NCBI RefSeq assembly: GCF_014699005.1
Contig: NZ_JACWZY010000013.1
Location: 1 to 64,000 of the forward strand
DNA length: 64,000 bases
Direction of reading: 5' to 3'
Source: Spirosoma profusum
Lineage (GTDB): Bacteria > Bacteroidota > Bacteroidia > Cytophagales > Spirosomataceae
Under the pieces are notes generated by a model. The model saw only the letters and a program-made list of their open reading frames with translations. It ran no database searches and was not told where the DNA came from. Position 1 is the stretch's first letter. Every line of letters begins with the position of its first letter. A program made the position numbers and the translations under genes. Shown here one piece after another: positions 1 through 64,000 of this stretch.

Positions 1-5
1 GAAAC

Positions 6-33
6 AAGGTCGTTGATGTGTATCAACGACCTT
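6..33 (+). terminator. Hairpin terminator of a gene lying left of the window
   Basis: A 12-bp perfect inverted repeat (positions 6-17 and 22-33, loop 4 nt) is followed by a T-rich stretch. It lies upstream of the first gene, so it most likely ends a transcript entering from outside the window. Confidence 0.6.
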
Positions 34-122
34 TTCTGCTTTATGAGCCGGGCAACTGAGTAGAGAAGCGAGATTTTTGTATTTTCCTTGTATTGCTGTC
101 ACTCAGTAATCTCTACTAATCA

Positions 123-614
123 ATGGCTATCTTCAAACTACAAGTTAATAACCGCAGCTATCAGGCAGATGTTGAACCTGATACGCCACTGCTTTGGGTC
201 TTGAGAGACTCACTTGGATTACTTGGTACAAAATACGGCTGCGGTATTGCTCAGTGTGGTGCCTGTACAGTTCATCTTAATGGCGAAGCTACTCGCTCTT
301 GTGTGTTGCCTGTATCAGCTATTGGCAAATCGAAAGTAACTACAATTGAAGGGCTTTCCGCTGATGGCGCCCATCAAGTTCAACAAGCCTGGGACAAAAT
401 CGACGTAGCACAGTGTGGCTACTGTCAGGCTGGCCAGATTATGACAGCCGCTGCATTGCTGAAACGTAATCCAAAGCCAACATCGGCAGAAATTGATGAA
501 ACCATGACGGGCAACCTTTGCCGGTGTGGAACGTATCACCGTATTCGGGAAGCTGTAAAAGCGGCATCAGAAATGAAAGTTACTACACCAGCTAAAACCC
601 CAAAAACAAAATAG
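123..614 (+). CDS. (2Fe-2S)-binding small subunit of a molybdenum hydroxylase (isoquinoline 1-oxidoreductase/xanthine dehydrogenase family)
   Basis: Carries electrons from the molybdenum cofactor of the partner subunit through two [2Fe-2S] clusters. The N-terminal plant-ferredoxin-type cluster ligands are C40, C45, C48 and C60 ([10 protein letters not shown] motif). The C-terminal cluster ligands are C98, C101, C133 and C135 (CGYC and CRCG motifs). At 163 residues it has the normal length for an IorA/CoxS-type subunit. The large subunit starts 2 bp after its stop, so the two are co-transcribed. No Tat or Sec signal is present; such subunits are usually exported folded with the Tat-tagged partner. 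The substrate cannot be read from sequence. Confidence 0.93.
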
Positions 615-616
615 CT

Positions 617-2776
617 ATGTCGACGTTCGGGAATTCAAGTCGAAGAAGCTTTCTAAAAGTAGCTGCGGCTACCGGTGGTGGGCTTATTTTAGGGTTTAAC
701 TGGAGTGATTCAGAAGCGGCCATGTCGAGTGCTTCTAGTATTGGCACTTCTGCGGCAGGTGTTGATTTCAACAGCTATTTATCCATTGATCCTCAGGGTG
801 TCATTACTATTCTATCGCCTAATCCAGAAGTAGGTCAAGGAATAAAAACCGCATTCCCAATTATCGTTGCTGAAGAACTGGACGCCGACTGGACAAAAGT
901 TGTTGTCGAGCAAGCGCCACTCGATACTAAAAAATTCGAGCGTCAGGTGGCGGGAGGTAGTGGTTCTATACCTCATTCCTGGAAACGGTTGCGCGTTGCT
1001 GGCGCTACGGCTCGTCTGATGCTGGTAGAAGCAGCTGCGAAGCGTTGGTCGGTTCCTGCAGTCGAGTGTAAAACCAGCAAAGGTTTCGTTACGCATCAGG
1101 CTAGTAATCGTAGATTGAGTTATGGCGAACTTGCAACTGAAGCTGCCAAAATTCCCGTACCGACGGACGTACCACTGAAGGAGAAGAAAGATTATACCCT
1201 GATTGGGACTACAGTCAAAAATGTAGATAATCCAAAAATCATTACGGGCAAACCGTTGTTTGGGCTGGATTTTTACCGGGAAGGGATGCTTTTTGCCATG
1301 CTGCAACGTCCTGCGTTTGGCTATAAACTCAAATCCGTAAATACAGAAGCGATAAAATCTATGCCGGGTATCGTCAACGTTGTTACGTTCGATAATAACG
1401 TAGCAGTCGTCGGTAAATCGACCTGGCAGGTGAAAAAAGCCAAGGATGCCCTGAAAATCGAGTGGGAAAAAGCGGATGCATTAGAAAGCACTGCCGATCA
1501 CAACCGATTATTCAAGGAAATGCTCGACAGTTCGGAGGCAACCGTGCGCCGGAAAGATGGCGATGTGGAAACTGCGTTTAAAAATGCGGCAAAGGTTGTT
1601 AAATCGGAATATCAATGTCCATTCCTGCCGCATAATCCGCTGGAACCGATGAATTTCTTCGCGCATGTGCGGGCCGATGGAGCAGAATTGGTTGGGCCTA
1701 CGCAAACCCCCGAGCTGGCACGTAACGAAACCGCTAAGCTGTTGGGAATAGCTCCTGAAAAAGTAACGGTGCAACTCACTCGTATGGGGGGCGGTTTTGG
1801 TCGTCGGTTGAAAGCTGACTACGTATTGGAAGCGGTGAACGTATCGAAACTGGTGAATGCGCCGGTAAAATTAATCTGGACTCGCGAAGATGACATGACC
1901 GGCGGAAGCTATCGTCCGGCGGTACGTTACCGCTTCGAAGCTGCTCTTGATGCGCAGGGCATGATGATTGGCTACAAACTGCGTGGAGTTAGTATTAATG
2001 CCGGCAATGCCACTCGTGAAGATAATTTCCCGTCAGGCGCGGTCGATAACCTGCTGATTGACAGCGTCGATCATAAGTCGCCCATTACGACAGGTCCCTG
2101 GCGGGCGCCGATTACAAACTTCCTGGCGTTTGCCGAACAATCGTTTCTAGACGAAGTAGCGCAGGCAGCCGGCAAAGATCCAGTTCAGTTTCGGTTAGAA
2201 TTGCTGGAAAAAGCCAAACAGAAACCCGCAGGTGCCATCAAATACGACATCGATCGAATGAAAGGTGTTATAGAATTGGCTGCCGAAAAATCGGGATGGG
2301 GTAAAAAGAAAGGGGCCGATGGCAAACTGCTGGCTCAGGGCTTTAGCGTTTACTTTTCACACCGTTCCTACGTAGCACAGGTGGGCGAAGTTGTTATGCA
2401 GAAGGGCAAACCCGTACTCCAGAAAGTATATTCAGCTGCTGATTGCGGTGTGGTCGTAAACCAGAGTGGGGCACAGCAACAGGTGCGAGGTTGCGTGGTT
2501 GATGGAATTGGTCATGCGATGTACGGCAAAATTACTTTCAAAGATGGCGTGCCCGAGCAGAAAAACTTTAACGAATTTCGCCTGATTCGCCTGGCCGAAG
2601 TGCCTGAGGTAGAAGTACATTTCGTTGAAAATAACATCGAACCAACGGGCCTGGGCGAACCTTCTTTACCACCTGCCGGTGCTGCTGTTGCCAATGCTAT
2701 TTTCAAAGCAACTGGTAAGCGCCTACGTAGTCAGCCTTTTATTGAGCAAGACGAATTTAAAGGTATATTGTTATAA
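617..2776 (+). CDS. Molybdopterin-binding large subunit of an exported aldehyde/isoquinoline-type oxidoreductase
   Basis: Catalytic subunit that hydroxylates an aldehyde or N-heterocycle with water at a Mo-cytosine-dinucleotide centre. A Tat signal is visible (SRRSFLK, residues 8-14, then a hydrophobic stretch), so the complex probably works in the periplasm. Cofactor motifs are GGGFGRR at 391-397 and GPWRAP at 493-498; the glycine-rich GLGEPSLPP near the C-terminus holds the likely catalytic glutamate E681. The 719-residue size and fused domain order fit IorB-like proteins. No FAD subunit and no cytochrome c subunit lies next to it, so the electron acceptor is unknown. Family sure, substrate not. 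Confidence 0.92.
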   Translation: MSTFGNSSRRSFLKVAAATGGGLILGFNWSDSEAAMSSASSIGTSAAGVDFNSYLSIDPQGVITILSPNPEVGQGIKTAFPIIVAEELDADWTKVVVEQAPLDTKKFERQVAGGSGSIPHSWKRLRVAGATARLMLVEAAAKRWSVPAVECKTSKGFVTHQASNRRLSYGELATEAAKIPVPTDVPLKEKKDYTLIGTTVKNVDNPKIITGKPLFGLDFYREGMLFAMLQRPAFGYKLKSVNTEAIKSMPGIVNVVTFDNNVAVVGKSTWQVKKAKDALKIEWEKADALESTADHNRLFKEMLDSSEATVRRKDGDVETAFKNAAKVVKSEYQCPFLPHNPLEPMNFFAHVRADGAELVGPTQTPELARNETAKLLGIAPEKVTVQLTRMGGGFGRRLKADYVLEAVNVSKLVNAPVKLIWTREDDMTGGSYRPAVRYRFEAALDAQGMMIGYKLRGVSINAGNATREDNFPSGAVDNLLIDSVDHKSPITTGPWRAPITNFLAFAEQSFLDEVAQAAGKDPVQFRLELLEKAKQKPAGAIKYDIDRMKGVIELAAEKSGWGKKKGADGKLLAQGFSVYFSHRSYVAQVGEVVMQKGKPVLQKVYSAADCGVVVNQSGAQQQVRGCVVDGIGHAMYGKITFKDGVPEQKNFNEFRLIRLAEVPEVEVHFVENNIEPTGLGEPSLPPAGAAVANAIFKATGKRLRSQPFIEQDEFKGILL

Positions 2777-2793
2777 TGTATGATTAACGTACT

Positions 2794-2809
2794 GTTGCTA
2801 CGTAGCAAC
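2794..2809. repeat. 16-bp perfect palindrome centred on TACGTA
   Basis: GTTGCTACGTAGCAAC reads the same on both strands and sits between the stop of the oxidoreductase and a larger palindrome. Its centre is the pentamer that is over-represented across the window, in its fullest extended form. Confidence 0.7.
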
Positions 2810-2813
2810 GAAT

Positions 2814-2865
2814 GGATACAAAAATCCCCTAAAAACAGCGCTGTTTTTAGGGGATTTTTGTATCC
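2814..2865. terminator. Bidirectional terminator: 52-bp perfect palindrome
   Basis: Arms 2814-2839 and 2840-2865 are exact reverse complements with no spacer. Each arm contains an A- or T-run, so it can terminate both the rightward oxidoreductase operon (stop at 2776) and the leftward small gene ending at 2872. Confidence 0.85.
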
Positions 2866-2871
2866 TACGTC

Positions 2872-3246
2872 CTATTGCATCGCAATGGTACGTAGTGGCT
2901 TTTGCACTGGTGGCGTCGTCAAATTGAGTTGCTTACGGATGCTGCCTTTTTCTGATTTGAATTCCAACTCATACGTACCGTCGACCAAAGCGTCAACATC
3001 CAGTTTTACAGCGTAGGCCGATTCTTTTTTGCCAACAATCTGACGGTACAGAACTTCCTGGCTTTTGTTACGTAGCAAAATCGTAACCACGGCATCTGCA
3101 TCTTTCTGGACGACCACCCGAACCTGATTGTTGGTCATTACGTAAGCGTTGGCCTCGAACGACAGAGCGTTGGGCGTAGTTGGGTTCATAAACGTAGCGG
3201 CACTCAACAGAAGAGAAACGGCTACTTTGCTCATTAGTGGTAACAT
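2872..3246 (-). CDS. Small secreted protein, paralogue of the gene at 50291-50665
   Basis: A 124-residue protein with an N-terminal hydrophobic signal segment (about residues 5-22) and a short beta-rich domain. It aligns without large gaps to the 50.3-kb paralogue, roughly half the residues matching. Shared blocks are NPTTPxALSFEA (about 22-33) and DGxYELExKSxxGSIRKQ (about 88-106). The second block looks like the last strands of an immunoglobulin-like domain. I do not recognise a named family. The start is supported because both paralogues begin MLP and share an upstream regulatory region. Likely periplasmic or surface; function unknown. Confidence 0.75.
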   Translation of the reverse strand: MLPLMSKVAVSLLLSAATFMNPTTPNALSFEANAYVMTNNQVRVVVQKDADAVVTILLRNKSQEVLYRQIVGKKESAYAVKLDVDALVDGTYELEFKSEKGSIRKQLNLTTPPVQKPLRTIAMQ

Positions 3247-3304
3247 GGTAGTGTAATGTTTAAAGAGGTTGTAAAATTTGTTGTTTATCTGATTGCTTTA
3301 TATA

Positions 3305-3322
3305 AGCCAAAGCTTGTGCCAA
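3305..3322 (-). promoter_or_regulatory. Possible sigma-54-type promoter of the 124-aa secreted protein
   Basis: On the minus strand the sequence reads TTGGCAC, five bases, then TTGGC, close to the -24/-12 consensus TGGCAC-N5-TTGC. The same pattern occurs at the same place upstream of the paralogue (50742-50759). The -12 element has TTGG rather than TTGC, so this is a suggestion only. Confidence 0.4.
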
Positions 3323-3385
3323 TTATGTTAACTAATTGATTGTTAATGATTTGTAGGTCTGTGCCAAATCAATTAATGTCCGATG

Positions 3386-3414
3386 GCGGACAAGCTACGT
3401 TCACTTGCGGACAA
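3386..3414. promoter_or_regulatory. Two direct repeats spaced 21 bp (candidate regulator site)
   Basis: GCGGACAA occurs at 3386-3393 and again at 3407-3414, exactly 21 bp apart. The same pair with the same spacing lies at 50823-50830 and 50844-50851 upstream of the paralogue. A two-turn direct repeat is the geometry known for LytTR-type regulators such as AgrA; which protein binds here is not shown. Confidence 0.45.
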
Positions 3415-3676
3415 AACTAACAGGCTGAATTACAGCCTTGAACAAGCAACGTAGTGAACTGTATCAATTAGCACTTGAATCGGATAATATGATTTCTCAA
3501 CAGATTTTTATGTTCAGGAAGAGATTGATTTTCAGGTGTGATAAGTTTACCTATGATCTGGCAACGCAGTAATCGCCTACCGACGTATTGACTGATACGT
3601 TGCTATAGTCTCGAGCCAACCCGGTATTTTTACGGCTTCCCAAAGATGGGTCTATAACCTACCAGTAAAATCAATT

Positions 3677-4759
3677 ATGCCTACGTCATCTAAACCCCTG
3701 CGTGTGCTTGTTGTCGGATGCGGCAATATGGGTTCTTCGCACGCGATTGCCTATCAGATCATCGATGGATTCGAAATCTGTGGTATTGTATCGACCGGAA
3801 ATAGTAAAGTTGTACTTAACGAACGGTTGGGCGGAGGATACCCCCTGTTCGATGACTACGCGAATGCATTAGCCGAAACCAAACCCGATGCCGTGTGTAT
3901 TTCGACCTATCCCGACACGCATGAGCGCTTTGCTTTAATGGCGTTTGAACAAGGATGCCACGTATTTATTGAGAAACCCATTGCTGACAGCGTCGAAGGT
4001 GCCGAACGGGTTATGGAAGCGGCTCAGAAAGTGGGTAAAAAGTTGGTGGTAGGCTATATTCTCCGCCATCATCCTTCCTGGGAAAAATTTGTGGAAATAG
4101 CCCGCGAAATGGGTAAGCCCCTGGTAATGCGTATGAACCTCAATCAGCAGAGTCATGGTACCATGTGGACGGTTCACCGGAATCTGATGAAAAGTCTCAG
4201 TCCGATCGTCGACTGTGGCGTTCATTATATTGACGTAATGTGTCAGATGACCCGCTCAAAACCCGTTCAAGTTAACGCCATTGGCGCCCGGTTAACCAAC
4301 GACATCCCTACCGACAACTATAACTACGGCCAGTTGCAGATTCGCTTCGACGACGGTTCTGTGGGCTGGTATGAAGCTGGTTGGGGACCCATGATGAGCG
4401 AAACAGCTTTTTTTGTTAAGGATGTAATCGGGCCTGAAGGCTGCGTATCGATTGTAGCCAAAAACGCGGGAGGTACAGGAAAATCTGATAATGTGGATTC
4501 GCATACCAAAACTGAATCACTACGTGTACACCGCGCCAACCTCAACAGTGAAGATCAGTTTACAGAAGAAGATACGTGGATTGATATGCAGGACGAGCCT
4601 GATCATCAGGAACTTTGTAATCGTGAACAACGCTATTTCCTGAAAGCCATCCAGGAAGATATCGACCTGACCGACCATATGCAGGACGCCGTCAACAGCC
4701 TTCGGATTGCGTTTGCCTGCGATGAATCGGTTCGGACTGGGCAGCCGGTTATGTTGTAA
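3677..4759 (+). CDS. Gfo/Idh/MocA family NAD(P)-dependent oxidoreductase
   Basis: Predicted to oxidise or reduce a sugar, inositol or related substrate in the cytoplasm. The N-terminal Rossmann fold has the dinucleotide loop GCGNMG at 14-19, and the family signature EKP is at 99-101; the C-terminal half is the alpha/beta substrate-binding domain. The length of 360 residues is typical. No signal peptide is present. An ECF sigma factor starts 9 bp after the stop, so the two are probably on one transcript, an uncommon pairing. Substrate cannot be assigned. Confidence 0.88.
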   Translation: MPTSSKPLRVLVVGCGNMGSSHAIAYQIIDGFEICGIVSTGNSKVVLNERLGGGYPLFDDYANALAETKPDAVCISTYPDTHERFALMAFEQGCHVFIEKPIADSVEGAERVMEAAQKVGKKLVVGYILRHHPSWEKFVEIAREMGKPLVMRMNLNQQSHGTMWTVHRNLMKSLSPIVDCGVHYIDVMCQMTRSKPVQVNAIGARLTNDIPTDNYNYGQLQIRFDDGSVGWYEAGWGPMMSETAFFVKDVIGPEGCVSIVAKNAGGTGKSDNVDSHTKTESLRVHRANLNSEDQFTEEDTWIDMQDEPDHQELCNREQRYFLKAIQEDIDLTDHMQDAVNSLRIAFACDESVRTGQPVML

Positions 4760-4768
4760 CTACGTAGT

Positions 4769-5320
4769 ATGTCCGACGCACCCAAACGTACCATCGGGAC
4801 AACCGTTAAGCAGTATGGCAACAAACTGTTACGGTTTATTCGTGGTCAGGTGCGTTCGGATGAAGATGCCGAAGATATTCTACAGGATGTCTGGTATCAA
4901 CTAAGTAAAGTGGTTGACCTTGAGGAGATTGGTAGCATGAGTGGCTGGCTTTATCAGGTGGCTCGCAACCGGATTGTCGATACGTATCGCCGGAAAAAAG
5001 AAGATTCGCTGAGTGATTTAACTGGTGATGAGGAAGATGACAACTTCCGTTTTCGGGACATTTTGTTGTCGGATGCCCAGACACCGGAAGACCAGTTTTT
5101 TAAAGATATTTTCTGGGAAGAACTTATGCGCGCGCTTGATGAACTCCCCGAAAATCAACGTAACGTATTTGTGTGGAACGAGTTGGAAGACAGAACATTG
5201 CAGGAAATAGCTGATCAGACCAATGAGAATCTGAAAACCATTATTTCCCGAAAACGGTACGCGGTGCAGCACCTTCGTAAACGACTGCAAGCCTTGTATG
5301 ACGAACTGGATAATTTATAG
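4769..5320 (+). CDS. ECF-type RNA polymerase sigma factor
   Basis: Promoter-recognition subunit of RNA polymerase. Region 2 spans about residues 10-80, with the typical DAEDILQDVWYQL helix at 33-45. Region 4 covers about 120-176, with a helix-turn-helix around QEIADQTNENLKTIISRKR. The 183-residue length is normal for ECF factors. It is preceded by an oxidoreductase (9 bp gap) and followed directly by a small membrane protein that may act as its regulator; no zinc-finger anti-sigma motif is visible in that protein. Confidence 0.9.
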   Translation: MSDAPKRTIGTTVKQYGNKLLRFIRGQVRSDEDAEDILQDVWYQLSKVVDLEEIGSMSGWLYQVARNRIVDTYRRKKEDSLSDLTGDEEDDNFRFRDILLSDAQTPEDQFFKDIFWEELMRALDELPENQRNVFVWNELEDRTLQEIADQTNENLKTIISRKRYAVQHLRKRLQALYDELDNL

Positions 5321-5341
5321 TTGACAAGAAAGCGCAAACGC

Positions 5342-5689
5342 ATGGAACCCCGTCACCCTAAACGTCGCCGACGTATCTTCTTCCCGTTCTTTTTCCTGCT
5401 CGCCTTTATGGCGCTCACCGGAGTAGTATATGGACTCTGGAATAACGTACTGGTAAACGTAGTGCCCGTTAAATCGGTAACGTACTGGCAGGCTATGGGC
5501 TTACTGATTTTATTCCGAATCCTGTTGGGAGGTTTTAGATTTGGCCCGCCAGGTGGGCGTCCTTTTAATGGCGGTCCACCTCACTGGCGCGATAAGTGGC
5601 GCAATATGAGTGATGAAGAAAGAGCAAAATTTAAAAACGAATGGCGACGACGAGGTCCATGGGGAAAAAGGGAAAGCGATGAAAGCTGA
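5342..5689 (+). CDS. Small two-helix membrane protein downstream of an ECF sigma factor
   Basis: A protein of 115 residues from the ATG at 5342; a TTG at 5321, directly after the sigma factor stop, would add seven residues. It has a basic N-terminus, a membrane segment at about 11-30, a second hydrophobic segment at about 47-62, a Gly/Pro-rich linker and a charged tail. The tail pattern RNMSDEERAKFKNEWRRRG resembles that of the small membrane protein at 10144 (RQMSDEEYNTFKQRF). The position suggests a role in controlling the sigma factor, but no known anti-sigma domain is seen. Confidence 0.7.
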   Translation: MEPRHPKRRRRIFFPFFFLLAFMALTGVVYGLWNNVLVNVVPVKSVTYWQAMGLLILFRILLGGFRFGPPGGRPFNGGPPHWRDKWRNMSDEERAKFKNEWRRRGPWGKRESDES

Positions 5690-5772
5690 AAAATCAGGTT
5701 TCGTTACGTAGGTATCATCGACAATTATTGGCAATCTATCTATGTTTATCCAGCCTTAGTCTAGTTGATTTC

Positions 5773-5860
5773 TCTATCCAGCGGATTGTCGCCAATTTTG
5801 GTTTTCGATTAATGGATAGAAAAGTAAAGCGGATTCGCCCTGTGGATTCGCTTTTTTGTT
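5773..5860 (+). terminator. Terminator region after the sigma factor operon
   Basis: An inverted repeat CTATCCA...TGGATAG (about 5775-5821) is followed by a weaker hairpin (AAAGCG...CGCTTT, about 5826-5855) and a T-run. It fits termination of the rightward operon ending at 5689 and lies just before the end of the leftward lipoprotein gene. Confidence 0.5.
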
Positions 5861-5886
5861 TAGGGTAAACGTAGTAAAACATGTCT

Positions 5887-7236
5887 TTACAGTTTCAATA
5901 TCGGCATCCGGAAAGAACCTTTTACTGAAACCTTTTCCAGTTTAAAATTTTTGTTGCATACTCCAGTACGCCTGTAGCAAGTGCCCACAAATGAGCCTGT
6001 TACGTAGCGAACGCCGTTTGTCGTTTCGATGAGGTCAACCGAAAGCCCATCGGGAGAAGGGTGGCATAATCCATCGCAGTCACCATCGTAATAGCTAATG
6101 TAGGCATCTGGAATTTCGCCGTCTTTTGTAATAGACGAATAAACAGCTTGTACTCCGTTCACGGCATCTACTCCACATTTGTCATACGTATAATATCCTT
6201 CATGCAGGTCTTTGGCATTAACTTTCAGCATCATAACATACGAACCCACACTGCCTTCCAGTATAACCTGGTTGGCTACCTGAGCACAGGAGAAACTACT
6301 GGAACCCTTCGTATTATTCTGGGCTGTTAGCGTAAAATACGAGCCATCTCCCACATAAATCTGGCAAAACAAGGTGATTTTAAACTTTTTGTTTTCAAAT
6401 TCCAGGTCTGCCGTTACCTGAACTGGATTCTGGACAGGGGGAAGGCCGGGAGCTGTGTATTTGGCACCTGATGCCTTTGGGTCAACGCTTAATTGCCCTT
6501 CGCCAAATAGCTTCCAGTTCGAGCCAAAGCCTTTTTTTGCCTTTAATGGCTTTTCAGTACTGTCTTTTGGGTAATCTGGATTCGACGTAAGAAGTCCCGC
6601 ATACAGGTCAATAGATTTGCCACAAGGAACGTATTCTGTGCCGCTGGTAGTAGATGAACCAATACCCGTAAATTCAAGCTGAGCGAGTTCATAAGGCGTC
6701 CAGTCGCTGAAATGGCGTATTGGTACGTTAATTTCATGTTTACTGGTATTAACGCTGGCCCCTGCTACGTCGTACCAAATGCCGTTGCTACGTTGGTAAG
6801 CAATCCCCAGATTCTCTACGTCTTTACTGGACAACTTCTTTTCATCGTACTGAAACGTCAACGTAGCAGCCTGTCGGAACGTCAATCCTTCGGGCGAAAA
6901 CCGATACGCCTGCGCCAGGCCGTTTGGGTTTTTGTTCGTAATGAGCTGAATGGAAATATCCGTTGATTTAGTAAGAGCCCCGGCTGGAATGCTCAATTGT
7001 ACATGACCATCGGCGGTACTGATAGTCCCGCCTTCCGGTCCAATTACTTTACTGATAGGTGCCCCCTGTGGCTGACCTGATTCGGTTACCGTACCTGTCT
7101 GCTCAATACCTGGTGGTAGGGGCAAGGGTTGGAGGGTTGTGTCTACTTCGGGTTTACAAGCCGTAAATGAAAGGAGCGTCCCCAGGCCGCAAAAAAGATA
7201 ATGGTGTAGTTTCATGATTGCAGTATGATTGTTCAT
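5887..7236 (-). CDS. Lipoprotein with ZU5-like domain
   Basis: A lipoprotein signal ends in LSFTAC, so the mature protein is probably anchored by that cysteine to the envelope. After a Pro/Thr-rich linker comes a block GPEGGTISTADGHVQLSIP and following strands that match the ZU5 pattern (a beta-rich domain often with PEGG and an IPxGAL motif). The C-terminal 250 residues are beta-rich with several cysteines and match no family I recognise. The reading frame opens at 7236; a second ATG at 7215 would give a shorter, equally good lipoprotein signal. Function unknown, perhaps surface adhesion or polymer binding. Confidence 0.75.
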   Translation of the reverse strand: MNNHTAIMKLHHYLFCGLGTLLSFTACKPEVDTTLQPLPLPPGIEQTGTVTESGQPQGAPISKVIGPEGGTISTADGHVQLSIPAGALTKSTDISIQLITNKNPNGLAQAYRFSPEGLTFRQAATLTFQYDEKKLSSKDVENLGIAYQRSNGIWYDVAGASVNTSKHEINVPIRHFSDWTPYELAQLEFTGIGSSTTSGTEYVPCGKSIDLYAGLLTSNPDYPKDSTEKPLKAKKGFGSNWKLFGEGQLSVDPKASGAKYTAPGLPPVQNPVQVTADLEFENKKFKITLFCQIYVGDGSYFTLTAQNNTKGSSSFSCAQVANQVILEGSVGSYVMMLKVNAKDLHEGYYTYDKCGVDAVNGVQAVYSSITKDGEIPDAYISYYDGDCDGLCHPSPDGLSVDLIETTNGVRYVTGSFVGTCYRRTGVCNKNFKLEKVSVKGSFRMPILKL

Positions 7237-7658
7237 TAGCGGGTTGTTGTACCGCTCTTATGGCACAAAGGTGCTTCGACAGGCCACCCTATTGCCACTG
7301 AAACCAGACTGAGTTGTTATAAGTAACGTATCAGTTGTTAGTAGATAGCAGCCATTTGTCGATTGGATACCAATCGGGCGAGAAAAAAGAGGTAATAGAG
7401 CCGGTTTGAGATTCCCGGGAAATGAAGAATCTGGTAGGAAATTGCAGCTGGAATTATCGAAAATAATTGCTTCAGGCCACCAACAGATTTTTACAATTCA
7501 TTCCCAGTTGCGCTCAACTGGCCACTTATAAAAGGCAATTGGTCCTACAGTTAATTGATTAGCCCTCTTTCGAGTAGCAGATTTGCATCGTTGGCGCTAG
7601 GACTACCTACGTTTAACGTCTACTTTTTTCAACCAAATAATTTGTAAACAACATCATA
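7237..7658. other. 422-bp divergent intergenic region
   Basis: Separates two divergent lipoprotein genes and must hold both promoters. I see a small hairpin at 7360-7376 (7-bp arms) and a CACCTTTG (minus strand, 7264-7271) that resembles the -7 box TAnnTTTG about 28 bp from the leftward start. No open frame or RNA gene is convincing. Confidence 0.4.
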
Positions 7659-8468
7659 ATGAATCTCCTCTCTAAACGTATCATTACTGGAGCCGTTTTG
7701 CTAACGGTAAGCAGTTTGTTGACCCTCACTGCCTGCGAAACCAAACCCGTAGTAGAACCTGATAACAGTACGACCACACCAACTGACGAAGGCAACAAAG
7801 CCGGAAAAGCTGGCTTTTTAACCGGAACCGTTACCGATCCGCAGGGAAAACCACTAGCTCGGGCTACCGTTTTTATTGACAATACTGTGTTTAAAGGCCG
7901 TGGTGCCGAAGTAAATTCAACAACGAACGGAACGTATCAGGTGCAATTGGTAAAAGACCTGGGGCAATGGATAGCGAAAGGCTATATTTTGAAACAGTAC
8001 AACGACCGGGTTTACAAAATCAACCTGGAGGCCGAAAACCCAGATTCGTTTACGGAGGCCGAAAAACCCATTCGAAATTTTCAGTGGAAACTGACCGGAC
8101 ACATCCCCGATCTTAGTCTGGATTTGTATTACGGTGGTACTGTAGAAACGTTCCGCGACCTAAATGCAGACGAACTTCGCGATAACGAGAACATCGAATT
8201 CACATTCAAACCGGTTGGCCCACTTATCGATGGTTCCACTGGTAAAACGCTGTCACTACGTAGCAAAAAGCGTTACGATTCCTTTATTAAGGACGTACCA
8301 ATCGGGCGCTACGTGGTTACCGCAGCTTATAAGCCCACCGGAAAATCATTGAAGGTACGTGACGTCTATGAAGATGGCGACTATGCTACGTCGATTACTG
8401 TCGATTTTGTAGGTCGAGAATCCGCTACCCGCTCGAACATGATGGGTATCGGCTATACGAACCAATAG
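7659..8468 (+). CDS. Lipoprotein with carboxypeptidase-like regulatory domain
   Basis: A 269-residue lipoprotein. The signal ends in LTLTAC (cysteine 26), followed by a Thr-rich linker. Residues about 52-95 match the transthyretin-like carboxypeptidase-regulatory fold (LTGTVTDPQGKPLARATVFI, then TNGTYQV), which in Bacteroidota envelope proteins serves as a beta-sandwich module. The remaining part is beta-rich without recognised motifs. It stands alone between spacers, divergent from the ZU5 lipoprotein. A structural or binding role at the cell surface is likely but not shown. Confidence 0.75.
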   Translation: MNLLSKRIITGAVLLTVSSLLTLTACETKPVVEPDNSTTTPTDEGNKAGKAGFLTGTVTDPQGKPLARATVFIDNTVFKGRGAEVNSTTNGTYQVQLVKDLGQWIAKGYILKQYNDRVYKINLEAENPDSFTEAEKPIRNFQWKLTGHIPDLSLDLYYGGTVETFRDLNADELRDNENIEFTFKPVGPLIDGSTGKTLSLRSKKRYDSFIKDVPIGRYVVTAAYKPTGKSLKVRDVYEDGDYATSITVDFVGRESATRSNMMGIGYTNQ

Positions 8469-8630
8469 CTTGAGACTCCGGCTGTCGGAGCTTTCTTTAG
8501 CCAGCACGGTTTCAACCCCTTGCTGGCTTGGTTATTTAATAGAGCTATGAGGTTTATCGCAATCGGGTATACAACAGGTGAAATTGGTATGTATCTTTAG
8601 TATGCTTAACTAAACGGCAGTTGTGTTGGT

Positions 8631-9998
8631 ATGTCGGGTGAAGATATAATGTTTTGTTATCTGGGCGCTGTAGGCTCTATTGTCGTCATCAATGCCGTAC
8701 AGTGGGGGCTTTCCCGCAACCTGATTTATGCGCTGTTTACTTTACACATACTGCCTTCACTGATTAATGCGACTATATTCAGTTTAGAGCTGACAAAACT
8801 GGAACGTAGCCTAACGTACGACGTAACGCTGGCTGTTGCTCATATTTGCTACGTAGCGTTGGTTGATCGATTTTTTGACCTCAGGCAACGGATACCACGC
8901 CTGCACCAATGGTTTCGTAGTTTCCAGATACTGCTGGCGATTCAGATGCTGGTTGATATCGGGATAGATTTCTCCCAAACGAATCGCAATACGAATAGCC
9001 TCTTGTGGTTTGCAACAATTCTGACGGGTCTGTTTTTTGTAGGTATCTGTCTGATTAGCCTGTGGGTAGCTGCTCAACGCAAGGATATTGTTGGGCGCCT
9101 GTTTTTGATGGGGAGTTTCCTTATGTTTCTCGACGAAGCGCGGGCCGTTATTTCGTTTAGCGGATTACTGTGGGAAGCCCAGCCGGATTCTCCTACAGCA
9201 ATTAAAAACTGGTTGCTGATTCCTATGGAAATAGTTATTACCCTGGATTTACTGTGCTTTTCGTTGTGCTTTCTATTCTGGCAACGCCAACTGGCTGTTA
9301 AGCAGGCTATTGAACAGACGCGCGTTGAGGAGCAACTCGTTCACGAGCGCGGGCAACGGCATCGTGAAGCCCTGGAAGCAGAACTGGTTCATCAGCAATT
9401 AGAGCAGGAGAAAACAGACGTGCAGCTCCGGGCTTTGCAGGCGCAGGTCAATCCACACTTTTTGTTTAATAGCCTTAATTCACTTTCGGCGCTCATTGAG
9501 GATGACCCGCCCAGGGCCAGCCAATTCGTCGATGAACTTAGCGTAGTGTATCGATATTTATTAAAAGCCAATGACCAGCAACTAACAACATTGGCTAACG
9601 AATTAGCCTTCATTCAGGCGTATTATCATCTTTTGAAAACTCGGTATGGAACCGGTCTGACGTTGAATGTGGAAGTTGATACTGAGTTTCATCCATGTTT
9701 ATTACCACCTTTATCGCTGCAATTATTAGTAGAGAATGCCGTGAAACATAACGTAGTGTTACCCAGTCGTCCATTACTTGTCGATATTTATACCGATGCC
9801 GCCGGCCATCTGATTGTCCGGAATAACCTGCAACGCAAAAACACACGGACTATATCGAACGGAGTTGGGTTGACTGCTATTCTTCATCAGTATCATCAGC
9901 TTAAGCAGCCTCCCCCTGAAATCACAGAAGCAGAAGGTCAGTTCAGTATTCGCCTGCCACTTATAATACCAGCTACTGATAATGGTGTGCCTGTCTAA
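8631..9998 (+). CDS. LytS/YehU-type sensor histidine kinase (orphan)
   Basis: Membrane sensor kinase of 455 residues. About seven hydrophobic segments fill residues 10-225, followed by a coiled-coil linker (about 226-268). The His_kinase domain carries the phospho-accepting H276 in NPHFLFNSLNSL, and the ATPase part holds the N-box LVENAVKHNV. The final G-boxes are short and weak (GVGLTAI). Such kinases normally pair with a LytTR response regulator in the same operon; none follows here, as a terminator comes directly after the gene. The partner regulator must be encoded elsewhere. Confidence 0.88.
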   Translation: MSGEDIMFCYLGAVGSIVVINAVQWGLSRNLIYALFTLHILPSLINATIFSLELTKLERSLTYDVTLAVAHICYVALVDRFFDLRQRIPRLHQWFRSFQILLAIQMLVDIGIDFSQTNRNTNSLLWFATILTGLFFVGICLISLWVAAQRKDIVGRLFLMGSFLMFLDEARAVISFSGLLWEAQPDSPTAIKNWLLIPMEIVITLDLLCFSLCFLFWQRQLAVKQAIEQTRVEEQLVHERGQRHREALEAELVHQQLEQEKTDVQLRALQAQVNPHFLFNSLNSLSALIEDDPPRASQFVDELSVVYRYLLKANDQQLTTLANELAFIQAYYHLLKTRYGTGLTLNVEVDTEFHPCLLPPLSLQLLVENAVKHNVVLPSRPLLVDIYTDAAGHLIVRNNLQRKNTRTISNGVGLTAILHQYHQLKQPPPEITEAEGQFSIRLPLIIPATDNGVPV

Positions 9999-10003
9999 AC
10001 ATA

Positions 10004-10038
10004 AAAAATCCCCGTGGAAGCGTTCTACGGGGATTTTT
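10004..10038 (+). terminator. Terminator of the histidine kinase gene
   Basis: Arms 10004-10015 and 10027-10038 form a 12-bp perfect stem with A- and T-runs at the outer ends, starting 6 bp after the stop codon. Confidence 0.85.
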
Positions 10039-10143
10039 ATGCGTCCGGAGAAATAATTGAAAAAATTTCAGGAAGTTTAAAGTAATTCTCTGAGCAGGCC
10101 GTCATCCTCTTTGAACACGATTCAAAACGTAAAAACAAAGACA

Positions 10144-10467
10144 ATGAACAACACCCTGTTAAAATCAATTCTGGCCGGATTACTCATTGGAGCGGCCCTG
10201 TTTATTATGCCGTTCTTTCTGTTACGGTTCTTTATCTTCATTTTCATCATTGGCCTTTTATTCAGGCTCTTCGGTCGAGGGCGTCACCGCCGGGGCTGGG
10301 GGCGCGGTTGGGGATATGGCCCCGGTCCTATGCCCGCCTTTGCCGACCGAATCCGGCAGATGAGCGATGAAGAATACAATACGTTCAAACAACGCTTCTC
10401 GGGCAACTGCTACGGGTATGACGCACCGAAAGAAAATAAAGAAAACCAAACACCTGAAAACAAATAA
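10144..10467 (+). CDS. Small membrane protein, Arg/Gly-rich, near Hsp20
   Basis: A 107-residue protein counted from the ATG at 10144, chosen because it directly starts a hydrophobic signal-like stretch; an upstream ATG at 10111 would add 11 polar residues. Two adjoining membrane segments occupy about residues 6-44, followed by an Arg/Gly/Trp-rich patch and a tail with RQMSDEEYNTFKQRF. The tail resembles that of the membrane protein at 5342. No named family recognised. It begins a run of four co-directional short genes ending with a small heat-shock protein, which hints at an envelope or stress role. Confidence 0.65.
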   Translation: MNNTLLKSILAGLLIGAALFIMPFFLLRFFIFIFIIGLLFRLFGRGRHRRGWGRGWGYGPGPMPAFADRIRQMSDEEYNTFKQRFSGNCYGYDAPKENKENQTPENK

Positions 10468-10471
10468 AAGC

Positions 10472-10687
10472 ATGAGACAACGAATGAACCCTTGGGTAGT
10501 CGTACTGACGGCTGCCGTTACCTTCGGAAGCCTGATGGCTTTTGTTGGTCCCCGCGCATATGGTCACCGGTATTGGGGCCACCACGGATATTATCGCGGG
10601 TTTGACCGGGGCCACGGCTACGACGGCCGCTGCGACAACTGGCGCCACGAGAAAGGGCATTCTCGCCCTGATTCAGTAGACCTGTAA
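10472..10687 (+). CDS. Tiny His/Gly/Tyr-rich exported or membrane protein
   Basis: A 71-residue protein starting 4 bp after the preceding stop; the open frame extends further left but overlaps the neighbour there, so the ATG at 10472 is preferred. One hydrophobic segment lies at about 7-24. The rest is a periplasmic-type tail dense in His, Gly, Tyr and Arg (GHRYWGHHGYYRGFDRGHG), with one cysteine. The histidines could bind metal, but no family is recognised. Confidence 0.6.
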   Translation: MRQRMNPWVVVLTAAVTFGSLMAFVGPRAYGHRYWGHHGYYRGFDRGHGYDGRCDNWRHEKGHSRPDSVDL

Positions 10688-10694
10688 TTGAAGG

Positions 10695-10755
10695 ATGATA
10701 TATGAAGTATGATGTATAGAGCCGAGTCGAACATTATACTTCATACATCTTCAAA
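10695..10755. repeat. Imperfect inverted repeat upstream of hsp20
   Basis: Left arm around GATATATGAAGTATGATG and right arm around CATTATACTTCATACATC pair imperfectly. The arm words resemble those of the larger inverted repeat at 24689-24773, suggesting a dispersed family. It lies between the His-rich gene and hsp20 and could attenuate read-through. Confidence 0.5.
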
Positions 10756-10779
10756 ATTAACTTTTAATAAATACAACCT

Positions 10780-11202
10780 ATGTATAATCATGGCTATGCC
10801 GGGCATCGATTTGCCCGAGGACACCACCACGGTGCACATTTTTTCGATCGATTTACAGGAGCCACTTCATTCCGCCGACCCAAATACAATGTTCCTATCA
10901 ATATTATTGACCACGATACGTTTTTTGAGGTCCACGTTTATGCGCTTGGCTTCGATAAGGAGAACATTTCTGTTTCCGTTTCAGACGACGTATTAACCAT
11001 CAGCGGTACACGGAGCATCGACGAAACCCAAAAGCCGACATTTCTACGGCAGGAATACCCCATCAAATCGTTTGAAAGGGTGGTGCAACTGAACGACAAA
11101 GTCGACGTAGCAAACATCTCCGCCAAACAGGAAAACGGCGTACTGATTGTTACGTTGCCCAAAAAGTCCAGCGCACCCGGCGTGACGATTGAGGTAATGT
11201 AA
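10780..11202 (+). CDS. Hsp20/alpha-crystallin family small heat-shock protein
   Basis: ATP-independent chaperone that holds unfolding proteins. The alpha-crystallin domain covers about residues 38-135 (PINIIDHDTFFEVHVYALGFDKENISV ... NGVLIVTLPK region), with the usual GVL motif near the end. The 140-residue length is normal. The N-terminal arm is unusual in being rich in His and Arg (RFARGHHHGAHFF). It is preceded by two tiny membrane/His-rich genes in the same direction. Confidence 0.92.
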   Translation: MYNHGYAGHRFARGHHHGAHFFDRFTGATSFRRPKYNVPINIIDHDTFFEVHVYALGFDKENISVSVSDDVLTISGTRSIDETQKPTFLRQEYPIKSFERVVQLNDKVDVANISAKQENGVLIVTLPKKSSAPGVTIEVM

Positions 11203-11293
11203 TTTTTGTCATGCTGACGAAGGAAGCATCTTAAAACATCCGAATTTGAGAGTGAGGAAACCTTGAGATGCTTCCTTCATCAGCATGACAAAA
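11203..11293. repeat. Palindromic dispersed repeat, copy 1 (GTCATGCTGACGAAGGAAGC family)
   Basis: Arms at about 11204-11230 and 11267-11293 pair with only a few mismatches, enclosing a 36-nt loop. It lies between the convergent hsp20 and M1 peptidase genes and may terminate both. Related copies lie at 18119, 52166 and 56137, with a lone half at 28148. Confidence 0.85.
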
Positions 11294-11311
11294 ACGCTCG
11301 TCCGCGTTACG

Positions 11312-13183
11312 TTACTTCGCTTTCCAATTATTATTGCTCAAATCGGCATCCATAAAAATGCCCCCGTCCAGTTTAATCGACTGGACTTTTTTATTGGTAG
11401 CCAGTTTAATAACGGCCTGTTTCTGATTGGCTTGCCAGATGGCGGGCGTCTGGTGATACGTTTGTGTAGAGCCATCGGTGAACGTAGCGATAATATCGAC
11501 CGGTGCTACGTATCCGCCGATGTTCTGTAACGTAACAGTCGTTTGTGAACCGGATGCTGCTACGTTCTGAATACCGAAATCGATGTAATTATTGCTGAAA
11601 AACCAGTTGTTCCAAAACCAGTTAAGGTCTTTGCCCGACGCATCATTGAACGTGAAAAACATGTCCCAGGGCGTCGGATGTTTGCCTTTCCAGCGATTGA
11701 TGAACTCATGCAGCGATTTTTTAAATGCTACGTCGCCCAGCAACTCTTTGAGCGCCAGATAACCAATAGCTGCTTTGCCATACTCATTATTACCCATCGC
11801 TACGCCACTTAATACGTTGGTCGGTATAATGATGGGTAAATCCTGCTCGGCCGACGGGTCATTTGCCCAGGAATTGACCCGAAACTGTTTGAAATTCTGG
11901 GTAGCCTTCTCGTTACCCAAATCCGACTGACCAATCAGGTATTCGAAAGCGGTAGTCCAGCCTTCATCCATGAATCCGTAGCGGGTTTCATTGACACCCA
12001 TGTAGAACGGAAACCACGTATGAGCGATTTCGTGCTCGGCCACAAACCGCGAGAATTCCAGATCGGGTGTGCTGCTGTCGTTCACCATCATCGGATATTC
12101 CATGTCGGCGAAACCCTGCACCAGCATCGTCTTAGGGTAGGGGTAAGGCAATCCCGGCCAGTTATTCGAAAACCAGTTGAGGGAATGTCGCCCAAAACTC
12201 ACCATCTGGTGGAAATCGGCGGCATTGTCTTTAAAAGCTGCCTGTACACTCGCTCGTCGCCCTGTCGCCTTGTCGACCACTACGCTCGACGCATCCCAAA
12301 CGTACTGATTACTAATGCATAAGGCCATATCTGGAACGTAGTCGCCTTTCCAGCGCCACGTGTTCGAGGCTGACTGCGTCGTTACGTTCCGGGCTGCTAC
12401 GTCCTGCGCGGTTGCTACGTGAATCAACGAATCGGTTTTCATGGATTCGTCCAGCCGTTTGGCAAAAGTCGGTTGTAGAACTTCGCTGGCGTTCAGTAGG
12501 TTGCCTGTTGCCCAAACCAGGTAATCTTTGGGAACCGTTACGTTCAGCGTATAGTCGTTGAAGTCGTTGTAGAACTCCTGCGCTTCGGTGAAAGGCGTCT
12601 GATCCCAGCCGTAATAATCGTCGCGAACAGCTACGCGCGGGTAAAAGTAAGCCAGGAAAAAAGTCGTCGAATCTAACACGCCTTCGCGTCCACTCTCAAT
12701 TGATACGTCGTAATGCCAGTCGAACGTCAGTTTAACTGAATCGCGGGGCATGAGGGGCTTCGTCAATTGCATCCCGGCCAACGTACCGACGCCCTGATTT
12801 GGGAATTGACGTGTTACGTTGCTTTCGGTGTATTTATCAATATGCAGACCCGATGTCAAATAGTTTTCCGAAGCCTGACTCTGCCGTATCGCGCCCGGTT
12901 TGTGGCTGTTCATGAACAACTTGAACACCAGAAACTTCAACGTATCGGGGCTGTTGTTAATATAGGTAATTTGTTCCGTTCCGCGAATGGTACGGTTTGG
13001 CGGGGCAGCTGTGATGGAAATAGCGTATCGGGCTGTATTTTGCCAGTAATTCTTACCGGGCTTGCCATCCATCGAGCGCGTTCCTTTCTGATACGCTTTT
13101 TTGACATTTCGGGGCATGTACAGCGATTGCGCCTGTATCAGGCCTGCGGAGAGAAGTAGGTAAAGATAAATAAGTCTTTTCAT
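11312..13183 (-). CDS. Secreted M1 family zinc aminopeptidase
   Basis: Removes N-terminal residues from peptides outside the cytoplasm. A Sec signal covers residues 1-18 (ends IQAQS). The zinc site is HEIAH at 384-388 with the third ligand E407, 18 residues on (HExxH-x18-E). The substrate loop typical of the family, usually GAMEN, appears as GFADMEYPMMV some 45 residues before the zinc site. At 623 residues it is the short M1 form, lacking a long C-terminal helical domain. Stands alone on the minus strand. Confidence 0.93.
   Translation of the reverse strand: MKRLIYLYLLLSAGLIQAQSLYMPRNVKKAYQKGTRSMDGKPGKNYWQNTARYAISITAAPPNRTIRGTEQITYINNSPDTLKFLVFKLFMNSHKPGAIRQSQASENYLTSGLHIDKYTESNVTRQFPNQGVGTLAGMQLTKPLMPRDSVKLTFDWHYDVSIESGREGVLDSTTFFLAYFYPRVAVRDDYYGWDQTPFTEAQEFYNDFNDYTLNVTVPKDYLVWATGNLLNASEVLQPTFAKRLDESMKTDSLIHVATAQDVAARNVTTQSASNTWRWKGDYVPDMALCISNQYVWDASSVVVDKATGRRASVQAAFKDNAADFHQMVSFGRHSLNWFSNNWPGLPYPYPKTMLVQGFADMEYPMMVNDSSTPDLEFSRFVAEHEIAHTWFPFYMGVNETRYGFMDEGWTTAFEYLIGQSDLGNEKATQNFKQFRVNSWANDPSAEQDLPIIIPTNVLSGVAMGNNEYGKAAIGYLALKELLGDVAFKKSLHEFINRWKGKHPTPWDMFFTFNDASGKDLNWFWNNWFFSNNYIDFGIQNVAASGSQTTVTLQNIGGYVAPVDIIATFTDGSTQTYHQTPAIWQANQKQAVIKLATNKKVQSIKLDGGIFMDADLSNNNWKAK
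12298..12960. repeat. Dense cluster of ACGTA/TACGT pentamers
   Basis: By hand I count ten ACGTA or TACGT occurrences between 12241 and 13020 inside the M1 peptidase gene, against about 1.5 expected at equal base frequencies. This is one of the densest stretches of a motif scattered over the whole window. Confidence 0.75.
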
Positions 13184-13304
13184 GGCGGTATTTTGGCTGT
13201 CTTAGCATAGGTTTATACGAACAGCTAAACTACGCGAAAACCACGCTATGTGTTCGGCAGAATTGGATGAACGGTAAGCCGAGAAATCAGTAACTCTATA
13301 AACT

Positions 13305-14108
13305 ATGCGAGCGTTTTGGTTAACTATACTTGTTGCGGTAATCTATTCTACGACCTGTAGAACGCATTCTTTTGGGCAGAAGGCACAGGAAATCAAACGC
13401 TTTCAGCCGAAATTGGTGCAGCAGGGCGTGGCCGTTGACCAAACCTATTTCTACGTAGTGAACAACCACTCGCTGACGAAGCATACCAAAACCGACGGAA
13501 AACAGGTAGCCGCCTGGGAGGATACAACGGGGTTGCTGAAGCATATGAACAGCGGAGTTATTATCGGTCAGAAATTATACTGTACGCACTCCAATTACCC
13601 GAACGTACCGATGGCGAGTTCGATCGAAATTTTCGATACGGCGACGCTACGTCATATCGGTACCCACAGTTTCGGATTGTTCCCCGGTTCGGTCACCTGG
13701 GCCGATTTTTACAAAGGGTATTGGTGGGTCGCTTTCGCCAATTATTCAGACAAAGCGTCTGCCGAAGGACGCGATAACCGCTGGACTACATTGGTGAAGT
13801 TTAGCGAAAACTGGCAGCAACTCGAAGCTTGGACCTTTCCCGACAACGTATTGCAGGCATTTTCGCCCAAAAGCACTTCTGGCGGAACCTGGGGAACCGA
13901 CGGTCTGATTTATTGCACCGGCCACGACAAACCCGAACTATACGTATTGAAACTTCCCGAACGTGGTTCTACGTTGCAGTACGTCAAAACCATCCTAACC
14001 ATCAGCGAAGGGCAGGCCTTTGCCATCGACCGAAGCCGTAAAGACAAACTCGTGTTGTATGGTATTACCCGAAAGGATAATTACGTAGTTGTTTCAATTG
14101 TGGAGTAA
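13305..14108 (+). CDS. Secreted protein of propeller-like appearance, function unknown
   Basis: A 267-residue protein with an N-terminal signal (about 1-25, ending near HSFGQ). The rest consists of short beta-strand blocks with Trp/Tyr/Gly patterns, such as VDQTYFYVVNNHSLTKH, GTWGTDGLIYCTGHDKPELYVL and LVLYGITRKDNYVVVS, as in beta-propellers, but I recognise no defined family. It is divergent from the M1 peptidase and convergent with an oxidoreductase, with only 2 bp between the stops. Confidence 0.65.
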   Translation: MRAFWLTILVAVIYSTTCRTHSFGQKAQEIKRFQPKLVQQGVAVDQTYFYVVNNHSLTKHTKTDGKQVAAWEDTTGLLKHMNSGVIIGQKLYCTHSNYPNVPMASSIEIFDTATLRHIGTHSFGLFPGSVTWADFYKGYWWVAFANYSDKASAEGRDNRWTTLVKFSENWQQLEAWTFPDNVLQAFSPKSTSGGTWGTDGLIYCTGHDKPELYVLKLPERGSTLQYVKTILTISEGQAFAIDRSRKDKLVLYGITRKDNYVVVSIVE

Positions 14109-14110
14109 AA

Positions 14111-14770
14111 TCACCCCTTCCCTACCTCAACAATGTCTTTTACTTCAAGAATGTGTTTAGGCGCACCTTTGGTCGCTACGTTAATCATAGCCTGTCCGAC
14201 TTCTGCTAACGTACAGAAACCACTTGGAAACAGGGCCCGGCCAATCGGATAGAGCCAACCGATGTATTTGTAGGCACTAAGCACGTTTTTCTGGCCAGGT
14301 GTGGCTTTCATAAAGCCCGGCCTGAACATGTAGGCATTTTTGAAGAGCCGCATGAGGGCATTTTCGGTGGCTCCTTTCACCCGCGCCCAGGCCACACGAC
14401 CTTGTTCGGTGCTGTCAGTGCCGCTGCCTGATACGTAGCAGAATGTGAGGTCTGGGTTATTTTTGGCCAGTAGATTGGCCATGTGCAGCGTAAGATCATA
14501 GGTCATGCGTTTGTACTCATCCTTGCTCATCCCGACCGACGATACGCCCAGACAAAAAAAGCAGGCATTGTAACCCTTGAGCTGATCTTCAATTGGGGTC
14601 AAATCGAAGAAATCGGTATGAATGATTTCGCGAACTTTCGGGTGCGATACGCCCGTTGGTTTTCGATTAATAAGCAGAATTTCGGCGACATCGGGATGTG
14701 ACAGACATTCGAGCATCACGCCTTCACCCACCATACCCGTAGCTCCGGTAATTATTACGTTTATGTTCAT
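14111..14770 (-). CDS. NAD(P)H-binding oxidoreductase of the atypical SDR/epimerase type
   Basis: A 219-residue cytoplasmic protein with an N-terminal Rossmann motif GATGMVGEG (about 9-17). The active-site-like YVSGSGTDST block around 114-123 is not a classical YxxxK. The ATG at 14770 is chosen because the Rossmann strand starts right after it; the frame extends 21 residues upstream without domain support. Likely acts on a small carbonyl or nucleotide-linked compound; substrate unknown. Confidence 0.78.
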   Translation of the reverse strand: MNINVIITGATGMVGEGVMLECLSHPDVAEILLINRKPTGVSHPKVREIIHTDFFDLTPIEDQLKGYNACFFCLGVSSVGMSKDEYKRMTYDLTLHMANLLAKNNPDLTFCYVSGSGTDSTEQGRVAWARVKGATENALMRLFKNAYMFRPGFMKATPGQKNVLSAYKYIGWLYPIGRALFPSGFCTLAEVGQAMINVATKGAPKHILEVKDIVEVGKG

Positions 14771-14882
14771 GCCATTGAAAAGTGCAAACCCCTGTAGTTT
14801 GTTGGGTGAATTAGATAAATTTACGTGAGCCAAGTTAGCCTATTCTATAGATTATTGCCATCCCTTTAATCCTTTTTAAACT

Positions 14883-16256
14883 ATGCGAATCCTCATTGTA
14901 ACCTTATTTCTCGCTCTGTTCCTTGCTCCATGCACCCTGCTAATAGCGCAGGAATTAACCAGCAATCAACAACGCGAAATCGTGTTTAGGTCGGTTAATG
15001 TTATCCCGATGGATAGAGAGCGTGTGATTGAAAACCAGACGGTTGTCGTTAAAAATGGACGTATCACGGCATTGGGTAACGAGGGTAGCGTCAAGTTTGG
15101 AAAAGACGCGCTGGTCGTGGATGCCAAAGGCAAATATCTGACGCCGGGCTGGGCTGAAATTCACGCCCACGTACCGCCCATCGACGACATTGAGCCGATG
15201 AAAGAAGTGCTGCTTTTATATCTGGCAAACGGCATCACCACCATCCGGGGAATGTTGGGACATCCCAAACACCTGGAGCTACGTAGCAAAATTAACAGTG
15301 GCGAAATACTCGGACCACATTTCTACGCTACTGGCCCCTCATTCAGCGGGCAAACGGTGAAAACGGCTGAACGTGGTGCCGAGATGGTACGTGAACAGAA
15401 AGCAGCCGGATACGATTTCCTGAAACTACACCCCGGATTGACGAAAGAAACCTTTCCAGCCATTGCCAAAACTGCCCATGAGGTCGGAATTCCATTTGTG
15501 GGACACGTATCATTTAATGTGGGCGTTTGGCGGGCTATCGACGCTGATTATTCGTCGATTGACCATTTAGATGGCTTTATTGAAGCTATTACGCCGGGTT
15601 CCGATACGTTGGTGGAGCGCGAAACGGGCCAGTTCGGTGCCTGGATCGGGTATCGGGCCGACCCCTCCCGCATTCCGAAACTGGTGAATGGCCTTCGCGA
15701 GCATAAAATTCGAGTGGTGCCCACGCAGGCGCTGGCCGAACGATGGCTGTCGCCGATGCCCGCCGAAACCTACACGAAAGCGCCGGAGATGAAATACATG
15801 AAAGCCTCTGATATTCAGAACTGGACCAACGCGAAAAATAACTACACCAATAATCCGCAATTCTCGAAAGACCACGCCCAAAAGCTGATCGAGATTCGTC
15901 GGAAGTTGATTCTGGAATGCCAGAAAAATGGCGTTGAGTTGCTGCTGGGCTCCGATGCGCCACAGGTTTTCAACGTACCGGGCTTTTCGATTCATCACGA
16001 AATGAAATACATGGTCGATGCTGGCCTGACGCCTTACGAAACCTTACGTACGGGTACAGTCAACGTAGCATCTTATTTTAATAAGCCGGATTGGGGCACC
16101 ATCAAAACCGGCAACGTATCGGATTTAGTCCTGTTGAGCGGCAATCCCCTGAAAGACATTAGCCAGACACGTAACATTGAAGGCGTGATGATGGGCACAA
16201 ACTGGCTCTCAAAAGAATATATTCAGGCTACGCTTAAAAAATTGGAGAAACAGTAA
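14883..16256 (+). CDS. Secreted amidohydrolase family metal-dependent hydrolase
   Basis: A TIM-barrel hydrolase of 457 residues with a signal peptide (1-22, ending LLIAQ), so probably periplasmic. Metal ligands are H94 and H96 in the HAH motif after GWAEI, further histidines in GHVSFN and DHLDGF, and D358 in GSDAP. A lysine in FLKLHPGL sits where the bridging carboxylated lysine is often found. The arrangement resembles imidazolonepropionase-like or prolidase-like amidohydrolases. It probably cleaves an amide or peptide bond; substrate not inferable. Confidence 0.87.
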   Translation: MRILIVTLFLALFLAPCTLLIAQELTSNQQREIVFRSVNVIPMDRERVIENQTVVVKNGRITALGNEGSVKFGKDALVVDAKGKYLTPGWAEIHAHVPPIDDIEPMKEVLLLYLANGITTIRGMLGHPKHLELRSKINSGEILGPHFYATGPSFSGQTVKTAERGAEMVREQKAAGYDFLKLHPGLTKETFPAIAKTAHEVGIPFVGHVSFNVGVWRAIDADYSSIDHLDGFIEAITPGSDTLVERETGQFGAWIGYRADPSRIPKLVNGLREHKIRVVPTQALAERWLSPMPAETYTKAPEMKYMKASDIQNWTNAKNNYTNNPQFSKDHAQKLIEIRRKLILECQKNGVELLLGSDAPQVFNVPGFSIHHEMKYMVDAGLTPYETLRTGTVNVASYFNKPDWGTIKTGNVSDLVLLSGNPLKDISQTRNIEGVMMGTNWLSKEYIQATLKKLEKQ

Positions 16257-16413
16257 TTCAATACGTTGATAATTAGAAGGCTATGCTAAAATTAAGGAAA
16301 TATATGACTGTTGCTTAAGTGTGAAAAAATAAGAAAAATCCAATTATTGCCATTTTGGTGGAACAATCGTTTACTGCCGAACGTATCTATGATACTACCA
16401 TCACATTGTATTC

Positions 16414-17649
16414 ATGACGCGTCGACAGTATTTTGTCGTTATCCTGATTTTAGGAACGCTTTCCACCATCAGCCCTTTCTCGATAGATATGTATCTGCCG
16501 GGATTTCCGGCTATTGCTAAAGATCTGCACACGACCATTGATCAGGTGCAGCTTTCCCTAACGGCTTATCTAATAGGTATTTCCGTAAGCCAATTGATCT
16601 ATGGGCCATTGCTGGACCGCTTCGGTCGAAAAATACCGTTGTATGTTGGCCTGCTCATTTACGTAGTGGCTTCGGTCGGATGCGCCTTTTCGTCATCCAT
16701 CGAAATGTTGATCGGTATGCGTCTTTTGCAGGCACTTGGCGGCTGCGTTGGGCTGGTAGCAGCTCAGGCGCTGGTACGTGACCTGTTTCCTGTCAATCAG
16801 ATTGCGCAGGTTCTTTCGCTATTAATTCTGGTAGTGGCGGTTTCTCCAATGATCGCCCCAACGGTTGGTGGCTATGCTACGCTTGCTTTTGGCTGGCACT
16901 CGATGTTCATTATTCTGGCCGCTATAACCGCGCTGATTATGGTGGGAATCTACGTAGCATTGCCCGATGGGAAACAGCCGGATGCCACGCTGTCACTACG
17001 TCCGAGGGCTGTATTAGGGAGCTTTTTCACCGTCATTAAACAGCCGCAATTTCTGACCTATTCGCTGGTTGGCGGTTTTGCTACGTCGGCCCCATTTGCC
17101 TATCTGGCTGGTTCGTCAGACGTTTTTATGAATCTCTACCACGTTAGCGCTCAGGAGTATGGTTGGATTTTCGCTTTTCTGTCCATCGCCGTAATTGCAC
17201 CTACGCAATTGAATCGTTTTCTCCTGAAACGATTCACCAGCGAACAAATTATTTTCACTACGTTAGCGTATCAATCCGTAGTAGGGTTGCTGATGGTGGT
17301 GGGCACCTGGGCAGGCTGGTTTGGAGTGTATGGCCTGATTACCATGCTGTTCCTGTTCCTCTGTGGACAGGGAATTACGGGTCCTAATGCGTCGGCGCTG
17401 TCACTGGCACCGTTCGCACGTCATGCGGGCAGTGCGGCTGCGTTGATGGGAAGCTTCCGGATGGGTTTTGGGGCTTGCGTGTCGGCGGGTGTGAGCATCT
17501 TTCACAACAATACATCGATGCCGATGGTAGGCGTCATGACGGGTTGTGTCTTTCTGGCTTTATTCATTCTCCTTGTTAGTCAACGGGTTATAACGTATCA
17601 GCGGGCACATAAATCTATTGACGAACCAATGGCGGAAGTGGCCTTGTGA
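16414..17649 (+). CDS. Bcr/CflA family multidrug efflux MFS transporter
   Basis: A 12-helix proton-driven exporter of the inner membrane (411 residues). Family marks are the N-terminal SPFSIDMYLPGFPAIA segment (about 20-35), MFS motif A as GPLLDRFGRK (about 63-72) and the RLLQALGGCVG helix (about 104-114), all typical of bicyclomycin/chloramphenicol resistance (DHA1) transporters. Single gene; its stop lies one base from the end of the convergent gene at 17651. Confidence 0.9.
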   Translation: MTRRQYFVVILILGTLSTISPFSIDMYLPGFPAIAKDLHTTIDQVQLSLTAYLIGISVSQLIYGPLLDRFGRKIPLYVGLLIYVVASVGCAFSSSIEMLIGMRLLQALGGCVGLVAAQALVRDLFPVNQIAQVLSLLILVVAVSPMIAPTVGGYATLAFGWHSMFIILAAITALIMVGIYVALPDGKQPDATLSLRPRAVLGSFFTVIKQPQFLTYSLVGGFATSAPFAYLAGSSDVFMNLYHVSAQEYGWIFAFLSIAVIAPTQLNRFLLKRFTSEQIIFTTLAYQSVVGLLMVVGTWAGWFGVYGLITMLFLFLCGQGITGPNASALSLAPFARHAGSAAALMGSFRMGFGACVSAGVSIFHNNTSMPMVGVMTGCVFLALFILLVSQRVITYQRAHKSIDEPMAEVAL

Positions 17650-17650
17650 G

Positions 17651-18055
17651 CTATTCTTCTGGCTTTGTTCCGTATTTAGCTTCTCGGATGGCAATCCATT
17701 CGCGGGCGGTGCCGCCATTGCTGAAGTGCTCGTCTTCATCCTGAATTTCCTGATCCCAACTAAAGTCAGTGGTAAATCGTCCATCAACAGTCAGGTCGAT
17801 TTGTAGTTGATTGGCGCGGGGGTGACCTTCCTGGGTTCGATGCGCGTACAGTCGCTGAACGGCTTCAGTAACTTCATCCGGAAAATCGGTTGTTAAGGGT
17901 TCTGCCTCTCCTTCCGGGTTCAGGTACGTACCATCAAATTCAATCTCCTGCCCATCCGAGAAAAAGCTGACATTGAGCCGGGCAATGGTCCAATCGCCGG
18001 GAATAACCGAGCTAATGGCATCGGTCAATACGTCGTAAATTTCGTTCGTTGTCAT
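17651..18055 (-). CDS. Small acidic cytoplasmic protein, possibly YezG/DUF600-like
   Basis: A 134-residue acidic protein without signal or membrane segment. The order of elements (an N-terminal helix IYDVLTDAISSVIPGDW, central strands, and a Trp/acid-rich end WDQEIQDEDEHFS ... REWIAIREAKYG) is reminiscent of the DUF600/YezG immunity family, in which short proteins end with a similar helix. I see no partner toxin nearby, so this assignment is weak. It sits between convergent transporter and helicase genes. Confidence 0.5.
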   Translation of the reverse strand: MTTNEIYDVLTDAISSVIPGDWTIARLNVSFFSDGQEIEFDGTYLNPEGEAEPLTTDFPDEVTEAVQRLYAHRTQEGHPRANQLQIDLTVDGRFTTDFSWDQEIQDEDEHFSNGGTAREWIAIREAKYGTKPEE

Positions 18056-18118
18056 GCTTATTTGAGTAATGGATTAATGAGCCTGTTTAAACTTTCAGGT
18101 ACAAGCCCAAAATGAGTG

Positions 18119-18242
18119 TTTTTGTCATGCTGACGAAGGAAACATTTTAAGGTTTCCAGGCTAGCTTGTTTGGATGCGTTAAGATGCTTCGTTCCCGCTC
18201 CGGCACGGTCCGCCGTTGCGGGCCCGGTCAGCATGACAAAAC
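18119..18242. repeat. Palindromic dispersed repeat, copy 2, with internal extension
   Basis: The left arm (18119-18150) has the family sequence. The right arm is split: a piece around 18178-18194 and the final GTCAGCATGACAAAA (18227-18241) are separated by about 30 bp of GC-rich sequence. It lies downstream of the helicase pair and may act as their terminator. Confidence 0.75.
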
Positions 18243-18260
18243 TACTAGTGAAGTTACTAA

Positions 18261-19439
18261 TCAATATCCGCTCAAATCCAGCTCTGCGGTATCTACCTGC
18301 TCGACTCGCTTCCCCATTTTTTTCTGGATAATTTTAAAGTGATGCTCATCGTCGGGGGTGATCAGTGAAAAAGCTTTTCCCGTCGCTTCTGCCCGTCCCG
18401 TTCGGCCAATGCGGTGAACGTAGTCTTTTGGTGAACGGGGGAGGTCGAAGTTAATGACATACGGAAGTAGCTGAATATCAATGCCGCGAGCCAGCAAATC
18501 TGTAGCGACCATAACTTGCAACTTACCCGATTTGAACTGGTGAAGCACTTCGGTTCGTATCTGCTGACCCTTCTGCCCGTGGATGGCAGCCGCCTGAATG
18601 CCATTTTTATTGAGCTTGACAACCAGATTATCCGCCGTTCGGGTTGAGGAGACAAACACCAGCACCTGCTTCATTTGCTCCGATTTGATTAGGTAACGTA
18701 GCAGCGGGCCTTTGCGCGTTGGGTCGACTTTATAAGCCAGCTGTTCAATTAATTCGAGATTGGTAGTCTCCTCAACGACTTCAATTTTAACCGGATTCCG
18801 GAGCAACGTAGTATTAATGTGCTGAATCGCATCGCCCAGCGTTGCCGAAAACAGAATCGTCTGGCGTTTTTGGGGAAGTAAGTCGAAGAGTTGATCCATT
18901 TCGTCGGCAAAACCGAGTTCCAGCATTTTGTCGGCTTCGTCGAGCACCAGAATTTCAACATCCGACAGACGTAGCGCATTTTGGGCGAGCAGATCCAATA
19001 ATCGACCGGGTGTGGCGACGATGATATCGGCTCCATGTACGGCCTGCATTTGCGGGTTTATAGCCACGCCCCCGTATACCGCCACAGTTTTTACTTTCGG
19101 AAATAGATGCCCTCCTAGCGTCAGAAATACGTCGGCAACCTGTCCGGCCAATTCGCGCGTAGGAACCAGCACCAGTACGCTGGCAAACCGACTACTGACG
19201 TTTTTGGTCCGATGAAACAATTCCAGAATGGGCAGCACAAAACTGGCGGTTTTTCCTGAACCGGTTTTGGCGATACCCAGAATATCTTTCCCGCGCAAAA
19301 TGGGCGGAATGGCATCCTGCTGGATAGGATAGGGACGAGCATATTGCTGGTCGGCAATGGCTTCCAGCAGTGGTTCCGATAAACCAAGCTCTTTGAATGT
19401 CAGCTTACTTTTTTCCGCTTCGCTTAATGGGTCGACCAT
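18261..19439 (-). CDS. DEAD-box RNA helicase (RhlE-like)
   Basis: ATP-dependent RNA unwinding enzyme of 392 residues. Q-motif region around 33-41, Walker A AKTGSGKT at 57-64, PTRELA, a canonical DEAD motif at 167-170, SAT around 200, and the C-terminal helicase domain with ARGID and HRIGRTGRA. It lacks a long C-terminal tail. Its start lies 35 bp inside the end of the upstream helicase gene, so the two are translationally coupled in one operon. Likely roles are ribosome assembly or RNA decay in the cold. Confidence 0.93.
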   Translation of the reverse strand: MVDPLSEAEKSKLTFKELGLSEPLLEAIADQQYARPYPIQQDAIPPILRGKDILGIAKTGSGKTASFVLPILELFHRTKNVSSRFASVLVLVPTRELAGQVADVFLTLGGHLFPKVKTVAVYGGVAINPQMQAVHGADIIVATPGRLLDLLAQNALRLSDVEILVLDEADKMLELGFADEMDQLFDLLPQKRQTILFSATLGDAIQHINTTLLRNPVKIEVVEETTNLELIEQLAYKVDPTRKGPLLRYLIKSEQMKQVLVFVSSTRTADNLVVKLNKNGIQAAAIHGQKGQQIRTEVLHQFKSGKLQVMVATDLLARGIDIQLLPYVINFDLPRSPKDYVHRIGRTGRAEATGKAFSLITPDDEHHFKIIQKKMGKRVEQVDTAELDLSGY

Positions 19440-20733
19440 ATTTTTTCATTTTCTCGGCTGCATAATCACGCCGGACATTTACTTTCTTATTTTTTGCCAG
19501 TTTCTCATGAAATGACGGACCAACGTCTTCGCGCTTAGGCACTTTCACGTCAGGCAATTTCATGTAGACCTTAGGCTGTTCATCGTCGGTCAGTTCATCC
19601 GATATAACCAGATTTGGCGGCAAATCGAGCATTGGTATCTGGTAATTCATCAGGGTTTCGATGGCTTCCTGACGTTCTTCATCGGCGGGGGTTACGAACG
19701 TAATGGCAATACCTTGCTGATCGGCCCGACCCGTTCGACCTATACGGTGTATGTAATTTTCCGGTACGTCGGGCATGTCGAAATTAATGACGTGCGAGAC
19801 CTCTGCTACGTCCAGTCCACGGGCAATAATGTCGGTGGCAATCAGGATGCGATACGTACTGTCTTTGAATTTTTCAACTGCATCAAACCGCTGATTCTGG
19901 GCCTTGTTGGAATGAATAATGCCAGTCTGATCTGGGAACGTAGCATCGATCTGATCGTATAACTGATTGGCAAGCTCTTTAGTGGCTGCAAACACCAATA
20001 CTTTAGTCATGTCGCCATGCTGGTTCAGCAGGAGTTCCAGCAGATTGACCTTCGTGTAAAAATTCGGAACCGCGTAAGCCGATTGTGCGATATTATCCAG
20101 GGGTGTACCAACGGGCGCGGCTTCAACCCGAACCGGATTGTTGAAGAACGTATCGATCAGTTGCTCAACATCCGCCGTAAGGGTTGCCGAAAAAAGCAGG
20201 TTTTGCCGTTTCGGTGGCAGCAGGTCGAGAATCGTTTTAAGTTGCGTACGAAAGCCAAGGTTCAGCATTTCGTCAACTTCATCAATGACCAGTTTTTTGA
20301 TGGCTTTGGTCTTTAACAAACCATTCGCCAGCAGATCGACCAGTCGACCGGGAGTTGCTACCAGGATATCCATGCCTTTTTGCACTTCGGCCACCTGTGG
20401 TTTCAGATTAACCCCGCCATACACGCCAACCGCCACCAGATTCATGTAAGCTGTTAACTGGTTCACTGTTTCCAGCACCTGCACCACTAACTCACGAGTT
20501 GGCACGATGATTAACAACTGCGGCAGTTTTTCCTTCGAAAATTGAAGTTGACGCAGGCAGGGAAGCAGGTAAGCCAACGTTTTTCCGGTACCCGTCTGTG
20601 CCAGTCCGCATACATCGCGTCCCGACATTACCACCGAAAATACGTTCTGCTGGATGGTTGTGGGGGTGGTATATCCCAGATCATTCAGCGCATTAATCAG
20701 CGGTTTATTCAGATTCAGTTCTTCAAAAGTCAT
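19405..20733 (-). CDS. DEAD-box family RNA helicase with a DEVD motif II
   Basis: A 442-residue helicase, first gene of the leftward helicase operon. Walker A AQTGTGKT at 45-52, PTRELV, motif II DEVD at 151-154 instead of DEAD, SATL, ARGLDV and HRIGRTGRA. The acid pair needed for magnesium and ATP hydrolysis is intact, so activity is probably kept. The C-terminal tail of about 70 residues is basic (KNKKVNVRRDYAAEKMKKYG) and probably contacts RNA. It overlaps the next gene by 35 bp. Confidence 0.92.
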   Translation of the reverse strand: MTFEELNLNKPLINALNDLGYTTPTTIQQNVFSVVMSGRDVCGLAQTGTGKTLAYLLPCLRQLQFSKEKLPQLLIIVPTRELVVQVLETVNQLTAYMNLVAVGVYGGVNLKPQVAEVQKGMDILVATPGRLVDLLANGLLKTKAIKKLVIDEVDEMLNLGFRTQLKTILDLLPPKRQNLLFSATLTADVEQLIDTFFNNPVRVEAAPVGTPLDNIAQSAYAVPNFYTKVNLLELLLNQHGDMTKVLVFAATKELANQLYDQIDATFPDQTGIIHSNKAQNQRFDAVEKFKDSTYRILIATDIIARGLDVAEVSHVINFDMPDVPENYIHRIGRTGRADQQGIAITFVTPADEERQEAIETLMNYQIPMLDLPPNLVISDELTDDEQPKVYMKLPDVKVPKREDVGPSFHEKLAKNKKVNVRRDYAAEKMKKYGRPIKRSGKK

Positions 20734-20849
20734 GGCCTTGCTTCTTTCAAGTTACGAAGGTAGGGCTATTCCACGAACTCGTTCCACAAAACCTGTAACC
20801 TCTAATTCATTACTAACCAGAAACCAACGTAACGTCTTACTTTTAGGGC

Positions 20850-22175
20850 ATGATAACCCCACAGCAACAAGCGCAAATTCTGGCGAACCTCGGTATTTCG
20901 GCCCTAAACCCAATGCAGGAAGCCGCTCAGAGAGCCATTGGCCAACAAAATGATACGTTCCTGATTGCCCCGACGGGTTCTGGAAAAACCGTCGGATTCC
21001 TCCTGCCCGTTCTCCAGCTTCTTAAGCCCGATGCTACGTTGGTACAGTGTCTTATTCTGACACCAACTCGCGAATTGGCCATGCAGATTGAGCAGGTCTG
21101 GAAGAAGATGGCGACAGGTTATAAGGTCAACGTTTGCTACGGTGGGCACCCGATGGACACGGAAATAAAAAATCTGAGTAACCCTCCCGCCCTGCTCATC
21201 GGTACACCCGGCCGGATTACGGACCATATTTCGCGCCGAACCTTTTCTACAGCGGGTATACACACACTGGTGCTGGACGAGTTTGATAAATCGCTGGAGC
21301 TGGGGTTTCAGGACGAGATGGCGTTTATTATCAGCAACTTGCCAAATCTTAGAAAGCAAGTATTGGTTTCTGCTACGTCGGGTATTAGTATTCCAGACTA
21401 TATCCGGCTCAACGACCCCGTTACGTTGTCGTTTTTGCCCGAAAAAGATGAGCCAGCCCGTTTAACAATCAAGCTGGTTTATTCGGAAGCGAAGGACAAA
21501 ATCGATACGTTGTTTGAATTGCTCTGTTCGCTGAATTCGGAGGCAGCCCTGATTTTCTGCAACCACCGCGAGGCCGCCGAACGTACCAGTACGTTACTGA
21601 CCGAAAAGGGCATCTACGCTACGTTCTATCACGGTGGTATGGAACAGGACGACCGGGAGCGTGCCCTGATCCGGTTTCGAAACGGTAGTGTCAGGTATCT
21701 GGTTACGACGGATTTAGGCGCGCGCGGGCTGGATATTCCCGAGATGAAACACGTGATTCATTACCATCTGCCGGCGCATCCGCATGAGTTTGTCCACCGA
21801 AATGGCCGGACGGCCCGCATGTCTGAGTCGGGAACGGCCTACGTGATTTTGCATCGAGATGAACCGCGCCCATCTTATCTGGACAGTTCGATTGACGTAC
21901 TAGGGCTGACAACAAATAACTTAATCTTGCCTAAACCGCCAGAGTTTGTTACGTTGTACATCAGTGGCGGCAAAAAGAATAAGTTGAATAAAGTCGATAT
22001 CGTCGGTTTTTTCAGCCAGAAAGGACAACTCGATAAAGGCGATCTGGGACTAATTGAAGTGAAAGATTTCAGCTCATTTGCCGCCGTGAAAACCGAAAAG
22101 GTCACTACGTTGCTCAGCCGAATAAAGGACGAAAAAATGAAAGGGAAGAAGTATAAAATCGACGTAGCGCGTTAG
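20850..22175 (+). CDS. dbpA: DEAD-box RNA helicase of the DbpA type (DEFD motif II)
   Basis: A 441-residue helicase, divergent from the helicase operon with about 115 bp between starts. Walker A APTGSGKT at 40-47, PTRELA, motif II DEFD at 143-146, HRNGRTAR in motif VI. The last 75 residues (about 365-441: ISGGKKNKLNKVDIVGFFSQ, a DLGLIEVKDFSSFAAV strand pair, then KGKKYKIDVAR) match the DbpA RNA-binding domain, which in DbpA targets 23S rRNA hairpin 92. A 50S-assembly role is inferred from that domain. Confidence 0.85.
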   Translation: MITPQQQAQILANLGISALNPMQEAAQRAIGQQNDTFLIAPTGSGKTVGFLLPVLQLLKPDATLVQCLILTPTRELAMQIEQVWKKMATGYKVNVCYGGHPMDTEIKNLSNPPALLIGTPGRITDHISRRTFSTAGIHTLVLDEFDKSLELGFQDEMAFIISNLPNLRKQVLVSATSGISIPDYIRLNDPVTLSFLPEKDEPARLTIKLVYSEAKDKIDTLFELLCSLNSEAALIFCNHREAAERTSTLLTEKGIYATFYHGGMEQDDRERALIRFRNGSVRYLVTTDLGARGLDIPEMKHVIHYHLPAHPHEFVHRNGRTARMSESGTAYVILHRDEPRPSYLDSSIDVLGLTTNNLILPKPPEFVTLYISGGKKNKLNKVDIVGFFSQKGQLDKGDLGLIEVKDFSSFAAVKTEKVTTLLSRIKDEKMKGKKYKIDVAR

Positions 22176-22244
22176 GTGTCAAGTATTCTTTTCGATTTGT
22201 AAACAGGGAGTTGTTACGTTAACGTGAATTGTGGTCAGGTGAAC

Positions 22245-22357
22245 GTATTGCTGACGCGTGGGGCTTCAACAGGCTCAACCTGACAAACCAACTCGATTCA
22301 AGAAATTTAGGTAGACTGTCAGGCTGAGCCTGTCGAAGTCCCACGCGTCAGCAATAC
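22245..22357. repeat. Large inverted repeat (41-bp arms)
   Basis: Arms 22245-22285 and 22317-22357 match at 38 of 41 positions. The inner part, CAGGCTGAGCCTGTCGAAG, resembles a REP-like word seen in many bacteria, and the outer part is unique. It lies between the DbpA gene and the cupin gene, both rightward, and could end the helicase transcript. Confidence 0.8.
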
Positions 22358-22455
22358 ACTTAAAATCAATCGATTATTTTGTAAATCATAGTTCACGTTA
22401 CGTTATTATTGCCAGATAAATCCGTTTTTAATAACACCTATCCCTTTTATTATCG

Positions 22456-22872
22456 ATGAAAACATTACTCTTTACCCTGCTCCTGGCTCCCTGTACCTTA
22501 CTCTTTGCCCAGCACGACCATGCTGCGGCTACTACCCCGTCGAAGGTTAGCAGAACCATTCTTCTTCAGCAGTTACTGAACGAAAAAGGCATCGATAATC
22601 GGGAAGTGCAGATGCTAATTGTCGATTACCCACCCAATAGTGCGTCGCCCGCTCATCGCCACCCTTGCCCAACGTTCGGCTACATTCTGGAAGGCGAACT
22701 TGAGTCAGTTTTCGAAGGGAAGACTCACGTGTACAAGAAAGGGGATACCTTTTATGAGTTCACCAATGGTCTGCATAGTTCAGCTCGAAATACGCATCCT
22801 ACAAATCCCGCCAAGTTGTTAGTTTTCTTTGTTGCCGAACCCGGTAAGCCGACGTCGGTTCTTGAGAAGTAA
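22456..22872 (+). CDS. Secreted single-domain cupin protein
   Basis: A 138-residue protein with a signal peptide (1-19, ending LLFAQ). The cupin barrel covers about 50-130. Motif 1 is SPAHRHPCPTFGYILEGELE, with metal-binding-type histidines, and motif 2 is FYEFTNGLHSSARN, containing the last histidine. It probably binds a metal and a small ligand in the periplasm. Single gene bounded by inverted repeats; function beyond the fold not known. Confidence 0.85.
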   Translation: MKTLLFTLLLAPCTLLFAQHDHAAATTPSKVSRTILLQQLLNEKGIDNREVQMLIVDYPPNSASPAHRHPCPTFGYILEGELESVFEGKTHVYKKGDTFYEFTNGLHSSARNTHPTNPAKLLVFFVAEPGKPTSVLEK

Positions 22873-22875
22873 TAT

Positions 22876-22952
22876 CTTAAAAAGGTTGTGACAGAGATTT
22901 ACAGAGACAAATCAAAAACCTCTGTGAATCTCTGTGTTACATCCTTTTTTTA
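22876..22952. terminator. Bidirectional terminator/inverted repeat between convergent genes
   Basis: An imperfect inverted repeat (AAAAAGGTTGTGACAGAG... and ...CTCTGTGTTACATCCTTTTT) ends in A- and T-runs and lies between the cupin gene (stop 22872) and the MFS gene (end 22950). The CACAGAG words look like a common dispersed repeat. Confidence 0.7.
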
Positions 22953-24281
22953 AGTCACCTTCAACGTTTCTGGCTGCGGCTCGTCGCTACTGGCGTTTTG
23001 GTAATTGGCTAGTAATGTTTTGTAGGCATTAGATTTCATAGCCAGCAACGTAACAATTAACCCGATGATGCCAGTAACAGTAAACAGCAAGGCGAGGCCC
23101 CTATCTTTTCCGGTGCCGAACCAGCCACCAATGAGCGCTACGCCCGCACCGGTTGTCATGAACGGAATGAAAATGTATTGCGCAATTGGCCCAATCATAA
23201 AGGCAGTAATAGGAGAAGCGGCCTGTTCAATGCTTTGCGCAAAACCAAAAACGCGTCCCTGACGTTCGGGCGGAATCAATTTCTGAACAATCGTCTGCTC
23301 AGCCGCTTCGACTACCGGAATCAGGCATAAATACGTGAACATTCCCACCGCCAGCAAGGCAATCCACGCCTGAATGGTAAAGAAAACGCAGATGGTCCAC
23401 ATCACTATATTGGCCAGAAAAAGGGTACGTAGCGGTTGCTCGCCCAGTCCTTTTTTTGCCACAATCAGGCCACCAATAATGAAACCCAAACTCAATACAC
23501 CCCATAAAATTCCCCACGTTTGCACCGACACGAGCGACAGGCCGTAGGCGTCCATCAGCGACATGAAAACGCCCCCCAGAAAGTTGTTGAACGTATTGAA
23601 AAAAATCAGCGCAAACAGGCCGGGCATACCCTTTAAGGCACGTATCGTTCCTTTAATGTCTATATGATTGGTTTGCCCTTCCACGTGAGCGATGCCTTTT
23701 TCGGGAATCGACAACAACCATAGATGCACTAACGTCAGCACCGTCAGAGCAATTGCCAACACCAGTGTCCACGACATTCCGAGAAAGCCAATACCAAGCC
23801 CGCTGAAAATTGATGAAATCAGGAAGGAAACCCCATTGGTGGTACCGACCATGCCGTTGGCTTTATCGCGCTCATTCTCAGGAATGAGTACTGTCACAAG
23901 CGTGGATAAGGCAATCGAGCGAATGTTACCAACAATGGCTCCAATCAGCGATAAAACGACAAATGCCCACAGAATCGGGCTGGACGGATCAGAGAAAACT
24001 TTTTCGGGGGTAGAAATGAAAATAATAAAGGCGACACCGTACAAAATGAGCGAACCAATGCTAGACACCATCATGGCTATTTTCTTTTTGTAACGATCTA
24101 CAAGTGAGCCCAAAAAGAAGCCAGAAAGCGCCACTGTTCCTGAGTAAATGCCGGCCATGATCGACGTAGCAACCACCGATTTGGTTTCGAGATACACCCA
24201 GAACGTAACGGCAAACCAAACAAAGTTATTCGTAAGCGATGCGGCCAGCGAATTGGCCAGAATAGCATGAAATGTTTTCAT
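22950..24281 (-). CDS. MFS transporter (drug/macrolide-exporter-like)
   Basis: A 443-residue, roughly 12-helix transporter of the inner membrane. Motif A appears as GSLVDRYKKK between helices 2 and 3, and a second RIFGFAQ-like loop (PPERQGRVFGFAQS) lies in the second half, as in MefA/enterobactin-exporter-like proteins. The ATG at 24281 is chosen because the first membrane helix starts there; the frame runs ten residues further to 24311. Substrate unknown. Confidence 0.85.
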   Translation of the reverse strand: MKTFHAILANSLAASLTNNFVWFAVTFWVYLETKSVVATSIMAGIYSGTVALSGFFLGSLVDRYKKKIAMMVSSIGSLILYGVAFIIFISTPEKVFSDPSSPILWAFVVLSLIGAIVGNIRSIALSTLVTVLIPENERDKANGMVGTTNGVSFLISSIFSGLGIGFLGMSWTLVLAIALTVLTLVHLWLLSIPEKGIAHVEGQTNHIDIKGTIRALKGMPGLFALIFFNTFNNFLGGVFMSLMDAYGLSLVSVQTWGILWGVLSLGFIIGGLIVAKKGLGEQPLRTLFLANIVMWTICVFFTIQAWIALLAVGMFTYLCLIPVVEAAEQTIVQKLIPPERQGRVFGFAQSIEQAASPITAFMIGPIAQYIFIPFMTTGAGVALIGGWFGTGKDRGLALLFTVTGIIGLIVTLLAMKSNAYKTLLANYQNASSDEPQPETLKVT

Positions 24282-24476
24282 TGAGACTGAGTTTGTCTTC
24301 ACCAGAAACATGGATAGCTGTTACGTAACAACGTAGCAGCATTGACGAATGTCGTTGGGCTGGCGGATCGATCCTAACTGAACGTACCAAATTCCGGTGA
24401 ATGGGAATTGGTTTCGGCCGCACAATAAAACTATAAAACCTTACCCACGACGGATAAGTTTTCCCTAAAAAAAGCT

Positions 24477-24698
24477 ATGAAACGATTCGAATTTCCGCTC
24501 CGGTTAGGGAAACGGGCTATTGGGCAGGTAGCCGTAGGGCGATGGGCAGTTGGGGCGTTGGCCATTGGTGCCGTAGCAATGGGCGCCGTGGCTATTGGCG
24601 CACTTGCCATCGGGCAGCTACGTTTGGGACGAGGATATATTGGGAAGCTGCACATCGGTGAGCTGGAAGTCGATAAGCTCACCATCCGTAATCAGTGA
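24477..24698 (+). CDS. Pentad-repeat protein of twelve hydrophobic five-residue units
   Basis: A 73-residue protein made almost entirely of tandem five-residue units from residue 13: RAIGQ VAVGR WAVGA LAIGA VAMGA VAIGA LAIGQ LRLGR GYIGK LHIGE LEVDK LTIRN. Position 3 is a branched hydrophobic and position 4 mostly Gly. This regularity suggests a beta-solenoid or membrane-associated ribbon, but the pattern is not the classical pentapeptide repeat A(D/N)LxG. The stop codon lies inside the left arm of an inverted repeat. No family assigned; real coding is supported by the strict period. Confidence 0.7.
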   Translation: MKRFEFPLRLGKRAIGQVAVGRWAVGALAIGAVAMGAVAIGALAIGQLRLGRGYIGKLHIGELEVDKLTIRNQ

Positions 24699-24773
24699 TA
24701 TATGATGTATGAAGTGGGAGGTATAATTGTTGTAACTATACATCCTACTTCATACGTCATATATCACTGATTA
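24689..24773. repeat. Large inverted repeat carrying the stop codons of both convergent genes
   Basis: Arms 24689-24725 and 24737-24773 match at 34 of 37 positions around an 11-nt loop. The left arm contains the TGA of the pentad-repeat gene and the right arm ends with the TAA of the leftward VOC gene. It probably works as a bidirectional terminator. Confidence 0.85.
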
Positions 24774-25178
24774 GGTTGGATTAACCGCTGCTGGGTCCAT
24801 ATAAAGTATGTTCCAGAGGTGCCCATCCAGATCCTGATAGCCGTGGCTGTACATAAAGCCTTGGTCATCAGCCTCTTCGATTGTAGTGCCTCCAGCCCCA
24901 ACGGCTTTACGAACCAGTTCATCAACTTCTTCACGGCTTTCGACGGATAGACAAATGATTGCTTCTGAGACTTTTGACGTATCAGCAGTTTCTTTCTTCG
25001 TAAAACTATTGAAGAACGGCTCCACCAACAGCATTACGTAGATATCATCGCTAATTATCATGCACGTAGCTTTCTCATCTGTGAATTGCTGGTTGAACGA
25101 ATAGCCAATTTTGGTAAAGAATTCGACAGACGTGCTGAGGTCTTTAACGGGCAGGTTTAAAAAGATCTTGGTTGCCAT
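24771..25178 (-). CDS. VOC superfamily protein (glyoxalase/dioxygenase fold)
   Basis: A 135-residue cytoplasmic protein with the paired beta-alpha-beta-beta-beta modules of the vicinal oxygen chelate fold. The N-terminus MATKIFLNLPVKDLSTSVEFF and the end GYQDLDGHLWNILYMDP are typical of the PhnB/glyoxalase-like subgroup; a conserved C-terminal HxW is present. Bacteroidota carry many such single-gene VOC proteins of unknown substrate. A -7 box matching the phylum consensus lies upstream. Confidence 0.88.
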   Translation of the reverse strand: MATKIFLNLPVKDLSTSVEFFTKIGYSFNQQFTDEKATCMIISDDIYVMLLVEPFFNSFTKKETADTSKVSEAIICLSVESREEVDELVRKAVGAGGTTIEEADDQGFMYSHGYQDLDGHLWNILYMDPAAVNPT

Positions 25179-25207
25179 AAGTAATTGTTGTTTAATTGTT
25201 TACGTAA

Positions 25208-25236
25208 CAAAGATACGGCGGGTGGAGCAAACAAAA
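25208..25236 (-). promoter_or_regulatory. Bacteroidota-type promoter of the VOC gene
   Basis: On the minus strand TATCTTTG (25208-25215) exactly fits the -7 consensus TAnnTTTG, with TTTTG about 17 bp upstream as the -33 element. It lies 30 bp before the start at 25178. Confidence 0.55.
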
Positions 25237-25424
25237 GATGGCTGATTGCGACAATAACGAGGGGTATTCCGACAACTTTTTTGCGGAGTAAAATTATGCT
25301 GAAAATTATGCTTTCAGATATGGTTTTTCGCCTTAACAGATCGGGTAAATGTATCCTGAAATCCCTTTTTTACTACGTAGCCAGGTCTAAATTTAGCCTG
25401 ACTACGTAGTGCTTAGGAACAACT

Positions 25425-26057
25425 CTAGCGATTTCTCAAAAATCGTAGATTAAAACGATAACCTGGGCCACCATTGCTGTAAAATACAATATTATGAGCT
25501 TTCCCAGTGGCATTTTCCTGAATACTGCATGTGGTTCCATCGGCAGTCCAGAATTCGCAGATGTCACCGTCCAAAGGATCATTATCCTGATAACTATACC
25601 CCGCTGGATGGGCGTTAAAGCCAGATGTATTCGTGCCTGGAATTGTACGCCAGTTGGTAGTAGACGTTAGCTTGCTAATGGCTGCTTGCCCCGTTGCTCG
25701 ATGAGCCGTGAAAACAACTCCTTGACTCTCAGCAAGCGCGGTATAATCCTCTCGGGTTGGTAACCGCCAGCCTGTTGGAACAACAACAGCTTTAGCTTCA
25801 TCAAATGTGTAATAATGACCATACTCAGGCTTTTCGTTTCCTTTTCTGTAAGGCAATCCACCAGGCCCTTTATAGTTGGTCGTAGTCCAGATTTGATTAC
25901 CAATTGTAACTGTAGAATACTCCTTGCCACTAATAAGAACCGTTGTTGACTGAGGAGTTGGTTGTGTGTCCGGATCTTTTTTGCAGGAAATACAGGCTAC
26001 TATGAATGATATAGCCATAACAACGGAGAAAATTAGTTTTTGCTGTTTGTGAAACAT
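25425..26057 (-). CDS. FISUMP-domain lipoprotein
   Basis: A 210-residue lipoprotein; the signal ends IVACISC. Residues about 42-205 match the FISUMP domain (Fibrobacter succinogenes major paralogous domain): VTIGNQIWTTTNYKG, YTFDEAKAVVVPTGWRLPTREDY and the final RFLRNR are its hallmark blocks. Such proteins are surface-exposed and often polymer-binding. The DNA looks lower in GC than its neighbours and I find no ACGTA/TACGT site in it, unlike nearly all other genes here, so recent transfer is possible. Confidence 0.85.
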   Translation of the reverse strand: MFHKQQKLIFSVVMAISFIVACISCKKDPDTQPTPQSTTVLISGKEYSTVTIGNQIWTTTNYKGPGGLPYRKGNEKPEYGHYYTFDEAKAVVVPTGWRLPTREDYTALAESQGVVFTAHRATGQAAISKLTSTTNWRTIPGTNTSGFNAHPAGYSYQDNDPLDGDICEFWTADGTTCSIQENATGKAHNIVFYSNGGPGYRFNLRFLRNR

Positions 26058-26273
26058 ACTTTGCAGGTAAACTTGTTGTGAACTTATCTTCGCAAAGCAA
26101 GTGAGAAGGTCATCGCTTTAAAACACACAAACTGATTGACTGTAGAAAGTGCTTCCTGGGTTGTTAGAAATAGCTACTGAATAGGAATTAGCCTTTATGG
26201 CTATAACAATATCCTTTTATTAAACTTTAAAAGGAACTGCTTTTACAACTGGCATTAATCCGAGCAAAATTTC

Positions 26274-27395
26274 ATGCTACGTATCTCATTACTCTTCAGT
26301 ATCCTGTCGATTACGCTCCTGCTGAGCATGGCGTTTAAGCCCGGCCCCAAAACCAAACCGGTTGTTATCGCTTATGTAGGCGGGTTTCGAGGGCTGATAA
26401 ACACCGATTTGATTGCCGTGGAGAAGCTGACACATATTAACTACGCCTTCGTCGATGTCAGGAAGAACCGCGCCTGGTTGCACAATCTCGCCACCGACAC
26501 GACCAATCTGAAAAATCTGTATAACCTCAAGGTTCGGAACCCTGATCTGAAAATTCTGATTTCTATTGGAGGATGGGCGTGGAGTGAGAATTTTTCCGAT
26601 GCGGTACTGAGCGATACCGCACGAGTAGCTTTTGCAGCTTCGGCGGTCGATATTGTCCGGCAATACCAGCTCGACGGCGTTGATATCGACTGGGAATATC
26701 CGGGCATGAAGGGCGAGGACAATGTATTCAGGCCCGAAGACCGCGAAAACTTTACACTACTGTTCAAATCCCTGCGCGAGCAACTCAACAGCCTCAAACA
26801 GCAAACCGGCAAAAATTACTACGTAACAACTGCTCTGCCCGGATTCAGCGGCATTTTCACCCATACCGACATGGGGCAGGCGCAGCAGTATCTCGACTAC
26901 ATCAACGTTATGTCGTACGATCATTTTACGGGCGGACCTCTGGCGGGGCATCATACGAACCTGTACGCAACAGATAAAGTCGAAAATGAACAATCGGGTG
27001 ATAATGCCGTAAAACTTTACAAACAAGCGGGCGTACCAGCCGAAAAACTAGTGCTGGGAATCGCGTTCTACGGCAGGGCATGGCAACTGCAAAGCGACGA
27101 CCCGGAACTGCACCCGCGCAAGATCGTGAAAGTAGAACGGGCTGGTGGTTACACGTTTATCAAAGACAGTCTGCTCACCAATCCCGTCTACAAACGTCAC
27201 TGGGACCGAAACGCTCGCGCACCTTATCTGTACAATGCTAGTCTGAAGCGCTTTGTTTCTTACGATGACGAGCAGTCGGTGAAAGAAAAGTGTCGCTACG
27301 TGCGAAGGAAAGATATGGCGGGTGTCATGTTCTGGGAGTATTTCAACGATCCCAATATGTATCTGCTCAATGCGATAAACCGGGAGTTGCGGTAG
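26274..27395 (+). CDS. Secreted GH18 family chitinase
   Basis: Endo-type hydrolase of chitin or related beta-1,4-GlcNAc polymers, 373 residues. A signal peptide covers about 1-20. The catalytic motif is LDGVDIDWEYPG with D137, D139 and the acid E141 (DxxDxDxE-type). Further family blocks are SIGGW (about 99-103), NVMSYDHFTGG and the C-terminal MFWEYFNDP containing the conserved Trp. No binding module or sorting domain is attached. Single gene followed by a hairpin. Confidence 0.93.
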   Translation: MLRISLLFSILSITLLLSMAFKPGPKTKPVVIAYVGGFRGLINTDLIAVEKLTHINYAFVDVRKNRAWLHNLATDTTNLKNLYNLKVRNPDLKILISIGGWAWSENFSDAVLSDTARVAFAASAVDIVRQYQLDGVDIDWEYPGMKGEDNVFRPEDRENFTLLFKSLREQLNSLKQQTGKNYYVTTALPGFSGIFTHTDMGQAQQYLDYINVMSYDHFTGGPLAGHHTNLYATDKVENEQSGDNAVKLYKQAGVPAEKLVLGIAFYGRAWQLQSDDPELHPRKIVKVERAGGYTFIKDSLLTNPVYKRHWDRNARAPYLYNASLKRFVSYDDEQSVKEKCRYVRRKDMAGVMFWEYFNDPNMYLLNAINRELR

Positions 27396-27449
27396 TATAC
27401 GACGTACCGTTACTACGTAGCGAAGAGGCAAATATTACAGGAAAACAAA

Positions 27450-27490
27450 TATCCCCGGATACGTAATGCAAGGCATTCCATCCGGGGATA
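27450..27490. terminator. Bidirectional terminator between chitinase and META lipoprotein
   Basis: 11-bp perfect arms 27450-27460 and 27480-27490 (TATCCCCGGAT and its complement) between convergent genes, with flanking A/T-rich sequence. Confidence 0.75.
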
Positions 27491-27509
27491 ATTAGTTATC
27501 AAACGTTCG

Positions 27510-28016
27510 CTATTTGCGTGTAAAATACATAACCTCAGTTGGGTTATCTTTCGAGCCGACGTATAGCGTCAACTGATTCGTACCGGTAAGCTCAAAAAAT
27601 TTGGCTTTAGGTAAGCGGTCCAGATATTTACTTTCGGCATTCATATCTGCTTCAGAACCACCCATCAAGGTCGAAATAATATCGTCGGTCGATACAATCA
27701 GACCTTTCTGTTCGTCCACTTCAAATTTGCCACCGTAGTGATTAATGAAACTGCGGCCACCTATCTGCATTTCATCTCCGGCCAGATTTTGAAAGCTTAA
27801 CGTAGCACGGTTTTGTAGAGACGGGGTTAGCGGATCGTTTTTGTAATTGGTTAACATCCAATCGCCTGCCAGCGAGCTCATACTTGCCCGCATGGCCTGT
27901 ATAGTCGGCGCTGGCGCAGTTTGATCGGGTTGAACATTCGACTGATTACAAGCGAACTGACTTAAACCGAGGGCAGCAGTGAGCAGTAGCTGCCCGGTCA
28001 TTTTTACCATATTCAT
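27510..28016 (-). CDS. META-domain lipoprotein (HslJ-like)
   Basis: A 168-residue lipoprotein; the signal ends LSQFAC at about residue 23. The mature part (from SSLAGDWMLTNYKNDPL, about 50, to the end) shows the META/HslJ pattern: a leading W, a central NHYGGKFEVD strand pair, a helix with KYLDRLPKAKFFEL and a final TLYVG strand. HslJ-like proteins are linked to novobiocin or heat response in other bacteria; the role here is unknown. Confidence 0.75.
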   Translation of the reverse strand: MNMVKMTGQLLLTAALGLSQFACNQSNVQPDQTAPAPTIQAMRASMSSLAGDWMLTNYKNDPLTPSLQNRATLSFQNLAGDEMQIGGRSFINHYGGKFEVDEQKGLIVSTDDIISTLMGGSEADMNAESKYLDRLPKAKFFELTGTNQLTLYVGSKDNPTEVMYFTRK

Positions 28017-28147
28017 AGTTTTTTCTGTTTAGTGAATTACTATGTCGACAGGTTAATGACCTCACTTAGCTGGAAACGGTTGGAACGTAGCGGCAAAAAA
28101 AATGGACTTTCTGAAAGATAACTTGAATTAATCTCTCAGGTCCGATT

Positions 28148-28168
28148 CGTTCCTCAGCATGACAAAAA
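28148..28168. repeat. Lone half of the palindromic dispersed repeat (copy 3, decayed)
   Basis: The right-arm sequence CCTCAGCATGACAAAAA is present, but I see no matching left arm within 100 bp apart from a short CTCAGG. It lies between the META and DUF1080 genes. Confidence 0.5.
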
Positions 28169-28181
28169 GAAAGCAGGCCCT

Positions 28182-28973
28182 TTAAAAATCGGTATTTGCT
28201 TCCTTGATATCCTGCTTTTGAATCCAGATGTTGCGATAGAGTACGTCGTGGCCTTCGGCTTGCAGTTTCAGGCCGCCTGGTGTATCCGTGATGCCTTTGC
28301 CGCCGTCGTTACCTCCATCAATGCCTGAATTGGGACCACCCCAAACCTGGCTGATTTTGTGGTTTTTATGGACCTTCTTGCCATTGAAATACATCGTTAC
28401 CATCGCCGGTTCGGTACGTTTGCCATCTTTGAAGCGGGCCGCCCGGAATAAAATATCGTAGGCATTCCATTTGCCAACGCCGTTATAGGCGTAGTAGGGC
28501 GAAGGAGTTTCGTTGATAATCGCTGCCAGACCGTGCGACGTAGTATCGCCGTCCAATACCTGAATTTCGTAGCGATTTTGTAAGTAAACGCCACTGTTTC
28601 CACCTGGTTTGCTGATATAAAATTCGATGTGCAGTCGGAAATCGCGGAATGTTTCTTTCGTCACAATGTCGGCAGAACCGTACTTACCGCCCGCAGCCGC
28701 AGGGTCGTTTGTATTCACAACCGTACCGGGGCCAGCGGGGTCTTTTTCAATCTGCCATTTGATCGGTAACGTAGCCGCCAGCCGGGGACCTTGCCAGTAC
28801 GTCCATTTTTCGTCGAGCATTTTTCGTGAGCCGTCGAACAACACTTCGGCACCTTTCGCAGGTTTGGTACCTACCCCCACTTGGGCGATGGTCTGGGTAA
28901 ACGTAGCAACACCCAGCGCAACGGGCAAAAAAGCGCGGAACAGATTACCAGTTTTAGGCATATAAGACATCAT
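28182..28973 (-). CDS. Secreted DUF1080 protein (3-keto-disaccharide hydrolase fold)
   Basis: A 263-residue protein with a signal peptide (about 1-31). The DUF1080 jelly-roll domain fills the rest: EVLFDGSRK at the start, the strands RDFRLHIEFYISKPGGNSGVYL (about 115-136), YEIQVLDG, and the final block GLKLQAEGHDVLYRNIWI. Some members hydrolyse 3-keto-glycosides; others are uncharacterised. It is divergent from a Tat-exported mannonate dehydratase (150 bp between starts), which suggests joint control in periplasmic sugar breakdown. Confidence 0.9.
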   Translation of the reverse strand: MMSYMPKTGNLFRAFLPVALGVATFTQTIAQVGVGTKPAKGAEVLFDGSRKMLDEKWTYWQGPRLAATLPIKWQIEKDPAGPGTVVNTNDPAAAGGKYGSADIVTKETFRDFRLHIEFYISKPGGNSGVYLQNRYEIQVLDGDTTSHGLAAIINETPSPYYAYNGVGKWNAYDILFRAARFKDGKRTEPAMVTMYFNGKKVHKNHKISQVWGGPNSGIDGGNDGGKGITDTPGGLKLQAEGHDVLYRNIWIQKQDIKEANTDF

Positions 28974-29123
28974 GGAACAACGTTTGAACGATTTAACAAA
29001 GTATGCCCCAATAAGCCAATGAGTCGCTTCATTTACCTATGAAGGTTGCTACGTGTAGCAGTAAATCACTACGTTAATCGGGTTTTAGCCAAGTAACGAG
29101 ACGTAGCAATAAACCCGTTTGTC

Positions 29124-30221
29124 ATGAAAAACTCCCGCCGAAAATTCATTAGACAGAGTGCTGTAGCCGCCACTTTACCGTTCGCTAACGTAGCGGCTAC
29201 TACGTCTGGCGAGTTGTTAAGCCGCGCGAAAGACGCTGACCTTCACATGTGTCTGGCGTATTTTTTCGGCTTCGAAACCCAGAAAATGAAGCTTTCGACG
29301 CAGATGAACGTATTGGGCGCGGTGGCTCCGGCTAGTGCGGGATTGGCGGGTTTGCCGGACGGAAAATCCTGGCAGTACGACGTATTGAAAGCTCTGAAAG
29401 ATCGCTTTGCCGGAGAAGGGCTGACGCTACGTGTCATTGAAAGCCCAACGCCCCTCGATAAGGCGAAACTGGGTCTCGATGGGAAAGACGAAGAAATTGA
29501 GCATTTCATTACGTTCATGAAAAACCTGTCGAAGGTGGGCGTCGATACGGTTTGTTACAACTGGATGCCGGTTATCAACTGGTCGCGGACGAAAATGGAC
29601 AAGCCATCGCGGGGTGGGGCACTGGTCAGTTCGTTCAATTACGAAGAATCTAAAAATCAGCCTGTAACTCAGTTTGGCGAGTTTTCGGCCGAAACGATGT
29701 GGAAAAATCTGGAATACTTCCTGAAAGCCGTTGTACCCGAAGCCGAAAAAGCAGGCATCAAACTGGCCCTGCATCCCGACGATCCTCCCATCGATAAACT
29801 TCGGGGCATTTCACGAATCATGACCTCTGCCGATGCTTTTAAGAAAATGCTGGCGCTCTATCCAAGCCCAAACAATGGCATTACGATGTGTCAGGGTAGT
29901 TTCGCGACGATGGGGGAGGACATTCCGACAGTGGTGAAATACTTCGGCGAACAGGACAAAATCTTCTTTGTTCACTTCCGCGACATTCGGGGCAATAAGT
30001 TGAATTTTGAAGAAACGTTCTACGACGACGGCCAAAACGATATGTACAAAGCCATGCAGGCTTACTACGATATCGGCTTCAAAGGGGCCATTCGCCCCGA
30101 CCACGTACCGACGATGGCGGGCGACAGCAACGAACATCAGGGCTATAGTTTGCTCGGAAGCCTGCACGCGGTTGGCTATATGCAGGGGCTCATGGAAGCG
30201 ATTCGAAAACAGCGCGGCTAA
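29124..30221 (+). CDS. uxuA: Mannonate dehydratase carrying a Tat signal
   Basis: Catalyses D-mannonate to 2-keto-3-deoxygluconate in glucuronate breakdown. It has 365 residues in the UxuA TIM-barrel family; characteristic blocks are LALHPDDPP (about 213-221), MCQGSFATMG, FVHFRDIRGNKLNFEETF and RPDHVPT, which hold the metal-binding His/Cys/Asp residues. The N-terminus NSRRKFIRQSAVAATLPFA is a clear Tat signal, unusual because UxuA normally works in the cytoplasm. It may be a paralogue acting on another acid sugar in the periplasm. Confidence 0.85.
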   Translation: MKNSRRKFIRQSAVAATLPFANVAATTSGELLSRAKDADLHMCLAYFFGFETQKMKLSTQMNVLGAVAPASAGLAGLPDGKSWQYDVLKALKDRFAGEGLTLRVIESPTPLDKAKLGLDGKDEEIEHFITFMKNLSKVGVDTVCYNWMPVINWSRTKMDKPSRGGALVSSFNYEESKNQPVTQFGEFSAETMWKNLEYFLKAVVPEAEKAGIKLALHPDDPPIDKLRGISRIMTSADAFKKMLALYPSPNNGITMCQGSFATMGEDIPTVVKYFGEQDKIFFVHFRDIRGNKLNFEETFYDDGQNDMYKAMQAYYDIGFKGAIRPDHVPTMAGDSNEHQGYSLLGSLHAVGYMQGLMEAIRKQRG

Positions 30222-30228
30222 CGTAGCG

Positions 30229-31605
30229 TCATAGCTTATTTACCCGTACGCCCACTTTCGTCTCGACCCGAATCATGACCTGAATCTCATCGGGACGTAT
30301 CGCTACGTTCTCGGGTACAAATTTGAAGGACTGAAGCCCTAAGTCGGTTTTTTCACCCGGCTTACCTTTTTCAAACGCTTTACTAATCTTCTGCGGAAGT
30401 TGCTCAATCTCATTACCCAAAGAGATAGTTACCAACTCGCCCAGTATCTTACGCAGACCTGCGTGCCAGAGCGCACCCGTATCTTTAGACAGTAAACTTC
30501 CGGTTTCGGCGTCAAAATCAAGATTGTTGATACGTAACGTATTGCTGGCTGTGTCGAACATCGGGCGTCCTTTCAGATACACAAGGCCATTTAAAAGTCC
30601 ATCAACTTCGGCTTTGATAATCAGCGCGTGTTGCCCTCCGTAAACCGTAGCTCCTTTCAACGTAACGGTGCCCAACGCCATTTTTTTTGGTTCTCGCTTG
30701 ATGTTAAGCGCCAGCATCCGGTTAATATCGACATACGGAATCGCACTCAATACGTGTAATTCCGATGTTGAATCAACTTTTTCCCGTTTCTGCAATTGGG
30801 GCAATGGCGTTTCCAGATGCGACGGCGTTTGGGGCTTCACTTCGGTTTTGGTGTTGAAGGCAATACGTAAATGTGTAGTTAACGACTTGGCGTTTCCTGT
30901 TACATTACTAGCTGCCACACTAACGGGTTTCGGCAGGAGCCACAGCCCAAACTCCTTGTTGATGAGTAATGGTTTCTGCAAATCGCGCCAAATTGGCCGG
31001 ACCATCCGGTCGAGCCGTAAATCTTTGTAAAGCGCTGAATCAATGGCGGTTTCAATGGATGACTGGAAATTTTCAAGAATTTTCTGCGCCATGTTTGTCA
31101 GCGAAATATCCTTCCCCAGCAGCCGAATATCAGGTTCTTTTATCCAGCGATATTCCGCGAATTTTGTCCGGCTGGCGAGTCGCCAATTTGGCGTCACCGA
31201 AATTGGCGATTTAAAACTGACGTGTAAGGCGCTGAATTGCTTTTTAGGGGGCGTAGTATCCTTGCTGAACGGTTTCGTCAGCCACATTTGCAGGGGAGCC
31301 GACAAGCTTATCTGGTTGTCAGCGTATCGCACCTGCACCGGCCCTGTGCGTTTTACCCGAAATGAGATAACTCCTTTGTTCTCGCCGTTTTTAGAGCCTT
31401 TCCCAACCAGAACCGGGTCGAGTTCGCGATTGATTTTATCCTGCAATTCTTTCAACTGAAACGTAATAGAGCCAGCTACGTAAGAAACTCGCTCCTGAAT
31501 TGGCGGGTCGAATCCGATGGCTTCGGGAGCGCGGGGTTCCTTTTTCTGACATTGGAGCAATAGCAATGACAGACCAGTTAAAACAGGTAATATCAATCGT
31601 TTCAT
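30229..31605 (-). CDS. DUF4403 family lipoprotein
   Basis: A 458-residue protein; the lipoprotein signal ends LLLLQC at residue 19. The body alternates beta strands with amphipathic stretches and matches my recollection of DUF4403 (VSYVAGSITFQLKELQDKIN near the start; AIDSALYKDLRLDRMVRPIWRDLQKPL in the middle). Family members are predicted lipid-binding or BPI-like outer-membrane-associated proteins. Convergent with uxuA, 7 bp between ends. Function unproved. Confidence 0.75.
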   Translation of the reverse strand: MKRLILPVLTGLSLLLLQCQKKEPRAPEAIGFDPPIQERVSYVAGSITFQLKELQDKINRELDPVLVGKGSKNGENKGVISFRVKRTGPVQVRYADNQISLSAPLQMWLTKPFSKDTTPPKKQFSALHVSFKSPISVTPNWRLASRTKFAEYRWIKEPDIRLLGKDISLTNMAQKILENFQSSIETAIDSALYKDLRLDRMVRPIWRDLQKPLLINKEFGLWLLPKPVSVAASNVTGNAKSLTTHLRIAFNTKTEVKPQTPSHLETPLPQLQKREKVDSTSELHVLSAIPYVDINRMLALNIKREPKKMALGTVTLKGATVYGGQHALIIKAEVDGLLNGLVYLKGRPMFDTASNTLRINNLDFDAETGSLLSKDTGALWHAGLRKILGELVTISLGNEIEQLPQKISKAFEKGKPGEKTDLGLQSFKFVPENVAIRPDEIQVMIRVETKVGVRVNKL

Positions 31606-31687
31606 GAATCAGGCGTGTCGCAATGAATGGTTATAAGCCCTAACTCTGGTTCCGCTACGTATGTTTTACCAATTGGCAAACAGCCTT

Positions 31688-31737
31688 ATAAACGTATCGC
31701 CCCGCAACCAGCGTTGGCTACGGGGCGATACGTTTAT
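31688..31737. terminator. Terminator hairpin (17-bp perfect arms)
   Basis: Arms 31688-31704 and 31721-31737 are exact complements with a smaller inner stem. It lies between the start of the DUF4403 gene and the end of the leftward SnoaL-like gene, so it most likely ends the latter. Each arm carries an AACGTAT word, so the two arms hold paired motif sites. Confidence 0.8.
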
Positions 31738-31746
31738 GGTAGAAGG

Positions 31747-32211
31747 TTACTGTTTTATCTGCACAGGCAAGTCTTCCAGTTGGGCGTAGCTGAGTTTCCA
31801 GGCATTATCGGTTCCTTTTTTCCAGAGCAGAATAAAGTTGCCTTCGCCATATCCGCGTGTTTGCTGACCTGTTTCGGGAAGTACATCGACTGAGAACGTA
31901 CCGGCCTCGTATGCCGTCTGATTGTCCGTAGCTGAACTTACTACGTTCGTTTTCAAGTCGTTGAGGCTGGGTAACGTAGCACGCACCCATTTTTCGGCTA
32001 CCTCCGATTTACCTCTGAAGTGCGTTTCGCCCTGGAGGAAGTGAACGTCTTCGGCCAGAAATGAAATAATCTGGTCGGAGTTTTTACTGTTCCAGGCACC
32101 AATAAACTGTTGATTCAATGCTTGAATATTAACAGCTTCTTCCTGTTTCACGCAGCCTGTAAACAGAGCCGCCGACAGCAGGGTATATAGAATTAGTTTC
32201 GTGGTTTTCAT
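31747..32211 (-). CDS. SnoaL/NTF2-like (DUF4440-type) lipoprotein
   Basis: A 154-residue lipoprotein counted from the ATG at 32211, which starts a lipoprotein signal ending ALFTGC; the open frame runs 22 residues further without signal character. The mature part has the cone-shaped NTF2 fold pattern: ALNQQFIGAWNSKNSDQIISFLAEDVHF, then strands ending GEGNFILLWKKG and AWKLSYAQLEDLP. Such domains bind or act on small ligands; role unknown. Confidence 0.8.
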   Translation of the reverse strand: MKTTKLILYTLLSAALFTGCVKQEEAVNIQALNQQFIGAWNSKNSDQIISFLAEDVHFLQGETHFRGKSEVAEKWVRATLPSLNDLKTNVVSSATDNQTAYEAGTFSVDVLPETGQQTRGYGEGNFILLWKKGTDNAWKLSYAQLEDLPVQIKQ

Positions 32212-32282
32212 GACAAAAGTTGGACAGTGGTTGAATTGAGTAACGCGACTCCGACAGCCAGAGTCTGTCGGGGTCAAACGTA

Positions 32283-32885
32283 TTACCAGCTTTTACGTCT
32301 ATATTCCGACGTTGGATAAGCGGTGTTTTGATCGCCATACGTAGGGTTCGGCAGGAAAGGCGCATCTAAAGCTAACGTATTAGCCGCCAGCATCGCGGGT
32401 ACAGGCGACGTAGCAGTTGCTGGAGAAGGAGTTGGTTGTACGGCAGCTACGGTACGTACCGGCGTATTGGCTTTAGCATGAAGGGCGCGTTCGCGTTCAA
32501 CGGCGGCTGCAACAGCCCGATCACGTTCGGCGGCAGCGGCTTCGCGTTCCTGTTCACGGCGAGCGATGGCTGCTTCCCGTTCCCGTTCGGCAGCGGCTTC
32601 CCGTGCCCGTTCGGCGGCTGCTACACGAGCAGCTTCTTTGTTCTTATTGTCTTTATGTTTGCCGATGGCATATCCGGCAGCTCCGCCTACGACACCGCCA
32701 ATCACGCCACCGACTACCCGATTTCGTTTGTTGATAATGGCACCTGCTGCACCACCAGCTACGCCCCCGATAACAGCCCCTTTGGTCTGTGGTTTCCAGC
32801 CACGTTGCGCCTGAACTTCGGTTGAAAAGCCAACTACGAGGCCCGTCAACACCAGAAGTGCGGTAAAAGAATGGAACGTTTTCAT
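32283..32885 (-). CDS. Glycine-zipper protein with long Ala/Arg/Glu helix
   Basis: A 200-residue protein with a signal peptide (about 1-26). A glycine-zipper segment (about 36-75, with repeated GGVxGGAAG pattern) is typical of outer-membrane-inserting YMGG/Rick-17kDa-like proteins. Then comes a very charged stretch (about 80-145) of AAAERE/RERE repeats, which is helical and may form a coiled coil. The C-terminus is Pro/Thr/Tyr-rich. Likely envelope-structural; no enzyme motif. Confidence 0.75.
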   Translation of the reverse strand: MKTFHSFTALLVLTGLVVGFSTEVQAQRGWKPQTKGAVIGGVAGGAAGAIINKRNRVVGGVIGGVVGGAAGYAIGKHKDNKNKEAARVAAAERAREAAAEREREAAIARREQEREAAAAERDRAVAAAVERERALHAKANTPVRTVAAVQPTPSPATATSPVPAMLAANTLALDAPFLPNPTYGDQNTAYPTSEYRRKSW

Positions 32886-33324
32886 CGTCTTTTTTCAGTT
32901 AGGTTAAAACTTGCATTAACGATAATAAGACAAGGTTTGGCTAGAAAGGTTTAGTTGAAGAGTGCTTGGGAAGGCTTGGCTACTACTAGAAATTGGGCAT
33001 GTTAACTCTTGAATTGACACGTATCACCCCCCTGTACTAACAACATAATAAGCGCATTCAATCAACCGGTTTAACGGTTAAGCGCGAGTAAAAACCGTTA
33101 AACTGGTTCTCCTACTTTTTACTTTTTTCTCTTTACCCATGACTAAAGCAGTGGGCTAAAATTTTTTTCAAACCATCGTTGCGAAATCACTTTAAACCTC
33201 GCACGATGGTTACGAGTAACAGCTAATAGGGTAAAGCTCGACGCACTACGTAGCATCAGCCGTTTGCCCAATCGGTTGTTTTCGGTTATATTTCTGCATC
33301 CATGATTGATACGTTACATTCCTG
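32886..33324. other. 439-bp intergenic region with two hairpins
   Basis: Between divergent genes. A hairpin at 33064-33108 has 16-bp arms with one mismatch (AACCGGTTTAACGGTT type), and a second at 33171-33211 has 9-bp arms (AACCATCGT). No open frame or RNA gene is convincing; the hairpins may be operator or REP-like sites. Confidence 0.5.
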
Positions 33325-34353
33325 ATGCCTTCACGCCGTTCGTTTCTACAGGCCGCCAGCCTCTCACCTTTTGTATCGCTGTCTGCCAGCCAGAATCCCC
33401 CGCCTGTCATAAAGCCCGACCGGCTCAAGCAGGGCGATACCATTGGTTTATTTTGTCCGGCTGCACCGGCTTTCAATCGCGAAACCGTACTGATTGCGCA
33501 GGAGTCGTTGCTGGCGCTGGGTTTTCAAACGAAACTGGGTCCGCACATTTACGACCGCTACGGTTATCTGGCCGGACGAGATGCCGACCGCGTGGCCGAC
33601 ATGCACGCGTTTTTCGATGACAAAAGCGTCAAAGCGGTCATGGCCATTCACGGAGGGTGGGGGTGCGCTCGTCTGCTGCCGCTGCTCGATTATTCGTTGA
33701 TTCAGCGCAATCCAAAATTGCTGATTGGCTATAGCGACATCACAGCGTTACTGCTGGCTATTTACGCCAAAACAGGGCTGGTAACCGTGCATGGACCCGT
33801 CGGCTCTGCTACGTTCAACGCCTTTACTGTCGACTGGTTTAAGCGGACGCTGATGGAGGGGGAGCAGGTCACAATGCGAAATCCGGTTAATAAAGGCGAT
33901 AATCTTACGCAGACCCAGGATCGTATCACAACCATCAAATCGGGCTTGGCTCGCGGGCGATTGGTAGGCGGAAACTTAACTGTACTGAGCCATCTAATCG
34001 GTTCGTCCTATCTGCCCGACTGGAAAAATACGATTCTGTTTGTGGAAGATACGCACGAAGAAGTGTACCGAATGGACCGAATGCTGACGCACCTCAAGCT
34101 GGCGGGAATTCTGGAACAGATAGGCGGTTTTGTATTCGGGAAATGCACCGATTGCGAACCCACCGGAGGAGGATATGGCTCGCTGACCATGGAAGATATC
34201 ATAACGGAGCACATCGTTCCGCTAGGCAAGCCCGCTTTTTCGGGAGCCATGATTGGTCACATCAAGGATAAATTTACAATTCCATTAGGTATCGATACCG
34301 AAATCGATGCTACGTCGGGTACCATCCGACTGCTGGAATCAGCCGTTGGATGA
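33325..34353 (+). CDS. LD-carboxypeptidase, peptidase family S66, with Tat-like signal
   Basis: Trims the terminal D-alanine from murein tetrapeptides in recycling. It has 342 residues. The Ser-Glu-His set is visible: nucleophile S137 in GYSDIT, E241 in FVEDTHEE and H312 in GHIKDKF. The N-terminus PSRRSFLQAASLSPF resembles a Tat signal, so export is possible, although LdcA is usually cytoplasmic. Stands alone on the plus strand, divergent from the glycine-zipper gene. Confidence 0.88.
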   Translation: MPSRRSFLQAASLSPFVSLSASQNPPPVIKPDRLKQGDTIGLFCPAAPAFNRETVLIAQESLLALGFQTKLGPHIYDRYGYLAGRDADRVADMHAFFDDKSVKAVMAIHGGWGCARLLPLLDYSLIQRNPKLLIGYSDITALLLAIYAKTGLVTVHGPVGSATFNAFTVDWFKRTLMEGEQVTMRNPVNKGDNLTQTQDRITTIKSGLARGRLVGGNLTVLSHLIGSSYLPDWKNTILFVEDTHEEVYRMDRMLTHLKLAGILEQIGGFVFGKCTDCEPTGGGYGSLTMEDIITEHIVPLGKPAFSGAMIGHIKDKFTIPLGIDTEIDATSGTIRLLESAVG

Positions 34354-34457
34354 TGCGTAATGAAAAATGATTGATGGATAATGAATAGTGGGTTAGCTGA
34401 TGTCTATCGATTACCTCGTCGTACATTTTTCATTATCCATTACAAATCGAATGATTT

Positions 34458-34700
34458 ATGAATGAAGATCAACAAATGGGCAATCCTCAGTTGCTGAAGG
34501 AGTTGCTACGTTATCAGATGCCGTTTGGGAAACACAAGGGGCAGTTAATTCGGTATTTGCCGGTATCGTATCTGGAGTGGTTTGTGCAAAAAGGATTTCC
34601 GGCGGGCAAGCTCGGAATGCTGCTCCAGACTATGTACGAAATCCGGCTGAATGGACTGGAATATTTGCTGGATGAGTTACAACGTATCGAAAAGCGATAA
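34458..34700 (+). CDS. DUF3820 family small protein
   Basis: An 80-residue cytoplasmic protein. The block MPFGKHKGQLIRYLPVSYLEWF (from about residue 16) is the core of DUF3820, a short domain related to exonuclease-like or nucleic-acid-associated proteins in other bacteria. No partner gene. The region just upstream (34360-34450) has an imperfect repeat of GTAATGAAAAATG and ATTATCCATTAC words. Confidence 0.8.
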   Translation: MNEDQQMGNPQLLKELLRYQMPFGKHKGQLIRYLPVSYLEWFVQKGFPAGKLGMLLQTMYEIRLNGLEYLLDELQRIEKR

Positions 34701-34726
34701 TGCTACGTAGTGAAAATTTTACACGA

Positions 34727-35137
34727 TTATTTTTCGCTCTTGAATGCTACCGCTTCAATTTCAACTAAATAATCAGGATTGGCTAAACCGGCAACGATAA
34801 TTCCGGTAATAATCGGCGGATTACTTAACTTTTTCAGAAAGCTTTGGGCACCTTCAAACCCCTTTCGAACATCCTGACCTTGTACAATATAAATAGTCAA
34901 TTTAAATAGATCGTCTAACGTAGCACCGCAGGCAGTTAAAGCAGTTTCAATGTTGTTTAAAACATGCTCTGTTTGTAAAGCTATATCGCCTTTCCCAATG
35001 ATTTCCAGGTCTTTTGTGATAGCATTTTGACCGCCAATATAAATTGTACTTCCATTTCCTTTTGTAATGACAGCCTGAGAGAATGCAGGATTTTTTAGTA
35101 GCTCATCCGGATTTAGAAATTCTAAGTTTGCGTTCAT
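34727..35137 (-). CDS. RidA/YjgF family protein lacking the catalytic arginine
   Basis: A 136-residue trimeric-type protein counted from the ATG at 35137; the frame goes on to 35170. Family blocks are TIYIGGQNA, QTEHVLNNIETALTACGATLDDLFKLTIYI and LVEIEAVAF. In enamine/imine deaminases of this family an Arg lies eight residues before the conserved Leu of the penultimate strand; here that place is Ile (PPIITGIIVAGL). So it probably does not deaminate 2-aminoacrylate and may only bind a ligand. Confidence 0.85.
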   Translation of the reverse strand: MNANLEFLNPDELLKNPAFSQAVITKGNGSTIYIGGQNAITKDLEIIGKGDIALQTEHVLNNIETALTACGATLDDLFKLTIYIVQGQDVRKGFEGAQSFLKKLSNPPIITGIIVAGLANPDYLVEIEAVAFKSEK

Positions 35138-35209
35138 AGCCTGATTGATTAATACGTAATTGAGTAACAATCAATTGGATAATCTTGTTGAAGATTGGTT
35201 AATGTAACG

Positions 35210-35271
35210 TAATAAAAATGGGTGCTACGTATTGTTTTCATCAGCAAACAATACGTAGCACCCATTTTTAT
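35210..35271. terminator. Hairpin with 27-bp perfect arms
   Basis: Arms 35210-35236 and 35245-35271 are exact complements with an 8-nt loop, and each arm includes GTGCTACGTATTG. It lies 10 bp from the stop of the leftward DinB gene (35281), so it ends that transcript; it begins about 70 bp upstream of the RidA start. Confidence 0.85.
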
Positions 35272-35280
35272 TGGGCATTC

Positions 35281-35829
35281 TTAAAACAGTTTTTCGTTTG
35301 GTGGCTTAACGCCTTTCATCCGAATGTAAATGGTGGTCTGACCCCGGTGGTGGGTCTGATGCTCAAACGCCTTGGCTAGGGCTAATTCACGGGTCATTTC
35401 GCGTTGGCCCATTTTCACGTTTTCAGCCAACTGCGCATCGGTCAGTCCTTTAACGGCATCAATCACAAAATCGTAGCTATCCAGAACGGCTTTGGTCAGA
35501 GCCGCTTTCGTTTTTAGCTCGCTCATTTCTTCCATCTTTTTGCCCTGAAATGGATTCGTTTTGCCACTGGCCATAGCCGCAAAATTGTAGTTCGCGTTGG
35601 CCAGATGTAACATCTGTTCGGCAAAACTCCGGATTTCGGGTGTTGGCTTGAAGTTGACACCATCTTCCGGCATCGCATCCAGATACTCTTTGGTATAGTC
35701 TCTAGCCCGTTGCCAGTCGGTGGTTAACTGCGATATTGTAGTCATTGGACCAGCCGCCTGAGCCGTTGACAAGACCCAGAACAGAGCCAGAAGGACAGAC
35801 ATGAATCGGAAGCGTAATGTAGAGGTCAT
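35281..35829 (-). CDS. Exported DinB-like four-helix protein
   Basis: A 182-residue protein with a signal peptide (about 1-25, cut after TAQA). The mature part is a four-helix bundle typical of DinB/YfiT metalloenzymes: helix 1 ending in the metal-type histidine LHLANANYNF (about H73), then FEHQTHHRGQTTIYIRMKG with the paired histidines. DinB proteins are usually cytoplasmic thiol-dependent transferases, so export is unusual. Substrate unknown. Confidence 0.82.
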   Translation of the reverse strand: MTSTLRFRFMSVLLALFWVLSTAQAAGPMTTISQLTTDWQRARDYTKEYLDAMPEDGVNFKPTPEIRSFAEQMLHLANANYNFAAMASGKTNPFQGKKMEEMSELKTKAALTKAVLDSYDFVIDAVKGLTDAQLAENVKMGQREMTRELALAKAFEHQTHHRGQTTIYIRMKGVKPPNEKLF

Positions 35830-36012
35830 CTTGCTAGTAGTTTGTTTGACGATTAAAAGGGAAAAGCCTTCTAAAGCTACTACGTTCTGATTCTGGTGTT
35901 GCCGAATGCTACGTTTCGTCTGAGCGCTAGGTGTCAGTCATGTCCTTGACCAGATAGAGCAATTGTTGATACGTGTTTCGAAGCGGGAAAAGCAACTCTG
36001 AAATCAGAAGAC

Positions 36013-36375
36013 CTAGACTTCAAATGGCAGTTCGTAGGTTTTGCTAACAACTTTCGACGAGCGCGTTTTTACTTCTACTTTTATTTTTAAGGGCGAATCG
36101 ATCACCAGGTAATTTTTGACGAACTGGTCATCATAATACATCCACGATTGATCTTCGAGCAGGTAGTCAGTTACGCCCGCCTTCGATGCCTGATAAGCCA
36201 GCCGTTCAACCGCAAGTGGCTCATAATTAACGATGTGGCCCATATAATACACCTGTAAGCCTGGCAATGACTGGTTGCCTAATTCGGTGCAGCTCATAAC
36301 GGTAATTTTCAGTGAAGAACCATCTTCCAGGTCTTTTACCGCCCATTCGTCAAGGATTGTTTTTTCGTTTGCCAT
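36013..36375 (-). CDS. Unrecognised small cytoplasmic protein
   Basis: A 120-residue protein with no signal or membrane segment and a beta-rich C-terminus (PLKIKVEVKTRSSKVVSKTYEL). The centre has Tyr- and Asp-rich stretches (SWMYYDDQFVKNYL). It matches no family I know. It lies alone between the DinB and DUF892 genes on the same strand, with about 180 bp spacers on both sides. Coding is supported only by reading-frame length and codon pattern. Confidence 0.55.
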   Translation of the reverse strand: MANEKTILDEWAVKDLEDGSSLKITVMSCTELGNQSLPGLQVYYMGHIVNYEPLAVERLAYQASKAGVTDYLLEDQSWMYYDDQFVKNYLVIDSPLKIKVEVKTRSSKVVSKTYELPFEV

Positions 36376-36488
36376 TAGTAGTTGTGTTTTTGGTTATGGC
36401 CGTAAAAGTAGTAATACCCTATACCGAAGCGGATGATTTTCTTATTGGACGGCGGTTCGCGGATAGTTAACAAAACGCATCAAAACAA

Positions 36489-36522
36489 TAAACCCAGCCA
36501 CCTATGAAAATGACTGGGTTTA
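36489..36522 (-). terminator. Terminator of the DUF892 gene
   Basis: 9-bp arms TAAACCCAG (36489-36497) and CTGGGTTTA (36514-36522) lie 25 bp beyond the stop of the leftward gene ending at 36547; the region is A/T-rich on both sides. Confidence 0.65.
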
Positions 36523-36546
36523 CTTCTATAAGTAAGTCGGGACGTA

Positions 36547-37179
36547 TCAGACGCCTAATGGGCCGCCTGACGTAACGTCGGGATTATGGCTTTCATGACG
36601 GCCAGCGTGATGGCTGCCAACGTGCTCATCTTCTTCTGCTTTCGACCGGTCGTTGATGAATGATTCGGCCAGTACGGTTAATTTCCGATCGGCTTCTTTT
36701 TCTTCTTGCAGCGTTTTTTCCAGCAATTCAGTCGATTGCGTAAAGTCGAGTATGTGAGCCAGCGTTACCAGCGAACCATACGTAGCAATTTCCAGGTGCT
36801 CGATCTTCTGAGCGGCAATAATGAGCCCGGCATCACGCGTAAGCGAACCTTTAGGCGTATCGGAGATGATGCGTCGGGCATCATTGACTAAACCGTCGAT
36901 TGCATCGGATACATGTTCTTCTGTTCGGATACCGATGATTCTGAAAATTTCTTCGACCCTTTCAACCTGTGTTTCACTTTCGGTCTGGTGCTGTCGGAGG
37001 AGGTCGCTCACCTCGTTCGTAGTGCTGGCCTGAGCCTGTTCGGATAGCGCATGAACAGCACGTTTTTCAATGTAGTAGGCAGTTTTTAATTCACTGATAA
37101 ATAGGTCGCGTAAGCCTTCGTCTGTCGTGGAATCGTTTCCGCCGAAGAAGCTTGTAATTCGCTCTGCCAGAGTCGCCAT
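36547..37179 (-). CDS. DUF892 (YciE/YciF-type) ferritin-like protein
   Basis: A 210-residue four-helix protein. The DUF892 domain (about 20-180) begins LRDLFISELKTAYYIEKR and has the diiron-type acid/His helix pattern QKIEHLEIATYGSL near residue 130. These proteins are linked to osmotic and oxidative stress in other bacteria. The tail is His/Glu-rich (EEDEHVGSHHAGRHESH). Single gene. Confidence 0.87.
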   Translation of the reverse strand: MATLAERITSFFGGNDSTTDEGLRDLFISELKTAYYIEKRAVHALSEQAQASTTNEVSDLLRQHQTESETQVERVEEIFRIIGIRTEEHVSDAIDGLVNDARRIISDTPKGSLTRDAGLIIAAQKIEHLEIATYGSLVTLAHILDFTQSTELLEKTLQEEKEADRKLTVLAESFINDRSKAEEDEHVGSHHAGRHESHNPDVTSGGPLGV

Positions 37180-37572
37180 GATGTTTGTTGTTTAACTGAG
37201 AACTAAGAAATCTAAAACGCTACGTTGGTACGAGGCAGGAATGGGATGGGACGTAATATGGAGTGTAGCGTAGTGCCATATGACAAATAGTACCTGCTAA
37301 ATCCATGCCATACGCTGGTAGTGAGGGTGTTAACGAAACGGTAGACTGGCTTCTGTTTACTTTTCTCTACAGATTATGTAGCATATTATCGCTTGTATCA
37401 TTTGTGATACGTAGCAAAATCAGGTACGCCAGCGTATTGAATACCGCTTATAAATAACAAAATGCTACGTTCGAAGAACATTCTCGCTACTTTGCCTGTA
37501 GTGGATAAATACGTAACTAGCAGACCTTTTTCTAATCTGGTACAACAGCCGACCACAGAGATTTTTACAAAA
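37180..37572. other. Intergenic region of about 390 bp
   Basis: Between divergent genes; contains several ACGTA sites and a short inverted repeat GTATCATTTGTGATAC (about 37394-37409). The open frame of the next gene reaches back to 37462 but its first 37 codons have no clear protein signal. Confidence 0.35.
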
Positions 37573-37935
37573 ATGAGTAACGCAAATCAGGTTCTATATT
37601 TCGTATCCCAGTCGTACAGACAGATCCAAATATCGGTCGACAAAGGATTGGAGCCCTATACCTACGGTGATTTTGCCCGACAGTTCAACAACTTGCTGGT
37701 TTCGTCAGACAACGAAACCTACGCCCGCGAATTGACGCTTTTCCTCGTCGATGAAACCATTCGGTATCGGAAAACAGTCGATTATCTGCGTCAGGAAATG
37801 GCTTTTGAAGCACAGGCTTCGGCCGAACGCGACCGGGCTAAAGTGGCGCTGGCGGAATTGAAAAAGAGCGAAAACAGCGGTAGTGATGATCAACTGGACC
37901 TTTATAACCGACGACTGAGCCGGAAAGTCGCTTAA
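37573..37935 (+). CDS. Small alpha-helical hypothetical protein
   Basis: A 120-residue protein counted from the ATG at 37573; an upstream ATG at 37462 would give 157 residues. It is helix-rich and charged, with a likely coiled-coil C-terminal half (RKTVDYLRQEMAFEAQASAERDR). No signal or membrane segment and no recognised domain. Convergent with the DUF6090 gene. Its true start and function are uncertain. Confidence 0.5.
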   Translation: MSNANQVLYFVSQSYRQIQISVDKGLEPYTYGDFARQFNNLLVSSDNETYARELTLFLVDETIRYRKTVDYLRQEMAFEAQASAERDRAKVALAELKKSENSGSDDQLDLYNRRLSRKVA

Positions 37936-37963
37936 ACCCAACTCCGCTACCGAAAAACGCTGA

Positions 37964-38704
37964 CTATTTCAACTGGGATTTGATCGATGCCAAAAGCGAT
38001 TTGCCTAGCCTGGCAGCATCCTGATAGTCACGTAGCAGCTCTTCACGTGTGGAGCGCCGGACCAATATTGAGTTCTGAAACGCTACGTCGTTGATGATAG
38101 ACGTCCAGGCGGCTTTTGCTGGAGTGCTCGGTTGTTTGCCCAGCGGAAGCCGCCCGAGTAGAGAAGGGCCAACAATTGTATTCGTGGTTTCTAATTCGGC
38201 AGTTTCGACCCGGATAATGGTTTCGTACTGTTTGTAATAATCGAAAAGAGCTTTTTTGAACGGAAGGCTGCTGATTACCTGCATATTACCGGTACTTTTC
38301 AGATCCGCGAACGTAGCATCTTCGGCAATGAAACGGGGACGTTTAAACATAAACCGAACGTTGTCGACAAATCCCGCATACGTAATAGCAGACCGTTGCG
38401 TATCCATTTCGGAGAGCGTCCGGGTAGCCTGAATTACCTGCTTTGTTTCATTTATCACTTCATTGATCTGGTTCATATCGGTCTGGATATCACTGTATAA
38501 TCCTTTCAGATACGTTTGCTCGGTTTCTTTTTTCTGCCGTTGGTCTTTCCACTCGTCGAGCGCGAACGAAATCGTAATACTGAAAATAATGACAATAATT
38601 TCCAATAAGTATTCCGGCCATTTTTCGCGAAGCAAGTTGAGCACTTTGCCGAAACTGTTAACGGGTTTGATTTCTGGGGCCGGAGAAGCCGATTTTTTCG
38701 CCAT
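37964..38704 (-). CDS. DUF6090 family membrane protein
   Basis: A 246-residue protein. A short N-terminal cytoplasmic part is followed by one membrane helix at about 34-55 (YLLEIIVIIFSITISFALDEW) and a helical extracytoplasmic domain of about 190 residues (KKETEQTYLKGLYSDIQTDM). This matches DUF6090 as I know it from Bacteroidota. No enzyme motif; probably a membrane-anchored sensor or scaffold. Confidence 0.72.
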   Translation of the reverse strand: MAKKSASPAPEIKPVNSFGKVLNLLREKWPEYLLEIIVIIFSITISFALDEWKDQRQKKETEQTYLKGLYSDIQTDMNQINEVINETKQVIQATRTLSEMDTQRSAITYAGFVDNVRFMFKRPRFIAEDATFADLKSTGNMQVISSLPFKKALFDYYKQYETIIRVETAELETTNTIVGPSLLGRLPLGKQPSTPAKAAWTSIINDVAFQNSILVRRSTREELLRDYQDAARLGKSLLASIKSQLK

Positions 38705-38750
38705 GTTGTTCTGATCAATCAGGTTGTAAGTTAGATGATTGGATTAGTGG

Positions 38751-40517
38751 CTAATAGCCAGCCGCCTGACCATCTTTTCGCATTTCGGTGGCTCCCCAGT
38801 AAATCCTATTTTGGGTATCCCATTGAATGGCCTGATAGCCTCCAAAGAAATCGTTTGGAACCAGATGGTGACCGCGTTTTTCCAGTTCAGCACGTACCGT
38901 CGGCGAAATACCACTTTCCAGGGCTAGTTTGCCGCCATCGGACATGAGCGTGCCCGTAGGTTCGCTGCTTCCGGAATGACTGAAACGAGCGGCATCACCG
39001 GCTTCCTGCACGTTCATACCGAAATCAATGATGTTGCACAAAACCTGTAAGTGACCCTGTGGCTGCATGGCACCACCCATAACGCCAAAACTTAGAAATG
39101 GCTCTCCATTTTTCAGGACAAATCCAGGAATGATGGTTGTAAATGGTCGTTTTCCAGGTGCGTACACATTGGCGTGATTGGGCGTCATGCAGAAGCTGGT
39201 ACCTCGATTCTGAAAAACGAATCCTAACCCGTTCGGTACCATCCCACTCCCAAATTCCAGCATGTTACTTTGAATGAGCGATACCATATTCCCTTCCTGG
39301 TCGGCTATGGTCAAGTACACCGTGTCTCCCGCACGAAGGGCTGGTTCGCCCGCGTCGATACGTTCGGAAGCTTTGGTCGGGTCGATCAATTTACGGCGTA
39401 GAGCAGCATACTCTTTCGAGAGCAGCCACTGGGTGGAAGCTTTGGCAAAATCGGGGTCGGCGTAGTAGCGGGCGCGGTCTTCAAACGCTAATTTCTTGGC
39501 TTCAATCAGCAGATGCAGATAATCGGCAGAATTATGTCCTAGTTTTTTTAAGTCAAATCCTTCCAGTATAGTCAGCATTTGCAACACCGAAATTCCCTGC
39601 CCGTTTGGTGGTAACTCATACACATCATAGCCCCGATAATTGATAGAAACTGGCTCAATCCACGTGCTTTTATGCGCAGCCAGATCAGCTTTACGTAGAA
39701 AAATCCCCACCCGACGAGCGTAGCGATCGATGGTATCGGCGATGGCGCCCGTATAAAAAGCGTTACGTCCGCCCGTCGCAATTTTCTGATACGTAGCAGC
39801 CAGATCAGGGTTGCGAAAGAGCTGTCCTTCAACGGGCGCTTTGCCGTCAATGAGAAAGGTTTTCTGGAAATTACCGAACTCACCGATAACAGTCTGACTT
39901 TCGGCCAACCGTCGGGCAGCTACCTGCCAGGAATAAGCAATCACCTGCGGAACGGGCACTCCTTCGCGAGCGTACTGAATACTCGGTTTCAACAGATTTG
40001 CCATTGGTAATTTGCCAAAACGCTGATGAAGCTGAAACCACCCATCGACCGCGCCCGGTACTGAAACCGACAACGGCCCGTAGAGCGGCAACTGCTGGCG
40101 AGTGCCCAGAATTGAACGTAACGAATCGTAAGAAAGCCCTTTGGGTGCGCGTCCGCTGGCATTCAAACCATATAATCTCCGGTCTTTCGCCGACCAGACA
40201 ATGGCAAACAAATCGCCCCCGATACCGCCGTTGTTCGGCTCCACGACACCCAGCGCAGCGTTAGCCGCAATGGCCGCATCGACAGCCGTACCACCCTGTT
40301 TCAGTATATCGAGCCCAATTTGCGTCGCCAGCGGGTGACTGGTGGCAACCATCCCGTGACGACCGAGAATAGGGCTTCGCGTGGCAAAATTGGCACCACT
40401 AATCCGGTCGCCTTTACCGATTGTCTGGGCATACGAGAACGTAGCAGCACATAGGATGCCTACCAGACCGGTCAGGAGGTTGCGAATGAATACGGAACAG
40501 TCTGGGTTTTTGCTCAT
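38751..40517 (-). CDS. ggt: Gamma-glutamyltransferase
   Basis: Cleaves gamma-glutamyl bonds of glutathione and related peptides in the periplasm. It has 588 residues from the ATG at 40517, which begins the signal (about 1-30); the frame extends to 40556. It is an N-terminal nucleophile hydrolase that self-cleaves. The likely nucleophile is T399 in DTVYLTIADQEGNMV, equivalent to the Thr that opens the small chain. Both chains have the family blocks (NGGIGGDLFAIVW early, GSGMVPNGLGF after the cut). Single gene, 25 bp after an NlpC/P60 gene. Confidence 0.9.
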   Translation of the reverse strand: MSKNPDCSVFIRNLLTGLVGILCAATFSYAQTIGKGDRISGANFATRSPILGRHGMVATSHPLATQIGLDILKQGGTAVDAAIAANAALGVVEPNNGGIGGDLFAIVWSAKDRRLYGLNASGRAPKGLSYDSLRSILGTRQQLPLYGPLSVSVPGAVDGWFQLHQRFGKLPMANLLKPSIQYAREGVPVPQVIAYSWQVAARRLAESQTVIGEFGNFQKTFLIDGKAPVEGQLFRNPDLAATYQKIATGGRNAFYTGAIADTIDRYARRVGIFLRKADLAAHKSTWIEPVSINYRGYDVYELPPNGQGISVLQMLTILEGFDLKKLGHNSADYLHLLIEAKKLAFEDRARYYADPDFAKASTQWLLSKEYAALRRKLIDPTKASERIDAGEPALRAGDTVYLTIADQEGNMVSLIQSNMLEFGSGMVPNGLGFVFQNRGTSFCMTPNHANVYAPGKRPFTTIIPGFVLKNGEPFLSFGVMGGAMQPQGHLQVLCNIIDFGMNVQEAGDAARFSHSGSSEPTGTLMSDGGKLALESGISPTVRAELEKRGHHLVPNDFFGGYQAIQWDTQNRIYWGATEMRKDGQAAGY

Positions 40518-40542
40518 CGTACTTTTTGTTTGCTGATAAATC

Positions 40543-41253
40543 CTATGGCATATCAATACCTAAAGCAGTCGCTGTTTCTTCGCCAACTTCGCCATCGGCC
40601 ACGAGGCCTTGCAGCCGCTGGAACGCCACTACAGCGGCTATCGTATGCGGGCCGTATTTGCCGTCGATGTCGCCGGGATTCAGGTCCAAAGCTTTCAGTT
40701 TTTTCTGGATTTCACGTACCGTTTTTCCCTGCATCAGCGGATTTGTCAGTCGAAAGACCAGTGTTGGGGGCGTCACGATGATGGTCCCGGCAAGCTGCGT
40801 ATACTCAAGGTCTGGTACTAAAACGCCCGTGTCCCACCTACGCCCGGTTACTTTTCCATTGATCACACCCTTCGCCGGCGAATGCGCTTCGTATGTTCCA
40901 CCCTTGCCATCACAAATAACAATATGTCCGTCGAGTCTCGGCCGCTCGATCGGGTAACGTAGCAGAATGCCACCGACGGTCTTGGCCGCCAGTTCGACGC
41001 TTACCTGAATGCCCGTGTTTGCTACGTCGCGTCGCCAGTAGCCGGTGTAAGCGTTGGCTGTTGTCGGATTACCCCAGTTGTTATCGCAGCCGTATAATTT
41101 CTGGGCAGCCTGGAAAACGCACCACGACACATATTCAGCGCAATCCCAGGGCCCACGCCAATTAGGATTATCTTTTGGGGCCAGAGCGCCATAAATGTAT
41201 CGCTCACCCACACGCTTGGCGGCTATCTTGACGACATCTTCTCCGGTTGCCAT
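40543..41253 (-). CDS. NlpC/P60-type peptidase with peptidoglycan-binding domain, no signal peptide
   Basis: A 236-residue protein. The N-terminal half (1-150) has the NlpC/P60/CHAP-like arrangement: nucleophile C38 in PWDCAEYVSWC, H110 in LDGHIVIC and an acid or polar residue soon after. The C-terminal part (about 165-235) matches peptidoglycan-binding domain 1 (LMQGKTVREIQKKLKAL, then GKYGPHTIAAVVAFQ). No export signal is visible, so it may be secreted by another route, or be a lysin or effector. It lies just upstream of ggt on the same strand. Confidence 0.78.
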   Translation of the reverse strand: MATGEDVVKIAAKRVGERYIYGALAPKDNPNWRGPWDCAEYVSWCVFQAAQKLYGCDNNWGNPTTANAYTGYWRRDVANTGIQVSVELAAKTVGGILLRYPIERPRLDGHIVICDGKGGTYEAHSPAKGVINGKVTGRRWDTGVLVPDLEYTQLAGTIIVTPPTLVFRLTNPLMQGKTVREIQKKLKALDLNPGDIDGKYGPHTIAAVVAFQRLQGLVADGEVGEETATALGIDMP

Positions 41254-41324
41254 TTTAGTTAGTGGAAAGAAATAAGAGAAAGATAAATGAAAGTCACTTT
41301 CAAACTAGTGTTTACCAGAACGTA

Positions 41325-42641
41325 TCAACGAATAAACCAGTCTACGACCAGCACTCCCAACAGGCCCGATATTGAAACCAGCGTTTCCATCACCGACCAG
41401 GTTTTAAGCGTATCGACCATCGATACGTTAAAATACTCCCGAAACAGCCAGAAACCCGTATCGTTCACATGCGAAAACATCATACTCCCCGCGCCAATAC
41501 TCAGTACCATCAGATTCGGTTCTACACCCGACACTGTAAGCAGGGGAGCCATAAAACCAGCGGTCGTGATGCCCGATACAGTCGATGAACCTACGCTGAC
41601 CCGGATGAGGGCTGCCATACCCCAGGCCAGTACATATGGGTGTAACGACGAACCGTGCATCAGGTCGGCAACCGATTGATTAACACCTCCGTCGGTCAGA
41701 ACCTGTTTTAGGGCACCAGCCCCACCAAAAATAAGAAAAAGCAAGGCAACATCTTTCACGGCATCGCCCAGTAACGTAGTGACTTCCGCTATCGATTTGC
41801 CTCGCCAGCGTCCCAGCGTAAACATCGCCAGCACCACCGCGCAAAACATACTCACAATGGGTTCACCGAAAAAAAGCAGTACCTGCTGACTCAGCGAATC
41901 GACAGGCAGAAACGGGCTGATTAACGCACTCAGGCCAATAAGCAGAATCGGAAACAGCACCGTCAGAAAGCTTACGCCTGTGGATGGCATCTGCTCGTCG
42001 CTCAGGTCGGGTGCGATAAATGCTGGATTCGGCAACGTAGTATAGCGTTTCAACGTAGCACCAAACAGGGCTCCCGACACCAGAATGGCCGGAATCGACA
42101 CCAGAATTCCGTAAAAAAGCGTGAGTCCCATGCTGGCATTAAATTGTTTCAGAATAGCCAGTGGAGCCGGGTGGGGTGGCAAATAACCCTGCGTCACCGA
42201 CAAAGATGCCAGCATCGGTATGCCGATATACAGTGCAGGAAGTTTGTAACGATAAGCCACCGTGATAACCAGCGGAGCCAGCAGCATAAACCCCACCGAA
42301 TAGAACAGGGGCAGTCCGACAATGAACCCCGTAACCATAAAAGCCCATCGGGCATGACGGGTGCCCACTACGTTCATAATTGCCACTGCAATACGTTGTG
42401 CCGCACCACTTTGCGCCACGAGCTTGCCCAGCATAGCGCCCAGTGCAATAATAGCCGTAATCGAACCTAACGTACTGCCGATGCCTTTCTGAATGGCATC
42501 TACAATAGCCAGTGGTTTCAGTCCCAGCGCCAGACCAACGCCGATAGAAACCGCCAGAAAAGCCAGAAATGTATGGAGCCGGACAAAGGAAATGAGCACA
42601 ATCAGCACCAGAATGCCGAGAAACGTAATGAGCAACGACAT
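41325..42641 (-). CDS. Gluconate:H+ symporter, GntP family
   Basis: Inner-membrane importer of gluconate or a related sugar acid, 438 residues counted from the ATG at 42641 (the frame extends to 42668). About 12-14 hydrophobic segments. GntP-family blocks are GLKPLAIVDAIQKGIGSTLG, PPHPAPLAILKQFNASMG and FGGAGALKQVLTDGGVNQS. No gluconate kinase gene is adjacent. Sugar acids of the same class could be produced by the UxuA/DUF1080 pair at 28-30 kb. Confidence 0.88.
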   Translation of the reverse strand: MSLLITFLGILVLIVLISFVRLHTFLAFLAVSIGVGLALGLKPLAIVDAIQKGIGSTLGSITAIIALGAMLGKLVAQSGAAQRIAVAIMNVVGTRHARWAFMVTGFIVGLPLFYSVGFMLLAPLVITVAYRYKLPALYIGIPMLASLSVTQGYLPPHPAPLAILKQFNASMGLTLFYGILVSIPAILVSGALFGATLKRYTTLPNPAFIAPDLSDEQMPSTGVSFLTVLFPILLIGLSALISPFLPVDSLSQQVLLFFGEPIVSMFCAVVLAMFTLGRWRGKSIAEVTTLLGDAVKDVALLFLIFGGAGALKQVLTDGGVNQSVADLMHGSSLHPYVLAWGMAALIRVSVGSSTVSGITTAGFMAPLLTVSGVEPNLMVLSIGAGSMMFSHVNDTGFWLFREYFNVSMVDTLKTWSVMETLVSISGLLGVLVVDWFIR

Positions 42642-42878
42642 GGAAAACAGAGACAGCTTATCTGGCAAATAGCAAATCGTGAAATATCTACTATTTCAGC
42701 CTGGGGCGTAGGGCAAGGGCAGAAGCCATGTTACCTCAGTGACCAGTTTCGTCTTAAGAATAGATTACTTGATTCACTACGTCTTCCCTTTCCCTAACTT
42801 CTTCCGTTGATTTGCCGGAAAAGTATGGTAAATTGTTGTGTTTTGCAGAAGAAATGAAATGTCTTAAGTATCCGGTTG

Positions 42879-44462
42879 ATGGTTAAATCGTTACACCAGA
42901 AGTTTATGCGCGTCGTGGTGGTGTTTTTGTGGCTGATATCGGCTGTGGGATGGGCGCAGGAGAGACCGCTTGAACGAGCCATCGTGCAGGCCCGAACTAC
43001 GGGCAAAACCGATACGTTCCCCAATCTGTTTACGGCAAATGGCACTACTCACGCCCTTACGAATGCCCAGGATACTACGCAACACATCGACAAGTTAACG
43101 CTCAATACCAACGTATTAAAATCCATACGTAGTCAGAAACGGGAACTGCTGGAAATTTCGCTGCCAACCGCTCTGGGCACTCTGGAACTGGAATTAGTAC
43201 CTGTCAATCTCTTTGCGCCCGGTTTCAACGTAGTGACCCACCTGCCTGATACTACGTTCCAGTTCGATGCCAGTCGGGTTGTGTATTATCAGGGTATGAT
43301 TAAAAATAATCCCCGTTCGCTGGTGGCGCTGGCGTTATCGGATGAGAACGTAGTGGGACTGGTGTCAGACAGCACGGGCAACCGGGTTTTGTCGAGGCAG
43401 CGGGCTAAATCGGCTTCACAAACGGATTACGCTTTATATAACGAACAGGCCGTACAAACGAAAATTCGCCCATTTGCCTGTAACGTAGCGGATAGTGGCA
43501 CGTCGGATTTGATAGAAACCCCCAGTGAAAAGCCTACTAAACAAACGAATTCGAGCAATTGCGTAAAATACGTTGGCATTTATCTCGAAGCTGACTACGC
43601 GCTTTATCAGTCATACGGTGGAAACATAACCGATTTGACCGAAGATATACTATTTGTATTCGATCAGGTCATTACGTTATACCGTAACGAAAACGTCTAC
43701 GTACAATTGTCACAGCTTTATGTCTGGAACACAAACGATCCTTATAGCACCGCCACTACGTCCGCATCGGCTTTGGCAGCTTTCAAAACTCACTGGAATA
43801 ATTTCGGGAATAGCTTTCCGGGCCAGATAGCGCATCTGATGAGCAGTCGAAGTTTTAGCGGTAACACGGTCGGGCTGGCTGATGGCTACAATGGCCTTTC
43901 AGACAAGTCGACCGCGTATTCATTTAATAGTTCACTCAATCCTGCCTTCGCAGCACCTTACCCAACGTATTCATGGGCGGTGTTCGCCATCGCACACGAA
44001 CTGGGCCACAACTTCAGTTCGCATCATACGCACTGGTGCGGCTGGCCGGGAGGTCCAATTGATAATTGTGCAGTCCCCGAAAATGGGCCCTGCTCAGCGG
44101 GCCCCGCGCCGGTAAATGGAGGTACCATCATGAGCTATTGTCACCTGGCAAATGGCGTCAACTTTGCCAAAGGCTTTGGTACGTTGCCGGGCAATCAGAT
44201 TCGGAATAAAATTGCCAGTGTAACGCTTCCGATCACTACGTCTGATGGAAAAGTAGAGTCTATAAACTCCGGCATCTGGACCATGAGCGGCACCTGGACC
44301 TGTGGCGTAACACCTAGTGTGCTTTATAAAGCTACCATTAGCCCTGGTCACCGGGTGCAACTCAATTCTACCGGAAATGCCAAAACCCTCACCATTCAGG
44401 GTACTCTCAATCTCTCTACCCCTGGAACCGTTATCCGAATCGGACAAACGCAGTCGAATTGA
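42879..44462 (+). CDS. Secreted metzincin-type zinc metalloprotease (reprolysin-like)
   Basis: A 527-residue secreted endopeptidase. Start is the ATG at 42879 or at 42906; the second begins the signal peptide. A propeptide-like region (about 30-200) precedes the catalytic domain, whose zinc site is HELGHNFSSHH with ligands H373, H377 and H383. The Met-turn follows as MSYCHLANG some 40 residues later. The last 100 residues form a beta-strand-rich tail. It lies upstream of a 17-residue-repeat surface protein. Confidence 0.9.
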   Translation: MVKSLHQKFMRVVVVFLWLISAVGWAQERPLERAIVQARTTGKTDTFPNLFTANGTTHALTNAQDTTQHIDKLTLNTNVLKSIRSQKRELLEISLPTALGTLELELVPVNLFAPGFNVVTHLPDTTFQFDASRVVYYQGMIKNNPRSLVALALSDENVVGLVSDSTGNRVLSRQRAKSASQTDYALYNEQAVQTKIRPFACNVADSGTSDLIETPSEKPTKQTNSSNCVKYVGIYLEADYALYQSYGGNITDLTEDILFVFDQVITLYRNENVYVQLSQLYVWNTNDPYSTATTSASALAAFKTHWNNFGNSFPGQIAHLMSSRSFSGNTVGLADGYNGLSDKSTAYSFNSSLNPAFAAPYPTYSWAVFAIAHELGHNFSSHHTHWCGWPGGPIDNCAVPENGPCSAGPAPVNGGTIMSYCHLANGVNFAKGFGTLPGNQIRNKIASVTLPITTSDGKVESINSGIWTMSGTWTCGVTPSVLYKATISPGHRVQLNSTGNAKTLTIQGTLNLSTPGTVIRIGQTQSN

Positions 44463-44514
44463 GTGATAAATGATGAGTACTTATGCGTTGAAAGACCACT
44501 CATCGTTCATCACT
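44461..44514. repeat. Inverted repeat after the metzincin gene
   Basis: GAGTGATAAATGATGAGT and the partner ACTCATCGTTCATCACTC pair at 16 of 18 positions, starting just inside the stop codon. The GAGTGATGAG words recur in the hairpin at 46496-46554. Confidence 0.6.
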
Positions 44515-44543
44515 CATCGTTTATTACGCGCTATTACCGTAGC

Positions 44544-44594
44544 CTAAATAGGCGTTGGTCGGGTTGATATTTGCCCGGACAACGCCTATTTTAG
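44544..44594 (+). terminator. Strong hairpin between the metzincin and repeat-protein genes
   Basis: Arms CTAAATAGGCGTTGGTCGGG and CCCGGACAACGCCTATTTTAG pair with few mismatches around a 9-nt loop, ending in a T-run. The open frame of the next gene runs into this hairpin from 44555, but its start is better placed at 44636. Confidence 0.75.
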
Positions 44595-44635
44595 TCGCTA
44601 TTAATCAATATGTTAATATAAACACAGAGAATTAT

Positions 44636-46498
44636 ATGCGCGCTCTTTATGCTTTGCTAATACTAACCAGCAGTCCGGTGATAGCTCAATCACACACTTC
44701 CTATGTTGTTAACTCGGGCAACACGACGGTAGGTGGGTTTATTGGTAATACGCTTGTTGGTCCTGCTGCGGGTATCAGCCTGGGTAGCGGAAATTTTAAT
44801 ACCATGCTGGGATATCAAACAGGCTATAATAGCACAAACGTAGAAGAAAACACGTTTGTGGGCAGTTCTGCCGGGTTTGCGGTCACAGCGAATAGGAACA
44901 CGTTTATTGGGAGCCAGGCCGGTTTTTTAAGCATTTCGGGCGTAGAGAATGCCTTTGTGGGGAATTCGGCAGGAGCGCTGAATGGATCGGGTAGTTATAA
45001 TTCTTTTTTGGGTAGTAACGCGGGTAACCAGAATAACGGAGGCACCAATAACACCTTTATTGGCGCTTATGCAGGGTACAAAAACGGCTCTGCCTTCCAG
45101 AACACCTTCCTAGGGGCCGAAGCTGGTTATAACAACACCGGCGGTACGTCTAACGCATTCGTGGGCTATCAGGCCGGAAAGGCCAATACGACTGGCGTCT
45201 CCAACGCCTTTCTGGGGGCATTCGCAGGCAGAAGCAACACCTCTGGTAATGACAACACCTTTCTGGGTTCCAACGCGGGCACCAAAACTACCTCCGGTGG
45301 CCAGAACACCTTCACTGGCTACGGGGCCGGAGCCCAGAACTCCACCGGGGTCGGCAACGTCTTCGTGGGCAACCGGGCGGGCTACTCCAATACCACCGCC
45401 AATGCCAACGTGTTCATCGGCTCCCAGACGGGATTTTCCAATACCACCGGCATCGCCAACCTGTTCATGGGCCAACTGGCGGGCTATAGCAGCAACGGCT
45501 CCTACAACCTCTTCATTGGCAACTCGTCGGGCCAGCAAACGACCTCGGGTGGGGGCAACACTTTCATTGGCAATGGCTCGGGCTATGGCAACATCACTGG
45601 CCAGAACAATACCTATATCGGCAATGGGGCTGGCTTCACCGGCAATGGGGCGGGTCAGAGCAACACCTTCATTGGTCAGAATGCCGGGGTATCATCGGGG
45701 GCTGTTGTCAATAACTCCACTGCCATCGGGGTGGCTGCTCAGGTATCGGCTGACAATTCGATTGTGTTAGGCGCCCCCAACCCTCTGTGGAAAGTGGGTA
45801 TCGGCAACACCGCTCCCAACAATAAACTGGAGATTACCCATGGCACCAATGGCCAGTCGGGTCTGCGCTTCACCAATCTGAAGAGTACAGACGCTGCGTC
45901 GGTGACTAATGCCACAAAAGTTCTCTCCGTCAATAGTAGTGGGGATGTGATTCTGGTGAGTACCAGTGTGTCGACTCGGGAGGGGGCTATGGAGTCATTT
46001 TGGCAACGTAGGGGAGGTTTTCTGCAAAGCACCCAGCATGAAGCGGTCATCATCGGAGGGAATATAGCACGCACGCCATCAGGCTACAAGTTATTTGTGG
46101 AAGAAGGTATTCTGACTGAGAAAGTGAAGGTGGCTGTCAAGAACAGCAGTGAGTGGAGTGATTACGTGTTTGGTGATACGTATCAGCTGAAGTCATTAGG
46201 AGAGGTAGAACGTTACGTTCGTGAGCACAGGCATCTGCCAGGTGTACCCTCGGCAACGGACGTAGTGGAGCAGGGGATCGACGTAGCGAAGATGGATGCT
46301 ACGTTGCTCAAAAAGATTGAGGAATTGACCCTCTACAGTATTCAACTTGAAAAGGAAAATCAGAAGCATCAGCAGGAGTTGCAGACTATTCGGCAGCAGT
46401 ATGACCAGAAATTCGAACGTATCGAAGCCGAACGGGAGCAGCAGAAACAGGAAATACAGGCGATGAAAAAACTACTCCAGAAAGCGTTAAGGAAATGA
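44636..46498 (+). CDS. Surface protein of 18 tandem 17-residue units with coiled-coil tail
   Basis: A 620-residue protein; signal peptide about 1-18 (ending VIAQS). About 18 tandem units with pattern N-[TA]-F-[IVL]-G-x-x-[AS]-G-x(4)-T-x-G-x fill residues 55-365. They resemble YadA-head repeats, so a parallel beta-roll is likely. The C-terminal part contains EWSDYVFGDTYQLKSL and LPGVPSATDVVEQGID, a tail common in Bacteroidota repeat and tail-fibre-like proteins, then a coiled coil (about 540-620). Base composition rises inside the repeats and the ACGTA motif is sparse there. Paralogue at 52947. Confidence 0.85.
   Translation: MRALYALLILTSSPVIAQSHTSYVVNSGNTTVGGFIGNTLVGPAAGISLGSGNFNTMLGYQTGYNSTNVEENTFVGSSAGFAVTANRNTFIGSQAGFLSISGVENAFVGNSAGALNGSGSYNSFLGSNAGNQNNGGTNNTFIGAYAGYKNGSAFQNTFLGAEAGYNNTGGTSNAFVGYQAGKANTTGVSNAFLGAFAGRSNTSGNDNTFLGSNAGTKTTSGGQNTFTGYGAGAQNSTGVGNVFVGNRAGYSNTTANANVFIGSQTGFSNTTGIANLFMGQLAGYSSNGSYNLFIGNSSGQQTTSGGGNTFIGNGSGYGNITGQNNTYIGNGAGFTGNGAGQSNTFIGQNAGVSSGAVVNNSTAIGVAAQVSADNSIVLGAPNPLWKVGIGNTAPNNKLEITHGTNGQSGLRFTNLKSTDAASVTNATKVLSVNSSGDVILVSTSVSTREGAMESFWQRRGGFLQSTQHEAVIIGGNIARTPSGYKLFVEEGILTEKVKVAVKNSSEWSDYVFGDTYQLKSLGEVERYVREHRHLPGVPSATDVVEQGIDVAKMDATLLKKIEELTLYSIQLEKENQKHQQELQTIRQQYDQKFERIEAEREQQKQEIQAMKKLLQKALRK
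44815..45730 (+). repeat. Tandem 51-bp (17-codon) repeats, about 18 units
   Basis: DNA-level tandem units encode the NTFxGxxAG repeats of the surface protein. Early units are AT-richer and divergent; units from about 45080 are GC-richer and more alike, which suggests later expansion. Confidence 0.8.
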
Positions 46499-46554
46499 GT
46501 GATGAGTTTACTGACGCGCTCAAAAAATACGTGCGTCAGCAAACTCATCACTCA
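46496..46554. terminator. Bidirectional hairpin overlapping a stop codon
   Basis: 22-bp arms (46496-46517 and 46533-46554) with one mismatch; the TGA stop of the repeat protein lies in the left arm. It separates convergent genes ending at 46498 and 46566. Confidence 0.8.
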
Positions 46555-46565
46555 TCACTTATCTC

Positions 46566-47189
46566 TCATTCTAAAATGAGATTGTAAGCTATGACGTGCT
46601 TCACTCCGAATTGCTTATGCCACTCATTAACAGGTACCTGACTTTCTGCGACTGCACAGTATAAGTAAAATCCATCTTTGAGATAGGGTAGGCTGTGAAC
46701 AAAGAACAGGATTTTTTTGCTCATGGGAATTCGAGCTTTTTCGTTCTTGTAAGCCACAACATCAGTCCTAAAACTAAATCGTCTGGCATCGTCAGCTTCT
46801 ACTTTAAACGTTTTGCGTTGGCTTACTTTCGGTAATTTAAACAGAGCTTCAATCGTAGTAGGGTCTACCGTTCGTGCATATACGTCGATGGTAAACTTGC
46901 CCGTCGAATCAATTTGCAGTATTTCCTTGCGTGTGCCAAAACCAAACATTTCCTGCTCAGGTTGTGCAATGCCATTTTTGTATTCCTGACACGTGAGGTG
47001 AAAATACTTTCCGGCAAGTTTGGGGTCGTTTAACTCAAGACGGAATTTTTCTACACCAATAAATGACATTAAATCCTTTAATTCAGTGTTAGTAGAACCG
47101 TAAACACTTCTCACAACGGTGCTGTCATTCGACTGAGCGTTTACCAGGCAATTACAAAAAAGTAGTAGAGCAATAAACGTTGCCTTCAT
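46566..47189 (-). CDS. Secreted hypothetical protein
   Basis: A 207-residue protein with a signal peptide (1-18, ending CLVNAQS). The mature part is beta-rich with mixed charge and one cysteine in HLTCQEYKNG. The C-terminal FGVKHVIAYNLILE resembles a strand closing a barrel. I do not recognise a family. Single gene on the minus strand between a repeat-protein gene and the DUF4097 operon. Confidence 0.6.
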   Translation of the reverse strand: MKATFIALLLFCNCLVNAQSNDSTVVRSVYGSTNTELKDLMSFIGVEKFRLELNDPKLAGKYFHLTCQEYKNGIAQPEQEMFGFGTRKEILQIDSTGKFTIDVYARTVDPTTIEALFKLPKVSQRKTFKVEADDARRFSFRTDVVAYKNEKARIPMSKKILFFVHSLPYLKDGFYLYCAVAESQVPVNEWHKQFGVKHVIAYNLILE

Positions 47190-47303
47190 CTAAGCTAAAT
47201 CAAAAATGGAGTAATTTGCCTTCTCTCGTATTTTCAGCCCGAAACTTGGCTATATAAGCTACTGCATTTCATCACGCAGCATTCATGATCTATTACGAGT
47301 CAA

Positions 47304-48008
47304 TCACTTCTGTTCCCGCAGAAATACGTCGTTGCTGATGGATTCGAGACGTACCGTCGTGCCACCGCCATTAACGGTGCCTTCCAAAAGATAACCGACG
47401 TGCGAATGCCTTTCTTTCTTGCCTTTAAAAGCGATATCCAGGTTGGAATATACTTCGCCCGTAATAGTTTTCATCTCGACATTGGCCCCTTTCGATTTAG
47501 GCCAGCTCATGTCGACAAACCCACTGATGGATTTGGCCATAACCGGTGCCGATGCTCCCTGAATGTCGATGTTGCCGTTGATGGTTTCGAGTTTGAGCTG
47601 AGCCTGCCGGGGTAGAAATACTACATAATTTATATCGCTGCACACGACCGTGTGCGTTCCGTCGCGGTTATTGCTCCAGGAAGAATATTTCTGATCGGGA
47701 CAATCTTCGGGTTTGCCTTTCTTGATAAGTTCTTTATCGTAATCGGTTTTCAGGCTTACTTCGCCATCGGTCGAGCCGGTGGTTACCACTAAGGCGTCAT
47801 CAAGTTTACCACCGTTGATGGTCACGGAGATACGTACCGATAAATCAGGTTTGTCCCAGTAGCGAACCTGAATGCTATCGGCAAACCTCAGGTTCAGGTT
47901 CACGATCTGATCTTTACCAACAGGCATCGTTTTCTGGATGATTCGCTGGGCCAAAGAAGGCAACGCCAACGTAGCAGTCAGGAGGAGGAATAGTAGTTTT
48001 TTCATCAC
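47304..48008 (-). CDS. DUF4097-like secreted beta-helix protein (last gene of sigma operon)
   Basis: A 234-residue protein with a signal peptide (1-20). The mature part has repeated short strands ending in the turn words LETINGNIDIQGA, KSISGFVDMSW and MKTITGEVYSNL, the ladder typical of DUF4097 (putative adhesin) domains. It lies 15 bp after a paralogous gene (48024-48809) and shares the end pattern LxSISNDVFLREQK. Part of the ECF sigma/anti-sigma operon, so likely a target or feedback component for envelope stress. Confidence 0.8.
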   Translation of the reverse strand: MMKKLLFLLLTATLALPSLAQRIIQKTMPVGKDQIVNLNLRFADSIQVRYWDKPDLSVRISVTINGGKLDDALVVTTGSTDGEVSLKTDYDKELIKKGKPEDCPDQKYSSWSNNRDGTHTVVCSDINYVVFLPRQAQLKLETINGNIDIQGASAPVMAKSISGFVDMSWPKSKGANVEMKTITGEVYSNLDIAFKGKKERHSHVGYLLEGTVNGGGTTVRLESISNDVFLREQK

Positions 48009-48023
48009 AGTAGGCGGAAGGGT

Positions 48024-48809
48024 TTATTTCTGTTTCCGGATGTAGATGTTGCTGTTGATGGTCTTGAGCTGCATCTCAACACCCCCGCCGTTGGTTGCTC
48101 CGTCGATGTTACGTCCACCGCCTACTCGATTCATGCCGTCTTTGGTCATTTTCACCCCCAGATCAAAGTCAGTGTACATCTCGCCCTGCACAGAGCGCAA
48201 TTTAAGATCGGCTTTGGCGGTTGCAGGCAACGTAATGTCGATAGGCCCGTTGATGGTCGAAATAGCCGTCGGTTTTTCCTGACTCAACGATGAAAACGTT
48301 ACGTTCACTTCGCCATTGATGGTGTTGGCTACCACCGGACCCGTTACGTTATTGAGGTCAATCTGCGAATTGTTGGTACGTATTTCCAGATCGCCGTCCA
48401 TATTGCTAATGTTGATGCCCGATCCGTGCCAGTTGACTTCCTGATACAGAATGGCCACTTTACGAGGCAGCTTGATGGTGTATTTGATTTGCTTCCGGGC
48501 AGCCTTTTCAATTTTCAGCCCGTTACCTTCTGGCGTTACAGACAGTCCGATACCGGTGTTATCGACGGCCGTGTTGTAGATGGGCTTCAGCCCTTTAGCC
48601 CGTTCGGGAGGAGCTTCGTAGCCAGATGAGGCCTGAATAATCACCTCATCGCTGTTGTGGCCCTCGATTTTGAGATTCGAAGCGTCCATCTCAATAGTCA
48701 CTTTTCGATCTTTGGCATTCGCCAGTTTGGCTTTGTACTCCAGACCTTGAGCCTGGGCCGTGACGAGGCCCATGAGCAAGCTGGCACTTAATAAAATTGA
48801 CTTTTTCAT
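48024..48809 (-). CDS. DUF4097-family secreted beta-helix protein
   Basis: A 261-residue protein with a signal peptide (1-20, ending TAQAQ). The repeated turn pattern NTINGEVNVTFSSL, STINGPIDITLPA and LRSVQGEMYTDFDL is the DUF4097 ladder, ending MQLKTINSNIYIRKQK. Third gene of a leftward operon after an ECF sigma factor and an anti-sigma-type protein, and paralogous to the next gene. A common layout in Bacteroidota; the exact function is unknown. Confidence 0.82.
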   Translation of the reverse strand: MKKSILLSASLLMGLVTAQAQGLEYKAKLANAKDRKVTIEMDASNLKIEGHNSDEVIIQASSGYEAPPERAKGLKPIYNTAVDNTGIGLSVTPEGNGLKIEKAARKQIKYTIKLPRKVAILYQEVNWHGSGINISNMDGDLEIRTNNSQIDLNNVTGPVVANTINGEVNVTFSSLSQEKPTAISTINGPIDITLPATAKADLKLRSVQGEMYTDFDLGVKMTKDGMNRVGGGRNIDGATNGGGVEMQLKTINSNIYIRKQK

Positions 48810-48869
48810 TGGTATTTGTGGTAATTAACTGGTTATAAAATGATACGTAGTGAATGTTTAGGTAAATAG

Positions 48870-49661
48870 TTACGATGGTGCATTGCCTGCCTGGTTCAGA
48901 CTTTGAACCCCTTCTTCAGCTTTCAGTCGTACAGCGTCCAGCGCTTCCTGATTTTCAGCCAGTCGCTGCATTTCCTCGACGGCTCGCCGTTCCTTGATCG
49001 TCACCAATACGTCGATAAGCGTAATCTGTACGTTCGGGTCAGTCTGCACCTTGAGCGACTGAATCAGGCCATCGCGCACGCTGGGTTCTCGTTCGAAACG
49101 TGCCAGTGCCTGACAGGCCGCCAGCCGTACGTTGACGTTGGAATCGAAATTCAACGTATTGAGCAGCAATTGGGTAATTTCCTGATCAGCCTGCGTGATT
49201 TCGTAACTCTGGTTAATAGCATCGATACGTTCGCTGGCTGATGTTTTGGCAAGCTGTTCAAACGCAAGTGTTTGTTTCAGGCTTTTCTCAGGAGCCGTCT
49301 CCGAAATGAACGAGAGATCTGTTCCTTTTCCGGCCGATGGTCGTAGTTGATTATACACCAAACCACCCCCGAAGCCCAGTATCAGTAAGCCGATGCTGGC
49401 TGCCAGCCGCACGCTCCACGAACCCATCCTGACAACCCAGTTTGGTTCGGGCGCATTCAGGCGATTGGCTAGCGCATTGATGGATTTAAGCGACGGATGC
49501 TCACTACGAGCGTTGGCAAAGTAGCGGAACTGCGGTGCATGGCTTTGCAGATGCGCCGGAATGTTCTCCTGCTGGAAATAAGCCCGCAATTCTTTTTCCT
49601 CGTCCAGCGTGGTTTCGCCGTCGTAGTATTTTTCCAGTAGCTTCTCAATAGTCGGCTTCAT
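48870..49661 (-). CDS. Putative anti-sigma protein with membrane helix and HEAT-like repeats
   Basis: A 263-residue single-pass membrane protein. The cytoplasmic N-terminus (1-80) begins with the acidic EKYYDGETTLDEEKELRAYF block that resembles anti-sigma N-termini without zinc ligands. A membrane helix follows at about 86-106, and the outer part holds helical HEAT-like repeats (NVRLAACQALARFEREPSVRDGLIQSL, DPNVQITLIDVLVTI). It overlaps the sigma factor gene by 17 bp, so synthesis is coupled. It probably holds the sigma factor at the membrane until signalled. Confidence 0.8.
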   Translation of the reverse strand: MKPTIEKLLEKYYDGETTLDEEKELRAYFQQENIPAHLQSHAPQFRYFANARSEHPSLKSINALANRLNAPEPNWVVRMGSWSVRLAASIGLLILGFGGGLVYNQLRPSAGKGTDLSFISETAPEKSLKQTLAFEQLAKTSASERIDAINQSYEITQADQEITQLLLNTLNFDSNVNVRLAACQALARFEREPSVRDGLIQSLKVQTDPNVQITLIDVLVTIKERRAVEEMQRLAENQEALDAVRLKAEEGVQSLNQAGNAPS

Positions 49662-50163
49662 AATCGTTGGCTTTTGTGTAACTGTCGCGGAGTCGTTGTC
49701 GGGCCCGCGATAAAATCACCCGGATATTATTGACACTGAGGCCCGTGAGCTGCTCTATTTCCTCGAACGAATATTCCTCAACGTCGCGCAGGTGCAGAAT
49801 GAACCGTTGCTGGTCGGGCAGTTCTTCCATAAGTCGATGAATCAACTCGTTGCTGTCGGCGGCTTCCACCTGCTGATAAGGCGTGGCGGTTGTCGCCTGT
49901 ACCTCTGGGAAATCGCCGTCGGTGGCCATCTTTTGCCGACTGTGTGCCTTCAGTTTATCGAGACACAGATTCCGGGTCATCTGCACGGCCAGTGCTTCCA
50001 GGCTCTGGTACGTTTCCAGTTGCTGGCGGTTGCTCCAGAGCCGTAACATCACATCCTGCAAGGCATCTTCGGCTTCTTCGCGGTTACGCAGAAAGAGTTG
50101 CGCTACCCGAAAAAGGCGCCCCTGAACTGGCAGAATCCGTTGTTTGAAAGCTTGTACATCCAT
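49645..50163 (-). CDS. ECF-type RNA polymerase sigma factor
   Basis: A 172-residue sigma factor opening the leftward operon. Region 2 has EEAEDALQDVMLRLW (about 30-44), and region 4 has the helix-turn-helix FEEIEQLTGLSVNNIRVILSRAR (about 133-155). The anti-sigma gene overlaps its 3-prime end. The operon then gives two DUF4097 proteins, so this sigma factor probably controls an envelope response and its own operon. Confidence 0.92.
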   Translation of the reverse strand: MDVQAFKQRILPVQGRLFRVAQLFLRNREEAEDALQDVMLRLWSNRQQLETYQSLEALAVQMTRNLCLDKLKAHSRQKMATDGDFPEVQATTATPYQQVEAADSNELIHRLMEELPDQQRFILHLRDVEEYSFEEIEQLTGLSVNNIRVILSRARQRLRDSYTKANDYEADY

Positions 50164-50216
50164 GTCAATAGCATAGACGACTAAGTACGAAAAACATTAC
50201 AGCGTCGCCCAAAAAA

Positions 50217-50267
50217 AATTTCGGGTTTTTTGCTGCAACCGTTACGTTGCTCACAAAAAACCCGAAT
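50217..50267 (-). terminator. Terminator of the 124-aa secreted-protein gene
   Basis: The minus-strand hairpin has arms TCGGGTTTTTTG and CAAAAAACCCGA (12 paired bases, plus A/T ends) and lies about 25 bp beyond the stop of the gene ending at 50291. Confidence 0.75.
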
Positions 50268-50290
50268 TCAGGTTGTATTCTTCAGGAAAA

Positions 50291-50665
50291 TTATTGCAGA
50301 GCTACTACTCGGTTGGTAGCTTTGAGTGCCTTCGTAGCTAGCGTAATTTGTTTACGGATGCTGCCTTCGCTCGATTTGATTTCCAATTCGTAGACACCGT
50401 CGGCCAGTTCATCTACATTCATTTTCACGGCGTAGTTGACGTCGGATTTACGAATGTTTTCCTGAAAAAGAATCTGCTGGTCCTGGTTGCGAAGGTAAAC
50501 GGTCACAGCTTTTTCGGGCGATTTATTGATCGCAACCCGAATCTGATTGCTGTTCGTTACAAAGGCGCTGGCTTCGAACGAGAGTGCTTTGGGAGTAGTT
50601 GGGTTCGTTAGCATAGAAGCACTCAGAAGAATCGAACCGACGAATTTAGTGATTACAGGTAACAT
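50291..50665 (-). CDS. Small secreted protein, paralogue of the gene at 2872-3246
   Basis: A 124-residue protein, same length as the 2.9-kb paralogue and aligning over its whole length. Signal segment about 5-20; conserved blocks NPTTPKALSFEASAF and DGVYELEIKSSEGSIRKQ. The upstream regulatory region is conserved as well, which suggests that both copies share a regulator. Family and function unknown; probably a small immunoglobulin-like envelope protein. Confidence 0.75.
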   Translation of the reverse strand: MLPVITKFVGSILLSASMLTNPTTPKALSFEASAFVTNSNQIRVAINKSPEKAVTVYLRNQDQQILFQENIRKSDVNYAVKMNVDELADGVYELEIKSSEGSIRKQITLATKALKATNRVVALQ

Positions 50666-50911
50666 GATAGTATTTGTGTTTAGTGTTGAAATTTCGTTGC
50701 TTACTGTGTTGAAATAGCGTTGTTTACTGTTCGAGTACTATATGCCAACGATTGTGCCAGTAAATTAAACAGCTGATTATCAGTAAACTGATGTTTGTGC
50801 CAACTTTGGAAAGTGTACGCAACCGGACATTTGTTGTTCACTTGCGGACAACGTAACGCGGACATCCTGTCCGCAATGTTAACCTGCGGACAGGATGTCC
50901 GCGTTACTGCT
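50666..50911. promoter_or_regulatory. Divergent regulatory region matching that of the 2.9-kb paralogue
   Basis: Positions about 50740-50851 align with about 3300-3414. A TGGCAC-N5-TTGG element (minus strand) lies at 50742-50759, a second TTGGCACA at 50796-50803, and the direct repeats at 50823-50830 and 50844-50851 are again 21 bp apart. Next to them sits an inverted repeat (50854-50911) containing GCGGACATCCTGTCCGC, just before the rightward gene. Confidence 0.5.
50854..50911. repeat. Inverted repeat with GCGGACAGGATGTCCGC words
   Basis: GTAACGCGGACATCCTGTCC and its complement flank a 9-bp loop, the right arm ending at about 50906; each arm is itself nearly palindromic. It lies between the regulatory repeats and the start at 50912. 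Confidence 0.75.
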
Positions 50912-52138
50912 ATGACAACTCTACAGAAAGAAACCACTACGTTAAACCGAACATCAAGCCGGGTATTTTCTATCGATGCGTTTCGGGCATTGACCATGTT
51001 GACCATGATTTTTGTCAATGATTTCTGGTCGCTGACCGGTATACCGAACTGGCTCGAACACGCCAAAGCCGATCAGGATTTTCTGGGATTTTCCGATGTA
51101 GTGTTTCCCTGTTTTCTGTTCATCGTAGGTATGTCGATTCCTTACGCCATCCGGCAGCGGCTGGATAAGGGCGATACGTATGCTCAGATCATCTGGCACA
51201 TCGTGCTACGTTCGGTAGCTCTGCTGATCATGGGCGTTTTCACCGTCAACATTCCCGATATGAACGACGCAGCGACTGGACTGAGTAAAGCTTGGTTTCA
51301 GATTTTAATGGTGCTGTCGTTTTTCCTGATCTGGAATCAGTACCCAAAACGTAGCAACGGGGAGCGATGGCTATTCATTGGTTTACAAATACTTGGCGTT
51401 GCCCTGCTCATTTATCTGGCGTTACGTTTCAGAGGTGGCTCTGATGACCAGCTGGTACGTATGACTCCGCAATGGTGGGGAATTCTGGGACTCATTGGCT
51501 GGACGTATCTTACCTGCGCTGTGGTTTACTTATTTATTCACAAATCGCCGGGATTGCAGTTTGTGGCCTGGGGGCTTTTTACGTTATGCTGCATTGCCGG
51601 TCATGCGGGCTTGTTAAAGGCTATCTGGCCCGGTGGGCCGGGAGACTGGATACTTGGCAATGGAGCATTCAGTTCATTTACGTTTGCGGGCATTCTTGCT
51701 ACGTATCTGCTGACCAATTTTTCAGAAAAGAATCAGCGTTCGCAACTCCCGCTACGTTTTGTGGGTATTAGTACTTTGTTTCTGCTGGCGGGTTTTGTGG
51801 CAAGAAACTTCTTCATCATTTCAAAAATTCAGGCAACACCTACCTGGGTTTTTCTGTGCTGCGGCATTGCGTTTATTATGTATGCTGCCATTTACTGGTG
51901 GGTCGATTTACAAGGGAAGACGCACACATTCGATTTCATAAAACCGGCTGGAACCAGCACGCTGACCTGTTACCTGATTCCTTACGTGTATTACAGCGTT
52001 GCTGAACTATTAAGCTTGTCGTTACCTGATTCGCTGAAAGTTGGGGCAATTGGTTTAGTCAAATCGTTTCTTTTTGCGTTGTTGATTATTGGTATTACAG
52101 CGTTGCTGGGTAGGCTGCGTATCAAACTTAAATTGTGA
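50912..52138 (+). CDS. Multi-pass membrane protein of the HGSNAT/DUF5009 acyltransferase type
   Basis: A 408-residue protein with about ten membrane helices, counted from the ATG at 50912 because the upstream part of the frame is inside an inverted repeat. The start RVFSIDAFRALTMLTMIFVND and the following WLEHAKADQDFLGFSDVVFPCFLFIVGMS block match DUF5009/DUF1624, related to heparan-alpha-glucosaminide N-acetyltransferase. It could transfer acetyl groups across the membrane to an envelope sugar. Acceptor unknown. Confidence 0.83.
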   Translation: MTTLQKETTTLNRTSSRVFSIDAFRALTMLTMIFVNDFWSLTGIPNWLEHAKADQDFLGFSDVVFPCFLFIVGMSIPYAIRQRLDKGDTYAQIIWHIVLRSVALLIMGVFTVNIPDMNDAATGLSKAWFQILMVLSFFLIWNQYPKRSNGERWLFIGLQILGVALLIYLALRFRGGSDDQLVRMTPQWWGILGLIGWTYLTCAVVYLFIHKSPGLQFVAWGLFTLCCIAGHAGLLKAIWPGGPGDWILGNGAFSSFTFAGILATYLLTNFSEKNQRSQLPLRFVGISTLFLLAGFVARNFFIISKIQATPTWVFLCCGIAFIMYAAIYWWVDLQGKTHTFDFIKPAGTSTLTCYLIPYVYYSVAELLSLSLPDSLKVGAIGLVKSFLFALLIIGITALLGRLRIKLKL

Positions 52139-52165
52139 GCGCTTACCTAAAACTAAATGCATTGA

Positions 52166-52255
52166 TTTTGTCATGCTGACGAAGGAAGCATCTTAAATCG
52201 TCCTTATTTGAATTTTGAGACACCTTAAGATGCTTCCTTCGTCAGCATGACAAAA
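52166..52255. repeat. Palindromic dispersed repeat, copy 4 (31-bp perfect arms)
   Basis: Arms 52166-52196 and 52225-52255 are exact complements. It is the best-preserved member of the GTCATGCTGACGAAGGAAGC family in the window, between two rightward genes. Confidence 0.88.
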
Positions 52256-52300
52256 AATGCTCCCCTCATACATATTTTAGATAGCCTCTAATTCATCCCA

Positions 52301-52771
52301 ATGCCCCATCTGATTCCTGCCTTACTCGGTACGTGGTTTATTTGCAGTACCAATTTTCCGATGTGGCTCAAAGGCGACAAGCTGAATCCTACGTTTACCT
52401 ATTCCCGCACCGACGAAAAAGCCGATACGAACGTATTACTGGACGAAGTCAAGTACCTGAAAAACGGTAAAACGAAAACGCTGACTGGCTACGATTATCA
52501 AGATACGTCTGATTCGGCGGCATTCGTCTGGAGGGGGAAAGGATTATTGAGTTTGCTACGTAGTCGATGGAACGTAGCACTGGTGGACCCCAACGGTCAA
52601 TGGGCAGTCATCTGGTTTTCAAAAACACTTTTCACGCCCGAAGGCGTCGATATTATCAGCCGCACATCGCGGCTTTCTCCCGCTACGTTAAAGCAAATAA
52701 AAGCGCAGATGGCTGCCCAACCCCGTCTGGCCAAACACCTCGATAGCCTGCGCGAATTGCCCATTCGTTGA
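52301..52771 (+). CDS. Lipocalin-like small protein
   Basis: A 156-residue protein. The start LLGTWFICSTNFPMWLKG resembles the GxW motif of lipocalin-type barrels, and the rest follows a strand-turn pattern (PTFTYSRTDEKADTNVLLDEV, WNVALVDPNGQWAVIWF) ending in a helix. No signal peptide is obvious. It may bind a small lipophilic ligand. The assignment rests only on the fold-like pattern. Confidence 0.55.
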   Translation: MPHLIPALLGTWFICSTNFPMWLKGDKLNPTFTYSRTDEKADTNVLLDEVKYLKNGKTKTLTGYDYQDTSDSAAFVWRGKGLLSLLRSRWNVALVDPNGQWAVIWFSKTLFTPEGVDIISRTSRLSPATLKQIKAQMAAQPRLAKHLDSLRELPIR

Positions 52772-52946
52772 CATAGTAGAAAGTTAGCGTTACTTCACTT
52801 GTCGGTTAAAAGTAACCGATTTTGTGAATGCCATCTACATTAGCCGTTTGCTCAATACTCTGGTAATCATTTGCCTACCAAATGGTAAGTAAGTAGCTTG
52901 CGTGTCTCTTCCAAGGATTTCATCTCACCTTAATCAAAAACCATCA

Positions 52947-54329
52947 ATGGACAAGCTCGCCACAATCCGATTCTTGCTGTTTTGCAGTCTCGCTCTATTT
53001 CCCGGCATTTTGCTGGCGCAAACTAATTTGTTTATTACTTCTCCAGGTTCAAACACACCTGGTGCAAATAACGTGGTGGTTGGCATTGGTGCCAGTAATA
53101 CCACGCTGACCGGAAGTGCCAATACGATTATTGGACGGAATGCAGGCACTAGTTTAACAACGGGTAATAACAATGTTTTTATTGGCATAGCAGCCGGCGC
53201 GGTTAACACGAGTGCTGTTCTGAATACGTTTGTCGGAAGCCAGGCTGGGAATAAGAATACTCATGGTGGTAACAATACGTTCCTAGGCGGGCAGGCAGGT
53301 TTTGACAATACTTTAGGGCATAGTAACACCTTTATAGGAAACGACGCAGGGCATGAAAACACAACTGGCAACCACAATACGTTCGTAGGATTATCGGCAG
53401 GTAGTTCCAGTACAATAGCTAGCAATAATTCGTTTTTTGGGAGTAGTGCCGGGGAGAATAATACAACCGGCACCAACAATGTCTTTGTCGGCGTCCAGAC
53501 CGGCGGGAACAACACGAGTGCTAATCAGAATACCTTTATTGGAAGTCAGGCCGGATTTGATAATACCACTGGCGCCAACAATTTGTTCCTTGGCTATCAG
53601 ACGGCTCATAATAATACTACTGGGCAAAATAATGTCGTCGTTGGTCCTCAATCAGGTACAATTATTACTACGGGCAGTAACAACGTACTGCTGGGAGCAA
53701 ATACCCAAACTACCAGTGCTATTCTTCAGAATGCGGTAGCCATCGGCACCAATGCCCGGGTGGCCTTGAATAATGCCATCGTGCTGGGCGACGTCACCAA
53801 CACCAGTATAGCGGTGGGTATCGGCACCGATTCACCCCAGTTTCCCCTGGATGTACGAGGCACCATCAATCTACGTAACAGCGGTATCATCAAGTTTAGT
53901 CATCTGCTTAATCCCAGTCTGCGCAATGGGTACACCGACCGTTTTCTGACGGTCAATGAAAAGGGCGAAACGGTACTGGCTCGCTATCAGTTACGTATTG
54001 ATAATGAGAAAGAATGGAGTGATAAAGTGTTTTCTGCTACGTATCGGCTTCGCCCGTTGACCGACGTAGCAACTTATGTGCGCCAGCATGGTCATTTACC
54101 GGGCGTACCGTCGGCGGGAGAGGTGGTTCGGGAAGGGATCGACTTGACCAAACTGAATGCTACGTTGCTGGAAAAAATCGAGGAATTGACCCTTTACAGC
54201 ATTGAATTGGAGAAAATCAATCAGCAGCAACAGCAACAATTGCAGCAGTTAGAAAAAGGTCGGCGGCAACAACAAACCGAACTTGCTGAACTAAAACAAC
54301 TGGTTAAGCAATTGCTCGATAAAAAATAA
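52947..54329 (+). CDS. Surface protein of about 12 tandem 17-residue units with coiled-coil tail
   Basis: A 460-residue protein counted from the ATG at 52947, which starts a signal peptide ending ILLAQ. About twelve tandem 17-residue units of pattern N-[TV]-F-[IVL]-G-x-x-[AS]-G-x-x-[NT]-T-x-G-x-x cover residues 50-250. The C-terminal EWSDKVFSATYRLRPL, LPGVPSAGEVVREGID and KIEELTLYSIELEK followed by Gln-rich coiled coil (about 390-460) match the 44.6-kb paralogue. Likely a beta-roll stalk anchored at the surface. Confidence 0.85.
   Translation: MDKLATIRFLLFCSLALFPGILLAQTNLFITSPGSNTPGANNVVVGIGASNTTLTGSANTIIGRNAGTSLTTGNNNVFIGIAAGAVNTSAVLNTFVGSQAGNKNTHGGNNTFLGGQAGFDNTLGHSNTFIGNDAGHENTTGNHNTFVGLSAGSSSTIASNNSFFGSSAGENNTTGTNNVFVGVQTGGNNTSANQNTFIGSQAGFDNTTGANNLFLGYQTAHNNTTGQNNVVVGPQSGTIITTGSNNVLLGANTQTTSAILQNAVAIGTNARVALNNAIVLGDVTNTSIAVGIGTDSPQFPLDVRGTINLRNSGIIKFSHLLNPSLRNGYTDRFLTVNEKGETVLARYQLRIDNEKEWSDKVFSATYRLRPLTDVATYVRQHGHLPGVPSAGEVVREGIDLTKLNATLLEKIEELTLYSIELEKINQQQQQQLQQLEKGRRQQQTELAELKQLVKQLLDKK
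53120..53720 (+). repeat. Tandem 51-bp repeats, about 12 units
   Basis: Units encode the NTFxGxxAG repeat of the surface protein in a strict 17-codon period. DNA identity between units is modest, so the array is older or more diverged than the GC-rich part of the array at 44.8-45.7 kb. Confidence 0.8.
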
Positions 54330-54340
54330 AAATCGCTACG

Positions 54341-55252
54341 TTATCGCGCTGCTACGTACTCGTAAACCCATTGCGAGATCGTGGCCAGTATACCGTCAAT
54401 AGCCTCATCGTCTTTAACGTTTTTCGACATGAGAACCAGTACGTATTTACGGCCGTCGGGTAGGAAAACGATACCGGAATCATGCTGAACGCCCGTGATG
54501 GAGCCGGTTTTATGCGCCACTTTTACGTCTTTTGGCAGTTTCGCCGGAATCACGGAGTTTAGTTTCTGAGCGAATAACGTACCAATCATGGCCTGCGAAG
54601 CTTCAGGACTGACAGCTTGTCCGTTGGCAATTTTTTCGAAAATCACCATCAGATCGTAAGCAGTCGTAGTGTTGTTCAGGCCCTGGGCAAACGCTTTTGA
54701 GTCTTCCACGCCCCGACGAACCTGAATGTCACGCGCTCCCAGTTCGCGCATGGTTTGTGTTACGTTCGGTCCACCGACGAGTTCGATAATCAGGTTGGTC
54801 GCCAGATTGCTACTCATGGTAATCATGTCGAAAACTAAATCCGCCAGCGTCCGTTGGCGACCAATTTGTTTGTAGGTAAGCGTATCGCTGTCCCCCGATG
54901 CTTTCAGCGAATACGGACTGCCATCGACAATACTTTTGAAATCGGTTTTGATCAGTATGGAGTCCTTAAGCGACAGTTTACCCTGAACCTGTTGCTTGTA
55001 GACTTCAATCATCACCGGCGTTTTCATGGTGCTGGCCGCATGGAATACTTCCCGTTCGTTCATCAGCAATTCCTGCCCCGTGCTTAAATCTTTGAACGCA
55101 ACGGCATACGTGAACGGATATTTACCAAGTTCCTTCTCAATTTTCGTTCGCAATTCGGCCAAAGTTGGTTTAGATTGGGCGGAGGCTGGCAGCCAGAAAA
55201 CACCTAATATGAACAGTGTTAAAAGAAGACGGAATTGGTGTTTAAAAGACAT
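54341..55252 (-). CDS. Class A beta-lactamase-like serine hydrolase
   Basis: A 303-residue exported enzyme; the ATG at 55252 starts a signal peptide (about 1-26, ending ASAQS); the frame reaches 55312. Catalytic motifs are S74xxK77 (STMK), SSN in place of SDN (MSSNLATNLIIELVGG), the omega-loop acid in RRGVEDSKAF, and K248TG (HKTGSITG). The usual Asn after Glu in ExxLN is not seen. So it belongs to the class A fold, but activity on beta-lactams is not assured. Confidence 0.85.
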   Translation of the reverse strand: MSFKHQFRLLLTLFILGVFWLPASAQSKPTLAELRTKIEKELGKYPFTYAVAFKDLSTGQELLMNEREVFHAASTMKTPVMIEVYKQQVQGKLSLKDSILIKTDFKSIVDGSPYSLKASGDSDTLTYKQIGRQRTLADLVFDMITMSSNLATNLIIELVGGPNVTQTMRELGARDIQVRRGVEDSKAFAQGLNNTTTAYDLMVIFEKIANGQAVSPEASQAMIGTLFAQKLNSVIPAKLPKDVKVAHKTGSITGVQHDSGIVFLPDGRKYVLVLMSKNVKDDEAIDGILATISQWVYEYVAAR

Positions 55253-55305
55253 GCTGGCAGGTGATATGAATGATGTCCCAAAAATTAGACAATTTGGATG
55301 GAAAC

Positions 55306-56058
55306 TTACCAAATTTTACCAACCACTACGTTGATAAACGCATTGATAACCACCGCCATTCCGAAAGACGTAGCAACTGAGAATTCGGGCAACCAGTGGG
55401 CTTGTAAATACAGGAACGTAGTGAATCCGAGCAAACCCATCACCAGTCCGCGCAACGTAACGATGGCCGCGTTACTGCCCTGAAGCGTGTGCGAAAAAAT
55501 GGCGAGCACAGACGTCAGAATGGGGAACGGCGTGAGAATACCGCTCCAGTTTGGACCTAGTACATGAGCCAAACCGGTAATAATCAAGACAAACAACGTA
55601 GCAACGCCCATGCGGATGGGAATGTCGAATGGCAAGCGACGACCATCAGCGGGCGGAGCCGTTGGGGAGGGGAATAGGTATAGGGTCAGCACTACGTAGC
55701 TCAGGACAAGTACATAGCTCAACATTAAATTGAGCCGTAGGTAATCGAAAACGACCGCCGTTAGCGTGTACAATACGTAAGCAATGAGGAGCGTCGGTAG
55801 CCAGGTGAATTTTCGGGCGAAAATGGCATAACTCAGGCAGAACGTAATCAAGGCCATAATGCCTGTCATTGATCCCTGTATCGACTGAATACCAAAAGCT
55901 TTGCCCTGTTCCAGAATAAAAAACAGCAGAATGGCGCCAGCTACCCAGGGCATACTTCCAATCAGCCCCCCAATTTTTCCACCCCACTTTCGAATGGCAA
56001 GTGTCACCAGTGCAACAATCGTTGGGATCAGGGTAAGCTTGAGCAGAAGCAGGTTCAT
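55306..56058 (-). CDS. Integral membrane protein of about eight helices
   Basis: A 250-residue protein counted from the ATG at 56058, where a hydrophobic helix begins; the frame reaches 56109. Loops are short with a conserved-looking IRKWGGKIGGLIGSMPWVAGA after helix 1 and GPNWSGILTPFPILTSVLAIF near the C-terminus, a pattern like small permeases. Family not recognised. It lies upstream of the serine hydrolase on the same strand with a 53-bp gap. Confidence 0.65.
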   Translation of the reverse strand: MNLLLLKLTLIPTIVALVTLAIRKWGGKIGGLIGSMPWVAGAILLFFILEQGKAFGIQSIQGSMTGIMALITFCLSYAIFARKFTWLPTLLIAYVLYTLTAVVFDYLRLNLMLSYVLVLSYVVLTLYLFPSPTAPPADGRRLPFDIPIRMGVATLFVLIITGLAHVLGPNWSGILTPFPILTSVLAIFSHTLQGSNAAIVTLRGLVMGLLGFTTFLYLQAHWLPEFSVATSFGMAVVINAFINVVVGKIW

Positions 56059-56136
56059 GCGTAATGGATAGGTAATGAAGCCGCAAATTAGCCTGAAATG
56101 AGGAATCAACTACGTTAAATCTGGATGGTTTGTGTA

Positions 56137-56240
56137 GTGCTTTTTTTTGTCATCCTGAGGCACGAAGGACCTTAAAACACCCTAAGTTGAGAGTAAAGAT
56201 GCTTTAAGATCCTTCGTACCTCAGGATGACAAAAAAGCAC
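56137..56240. repeat. Palindromic dispersed repeat, copy 5 (divergent subtype)
   Basis: Left part from 56137 (GTGCTTTTTTTTGTCATCCT) and right part to 56240 (CAGGATGACAAAAAAGCAC) pair with few mismatches. The core is TCATCCTGAGGCACGAAGGA instead of the TGCTGACGAAGGAAGC of the other copies. Between two leftward genes. Confidence 0.82.
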
Positions 56241-56269
56241 AAATCAACCCCAAATTGAATGGAACTGGT

Positions 56270-57571
56270 TTAGTCAATTGAGGGTACGGAAGTAATCGAG
56301 TGAGGTCGGATAAGTCGCCCGAATTTATGCTGGCTATCGTAAGCCAGTCCCAGCCCAACACTGGAAAGTTTGTTTTCGTCGGCGATGGCCGCATTAGGGA
56401 AAAGCTGTTTAAACGCATCCTGAATGGAACGTACTTCAGTGGTGCCCCCAGTGAGAATAACCAAATCGATGGCTTTATTTGTAACACCCGCATCCTGAAG
56501 ACATTGCCGCGCTGAGGCCGTAATTTTTTCTACATCTTCCTGAATAGACTGGTCGAAAATCGTGCGTTGAATCGAGATAAAAAAATCGTCTTCAATGAAC
56601 GCAAAGGCTGCTTTGTATTCATACTGCGATGTAAGCGCAATTTTAGCATCTTCAGCGGCCGCCAACAGCGAATGTCCAGTTTCGTCTTCCAGCACCTGCA
56701 GGAGCCGTCGATATCGTTTTTTATCGTGCGACTGATGGAGCAACTGCCTGACCTGCATCAGCATTTTAGGCGTATACAGAAAGTTAACTTTACTCCACTC
56801 GGCCAGGTCGTGATACGGTTTCAGGGGCACTTCCAGCCCCTTGTCGCCATACGTACTGCGGTAACCCAGTTCGGGCATGATTGCTGCCAGACTTAGCTGC
56901 TTGTCAAAATCATTACCGCCGACCCGGACGCCCGTATTGGCCAGAATATCGGAAGAACGGTCGGGCTTATGCGTGTTGGCCCCTGAGAGTTTAATGACGG
57001 TAAAATCGGACGTACCACCGCCCAGATCGGCCACAATAGCCAGTTTTTCGCTGTTCAACCGAGTTTCGTGGGCGAAAGCAGCCGCGATGGGCTCAAACTG
57101 AAATTCGATATGTTTAAAGCCTATTCGCTGCGCAATTGCTTTCAATTCGTCCTGAGCACGGGCATCGGCTTCCAGATCGTTGTCGACAAAGTGAACCGGA
57201 CGGCCCATCACCACATGTTCGATATCCTCTCCCGCCATCAGGTCAGCTTTCGCCTTCACCTGCCTTAAAAAGGCCGTAATGATGGTCGAAAAATTCATGG
57301 ACGTACCGTTCACCAACGTACCGTGTTTCATCAGCGACGTACCCAGCACCCGTTTTAAACTCCGCATAAAACGACCTTCCTGCCGGTCGAAGAAGAGATT
57401 GACTGCCGCTCGGCCATAATAAGCGTTGTTGTCGCTACGTCGGAAAAAGATAGCACTTGGAATCGTTACGTTCCCATTTTCGACCGGTACCAGACTAATG
57501 TCGCCGTGGTTATCAATAGCCACACTTGTATTCGATGTCCCGAAATCGATTCCGCAGGAAATTGTTGCCAT
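56270..57571 (-). CDS. Hsp70-family (YegD-like) ATPase
   Basis: A 433-residue protein counted from the ATG at 57571, which starts the nucleotide-binding strand ATISCGIDFGTSNTSVAI. Further Hsp70-type blocks are AIVADLGGGTSDFTVIKL (about 190-207) and DLVILTGGTTEVRSI (about 385-400). It has no substrate-binding domain and ends soon after the ATPase fold, as in YegD-like proteins. Client and function unknown. Single gene. Confidence 0.87.
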   Translation of the reverse strand: MATISCGIDFGTSNTSVAIDNHGDISLVPVENGNVTIPSAIFFRRSDNNAYYGRAAVNLFFDRQEGRFMRSLKRVLGTSLMKHGTLVNGTSMNFSTIITAFLRQVKAKADLMAGEDIEHVVMGRPVHFVDNDLEADARAQDELKAIAQRIGFKHIEFQFEPIAAAFAHETRLNSEKLAIVADLGGGTSDFTVIKLSGANTHKPDRSSDILANTGVRVGGNDFDKQLSLAAIMPELGYRSTYGDKGLEVPLKPYHDLAEWSKVNFLYTPKMLMQVRQLLHQSHDKKRYRRLLQVLEDETGHSLLAAAEDAKIALTSQYEYKAAFAFIEDDFFISIQRTIFDQSIQEDVEKITASARQCLQDAGVTNKAIDLVILTGGTTEVRSIQDAFKQLFPNAAIADENKLSSVGLGLAYDSQHKFGRLIRPHSITSVPSID

Positions 57572-57768
57572 TTCAGTTATAGCCAGATACGTACCAGCAG
57601 CTTTAGTAGGCCACAAAAGCCCGGTTTCTAATGCAAAAAGGGCGCAAATTTACACGTAATAATGGATTTAATGGCTTTTCTCAGATCGTAAAAACACGTG
57701 TTTCATTGCTCCGACTACTCGTTACGTTCCCATTTACCATTATCTATTTTACACAATTCATTAAAAAA

Positions 57769-57791
57769 GGCAGCCACGTAACGCGGCTGCC
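57769..57791 (-). terminator. Terminator of the TIM-barrel isomerase gene
   Basis: GGCAGCC and GGCTGCC arms enclose a 9-nt loop, with an A-run on the left (T-run on the minus strand). It lies 35 bp beyond the stop of the leftward gene ending at 57826. Confidence 0.7.
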
Positions 57792-57825
57792 CAAACAAGT
57801 GCACGGTAGGTAAAGACGTTCAAAA

Positions 57826-58689
57826 TTACTCCTTCAAGCTCTTAATATATGCTATGCTTTTGGGCATTTGCTCATATTCTTTATTGCTCTCGTCTTCAAT
57901 GTAATAATGTTTGATTCCCGCTTTTTTCGCCAGACGTAGTATTTCGGGAATATTAACCTGTCCTTCGCCCAGTGGTACGTCGTTTTCGGGAGGAGTGCCG
58001 CCCGTTAAATCACCTTTAACACCTTTTTTGAGGTCTTTCAGGTGCATCAGCTTGTAGCGATTACCGTATTTTTTAAGTAGAGCCACCGGGTCGGCTCCGC
58101 CGTGCTGGGTCCACAGGATATCCATCTCGAACGATACGTAGTCGGGGTTCGTATTCTTGACGATGTAGTCGAACAACGTACCGTCTTCGTGCGGTTGGAA
58201 TTCGTAGCCGTGGTTATGATAACAGAACGTAATACCATTGTCTTTCATGGTTTTACCAATCCGGTTGAAATCTTCAACGGCTTTTTTGGCATTGTCCAGA
58301 TTGAAGCTTCCGCGCTGATGAGGTATCCAGGCGCACATGACGTAGGATGCTCCCAGCGCTTTGGCTTTATTAACGGCATCCATCGGATCTTTGACCAACT
58401 GCTCATAACCTCCGCCTGTTCCCGAAATAGTGATGCCGCGTTCGTTGCACAGCTTTTTAAATTCGGCTTCGGTCATCCCTTTCGGCGCTCCGCCTTCCAT
58501 ATCGGTGATGCCCAGCGCTTTGATGGTATCTAACGTAGCAATGACGTTTTTAGGAAAACTGTTGCGGTAGGTATACGACTGCACGCCAATCGGGAAGGTG
58601 TACAGCGGTTTGCCTTTTTGGGCAAAACTGTCTGTCAGGTTAAGTACGAAAGGCGTTGTCAGGCACAACGCAAGGAGGGTTTTTCTCAT
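57826..58689 (-). CDS. Secreted sugar isomerase/epimerase-type TIM barrel
   Basis: A 287-residue protein with a signal peptide (about 1-23, ending DSFAQ). The AP-endonuclease-2-like TIM barrel has the family blocks GITDMEGG, FCYHNHGYEF, VSFEMDILWTQHGG and YYIEDES, which hold the metal-binding His, Glu and Asp set of xylose-isomerase-like enzymes. Export is typical of a Bacteroidota subgroup that works on keto- or amino-sugars in the periplasm. Substrate not known. Confidence 0.85.
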   Translation of the reverse strand: MRKTLLALCLTTPFVLNLTDSFAQKGKPLYTFPIGVQSYTYRNSFPKNVIATLDTIKALGITDMEGGAPKGMTEAEFKKLCNERGITISGTGGGYEQLVKDPMDAVNKAKALGASYVMCAWIPHQRGSFNLDNAKKAVEDFNRIGKTMKDNGITFCYHNHGYEFQPHEDGTLFDYIVKNTNPDYVSFEMDILWTQHGGADPVALLKKYGNRYKLMHLKDLKKGVKGDLTGGTPPENDVPLGEGQVNIPEILRLAKKAGIKHYYIEDESNKEYEQMPKSIAYIKSLKE

Positions 58690-59054
58690 GGTTATTGGTT
58701 TCCTTATTAGTTGATTCCAGCCGTAACGTACGGTTAGCTGTACGACGTCTGGCAGACCATTGACCTATAAACTACGATAGGCACTTTTTTTACTTAGTGC
58801 TTCGGGCAGTACGTGATCAATATATAAGCTCCAGCCTGGCCCGGTCAACGCTGAGAAACGCTCTGAAATGAATGGATTCGCTTCTTGCCATAATTTTTCT
58901 TACGGCGAGCGTATTTCCGCCAGTTATTTACTTATTGACACTTGTTGTTAGTTCCGATTGGAATGCTGGCTGATGGCATTTCTACCTTTGTTGCGTTCAA
59001 TTACACATAATGATTGAGCATCATTCACAAAACCAATCACAAACAACAAGTACA
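58690..59054. other. 365-bp divergent intergenic region
   Basis: Holds promoters of two divergent genes. A clean -7 box lies on the plus strand (see the entry at 58983). Otherwise I see only A/T-rich tracts and no hairpin or open frame worth naming. Confidence 0.4.
58957..58990 (+). promoter_or_regulatory. Bacteroidota-type promoter of the lipoprotein at 59055
   Basis: TACCTTTG at 58983-58990 matches the -7 consensus TAnnTTTG. An ATTG lies 22 bp upstream (58957-58960) as a -33 candidate. The start codon at 59055 is 65 bp downstream. Confidence 0.5.
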
Positions 59055-59963
59055 ATGAACTCTTTTTTGAAAATTACCACCAGTGCCCTGAGTATCGCTT
59101 TTTGTATCAGTTTAACGTCCTGTGAGAAAGACTCACTACTCTCACCAATGGCCTCGGACGCCAGATCGTCTGATAATTTCAGGGAAGCAGTTACGCCGGT
59201 AATCAACCCGACGATCCCCAAAAAATATACGCTCATCAAAATGGGTGGGTACGAACTAACGTATCAGGCTGACGGCAAGCTGGCTGGCGTGAAAAAGGGT
59301 AATAAATTTACCACCTACGAATACCTGCCCAATCTTTATAAAATAATAGCCCACAGCTGGCAGCCGGTTGGAAATGGTTACGAAGAGTACAGAAAGATCG
59401 TGATTGACCTTTATGGTGGAACGTCGGCTGCCAGGGCCGAAATTTGGGCCAAAAGCAACAATAGCAATGCGCTTTACAAAATTAAGACGCTGGCTTTCAC
59501 CTACGAGAATCATCGCCTGATTAAATGTAATGACGAAGATTCTCCGTACTCCAATAAAAGTACGATCTTCACTTACAATAACGACGGTGATTTAACGTCT
59601 GCTAAAGTTCAAAACTACAATACCGTTTTTTATGTGGATCAGTACACTTATGGTGGCAGCGGCAGCCCGCTAAAGGATTCTCATCCGTATAATCCTCAAT
59701 TCTCATTCTTTGGCGAAGGCGAAGACGAGGGTACAGAATTAATGTTTCTGCCTGTTTTTGGTACGTTTAACAAACATCTTGTCCAGACCGTCAGCCGCAT
59801 CCAGAATGCTCCTTACAAAGTGTTGTTTAACTACGCTTATAAATACGATCTTAACGCCGATGGACACGTAACAGAGCGCGAACGCTGGAACCAGACTATC
59901 AACCAGAAAATCGCAACCGATTTGTATCAATACAAGGTAGAAAACCTGGCTATTAATCCGTAA
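59055..59963 (+). CDS. Lipoprotein of unknown function
   Basis: A 302-residue lipoprotein; the ATG at 59055 starts a signal ending ISLTSC (cysteine about 23). The frame extends left to 59010 in polar sequence. The mature part is beta-rich with YELTYQADGKLAGVKK, FTYNNDGDLTSAKV and YKYDLNADGHVTERERW, a pattern of short strands with Asp/Gly turns found in RHS-like or DUF4595-type proteins. No firm family. Followed by a very long hairpin. Confidence 0.7.
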   Translation: MNSFLKITTSALSIAFCISLTSCEKDSLLSPMASDARSSDNFREAVTPVINPTIPKKYTLIKMGGYELTYQADGKLAGVKKGNKFTTYEYLPNLYKIIAHSWQPVGNGYEEYRKIVIDLYGGTSAARAEIWAKSNNSNALYKIKTLAFTYENHRLIKCNDEDSPYSNKSTIFTYNNDGDLTSAKVQNYNTVFYVDQYTYGGSGSPLKDSHPYNPQFSFFGEGEDEGTELMFLPVFGTFNKHLVQTVSRIQNAPYKVLFNYAYKYDLNADGHVTERERWNQTINQKIATDLYQYKVENLAINP

Positions 59964-59965
59964 AA

Positions 59966-60073
59966 AACGTAATAAAGAGGAAAGGGTATAGGGTTGTAAA
60001 GTTGGCTGACATCGGACTAATAACTGGTGTCAGCCAACTTTTCAACCCTATACCCTTTCCTCTTTATTACGTT
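59966..60073. terminator. Very long hairpin (46-bp arms, one mismatch)
   Basis: Arms 59966-60011 and 60028-60073 pair at 45 of 46 positions around a 16-nt loop. It begins 3 bp after a stop codon and lies between two rightward genes. Far longer than a usual terminator; the outer ends AACGTAATAAAG carry the ACGTA word. Confidence 0.85.
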
Positions 60074-60148
60074 AAAACTTTACAACTCTTAACGTATCAT
60101 TCCTTCATTTTTAGCAGTAGATAGTCGGTATATGTGGCTCTACGTAGC

Positions 60149-61297
60149 ATGGAACGACGGATGTTTATTCAGAACACGAGCTTGCTGGCGGCTGCGTTGG
60201 GAACAACCGGCTCTGATCTGCTGGCGACCCCGCCACAACGTAACGTAGCAAAAAACAAGCTGCCAAAGTGGAAAGGCTTTAACCTGCTGGATTTCTTTTC
60301 GCCCGATCCCGCCAACAGTCGCCCGGCTACAAAAGAAGATTACTTCAAATGGATGCAGGACTGGGGCTTCGACTTTGTGCGTATTCCGATGGCGTATCCA
60401 TCGTATGTCAAATTCGACCGGAGCCGAAATATTACACCCGAAGAAGTATATCAGATTGACCAACAGGCCGTTGATCGGATTGACCAACTGGTAACAACGG
60501 CGCACAAATACAACCTGCACGTCAGTCTGAATCTGCACCGCGCACCCGGCTATTGCGTCAACGCGGGTTTCAACGAACCCTACAATCTCTGGACCGATCA
60601 GGCTGCCCTCGACGCTTTCTGTTTTCACTGGAATATGTGGGCCAAGCGGTATAAGAACGTATCGTCGCAGAAAATCAGCTTCGACCTGCTCAACGAGCCA
60701 AGTATGCGCGCCGATATGAACGACCAGCATTCGAAACGTAGCACGGTGCCGGGCGAGACGTATCGAAAGGTAGCGCAGGCGGCTATGAAAGCGATACGTC
60801 AGGAAAATCCGAAGCATCTGATTATTGCGGATGGCAACGACGTAGGCAGCTCGGTCATTCCCGAACTAGCCGACCTCGATATTGCCCAGAGTTGTCGGGG
60901 CTATAATCCGGGTATTATTTCGCACTACAAAGCCCCCTGGGCCAATAAAGATCCCGACCACCTACCCGAACCCAAATGGCCGGGGCAAGTGGGTGACAAA
61001 TACCTGAGTCGGGCCATGCTCGACAAATTCTACCAGCCCTGGATTGAATTGGTGAACAAAGGAGTTGGCGTACATTGTGGTGAATGCGGCTGCTGGAACA
61101 AAACGCCACATCCCGTATTTCTAGCCTGGTTCAGCGACGTGCTCGACATTCTGACAAGTAATGGAATTGGCTTTGCCCTGTGGGAGTTTGCAGGTTCGTT
61201 CGGCGTACTGGATTCGGGACGTACCGACATAGCCTATGAAGATTGGCACGGCCATAAACTCGACCGTAAATTGCTGGATTTAATTCGGAAAGTGTAG
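60149..61297 (+). CDS. Exported GH5 family glycoside hydrolase
   Basis: A 382-residue retaining endo-beta-glycosidase-type enzyme. The ATG at 60149 starts the Tat-like N-terminus MERRMFIQNTSLLAAALG; the frame begins at 60134. Acid/base E183 lies in DLLNEPS, and the nucleophile E312 lies in VHCGECGCWN, where two Cys flank the Glu. Further blocks are RIPMAYPSY early and LWEFAGSFG near the end. Probably cuts beta-glucan, mannan or related sugars; specificity not clear. Confidence 0.88.
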   Translation: MERRMFIQNTSLLAAALGTTGSDLLATPPQRNVAKNKLPKWKGFNLLDFFSPDPANSRPATKEDYFKWMQDWGFDFVRIPMAYPSYVKFDRSRNITPEEVYQIDQQAVDRIDQLVTTAHKYNLHVSLNLHRAPGYCVNAGFNEPYNLWTDQAALDAFCFHWNMWAKRYKNVSSQKISFDLLNEPSMRADMNDQHSKRSTVPGETYRKVAQAAMKAIRQENPKHLIIADGNDVGSSVIPELADLDIAQSCRGYNPGIISHYKAPWANKDPDHLPEPKWPGQVGDKYLSRAMLDKFYQPWIELVNKGVGVHCGECGCWNKTPHPVFLAWFSDVLDILTSNGIGFALWEFAGSFGVLDSGRTDIAYEDWHGHKLDRKLLDLIRKV

Positions 61298-61546
61298 CTG
61301 GGTTGGGGGTGGTAAAACGGCTTTTAGGATCTAAATAAAATTGTATTCTGCCAAGAGGGCATTAGGATTTTAGTCAAAGTGGTTTATCATGATTTGATCA
61401 TCTGATGCGTTGTTAACAGACATTTAACACATGAATACTTAAAATCAACTAATAGTTATAGTAATCCCCTTTTTGGTACTATATCCTGACTTGAGGTAAG
61501 TAGCTAGTTATCGTAAATTGTGAGCATAACTCAACCCATTATGCTC

Positions 61547-62707
61547 ATGAAAAAACGGTTCTACGAATTCCTTGCGGTTTTGGGGGTAGTTTTAGTGGTT
61601 TGCGGGTACGTAGCGAAAGATAATCATCAGGCTGAGGGGAGCGTTTTCTTTAGTTCTCAGGAGGGAACGTTATATGCACTTGATGTCCGGAACGGAAAAC
61701 CAAAATGGCAAAATAAATTGAGTCGGGCACCCATCGATGCCGCGCCTATCGTCGCAGATGGACTGGTTATTCAGGGTGTATCTTCCGAATCGGCTTTGTG
61801 CGCTGTCGATGCCTCAACCGGCGTTATACGTTGGAAATACCAACTCAGAGCAGGCCCCGTTTTTTCACCCCGGATCAGCAATAAAACGGTCTTTGTACTG
61901 ACCGACAACAAAGCTCCCTGGGATCTTACCCGACCAAATTTCACAACCCTTCATGCTATTGACCTGGGAACGGGGCAGCTCAAATGGGTATTTCGGGCGG
62001 GCGAGCAGGCGGCTGGTACGTTGGCCGCGGGCAATACGTCGGAAAACTGCCCGATTGTGCATGAGGGAATTATCTATTTTGGTGGTAACGATGGTACGTT
62101 TTACGCGCTCGATAGCCAGAACGGAGATGTAAAATGGAAATACAAGTCAGGTTTTTCGTTTCATTCCAGTCCGGTCTGGGTAAAGGGGTACGTTTATGCC
62201 GGTGATGATTATGGCAATCTGCTGGCGCTGGATGCTATGACAGGTGCCCTGATATGGAAAACACATGATGCATTCTCTATTCATACCAATATTGTTACCG
62301 ATAATAACTGCCTGTTTGTTCCCTACGATGGCCCTTCGGCATTAATTGCTTATTCCTGTGAAGATGGAAGAAAACGCTGGTCGTTTACGCCAACAAGTTT
62401 CATTGTCACAGCCCCATCGTTAGTCAACGGCTTTATTTACCTTAATTCGATCGATGGCAGGCTCTACGCAATAGATTCTCAGAAAGGAACGGTGGTCTGG
62501 ACAAAATCGGTGTATATGCCGAACACAACGCCCACCGTAGCCGATGGCACGCTGTACGTAGGAAGTGGCAGCAAATTATGTGCGTTCACTGCCGATAGTG
62601 GCAAGGAGAAATGGGTATTTGCTGCGGCCGGTTCAGTTATGAAAAGCGCCTGTGTACAGACGCAAAGCGGATCCGTTTATCGCGGATTGGGCGGCATTCA
62701 ACCGTAA
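61547..62707 (+). CDS. PQQ-type beta-propeller protein
   Basis: A 386-residue protein counted from the ATG at 61547 (a GTG at 61520 and an ATG at 61541 are in frame); an N-terminal membrane or signal segment lies at about 5-22. Eight or so repeats of the type GTLYALDVRNGKPKWQNKL, ALDSQNGDVKWKYKSG and LYVGSGSKLCAFTADSGKEKW mark a PQQ/YVTN-like propeller. PQQ-contacting residues are not complete, so it may be a structural propeller as in BamB rather than a dehydrogenase. Confidence 0.83.
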   Translation: MKKRFYEFLAVLGVVLVVCGYVAKDNHQAEGSVFFSSQEGTLYALDVRNGKPKWQNKLSRAPIDAAPIVADGLVIQGVSSESALCAVDASTGVIRWKYQLRAGPVFSPRISNKTVFVLTDNKAPWDLTRPNFTTLHAIDLGTGQLKWVFRAGEQAAGTLAAGNTSENCPIVHEGIIYFGGNDGTFYALDSQNGDVKWKYKSGFSFHSSPVWVKGYVYAGDDYGNLLALDAMTGALIWKTHDAFSIHTNIVTDNNCLFVPYDGPSALIAYSCEDGRKRWSFTPTSFIVTAPSLVNGFIYLNSIDGRLYAIDSQKGTVVWTKSVYMPNTTPTVADGTLYVGSGSKLCAFTADSGKEKWVFAAAGSVMKSACVQTQSGSVYRGLGGIQP

Positions 62708-62722
62708 CGTAGTGCGAATTTC

Positions 62723-62850
62723 GGCCCTGACAGGCTCCGGCCGCTTCGGCGGTCCGATGTCGGAGTCGCGGTAGCGACTAATGGGATAGCTACAACACAT
62801 CCGCTAACTTCGACATCGGACCGCCGAAGCGGCCGGAGCCTGTCGAGGCC
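62723..62850. repeat. GC-rich large inverted repeat (40-bp arms)
   Basis: Arms 62723-62762 and 62811-62850 match at 38 of 40 positions; the core is GACAGGCTCCGGCCGCTTCG. The 48-nt loop contains its own small hairpin AGTCGC-GGTA-GCGACT. It ends exactly at the stop of the leftward regulator gene, so it may be a bidirectional terminator. Confidence 0.85.
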
Positions 62851-63150
62851 TTATAAATTCTTGATAAACGCTTCCAGTGCGTTCAGGTGGTCGGTAAACG
62901 CCTGTTGCCCAGCCGGAGTGGCCGAGTATGTCGTGTTGGGTTTGCGCCCGACAAACTGCTTTTGAACCGATACGTAGTTTAATTCCTCTAACGCGCGCAG
63001 ATGGGTGGCGAGGTTGCCGTCGGTGAGGCCGAGCAACTCTTTCAGCGCGTTGAAACTCAGGGAATCATTGACCATCAGAACCGACATGATGCTCAGGCGC
63101 GCTTTGCTTTCAAAAGCTTTATTAAACTGAGCCAGCAGGTCGTTCATCAT
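62851..63150 (-). CDS. Winged-helix transcriptional regulator
   Basis: A 99-residue DNA-binding protein of the HTH_27/MarR-like type. The helix-turn-helix block LSFNALKELLGLTDGNLATHLRALEELNYV (about 31-60) and the wing VQKQFVGRKPNTTYSATPAGQQA are typical. Its start lies 29 bp inside the end of the next gene, a membrane protein on the same strand, so they form one operon in which the regulator probably controls the pair. Confidence 0.88.
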   Translation of the reverse strand: MMNDLLAQFNKAFESKARLSIMSVLMVNDSLSFNALKELLGLTDGNLATHLRALEELNYVSVQKQFVGRKPNTTYSATPAGQQAFTDHLNALEAFIKNL

Positions 63151-63796
63151 GGGTTACATTCCGTTCGTATTTATAATACATGGCCATACCATACCCGATG
63201 TGCAGTACGCCAAAACCAATCGCCCAGGTCAATAAATTATAACCAGGGAAACAGATCGACAGCAACCCCAGGCCAATTTCGCAATACGCCAGCGATTCGA
63301 CATCGCGAAACGTGTATTTACTACCGTTCAGCAAAGCTAATCCATAAAATATAAGCGTCGCAGGAAAAGCCAGCCAGATGAGGTTATAATAGAGCAGTGC
63401 GAGGCAAAACACGCCACCCGTAGCCAGCGGTACCACCAATGCCCAAAGGAGTCGTTGCGATGACTTGTTCCAGACGCGCAAACCCTGCCGTCGGGCTTTC
63501 CGGACGGTGAAATACGTACCAGAGAGCAGTGCCAGCACCAGTACGTAGAGAGCTACTTTTACCACAAATTCTACTACAGTCTGGTTCGTTGCGTCGTCGT
63601 AACTTTTTTGCCGGTCGTAACTTAGCACGGTGAACCAGTTTGTACGCAGGCGCATGTACACAGCCAGGGCGCCCGCCATCGCCACCAGCCCCGCCGATAC
63701 GCCAGATAAACCACTTAACGACAGGAATTTGGAGGAACGCTCCATCAGACTGCGGATTTCCGTCAGTGTTTGCAGGTGTTCGTGCGATTCGCGCAT
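63122..63796 (-). CDS. Membrane protein co-transcribed with a winged-helix regulator
   Basis: A 224-residue protein with a polar N-terminal helix (1-22, EHLQTLTEIRSLMERSSKFL) and about six membrane segments from residue 25. No catalytic motif is seen. Such proteins paired with HTH_27 regulators are frequent in Bacteroidota and are of unknown function. It overlaps the regulator gene by 29 bp. Confidence 0.75.
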   Translation of the reverse strand: MRESHEHLQTLTEIRSLMERSSKFLSLSGLSGVSAGLVAMAGALAVYMRLRTNWFTVLSYDRQKSYDDATNQTVVEFVVKVALYVLVLALLSGTYFTVRKARRQGLRVWNKSSQRLLWALVVPLATGGVFCLALLYYNLIWLAFPATLIFYGLALLNGSKYTFRDVESLAYCEIGLGLLSICFPGYNLLTWAIGFGVLHIGYGMAMYYKYERNVTHDERPAGSV

Positions 63797-63814
63797 GATT
63801 AAAGAGTGAAAGAG

Positions 63815-64000
63815 TTAATGAGTGAAAAAGTGCTGCAACGGATGTTGAATGACTGAATTAGTAACTGTGATTTGAGCGTGTGAATAAAATGGGTTTCCTG
63901 CTACGTCGAGCAATCGTCCGCCGAGGATAATCAGGCCGACAATCGCTGCTGCAATGGCTACCAGCAGCACAGCGCCCGACGATAAATCTTTAACGGCTTT
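63815..64000 (-). CDS. dgkA: Diacylglycerol/undecaprenol kinase, C-terminal part cut by window end
   Basis: The last 61 codons are seen on the minus strand, from the right edge to a TAA at 63815-63817. The sequence KAVKDLSSGAVLLVAIAAAI matches the conserved KDxxSAAVLL segment and final membrane helix of the small DgkA/UndPK kinases; a polar tail of about 25 residues follows. The N-terminal catalytic part lies beyond the window. The gene is on the same strand as the membrane protein and regulator, with an 18-bp gap, so it may head that operon. Confidence 0.72.
   Translation of the reverse strand, partial: KAVKDLSSGAVLLVAIAAAIVGLIILGGRLLDVAGNPFYSHAQITVTNSVIQHPLQHFFTH

Follow-up and report, generated by a model that had tools for sequence, protein, structure and literature searches.

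The 64-kb stretch of the Spirosoma profusum genome analysed here (hereafter, the window) is crowded with the word ACGTA and its complement TACGT, which raises the questions of what exactly the repeated unit is and what keeps it so frequent. The role of highly iterated words such as HIP1 is still debated. ACGTA, counted on either strand, occurred 481 times in the window, that is 4.2, 2.4 and 1.39 times the first-, second- and third-order expectation, respectively, and ACGTA/TACGT had the highest first-order z-score among all 5-mers. With TACGTA counted once, the occurrences represented 402 distinct places. A previous sequence-only reading had reported 18 of these places in positions 1-3240, where we counted 20, together with 8 in 2761-3240 and 10 in 12241-13020, both of which were reproduced. 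It had also noted that the word is often extended to AACGTAGC/GCTACGTT, found 48 times in the window and 4,503 times genome-wide (259 for the reversed word). The window-wide excess stood, but the unit is not AACGTAGC. What is enriched is ACGTANYR, an asymmetric word of 8 bases in which A-N-Y-R extends an ACGT core on at least one side, and all of whose 16 variants were raised 4.4- to 22-fold when 458 kb of the source genome (G000) were compared with 480 kb from 12 congeners of low density. The strongest variant was ACGTAGCA, with 322 copies in the G000 sample and 15 in the 12 congeners. Other ACGTANNN words were mostly raised about 1-2.5-fold, with a few higher values at low counts, such as ACGTAGAG (38 versus 8).

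This base-by-base comparison covered 5% of the 8.73-Mb genome, genes being defined as plain ORFs of at least 150 aa, and the low reference set consisted of 40 kb per congener taken from contig starts. The congener stretches were short for G033 (8.2 kb) and G036 (11.9 kb), the first stretch of G031 (L025) was all N, and these three genomes had no second sampled stretch. In the window, 351 copies of ACGTANYR were counted, against 102.7 ± 10.7 in 30 simulations of a third-order Markov model for which the window served as training sequence. Across the whole of G000 there were 39,401 copies (4.5/kb) but only 3,143 of the reversed word, so that the genome-wide count lies far above this control. The earlier proposal is supported in that the word is highly iterated throughout the genome, in either orientation and in genic as well as spacer DNA, and does not belong to a single gene family. 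The features discussed below are collected in Table 1.

Table 1. Location of ACGTANYR features in the window and of methyltransferase-related loci elsewhere in G000
Feature	Location	Strand or sites	Remarks
ACGTANYR, spread throughout the window	1..64000	190 +, 161 -	5.5/kb
First cluster, 10 ACGTANYR in 480 bases	2761..3240	6 +, 4 -	
TGCTACGTAGCA, two overlapping ACGTAGCA copies that share an ACGT core, head to head	2796..2807	positions -2796, +2800	
Second cluster, 9 ACGTANYR	12241..13020	3 +, 6 -	within - strand ORF 11312-13183 (Pfam Peptidase_M1)
Poorest stretch of the window	44234..47349		gaps of 908, 1032 and 932 bases; 3 sites in 44-46 kb
HsdM-like gene, 459 aa, N6_Mtase, motif-rich	L157:5831-7210 (G000)	10 sites	
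L158 island	G000:C22:455001-470000		35.6% G+C; sole PF00145 (C5 methyltransferase) match of the genome

The edges of the word are sharp. Scaled to equal length, C and T at position 7 were 10.3 and 7.8 times as frequent in G000 as in the low genomes, against 1.8-1.9 times for A and G, and at position 8 the ratios were 11.6 for A and 7.9 for G, against 1.7-2.2 for C and T. At the N position G was favoured in G000 (about 18x, versus 6.6-7.6x for the other letters). One-letter neighbours of ACGTAGCA fell to 0.36-1.24x at positions 1-4 and were at 0.78, 2.6 and 3.0x at position 5. ACGT without a complete arm was enriched 1.15x, with one ANYR arm 9.1x and with both arms 16.4x, the corresponding core counts being 1,315, 1,899 and 104 in G000 and 1,902, 345 and 10 in 760 kb of low genomes, and cores lacking a complete arm stayed at 0.5-2.1x in every class except one (8 versus 3 counts). 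A palindromic unit of the HIP1 type, TGCTACGTAGCA, was considered and rejected, as the enrichment with both arms was not the square of that with one. Two-armed cores made up just 104 of the 2,003 arm-bearing cores, about 1.65 times a simple flank expectation, and their enrichment, for which the low genomes supplied no more than 10 cores, was only 1.8 times that of one-armed cores. One complete arm is what the palindromic core requires, whereas a further recognition site sharing that core contributes little. One of the 23 two-armed places in the window is the TGCTACGTAGCA of Table 1.

According to PMC4390886, HIP1 (GCGATCGC) and the alternate cyanobacterial HIPs are likewise iterated genome-wide, occur sporadically among relatives and are built on a 4-base palindromic core that needs an extension. 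ACGTANYR also attains the abundance typical of HIP1-type words, hundreds to thousands per Mb, within genes as well as outside them. Unlike the HIPs, it is asymmetric and one arm is enough. HIPs occur at about 0.5-2.5/kb (rCCGGy higher; PMC4390886), and the 4.5/kb of ACGTANYR must be read as the density of a word less specific than GCGATCGC.

Does the pressure for this word act on DNA, or does it follow from the coding of proteins? After within-gene synonymous shuffling (20 repeats), the 309 G000 ORFs, which carry 1,724 copies, retained 284.4, a 6.1x excess, whereas in the low genomes the corresponding values were 202 and 170. A codon-usage artefact was thus rejected, and with it the possibility, raised beforehand, that synonymous codon choice accounts for the word. 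By our reading of the codon frames, the frame/strand settings differ in how many informative wobble positions they offer: the four that offer three showed an excess of 6.7-10.3x, and the two that offer one an excess of 1.7-2.2x. The ORF copies were balanced between the sense (856) and antisense (868) orientations, and densities reached 4.76/kb in coding and 4.10/kb in intergenic DNA, compared to 0.53 and 0.35 in the low genomes. The equality of sense and antisense and the filling of spacers make RNA or translation unlikely as the level of action, which is that of the DNA. Spacer density was highest between convergent genes (7.8/kb, 37 sites), followed by divergent (5.3) and same-direction (5.0) pairs.

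The strength of this pressure can be appreciated from the positions at which the encoded protein permits the word. In 362 kb of G000 ORFs, 1,719 of 3,735 permitted positions (46%) carried it, where codon usage predicts 6.9%, whereas the 12 low congeners showed 6.0% against 5.2% predicted, and the reversed control word 8.6% against 9.4%. About 50 kb each of G008, G029 and G003 gave 33%, 32% and 21%, respectively. The Arg-Ser setting of ACGTAGCR was filled in 127 of 162 cases, and occupancy rose from 0.33 in the first 20 codons to 0.53 beyond codon 100. In such genomes, synonymous choice can follow a DNA word more than translation. Accessible positions amounted to 10.3 versus 8.8 per kb, so that the word pressure has perhaps shifted the proteins slightly as well.

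Whether the copies depend on one another was analysed in 13 of the 21 G000 sequences, picked for ordinary word density, in which 50.5% of 2,611 accessible positions were filled; the spacer densities by gene orientation and the occupancies along the codons given above come from this subset too. With the nearest other copy 9-20, 20-40, 40-80 and 80-160 bases away, occupancy was 0.466, 0.565, 0.545 and 0.523, against context expectations of 0.502, 0.523, 0.531 and 0.520. Occupancy went down to 0.363 (0.490 expected) when the nearest copy was at least 320 bases off, a drop that matches what regional variation would give. Since there was no lowering at 20-160 bases, a copy is not rendered superfluous by others close to it, and a function that requires one copy per kb is disfavoured, as it would show the opposite trend. 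This bears directly on the uptake-signal explanation, in which biased uptake of DNA, followed by recombination, would multiply the word by molecular drive, as happens with the DUS and USS of Neisseriaceae and Pasteurellaceae. ACGTANYR resembles these signals in its thousands of copies, its lack of orientation or strand bias, its asymmetry, its presence in coding and spacer DNA alike and a preferred variant that differs somewhat between relatives; DUS can number 5,918 in a genome of 2.4 Mb (PMC3630211). Unlike them it is degenerate, and its near copies are not redundant, whereas the best site per fragment seems to be the bound one according to PMC1939737. Its density is also about twice the highest DUS density in the passages of PMC3630211 considered, although for a less specific word. 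We therefore consider an uptake signal rather improbable. Compared with the values in the passages of PMC4390886 and PMC3630211 considered, the sharp and testable ACGTANYR code exceeds DUS and nearly all HIPs in density, with the same reservation on specificity.

Orientation gave no sign of a directional role. The four classes of neighbour orientation were about equal (481, 517, 544 and 545), with no preference, and no replication-strand bias was detected by the sign of the GC skew in 24 chunks (1,066 versus 1,042 copies), a weak proxy in a draft genome with small skews. A Chi-like recombination signal or a replication-oriented, KOPS-like one would agree with an asymmetric 8-base word, as Chi is, and with its scarcity in the islands described below. 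Against such a signal, and unlike Chi, ACGTANYR has no orientation bias and lies near background in most congeners, and no replacement word appeared in the two congeners sampled more deeply (160 kb of G017, 200 kb of G004), the 40-kb samples from other congeners carrying less weight. This makes it the least probable of the explanations considered. The uptake or Chi-type function contemplated by the sequence-only reading is hence disfavoured on both counts, non-redundancy and absence of strand bias.

The substitutions that created copies of the word were deduced for 39 of the 52 copies in the rpo region of G000, with the majority state among 13 relatives as the reference (11 copies had no inferred change and two, with four or five changes, were omitted). 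Word-making changes comprised 41 transversions and 13 transitions, in comparison with 173 and 372 on the background branch (Fisher p 3e-10), and they included all six substitution types and affected all 7 specified positions. Part of the transversion excess is to be expected, because a transversion is more often required where a synonymous site calls for one particular base. What is favoured seems to be the outcome and not a type of mutation. A mutational or repair chemistry that makes or protects the word, also among the causes initially proposed, would fit copies that act independently and also fill spacers, as well as the weak depletion of some neighbours of the ACGTA core (0.81-1.14), and protection in the form of lower mutation away from the word is possible. 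The spectrum of changes, rich in transversions and of all types, argues against it, and we regard mutation bias as very unlikely.

A more conventional cause would be a resident DNA methyltransferase making or keeping a HIP-like site, comparable to the methylation-directed repair proposed for HIP1. The palindromic ACGT core and the degenerate, enzyme-like code speak for it, alternate cyanobacterial HIPs accompany cognate methyltransferases according to PMC4390886, and G000 contains a solitary HsdM-like gene that is itself motif-rich (Table 1); neither HsdR nor HsdS was encoded by the three adjacent ORFs that were scanned. We searched for PF00145 and PF01555 in 36 genomes of the genus, PF02384 and PF02086 in 15 and PF07669 in 16. 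No match to PF01555 was found in G000 and G031, none to PF00145 in G031, G008 and G029, and none to PF02086 in G000, G008 and G031, so that each of these families is missing from some of the rich genomes, which are G000, G008, G029 and G031. PF02384 and PF07669 were matched in all four, but the matches compared did not correspond to one shared gene. Among the matches compared, then, no gene of the five families was common to the four rich genomes, in contrast to the cognate enzymes of the HIPs. Several matches lay outside this comparison, for instance G029:C4, G031:C25, G031:C41 and the short ones that both rich and low genomes have in ORFs of about 290-370 aa, and no methyltransferase ORF was obtained from 2 of 16 loci (G007 and G025). 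Within the 36 genomes, only G031 (61% identical) and the low G024 (51%) contain a close relative of the HsdM-like gene, and the other two methyltransferases of G000 lie in motif-poor islands, L156 (0.61 copies/kb) and L158 (0.07/kb). The non-redundancy of near copies also counts against this explanation. Of 14 lineage-specific methylation motifs in the Bacteroides fragilis group, 6 were depleted and none was enriched according to PMC10333322. The gene content compared does not support the common methyltransferase families as the cause, and a HIP-like methylation site is in our opinion unlikely; a protein-bound or otherwise modified site remains.

We lean towards ACGTANYR being recognised by a single sequence-specific DNA protein, each copy being weakly favoured. 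Arguments for this are the sharp, degenerate code, as an enzyme or protein site would have, the action on DNA, the high occupancy, the non-redundancy of near copies, the variety of word-making substitutions, the islands nearly devoid of the word and the absence of strand bias. Such a protein would bind or modify double-stranded DNA at ACGTANYR all over the chromosome, and we infer both its existence and its action at every copy. Each copy would be favoured on its own, either by selection or by conversion biased towards the word, and weak favour for single copies would explain why about half of the open synonymous positions are filled. The corresponding scaled strength would be about 2.4-4.2 (log odds of occupancy), a value that does not separate fitness from biased conversion. 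If this recognition-word reading is right, a bound chromosome-organising site would take somewhat less than half of the weight, an unusual base modification about a third and a biased reader in recombination or repair about a fifth. More tentatively, and with the balance tipping against it, the word may belong to an undescribed chromosome-wide recognition system of this genus, repeatedly gained or lost by its lineages, in which a protein other than a usual methyltransferase would read about 39,000 sites independently, in the manner of a sequence-specific nucleoid protein or of a novel base modification. Against the recognition-word reading, no gene for a reader of ACGTANYR was found, and no compared gene was common to the rich species. 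The near-background density in most congeners, the small effect of a second arm, the partly expected transversions and the possible common descent of shared positions also weigh against it. None of the literature matches listed dealt with a word of this type in the genus or the phylum.

The word is lineage-specific. Counts divided by rounded genome sizes gave more than 2/kb in only four of the 36 genus genomes (G000 4.5, G029 3.1, G008 2.7 and G031 2.1), intermediate densities in G003 (1.8), G033 (1.3), G007 (1.0) and G002 and G014 (about 0.96), and 0.43-0.78 in the other 27, of which 26 were at 0.43-0.7. Being near background in most congeners, the word is dispensable, and as density ranges from 4.5/kb to background, rich and poor relatives can be compared in search of the cause. 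In a tree of the 14-kb rpo region from 20 of the 36 genomes, the four rich genomes did not form a clade: G029 was sister to the low G017 and G000 to the low G020/G004/G027, both with support 1.0, and G031 grouped with the low G015/G034 (support 0.75). The rpoB tree lacked six of the 36 genomes, four with no rpoB-family match (G002, G011, G021 and G033) and two with no locus (G001 and G018).

Positions of the word in the rpo region, compared without gene calls, were largely shared with G000: 26 of 35 copies in G008, 23 of 30 in G029 and 21 of 26 in G031. A comparison restricted to accessible positions was set aside, since 6 of its 13 ORFs were antisense and rpoC was absent from them. The fewer copies of the low genomes were mostly shared too (for instance, 9 of 13 in G004). 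These shared positions fit either an ancestral enrichment followed by repeated loss or the repeated filling of the same permitted positions, and those common to distant species could reflect common descent and not a present-day force. In 9 low genomes, the density of the word in the conserved rpo region exceeded that of the genome samples by a factor of 1.98, a value reached by 4 of 114 permuted control words, which is only suggestive and leans weakly towards ancestral enrichment.

Outside the genus, among 390 genomes of the order, the highest density of ACGTAGCR was found in genus g37, with 1,676 copies in G358 and 1,762 in G367 (reversed word, 348 and 368). Some genomes of genus g13 equalled it by ratio at a far lower density (e.g. 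406 versus 75 in G381), and two g13 genomes had ACGTANYR at about 1.0x and 1.35x of the control. Four g37 stretches contained 0.28-1.55 ACGTANYR/kb without a clear YR signature, and g37 is as yet unproven as a further word-carrying genus. In 197 other genomes across the class, the ratio of ACGTANYR to its reversed word was at most about 1.5 (G582), compared to 12.5 in G000.

Motif-poor islands interrupt the otherwise dense coverage of G000, where 35 of 228 2-kb windows hold fewer than 4 copies. Near-wordless stretches (0-5 copies per 4 kb versus about 20 typically) were observed in L006:8001-20000, L007:1-16000, L019:1-12000 and the end of L005, and were probably acquired recently. The poorest stretch of the window (Table 1) is possibly recent DNA too, judging from the scarcity of the word; the ORF 44555-46498 inside it (647 aa) had no Pfam match. 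As recently acquired DNA seems to lack ACGTANYR, the word may serve to mark it, and its scarcity could gauge the residence time of acquired DNA.

Other words were repeated or avoided as well. The palindromic AAGGCATGCCTT was counted 26 times over both strands (about 13 places in L001-L020 and the window), and like TCAGCATGACAA (27 in the G000 sample) and AGAGTGAAAGAG-like repeats it appears to represent one of several dispersed repeat families. GATC (0.66x) and CTGCAG (0.25x) were under-represented in G000 relative to the 12 congeners, as were CAGCTG and GCATGC avoided in G017 and TCCGGA in G004, possibly as a result of restriction-site avoidance.
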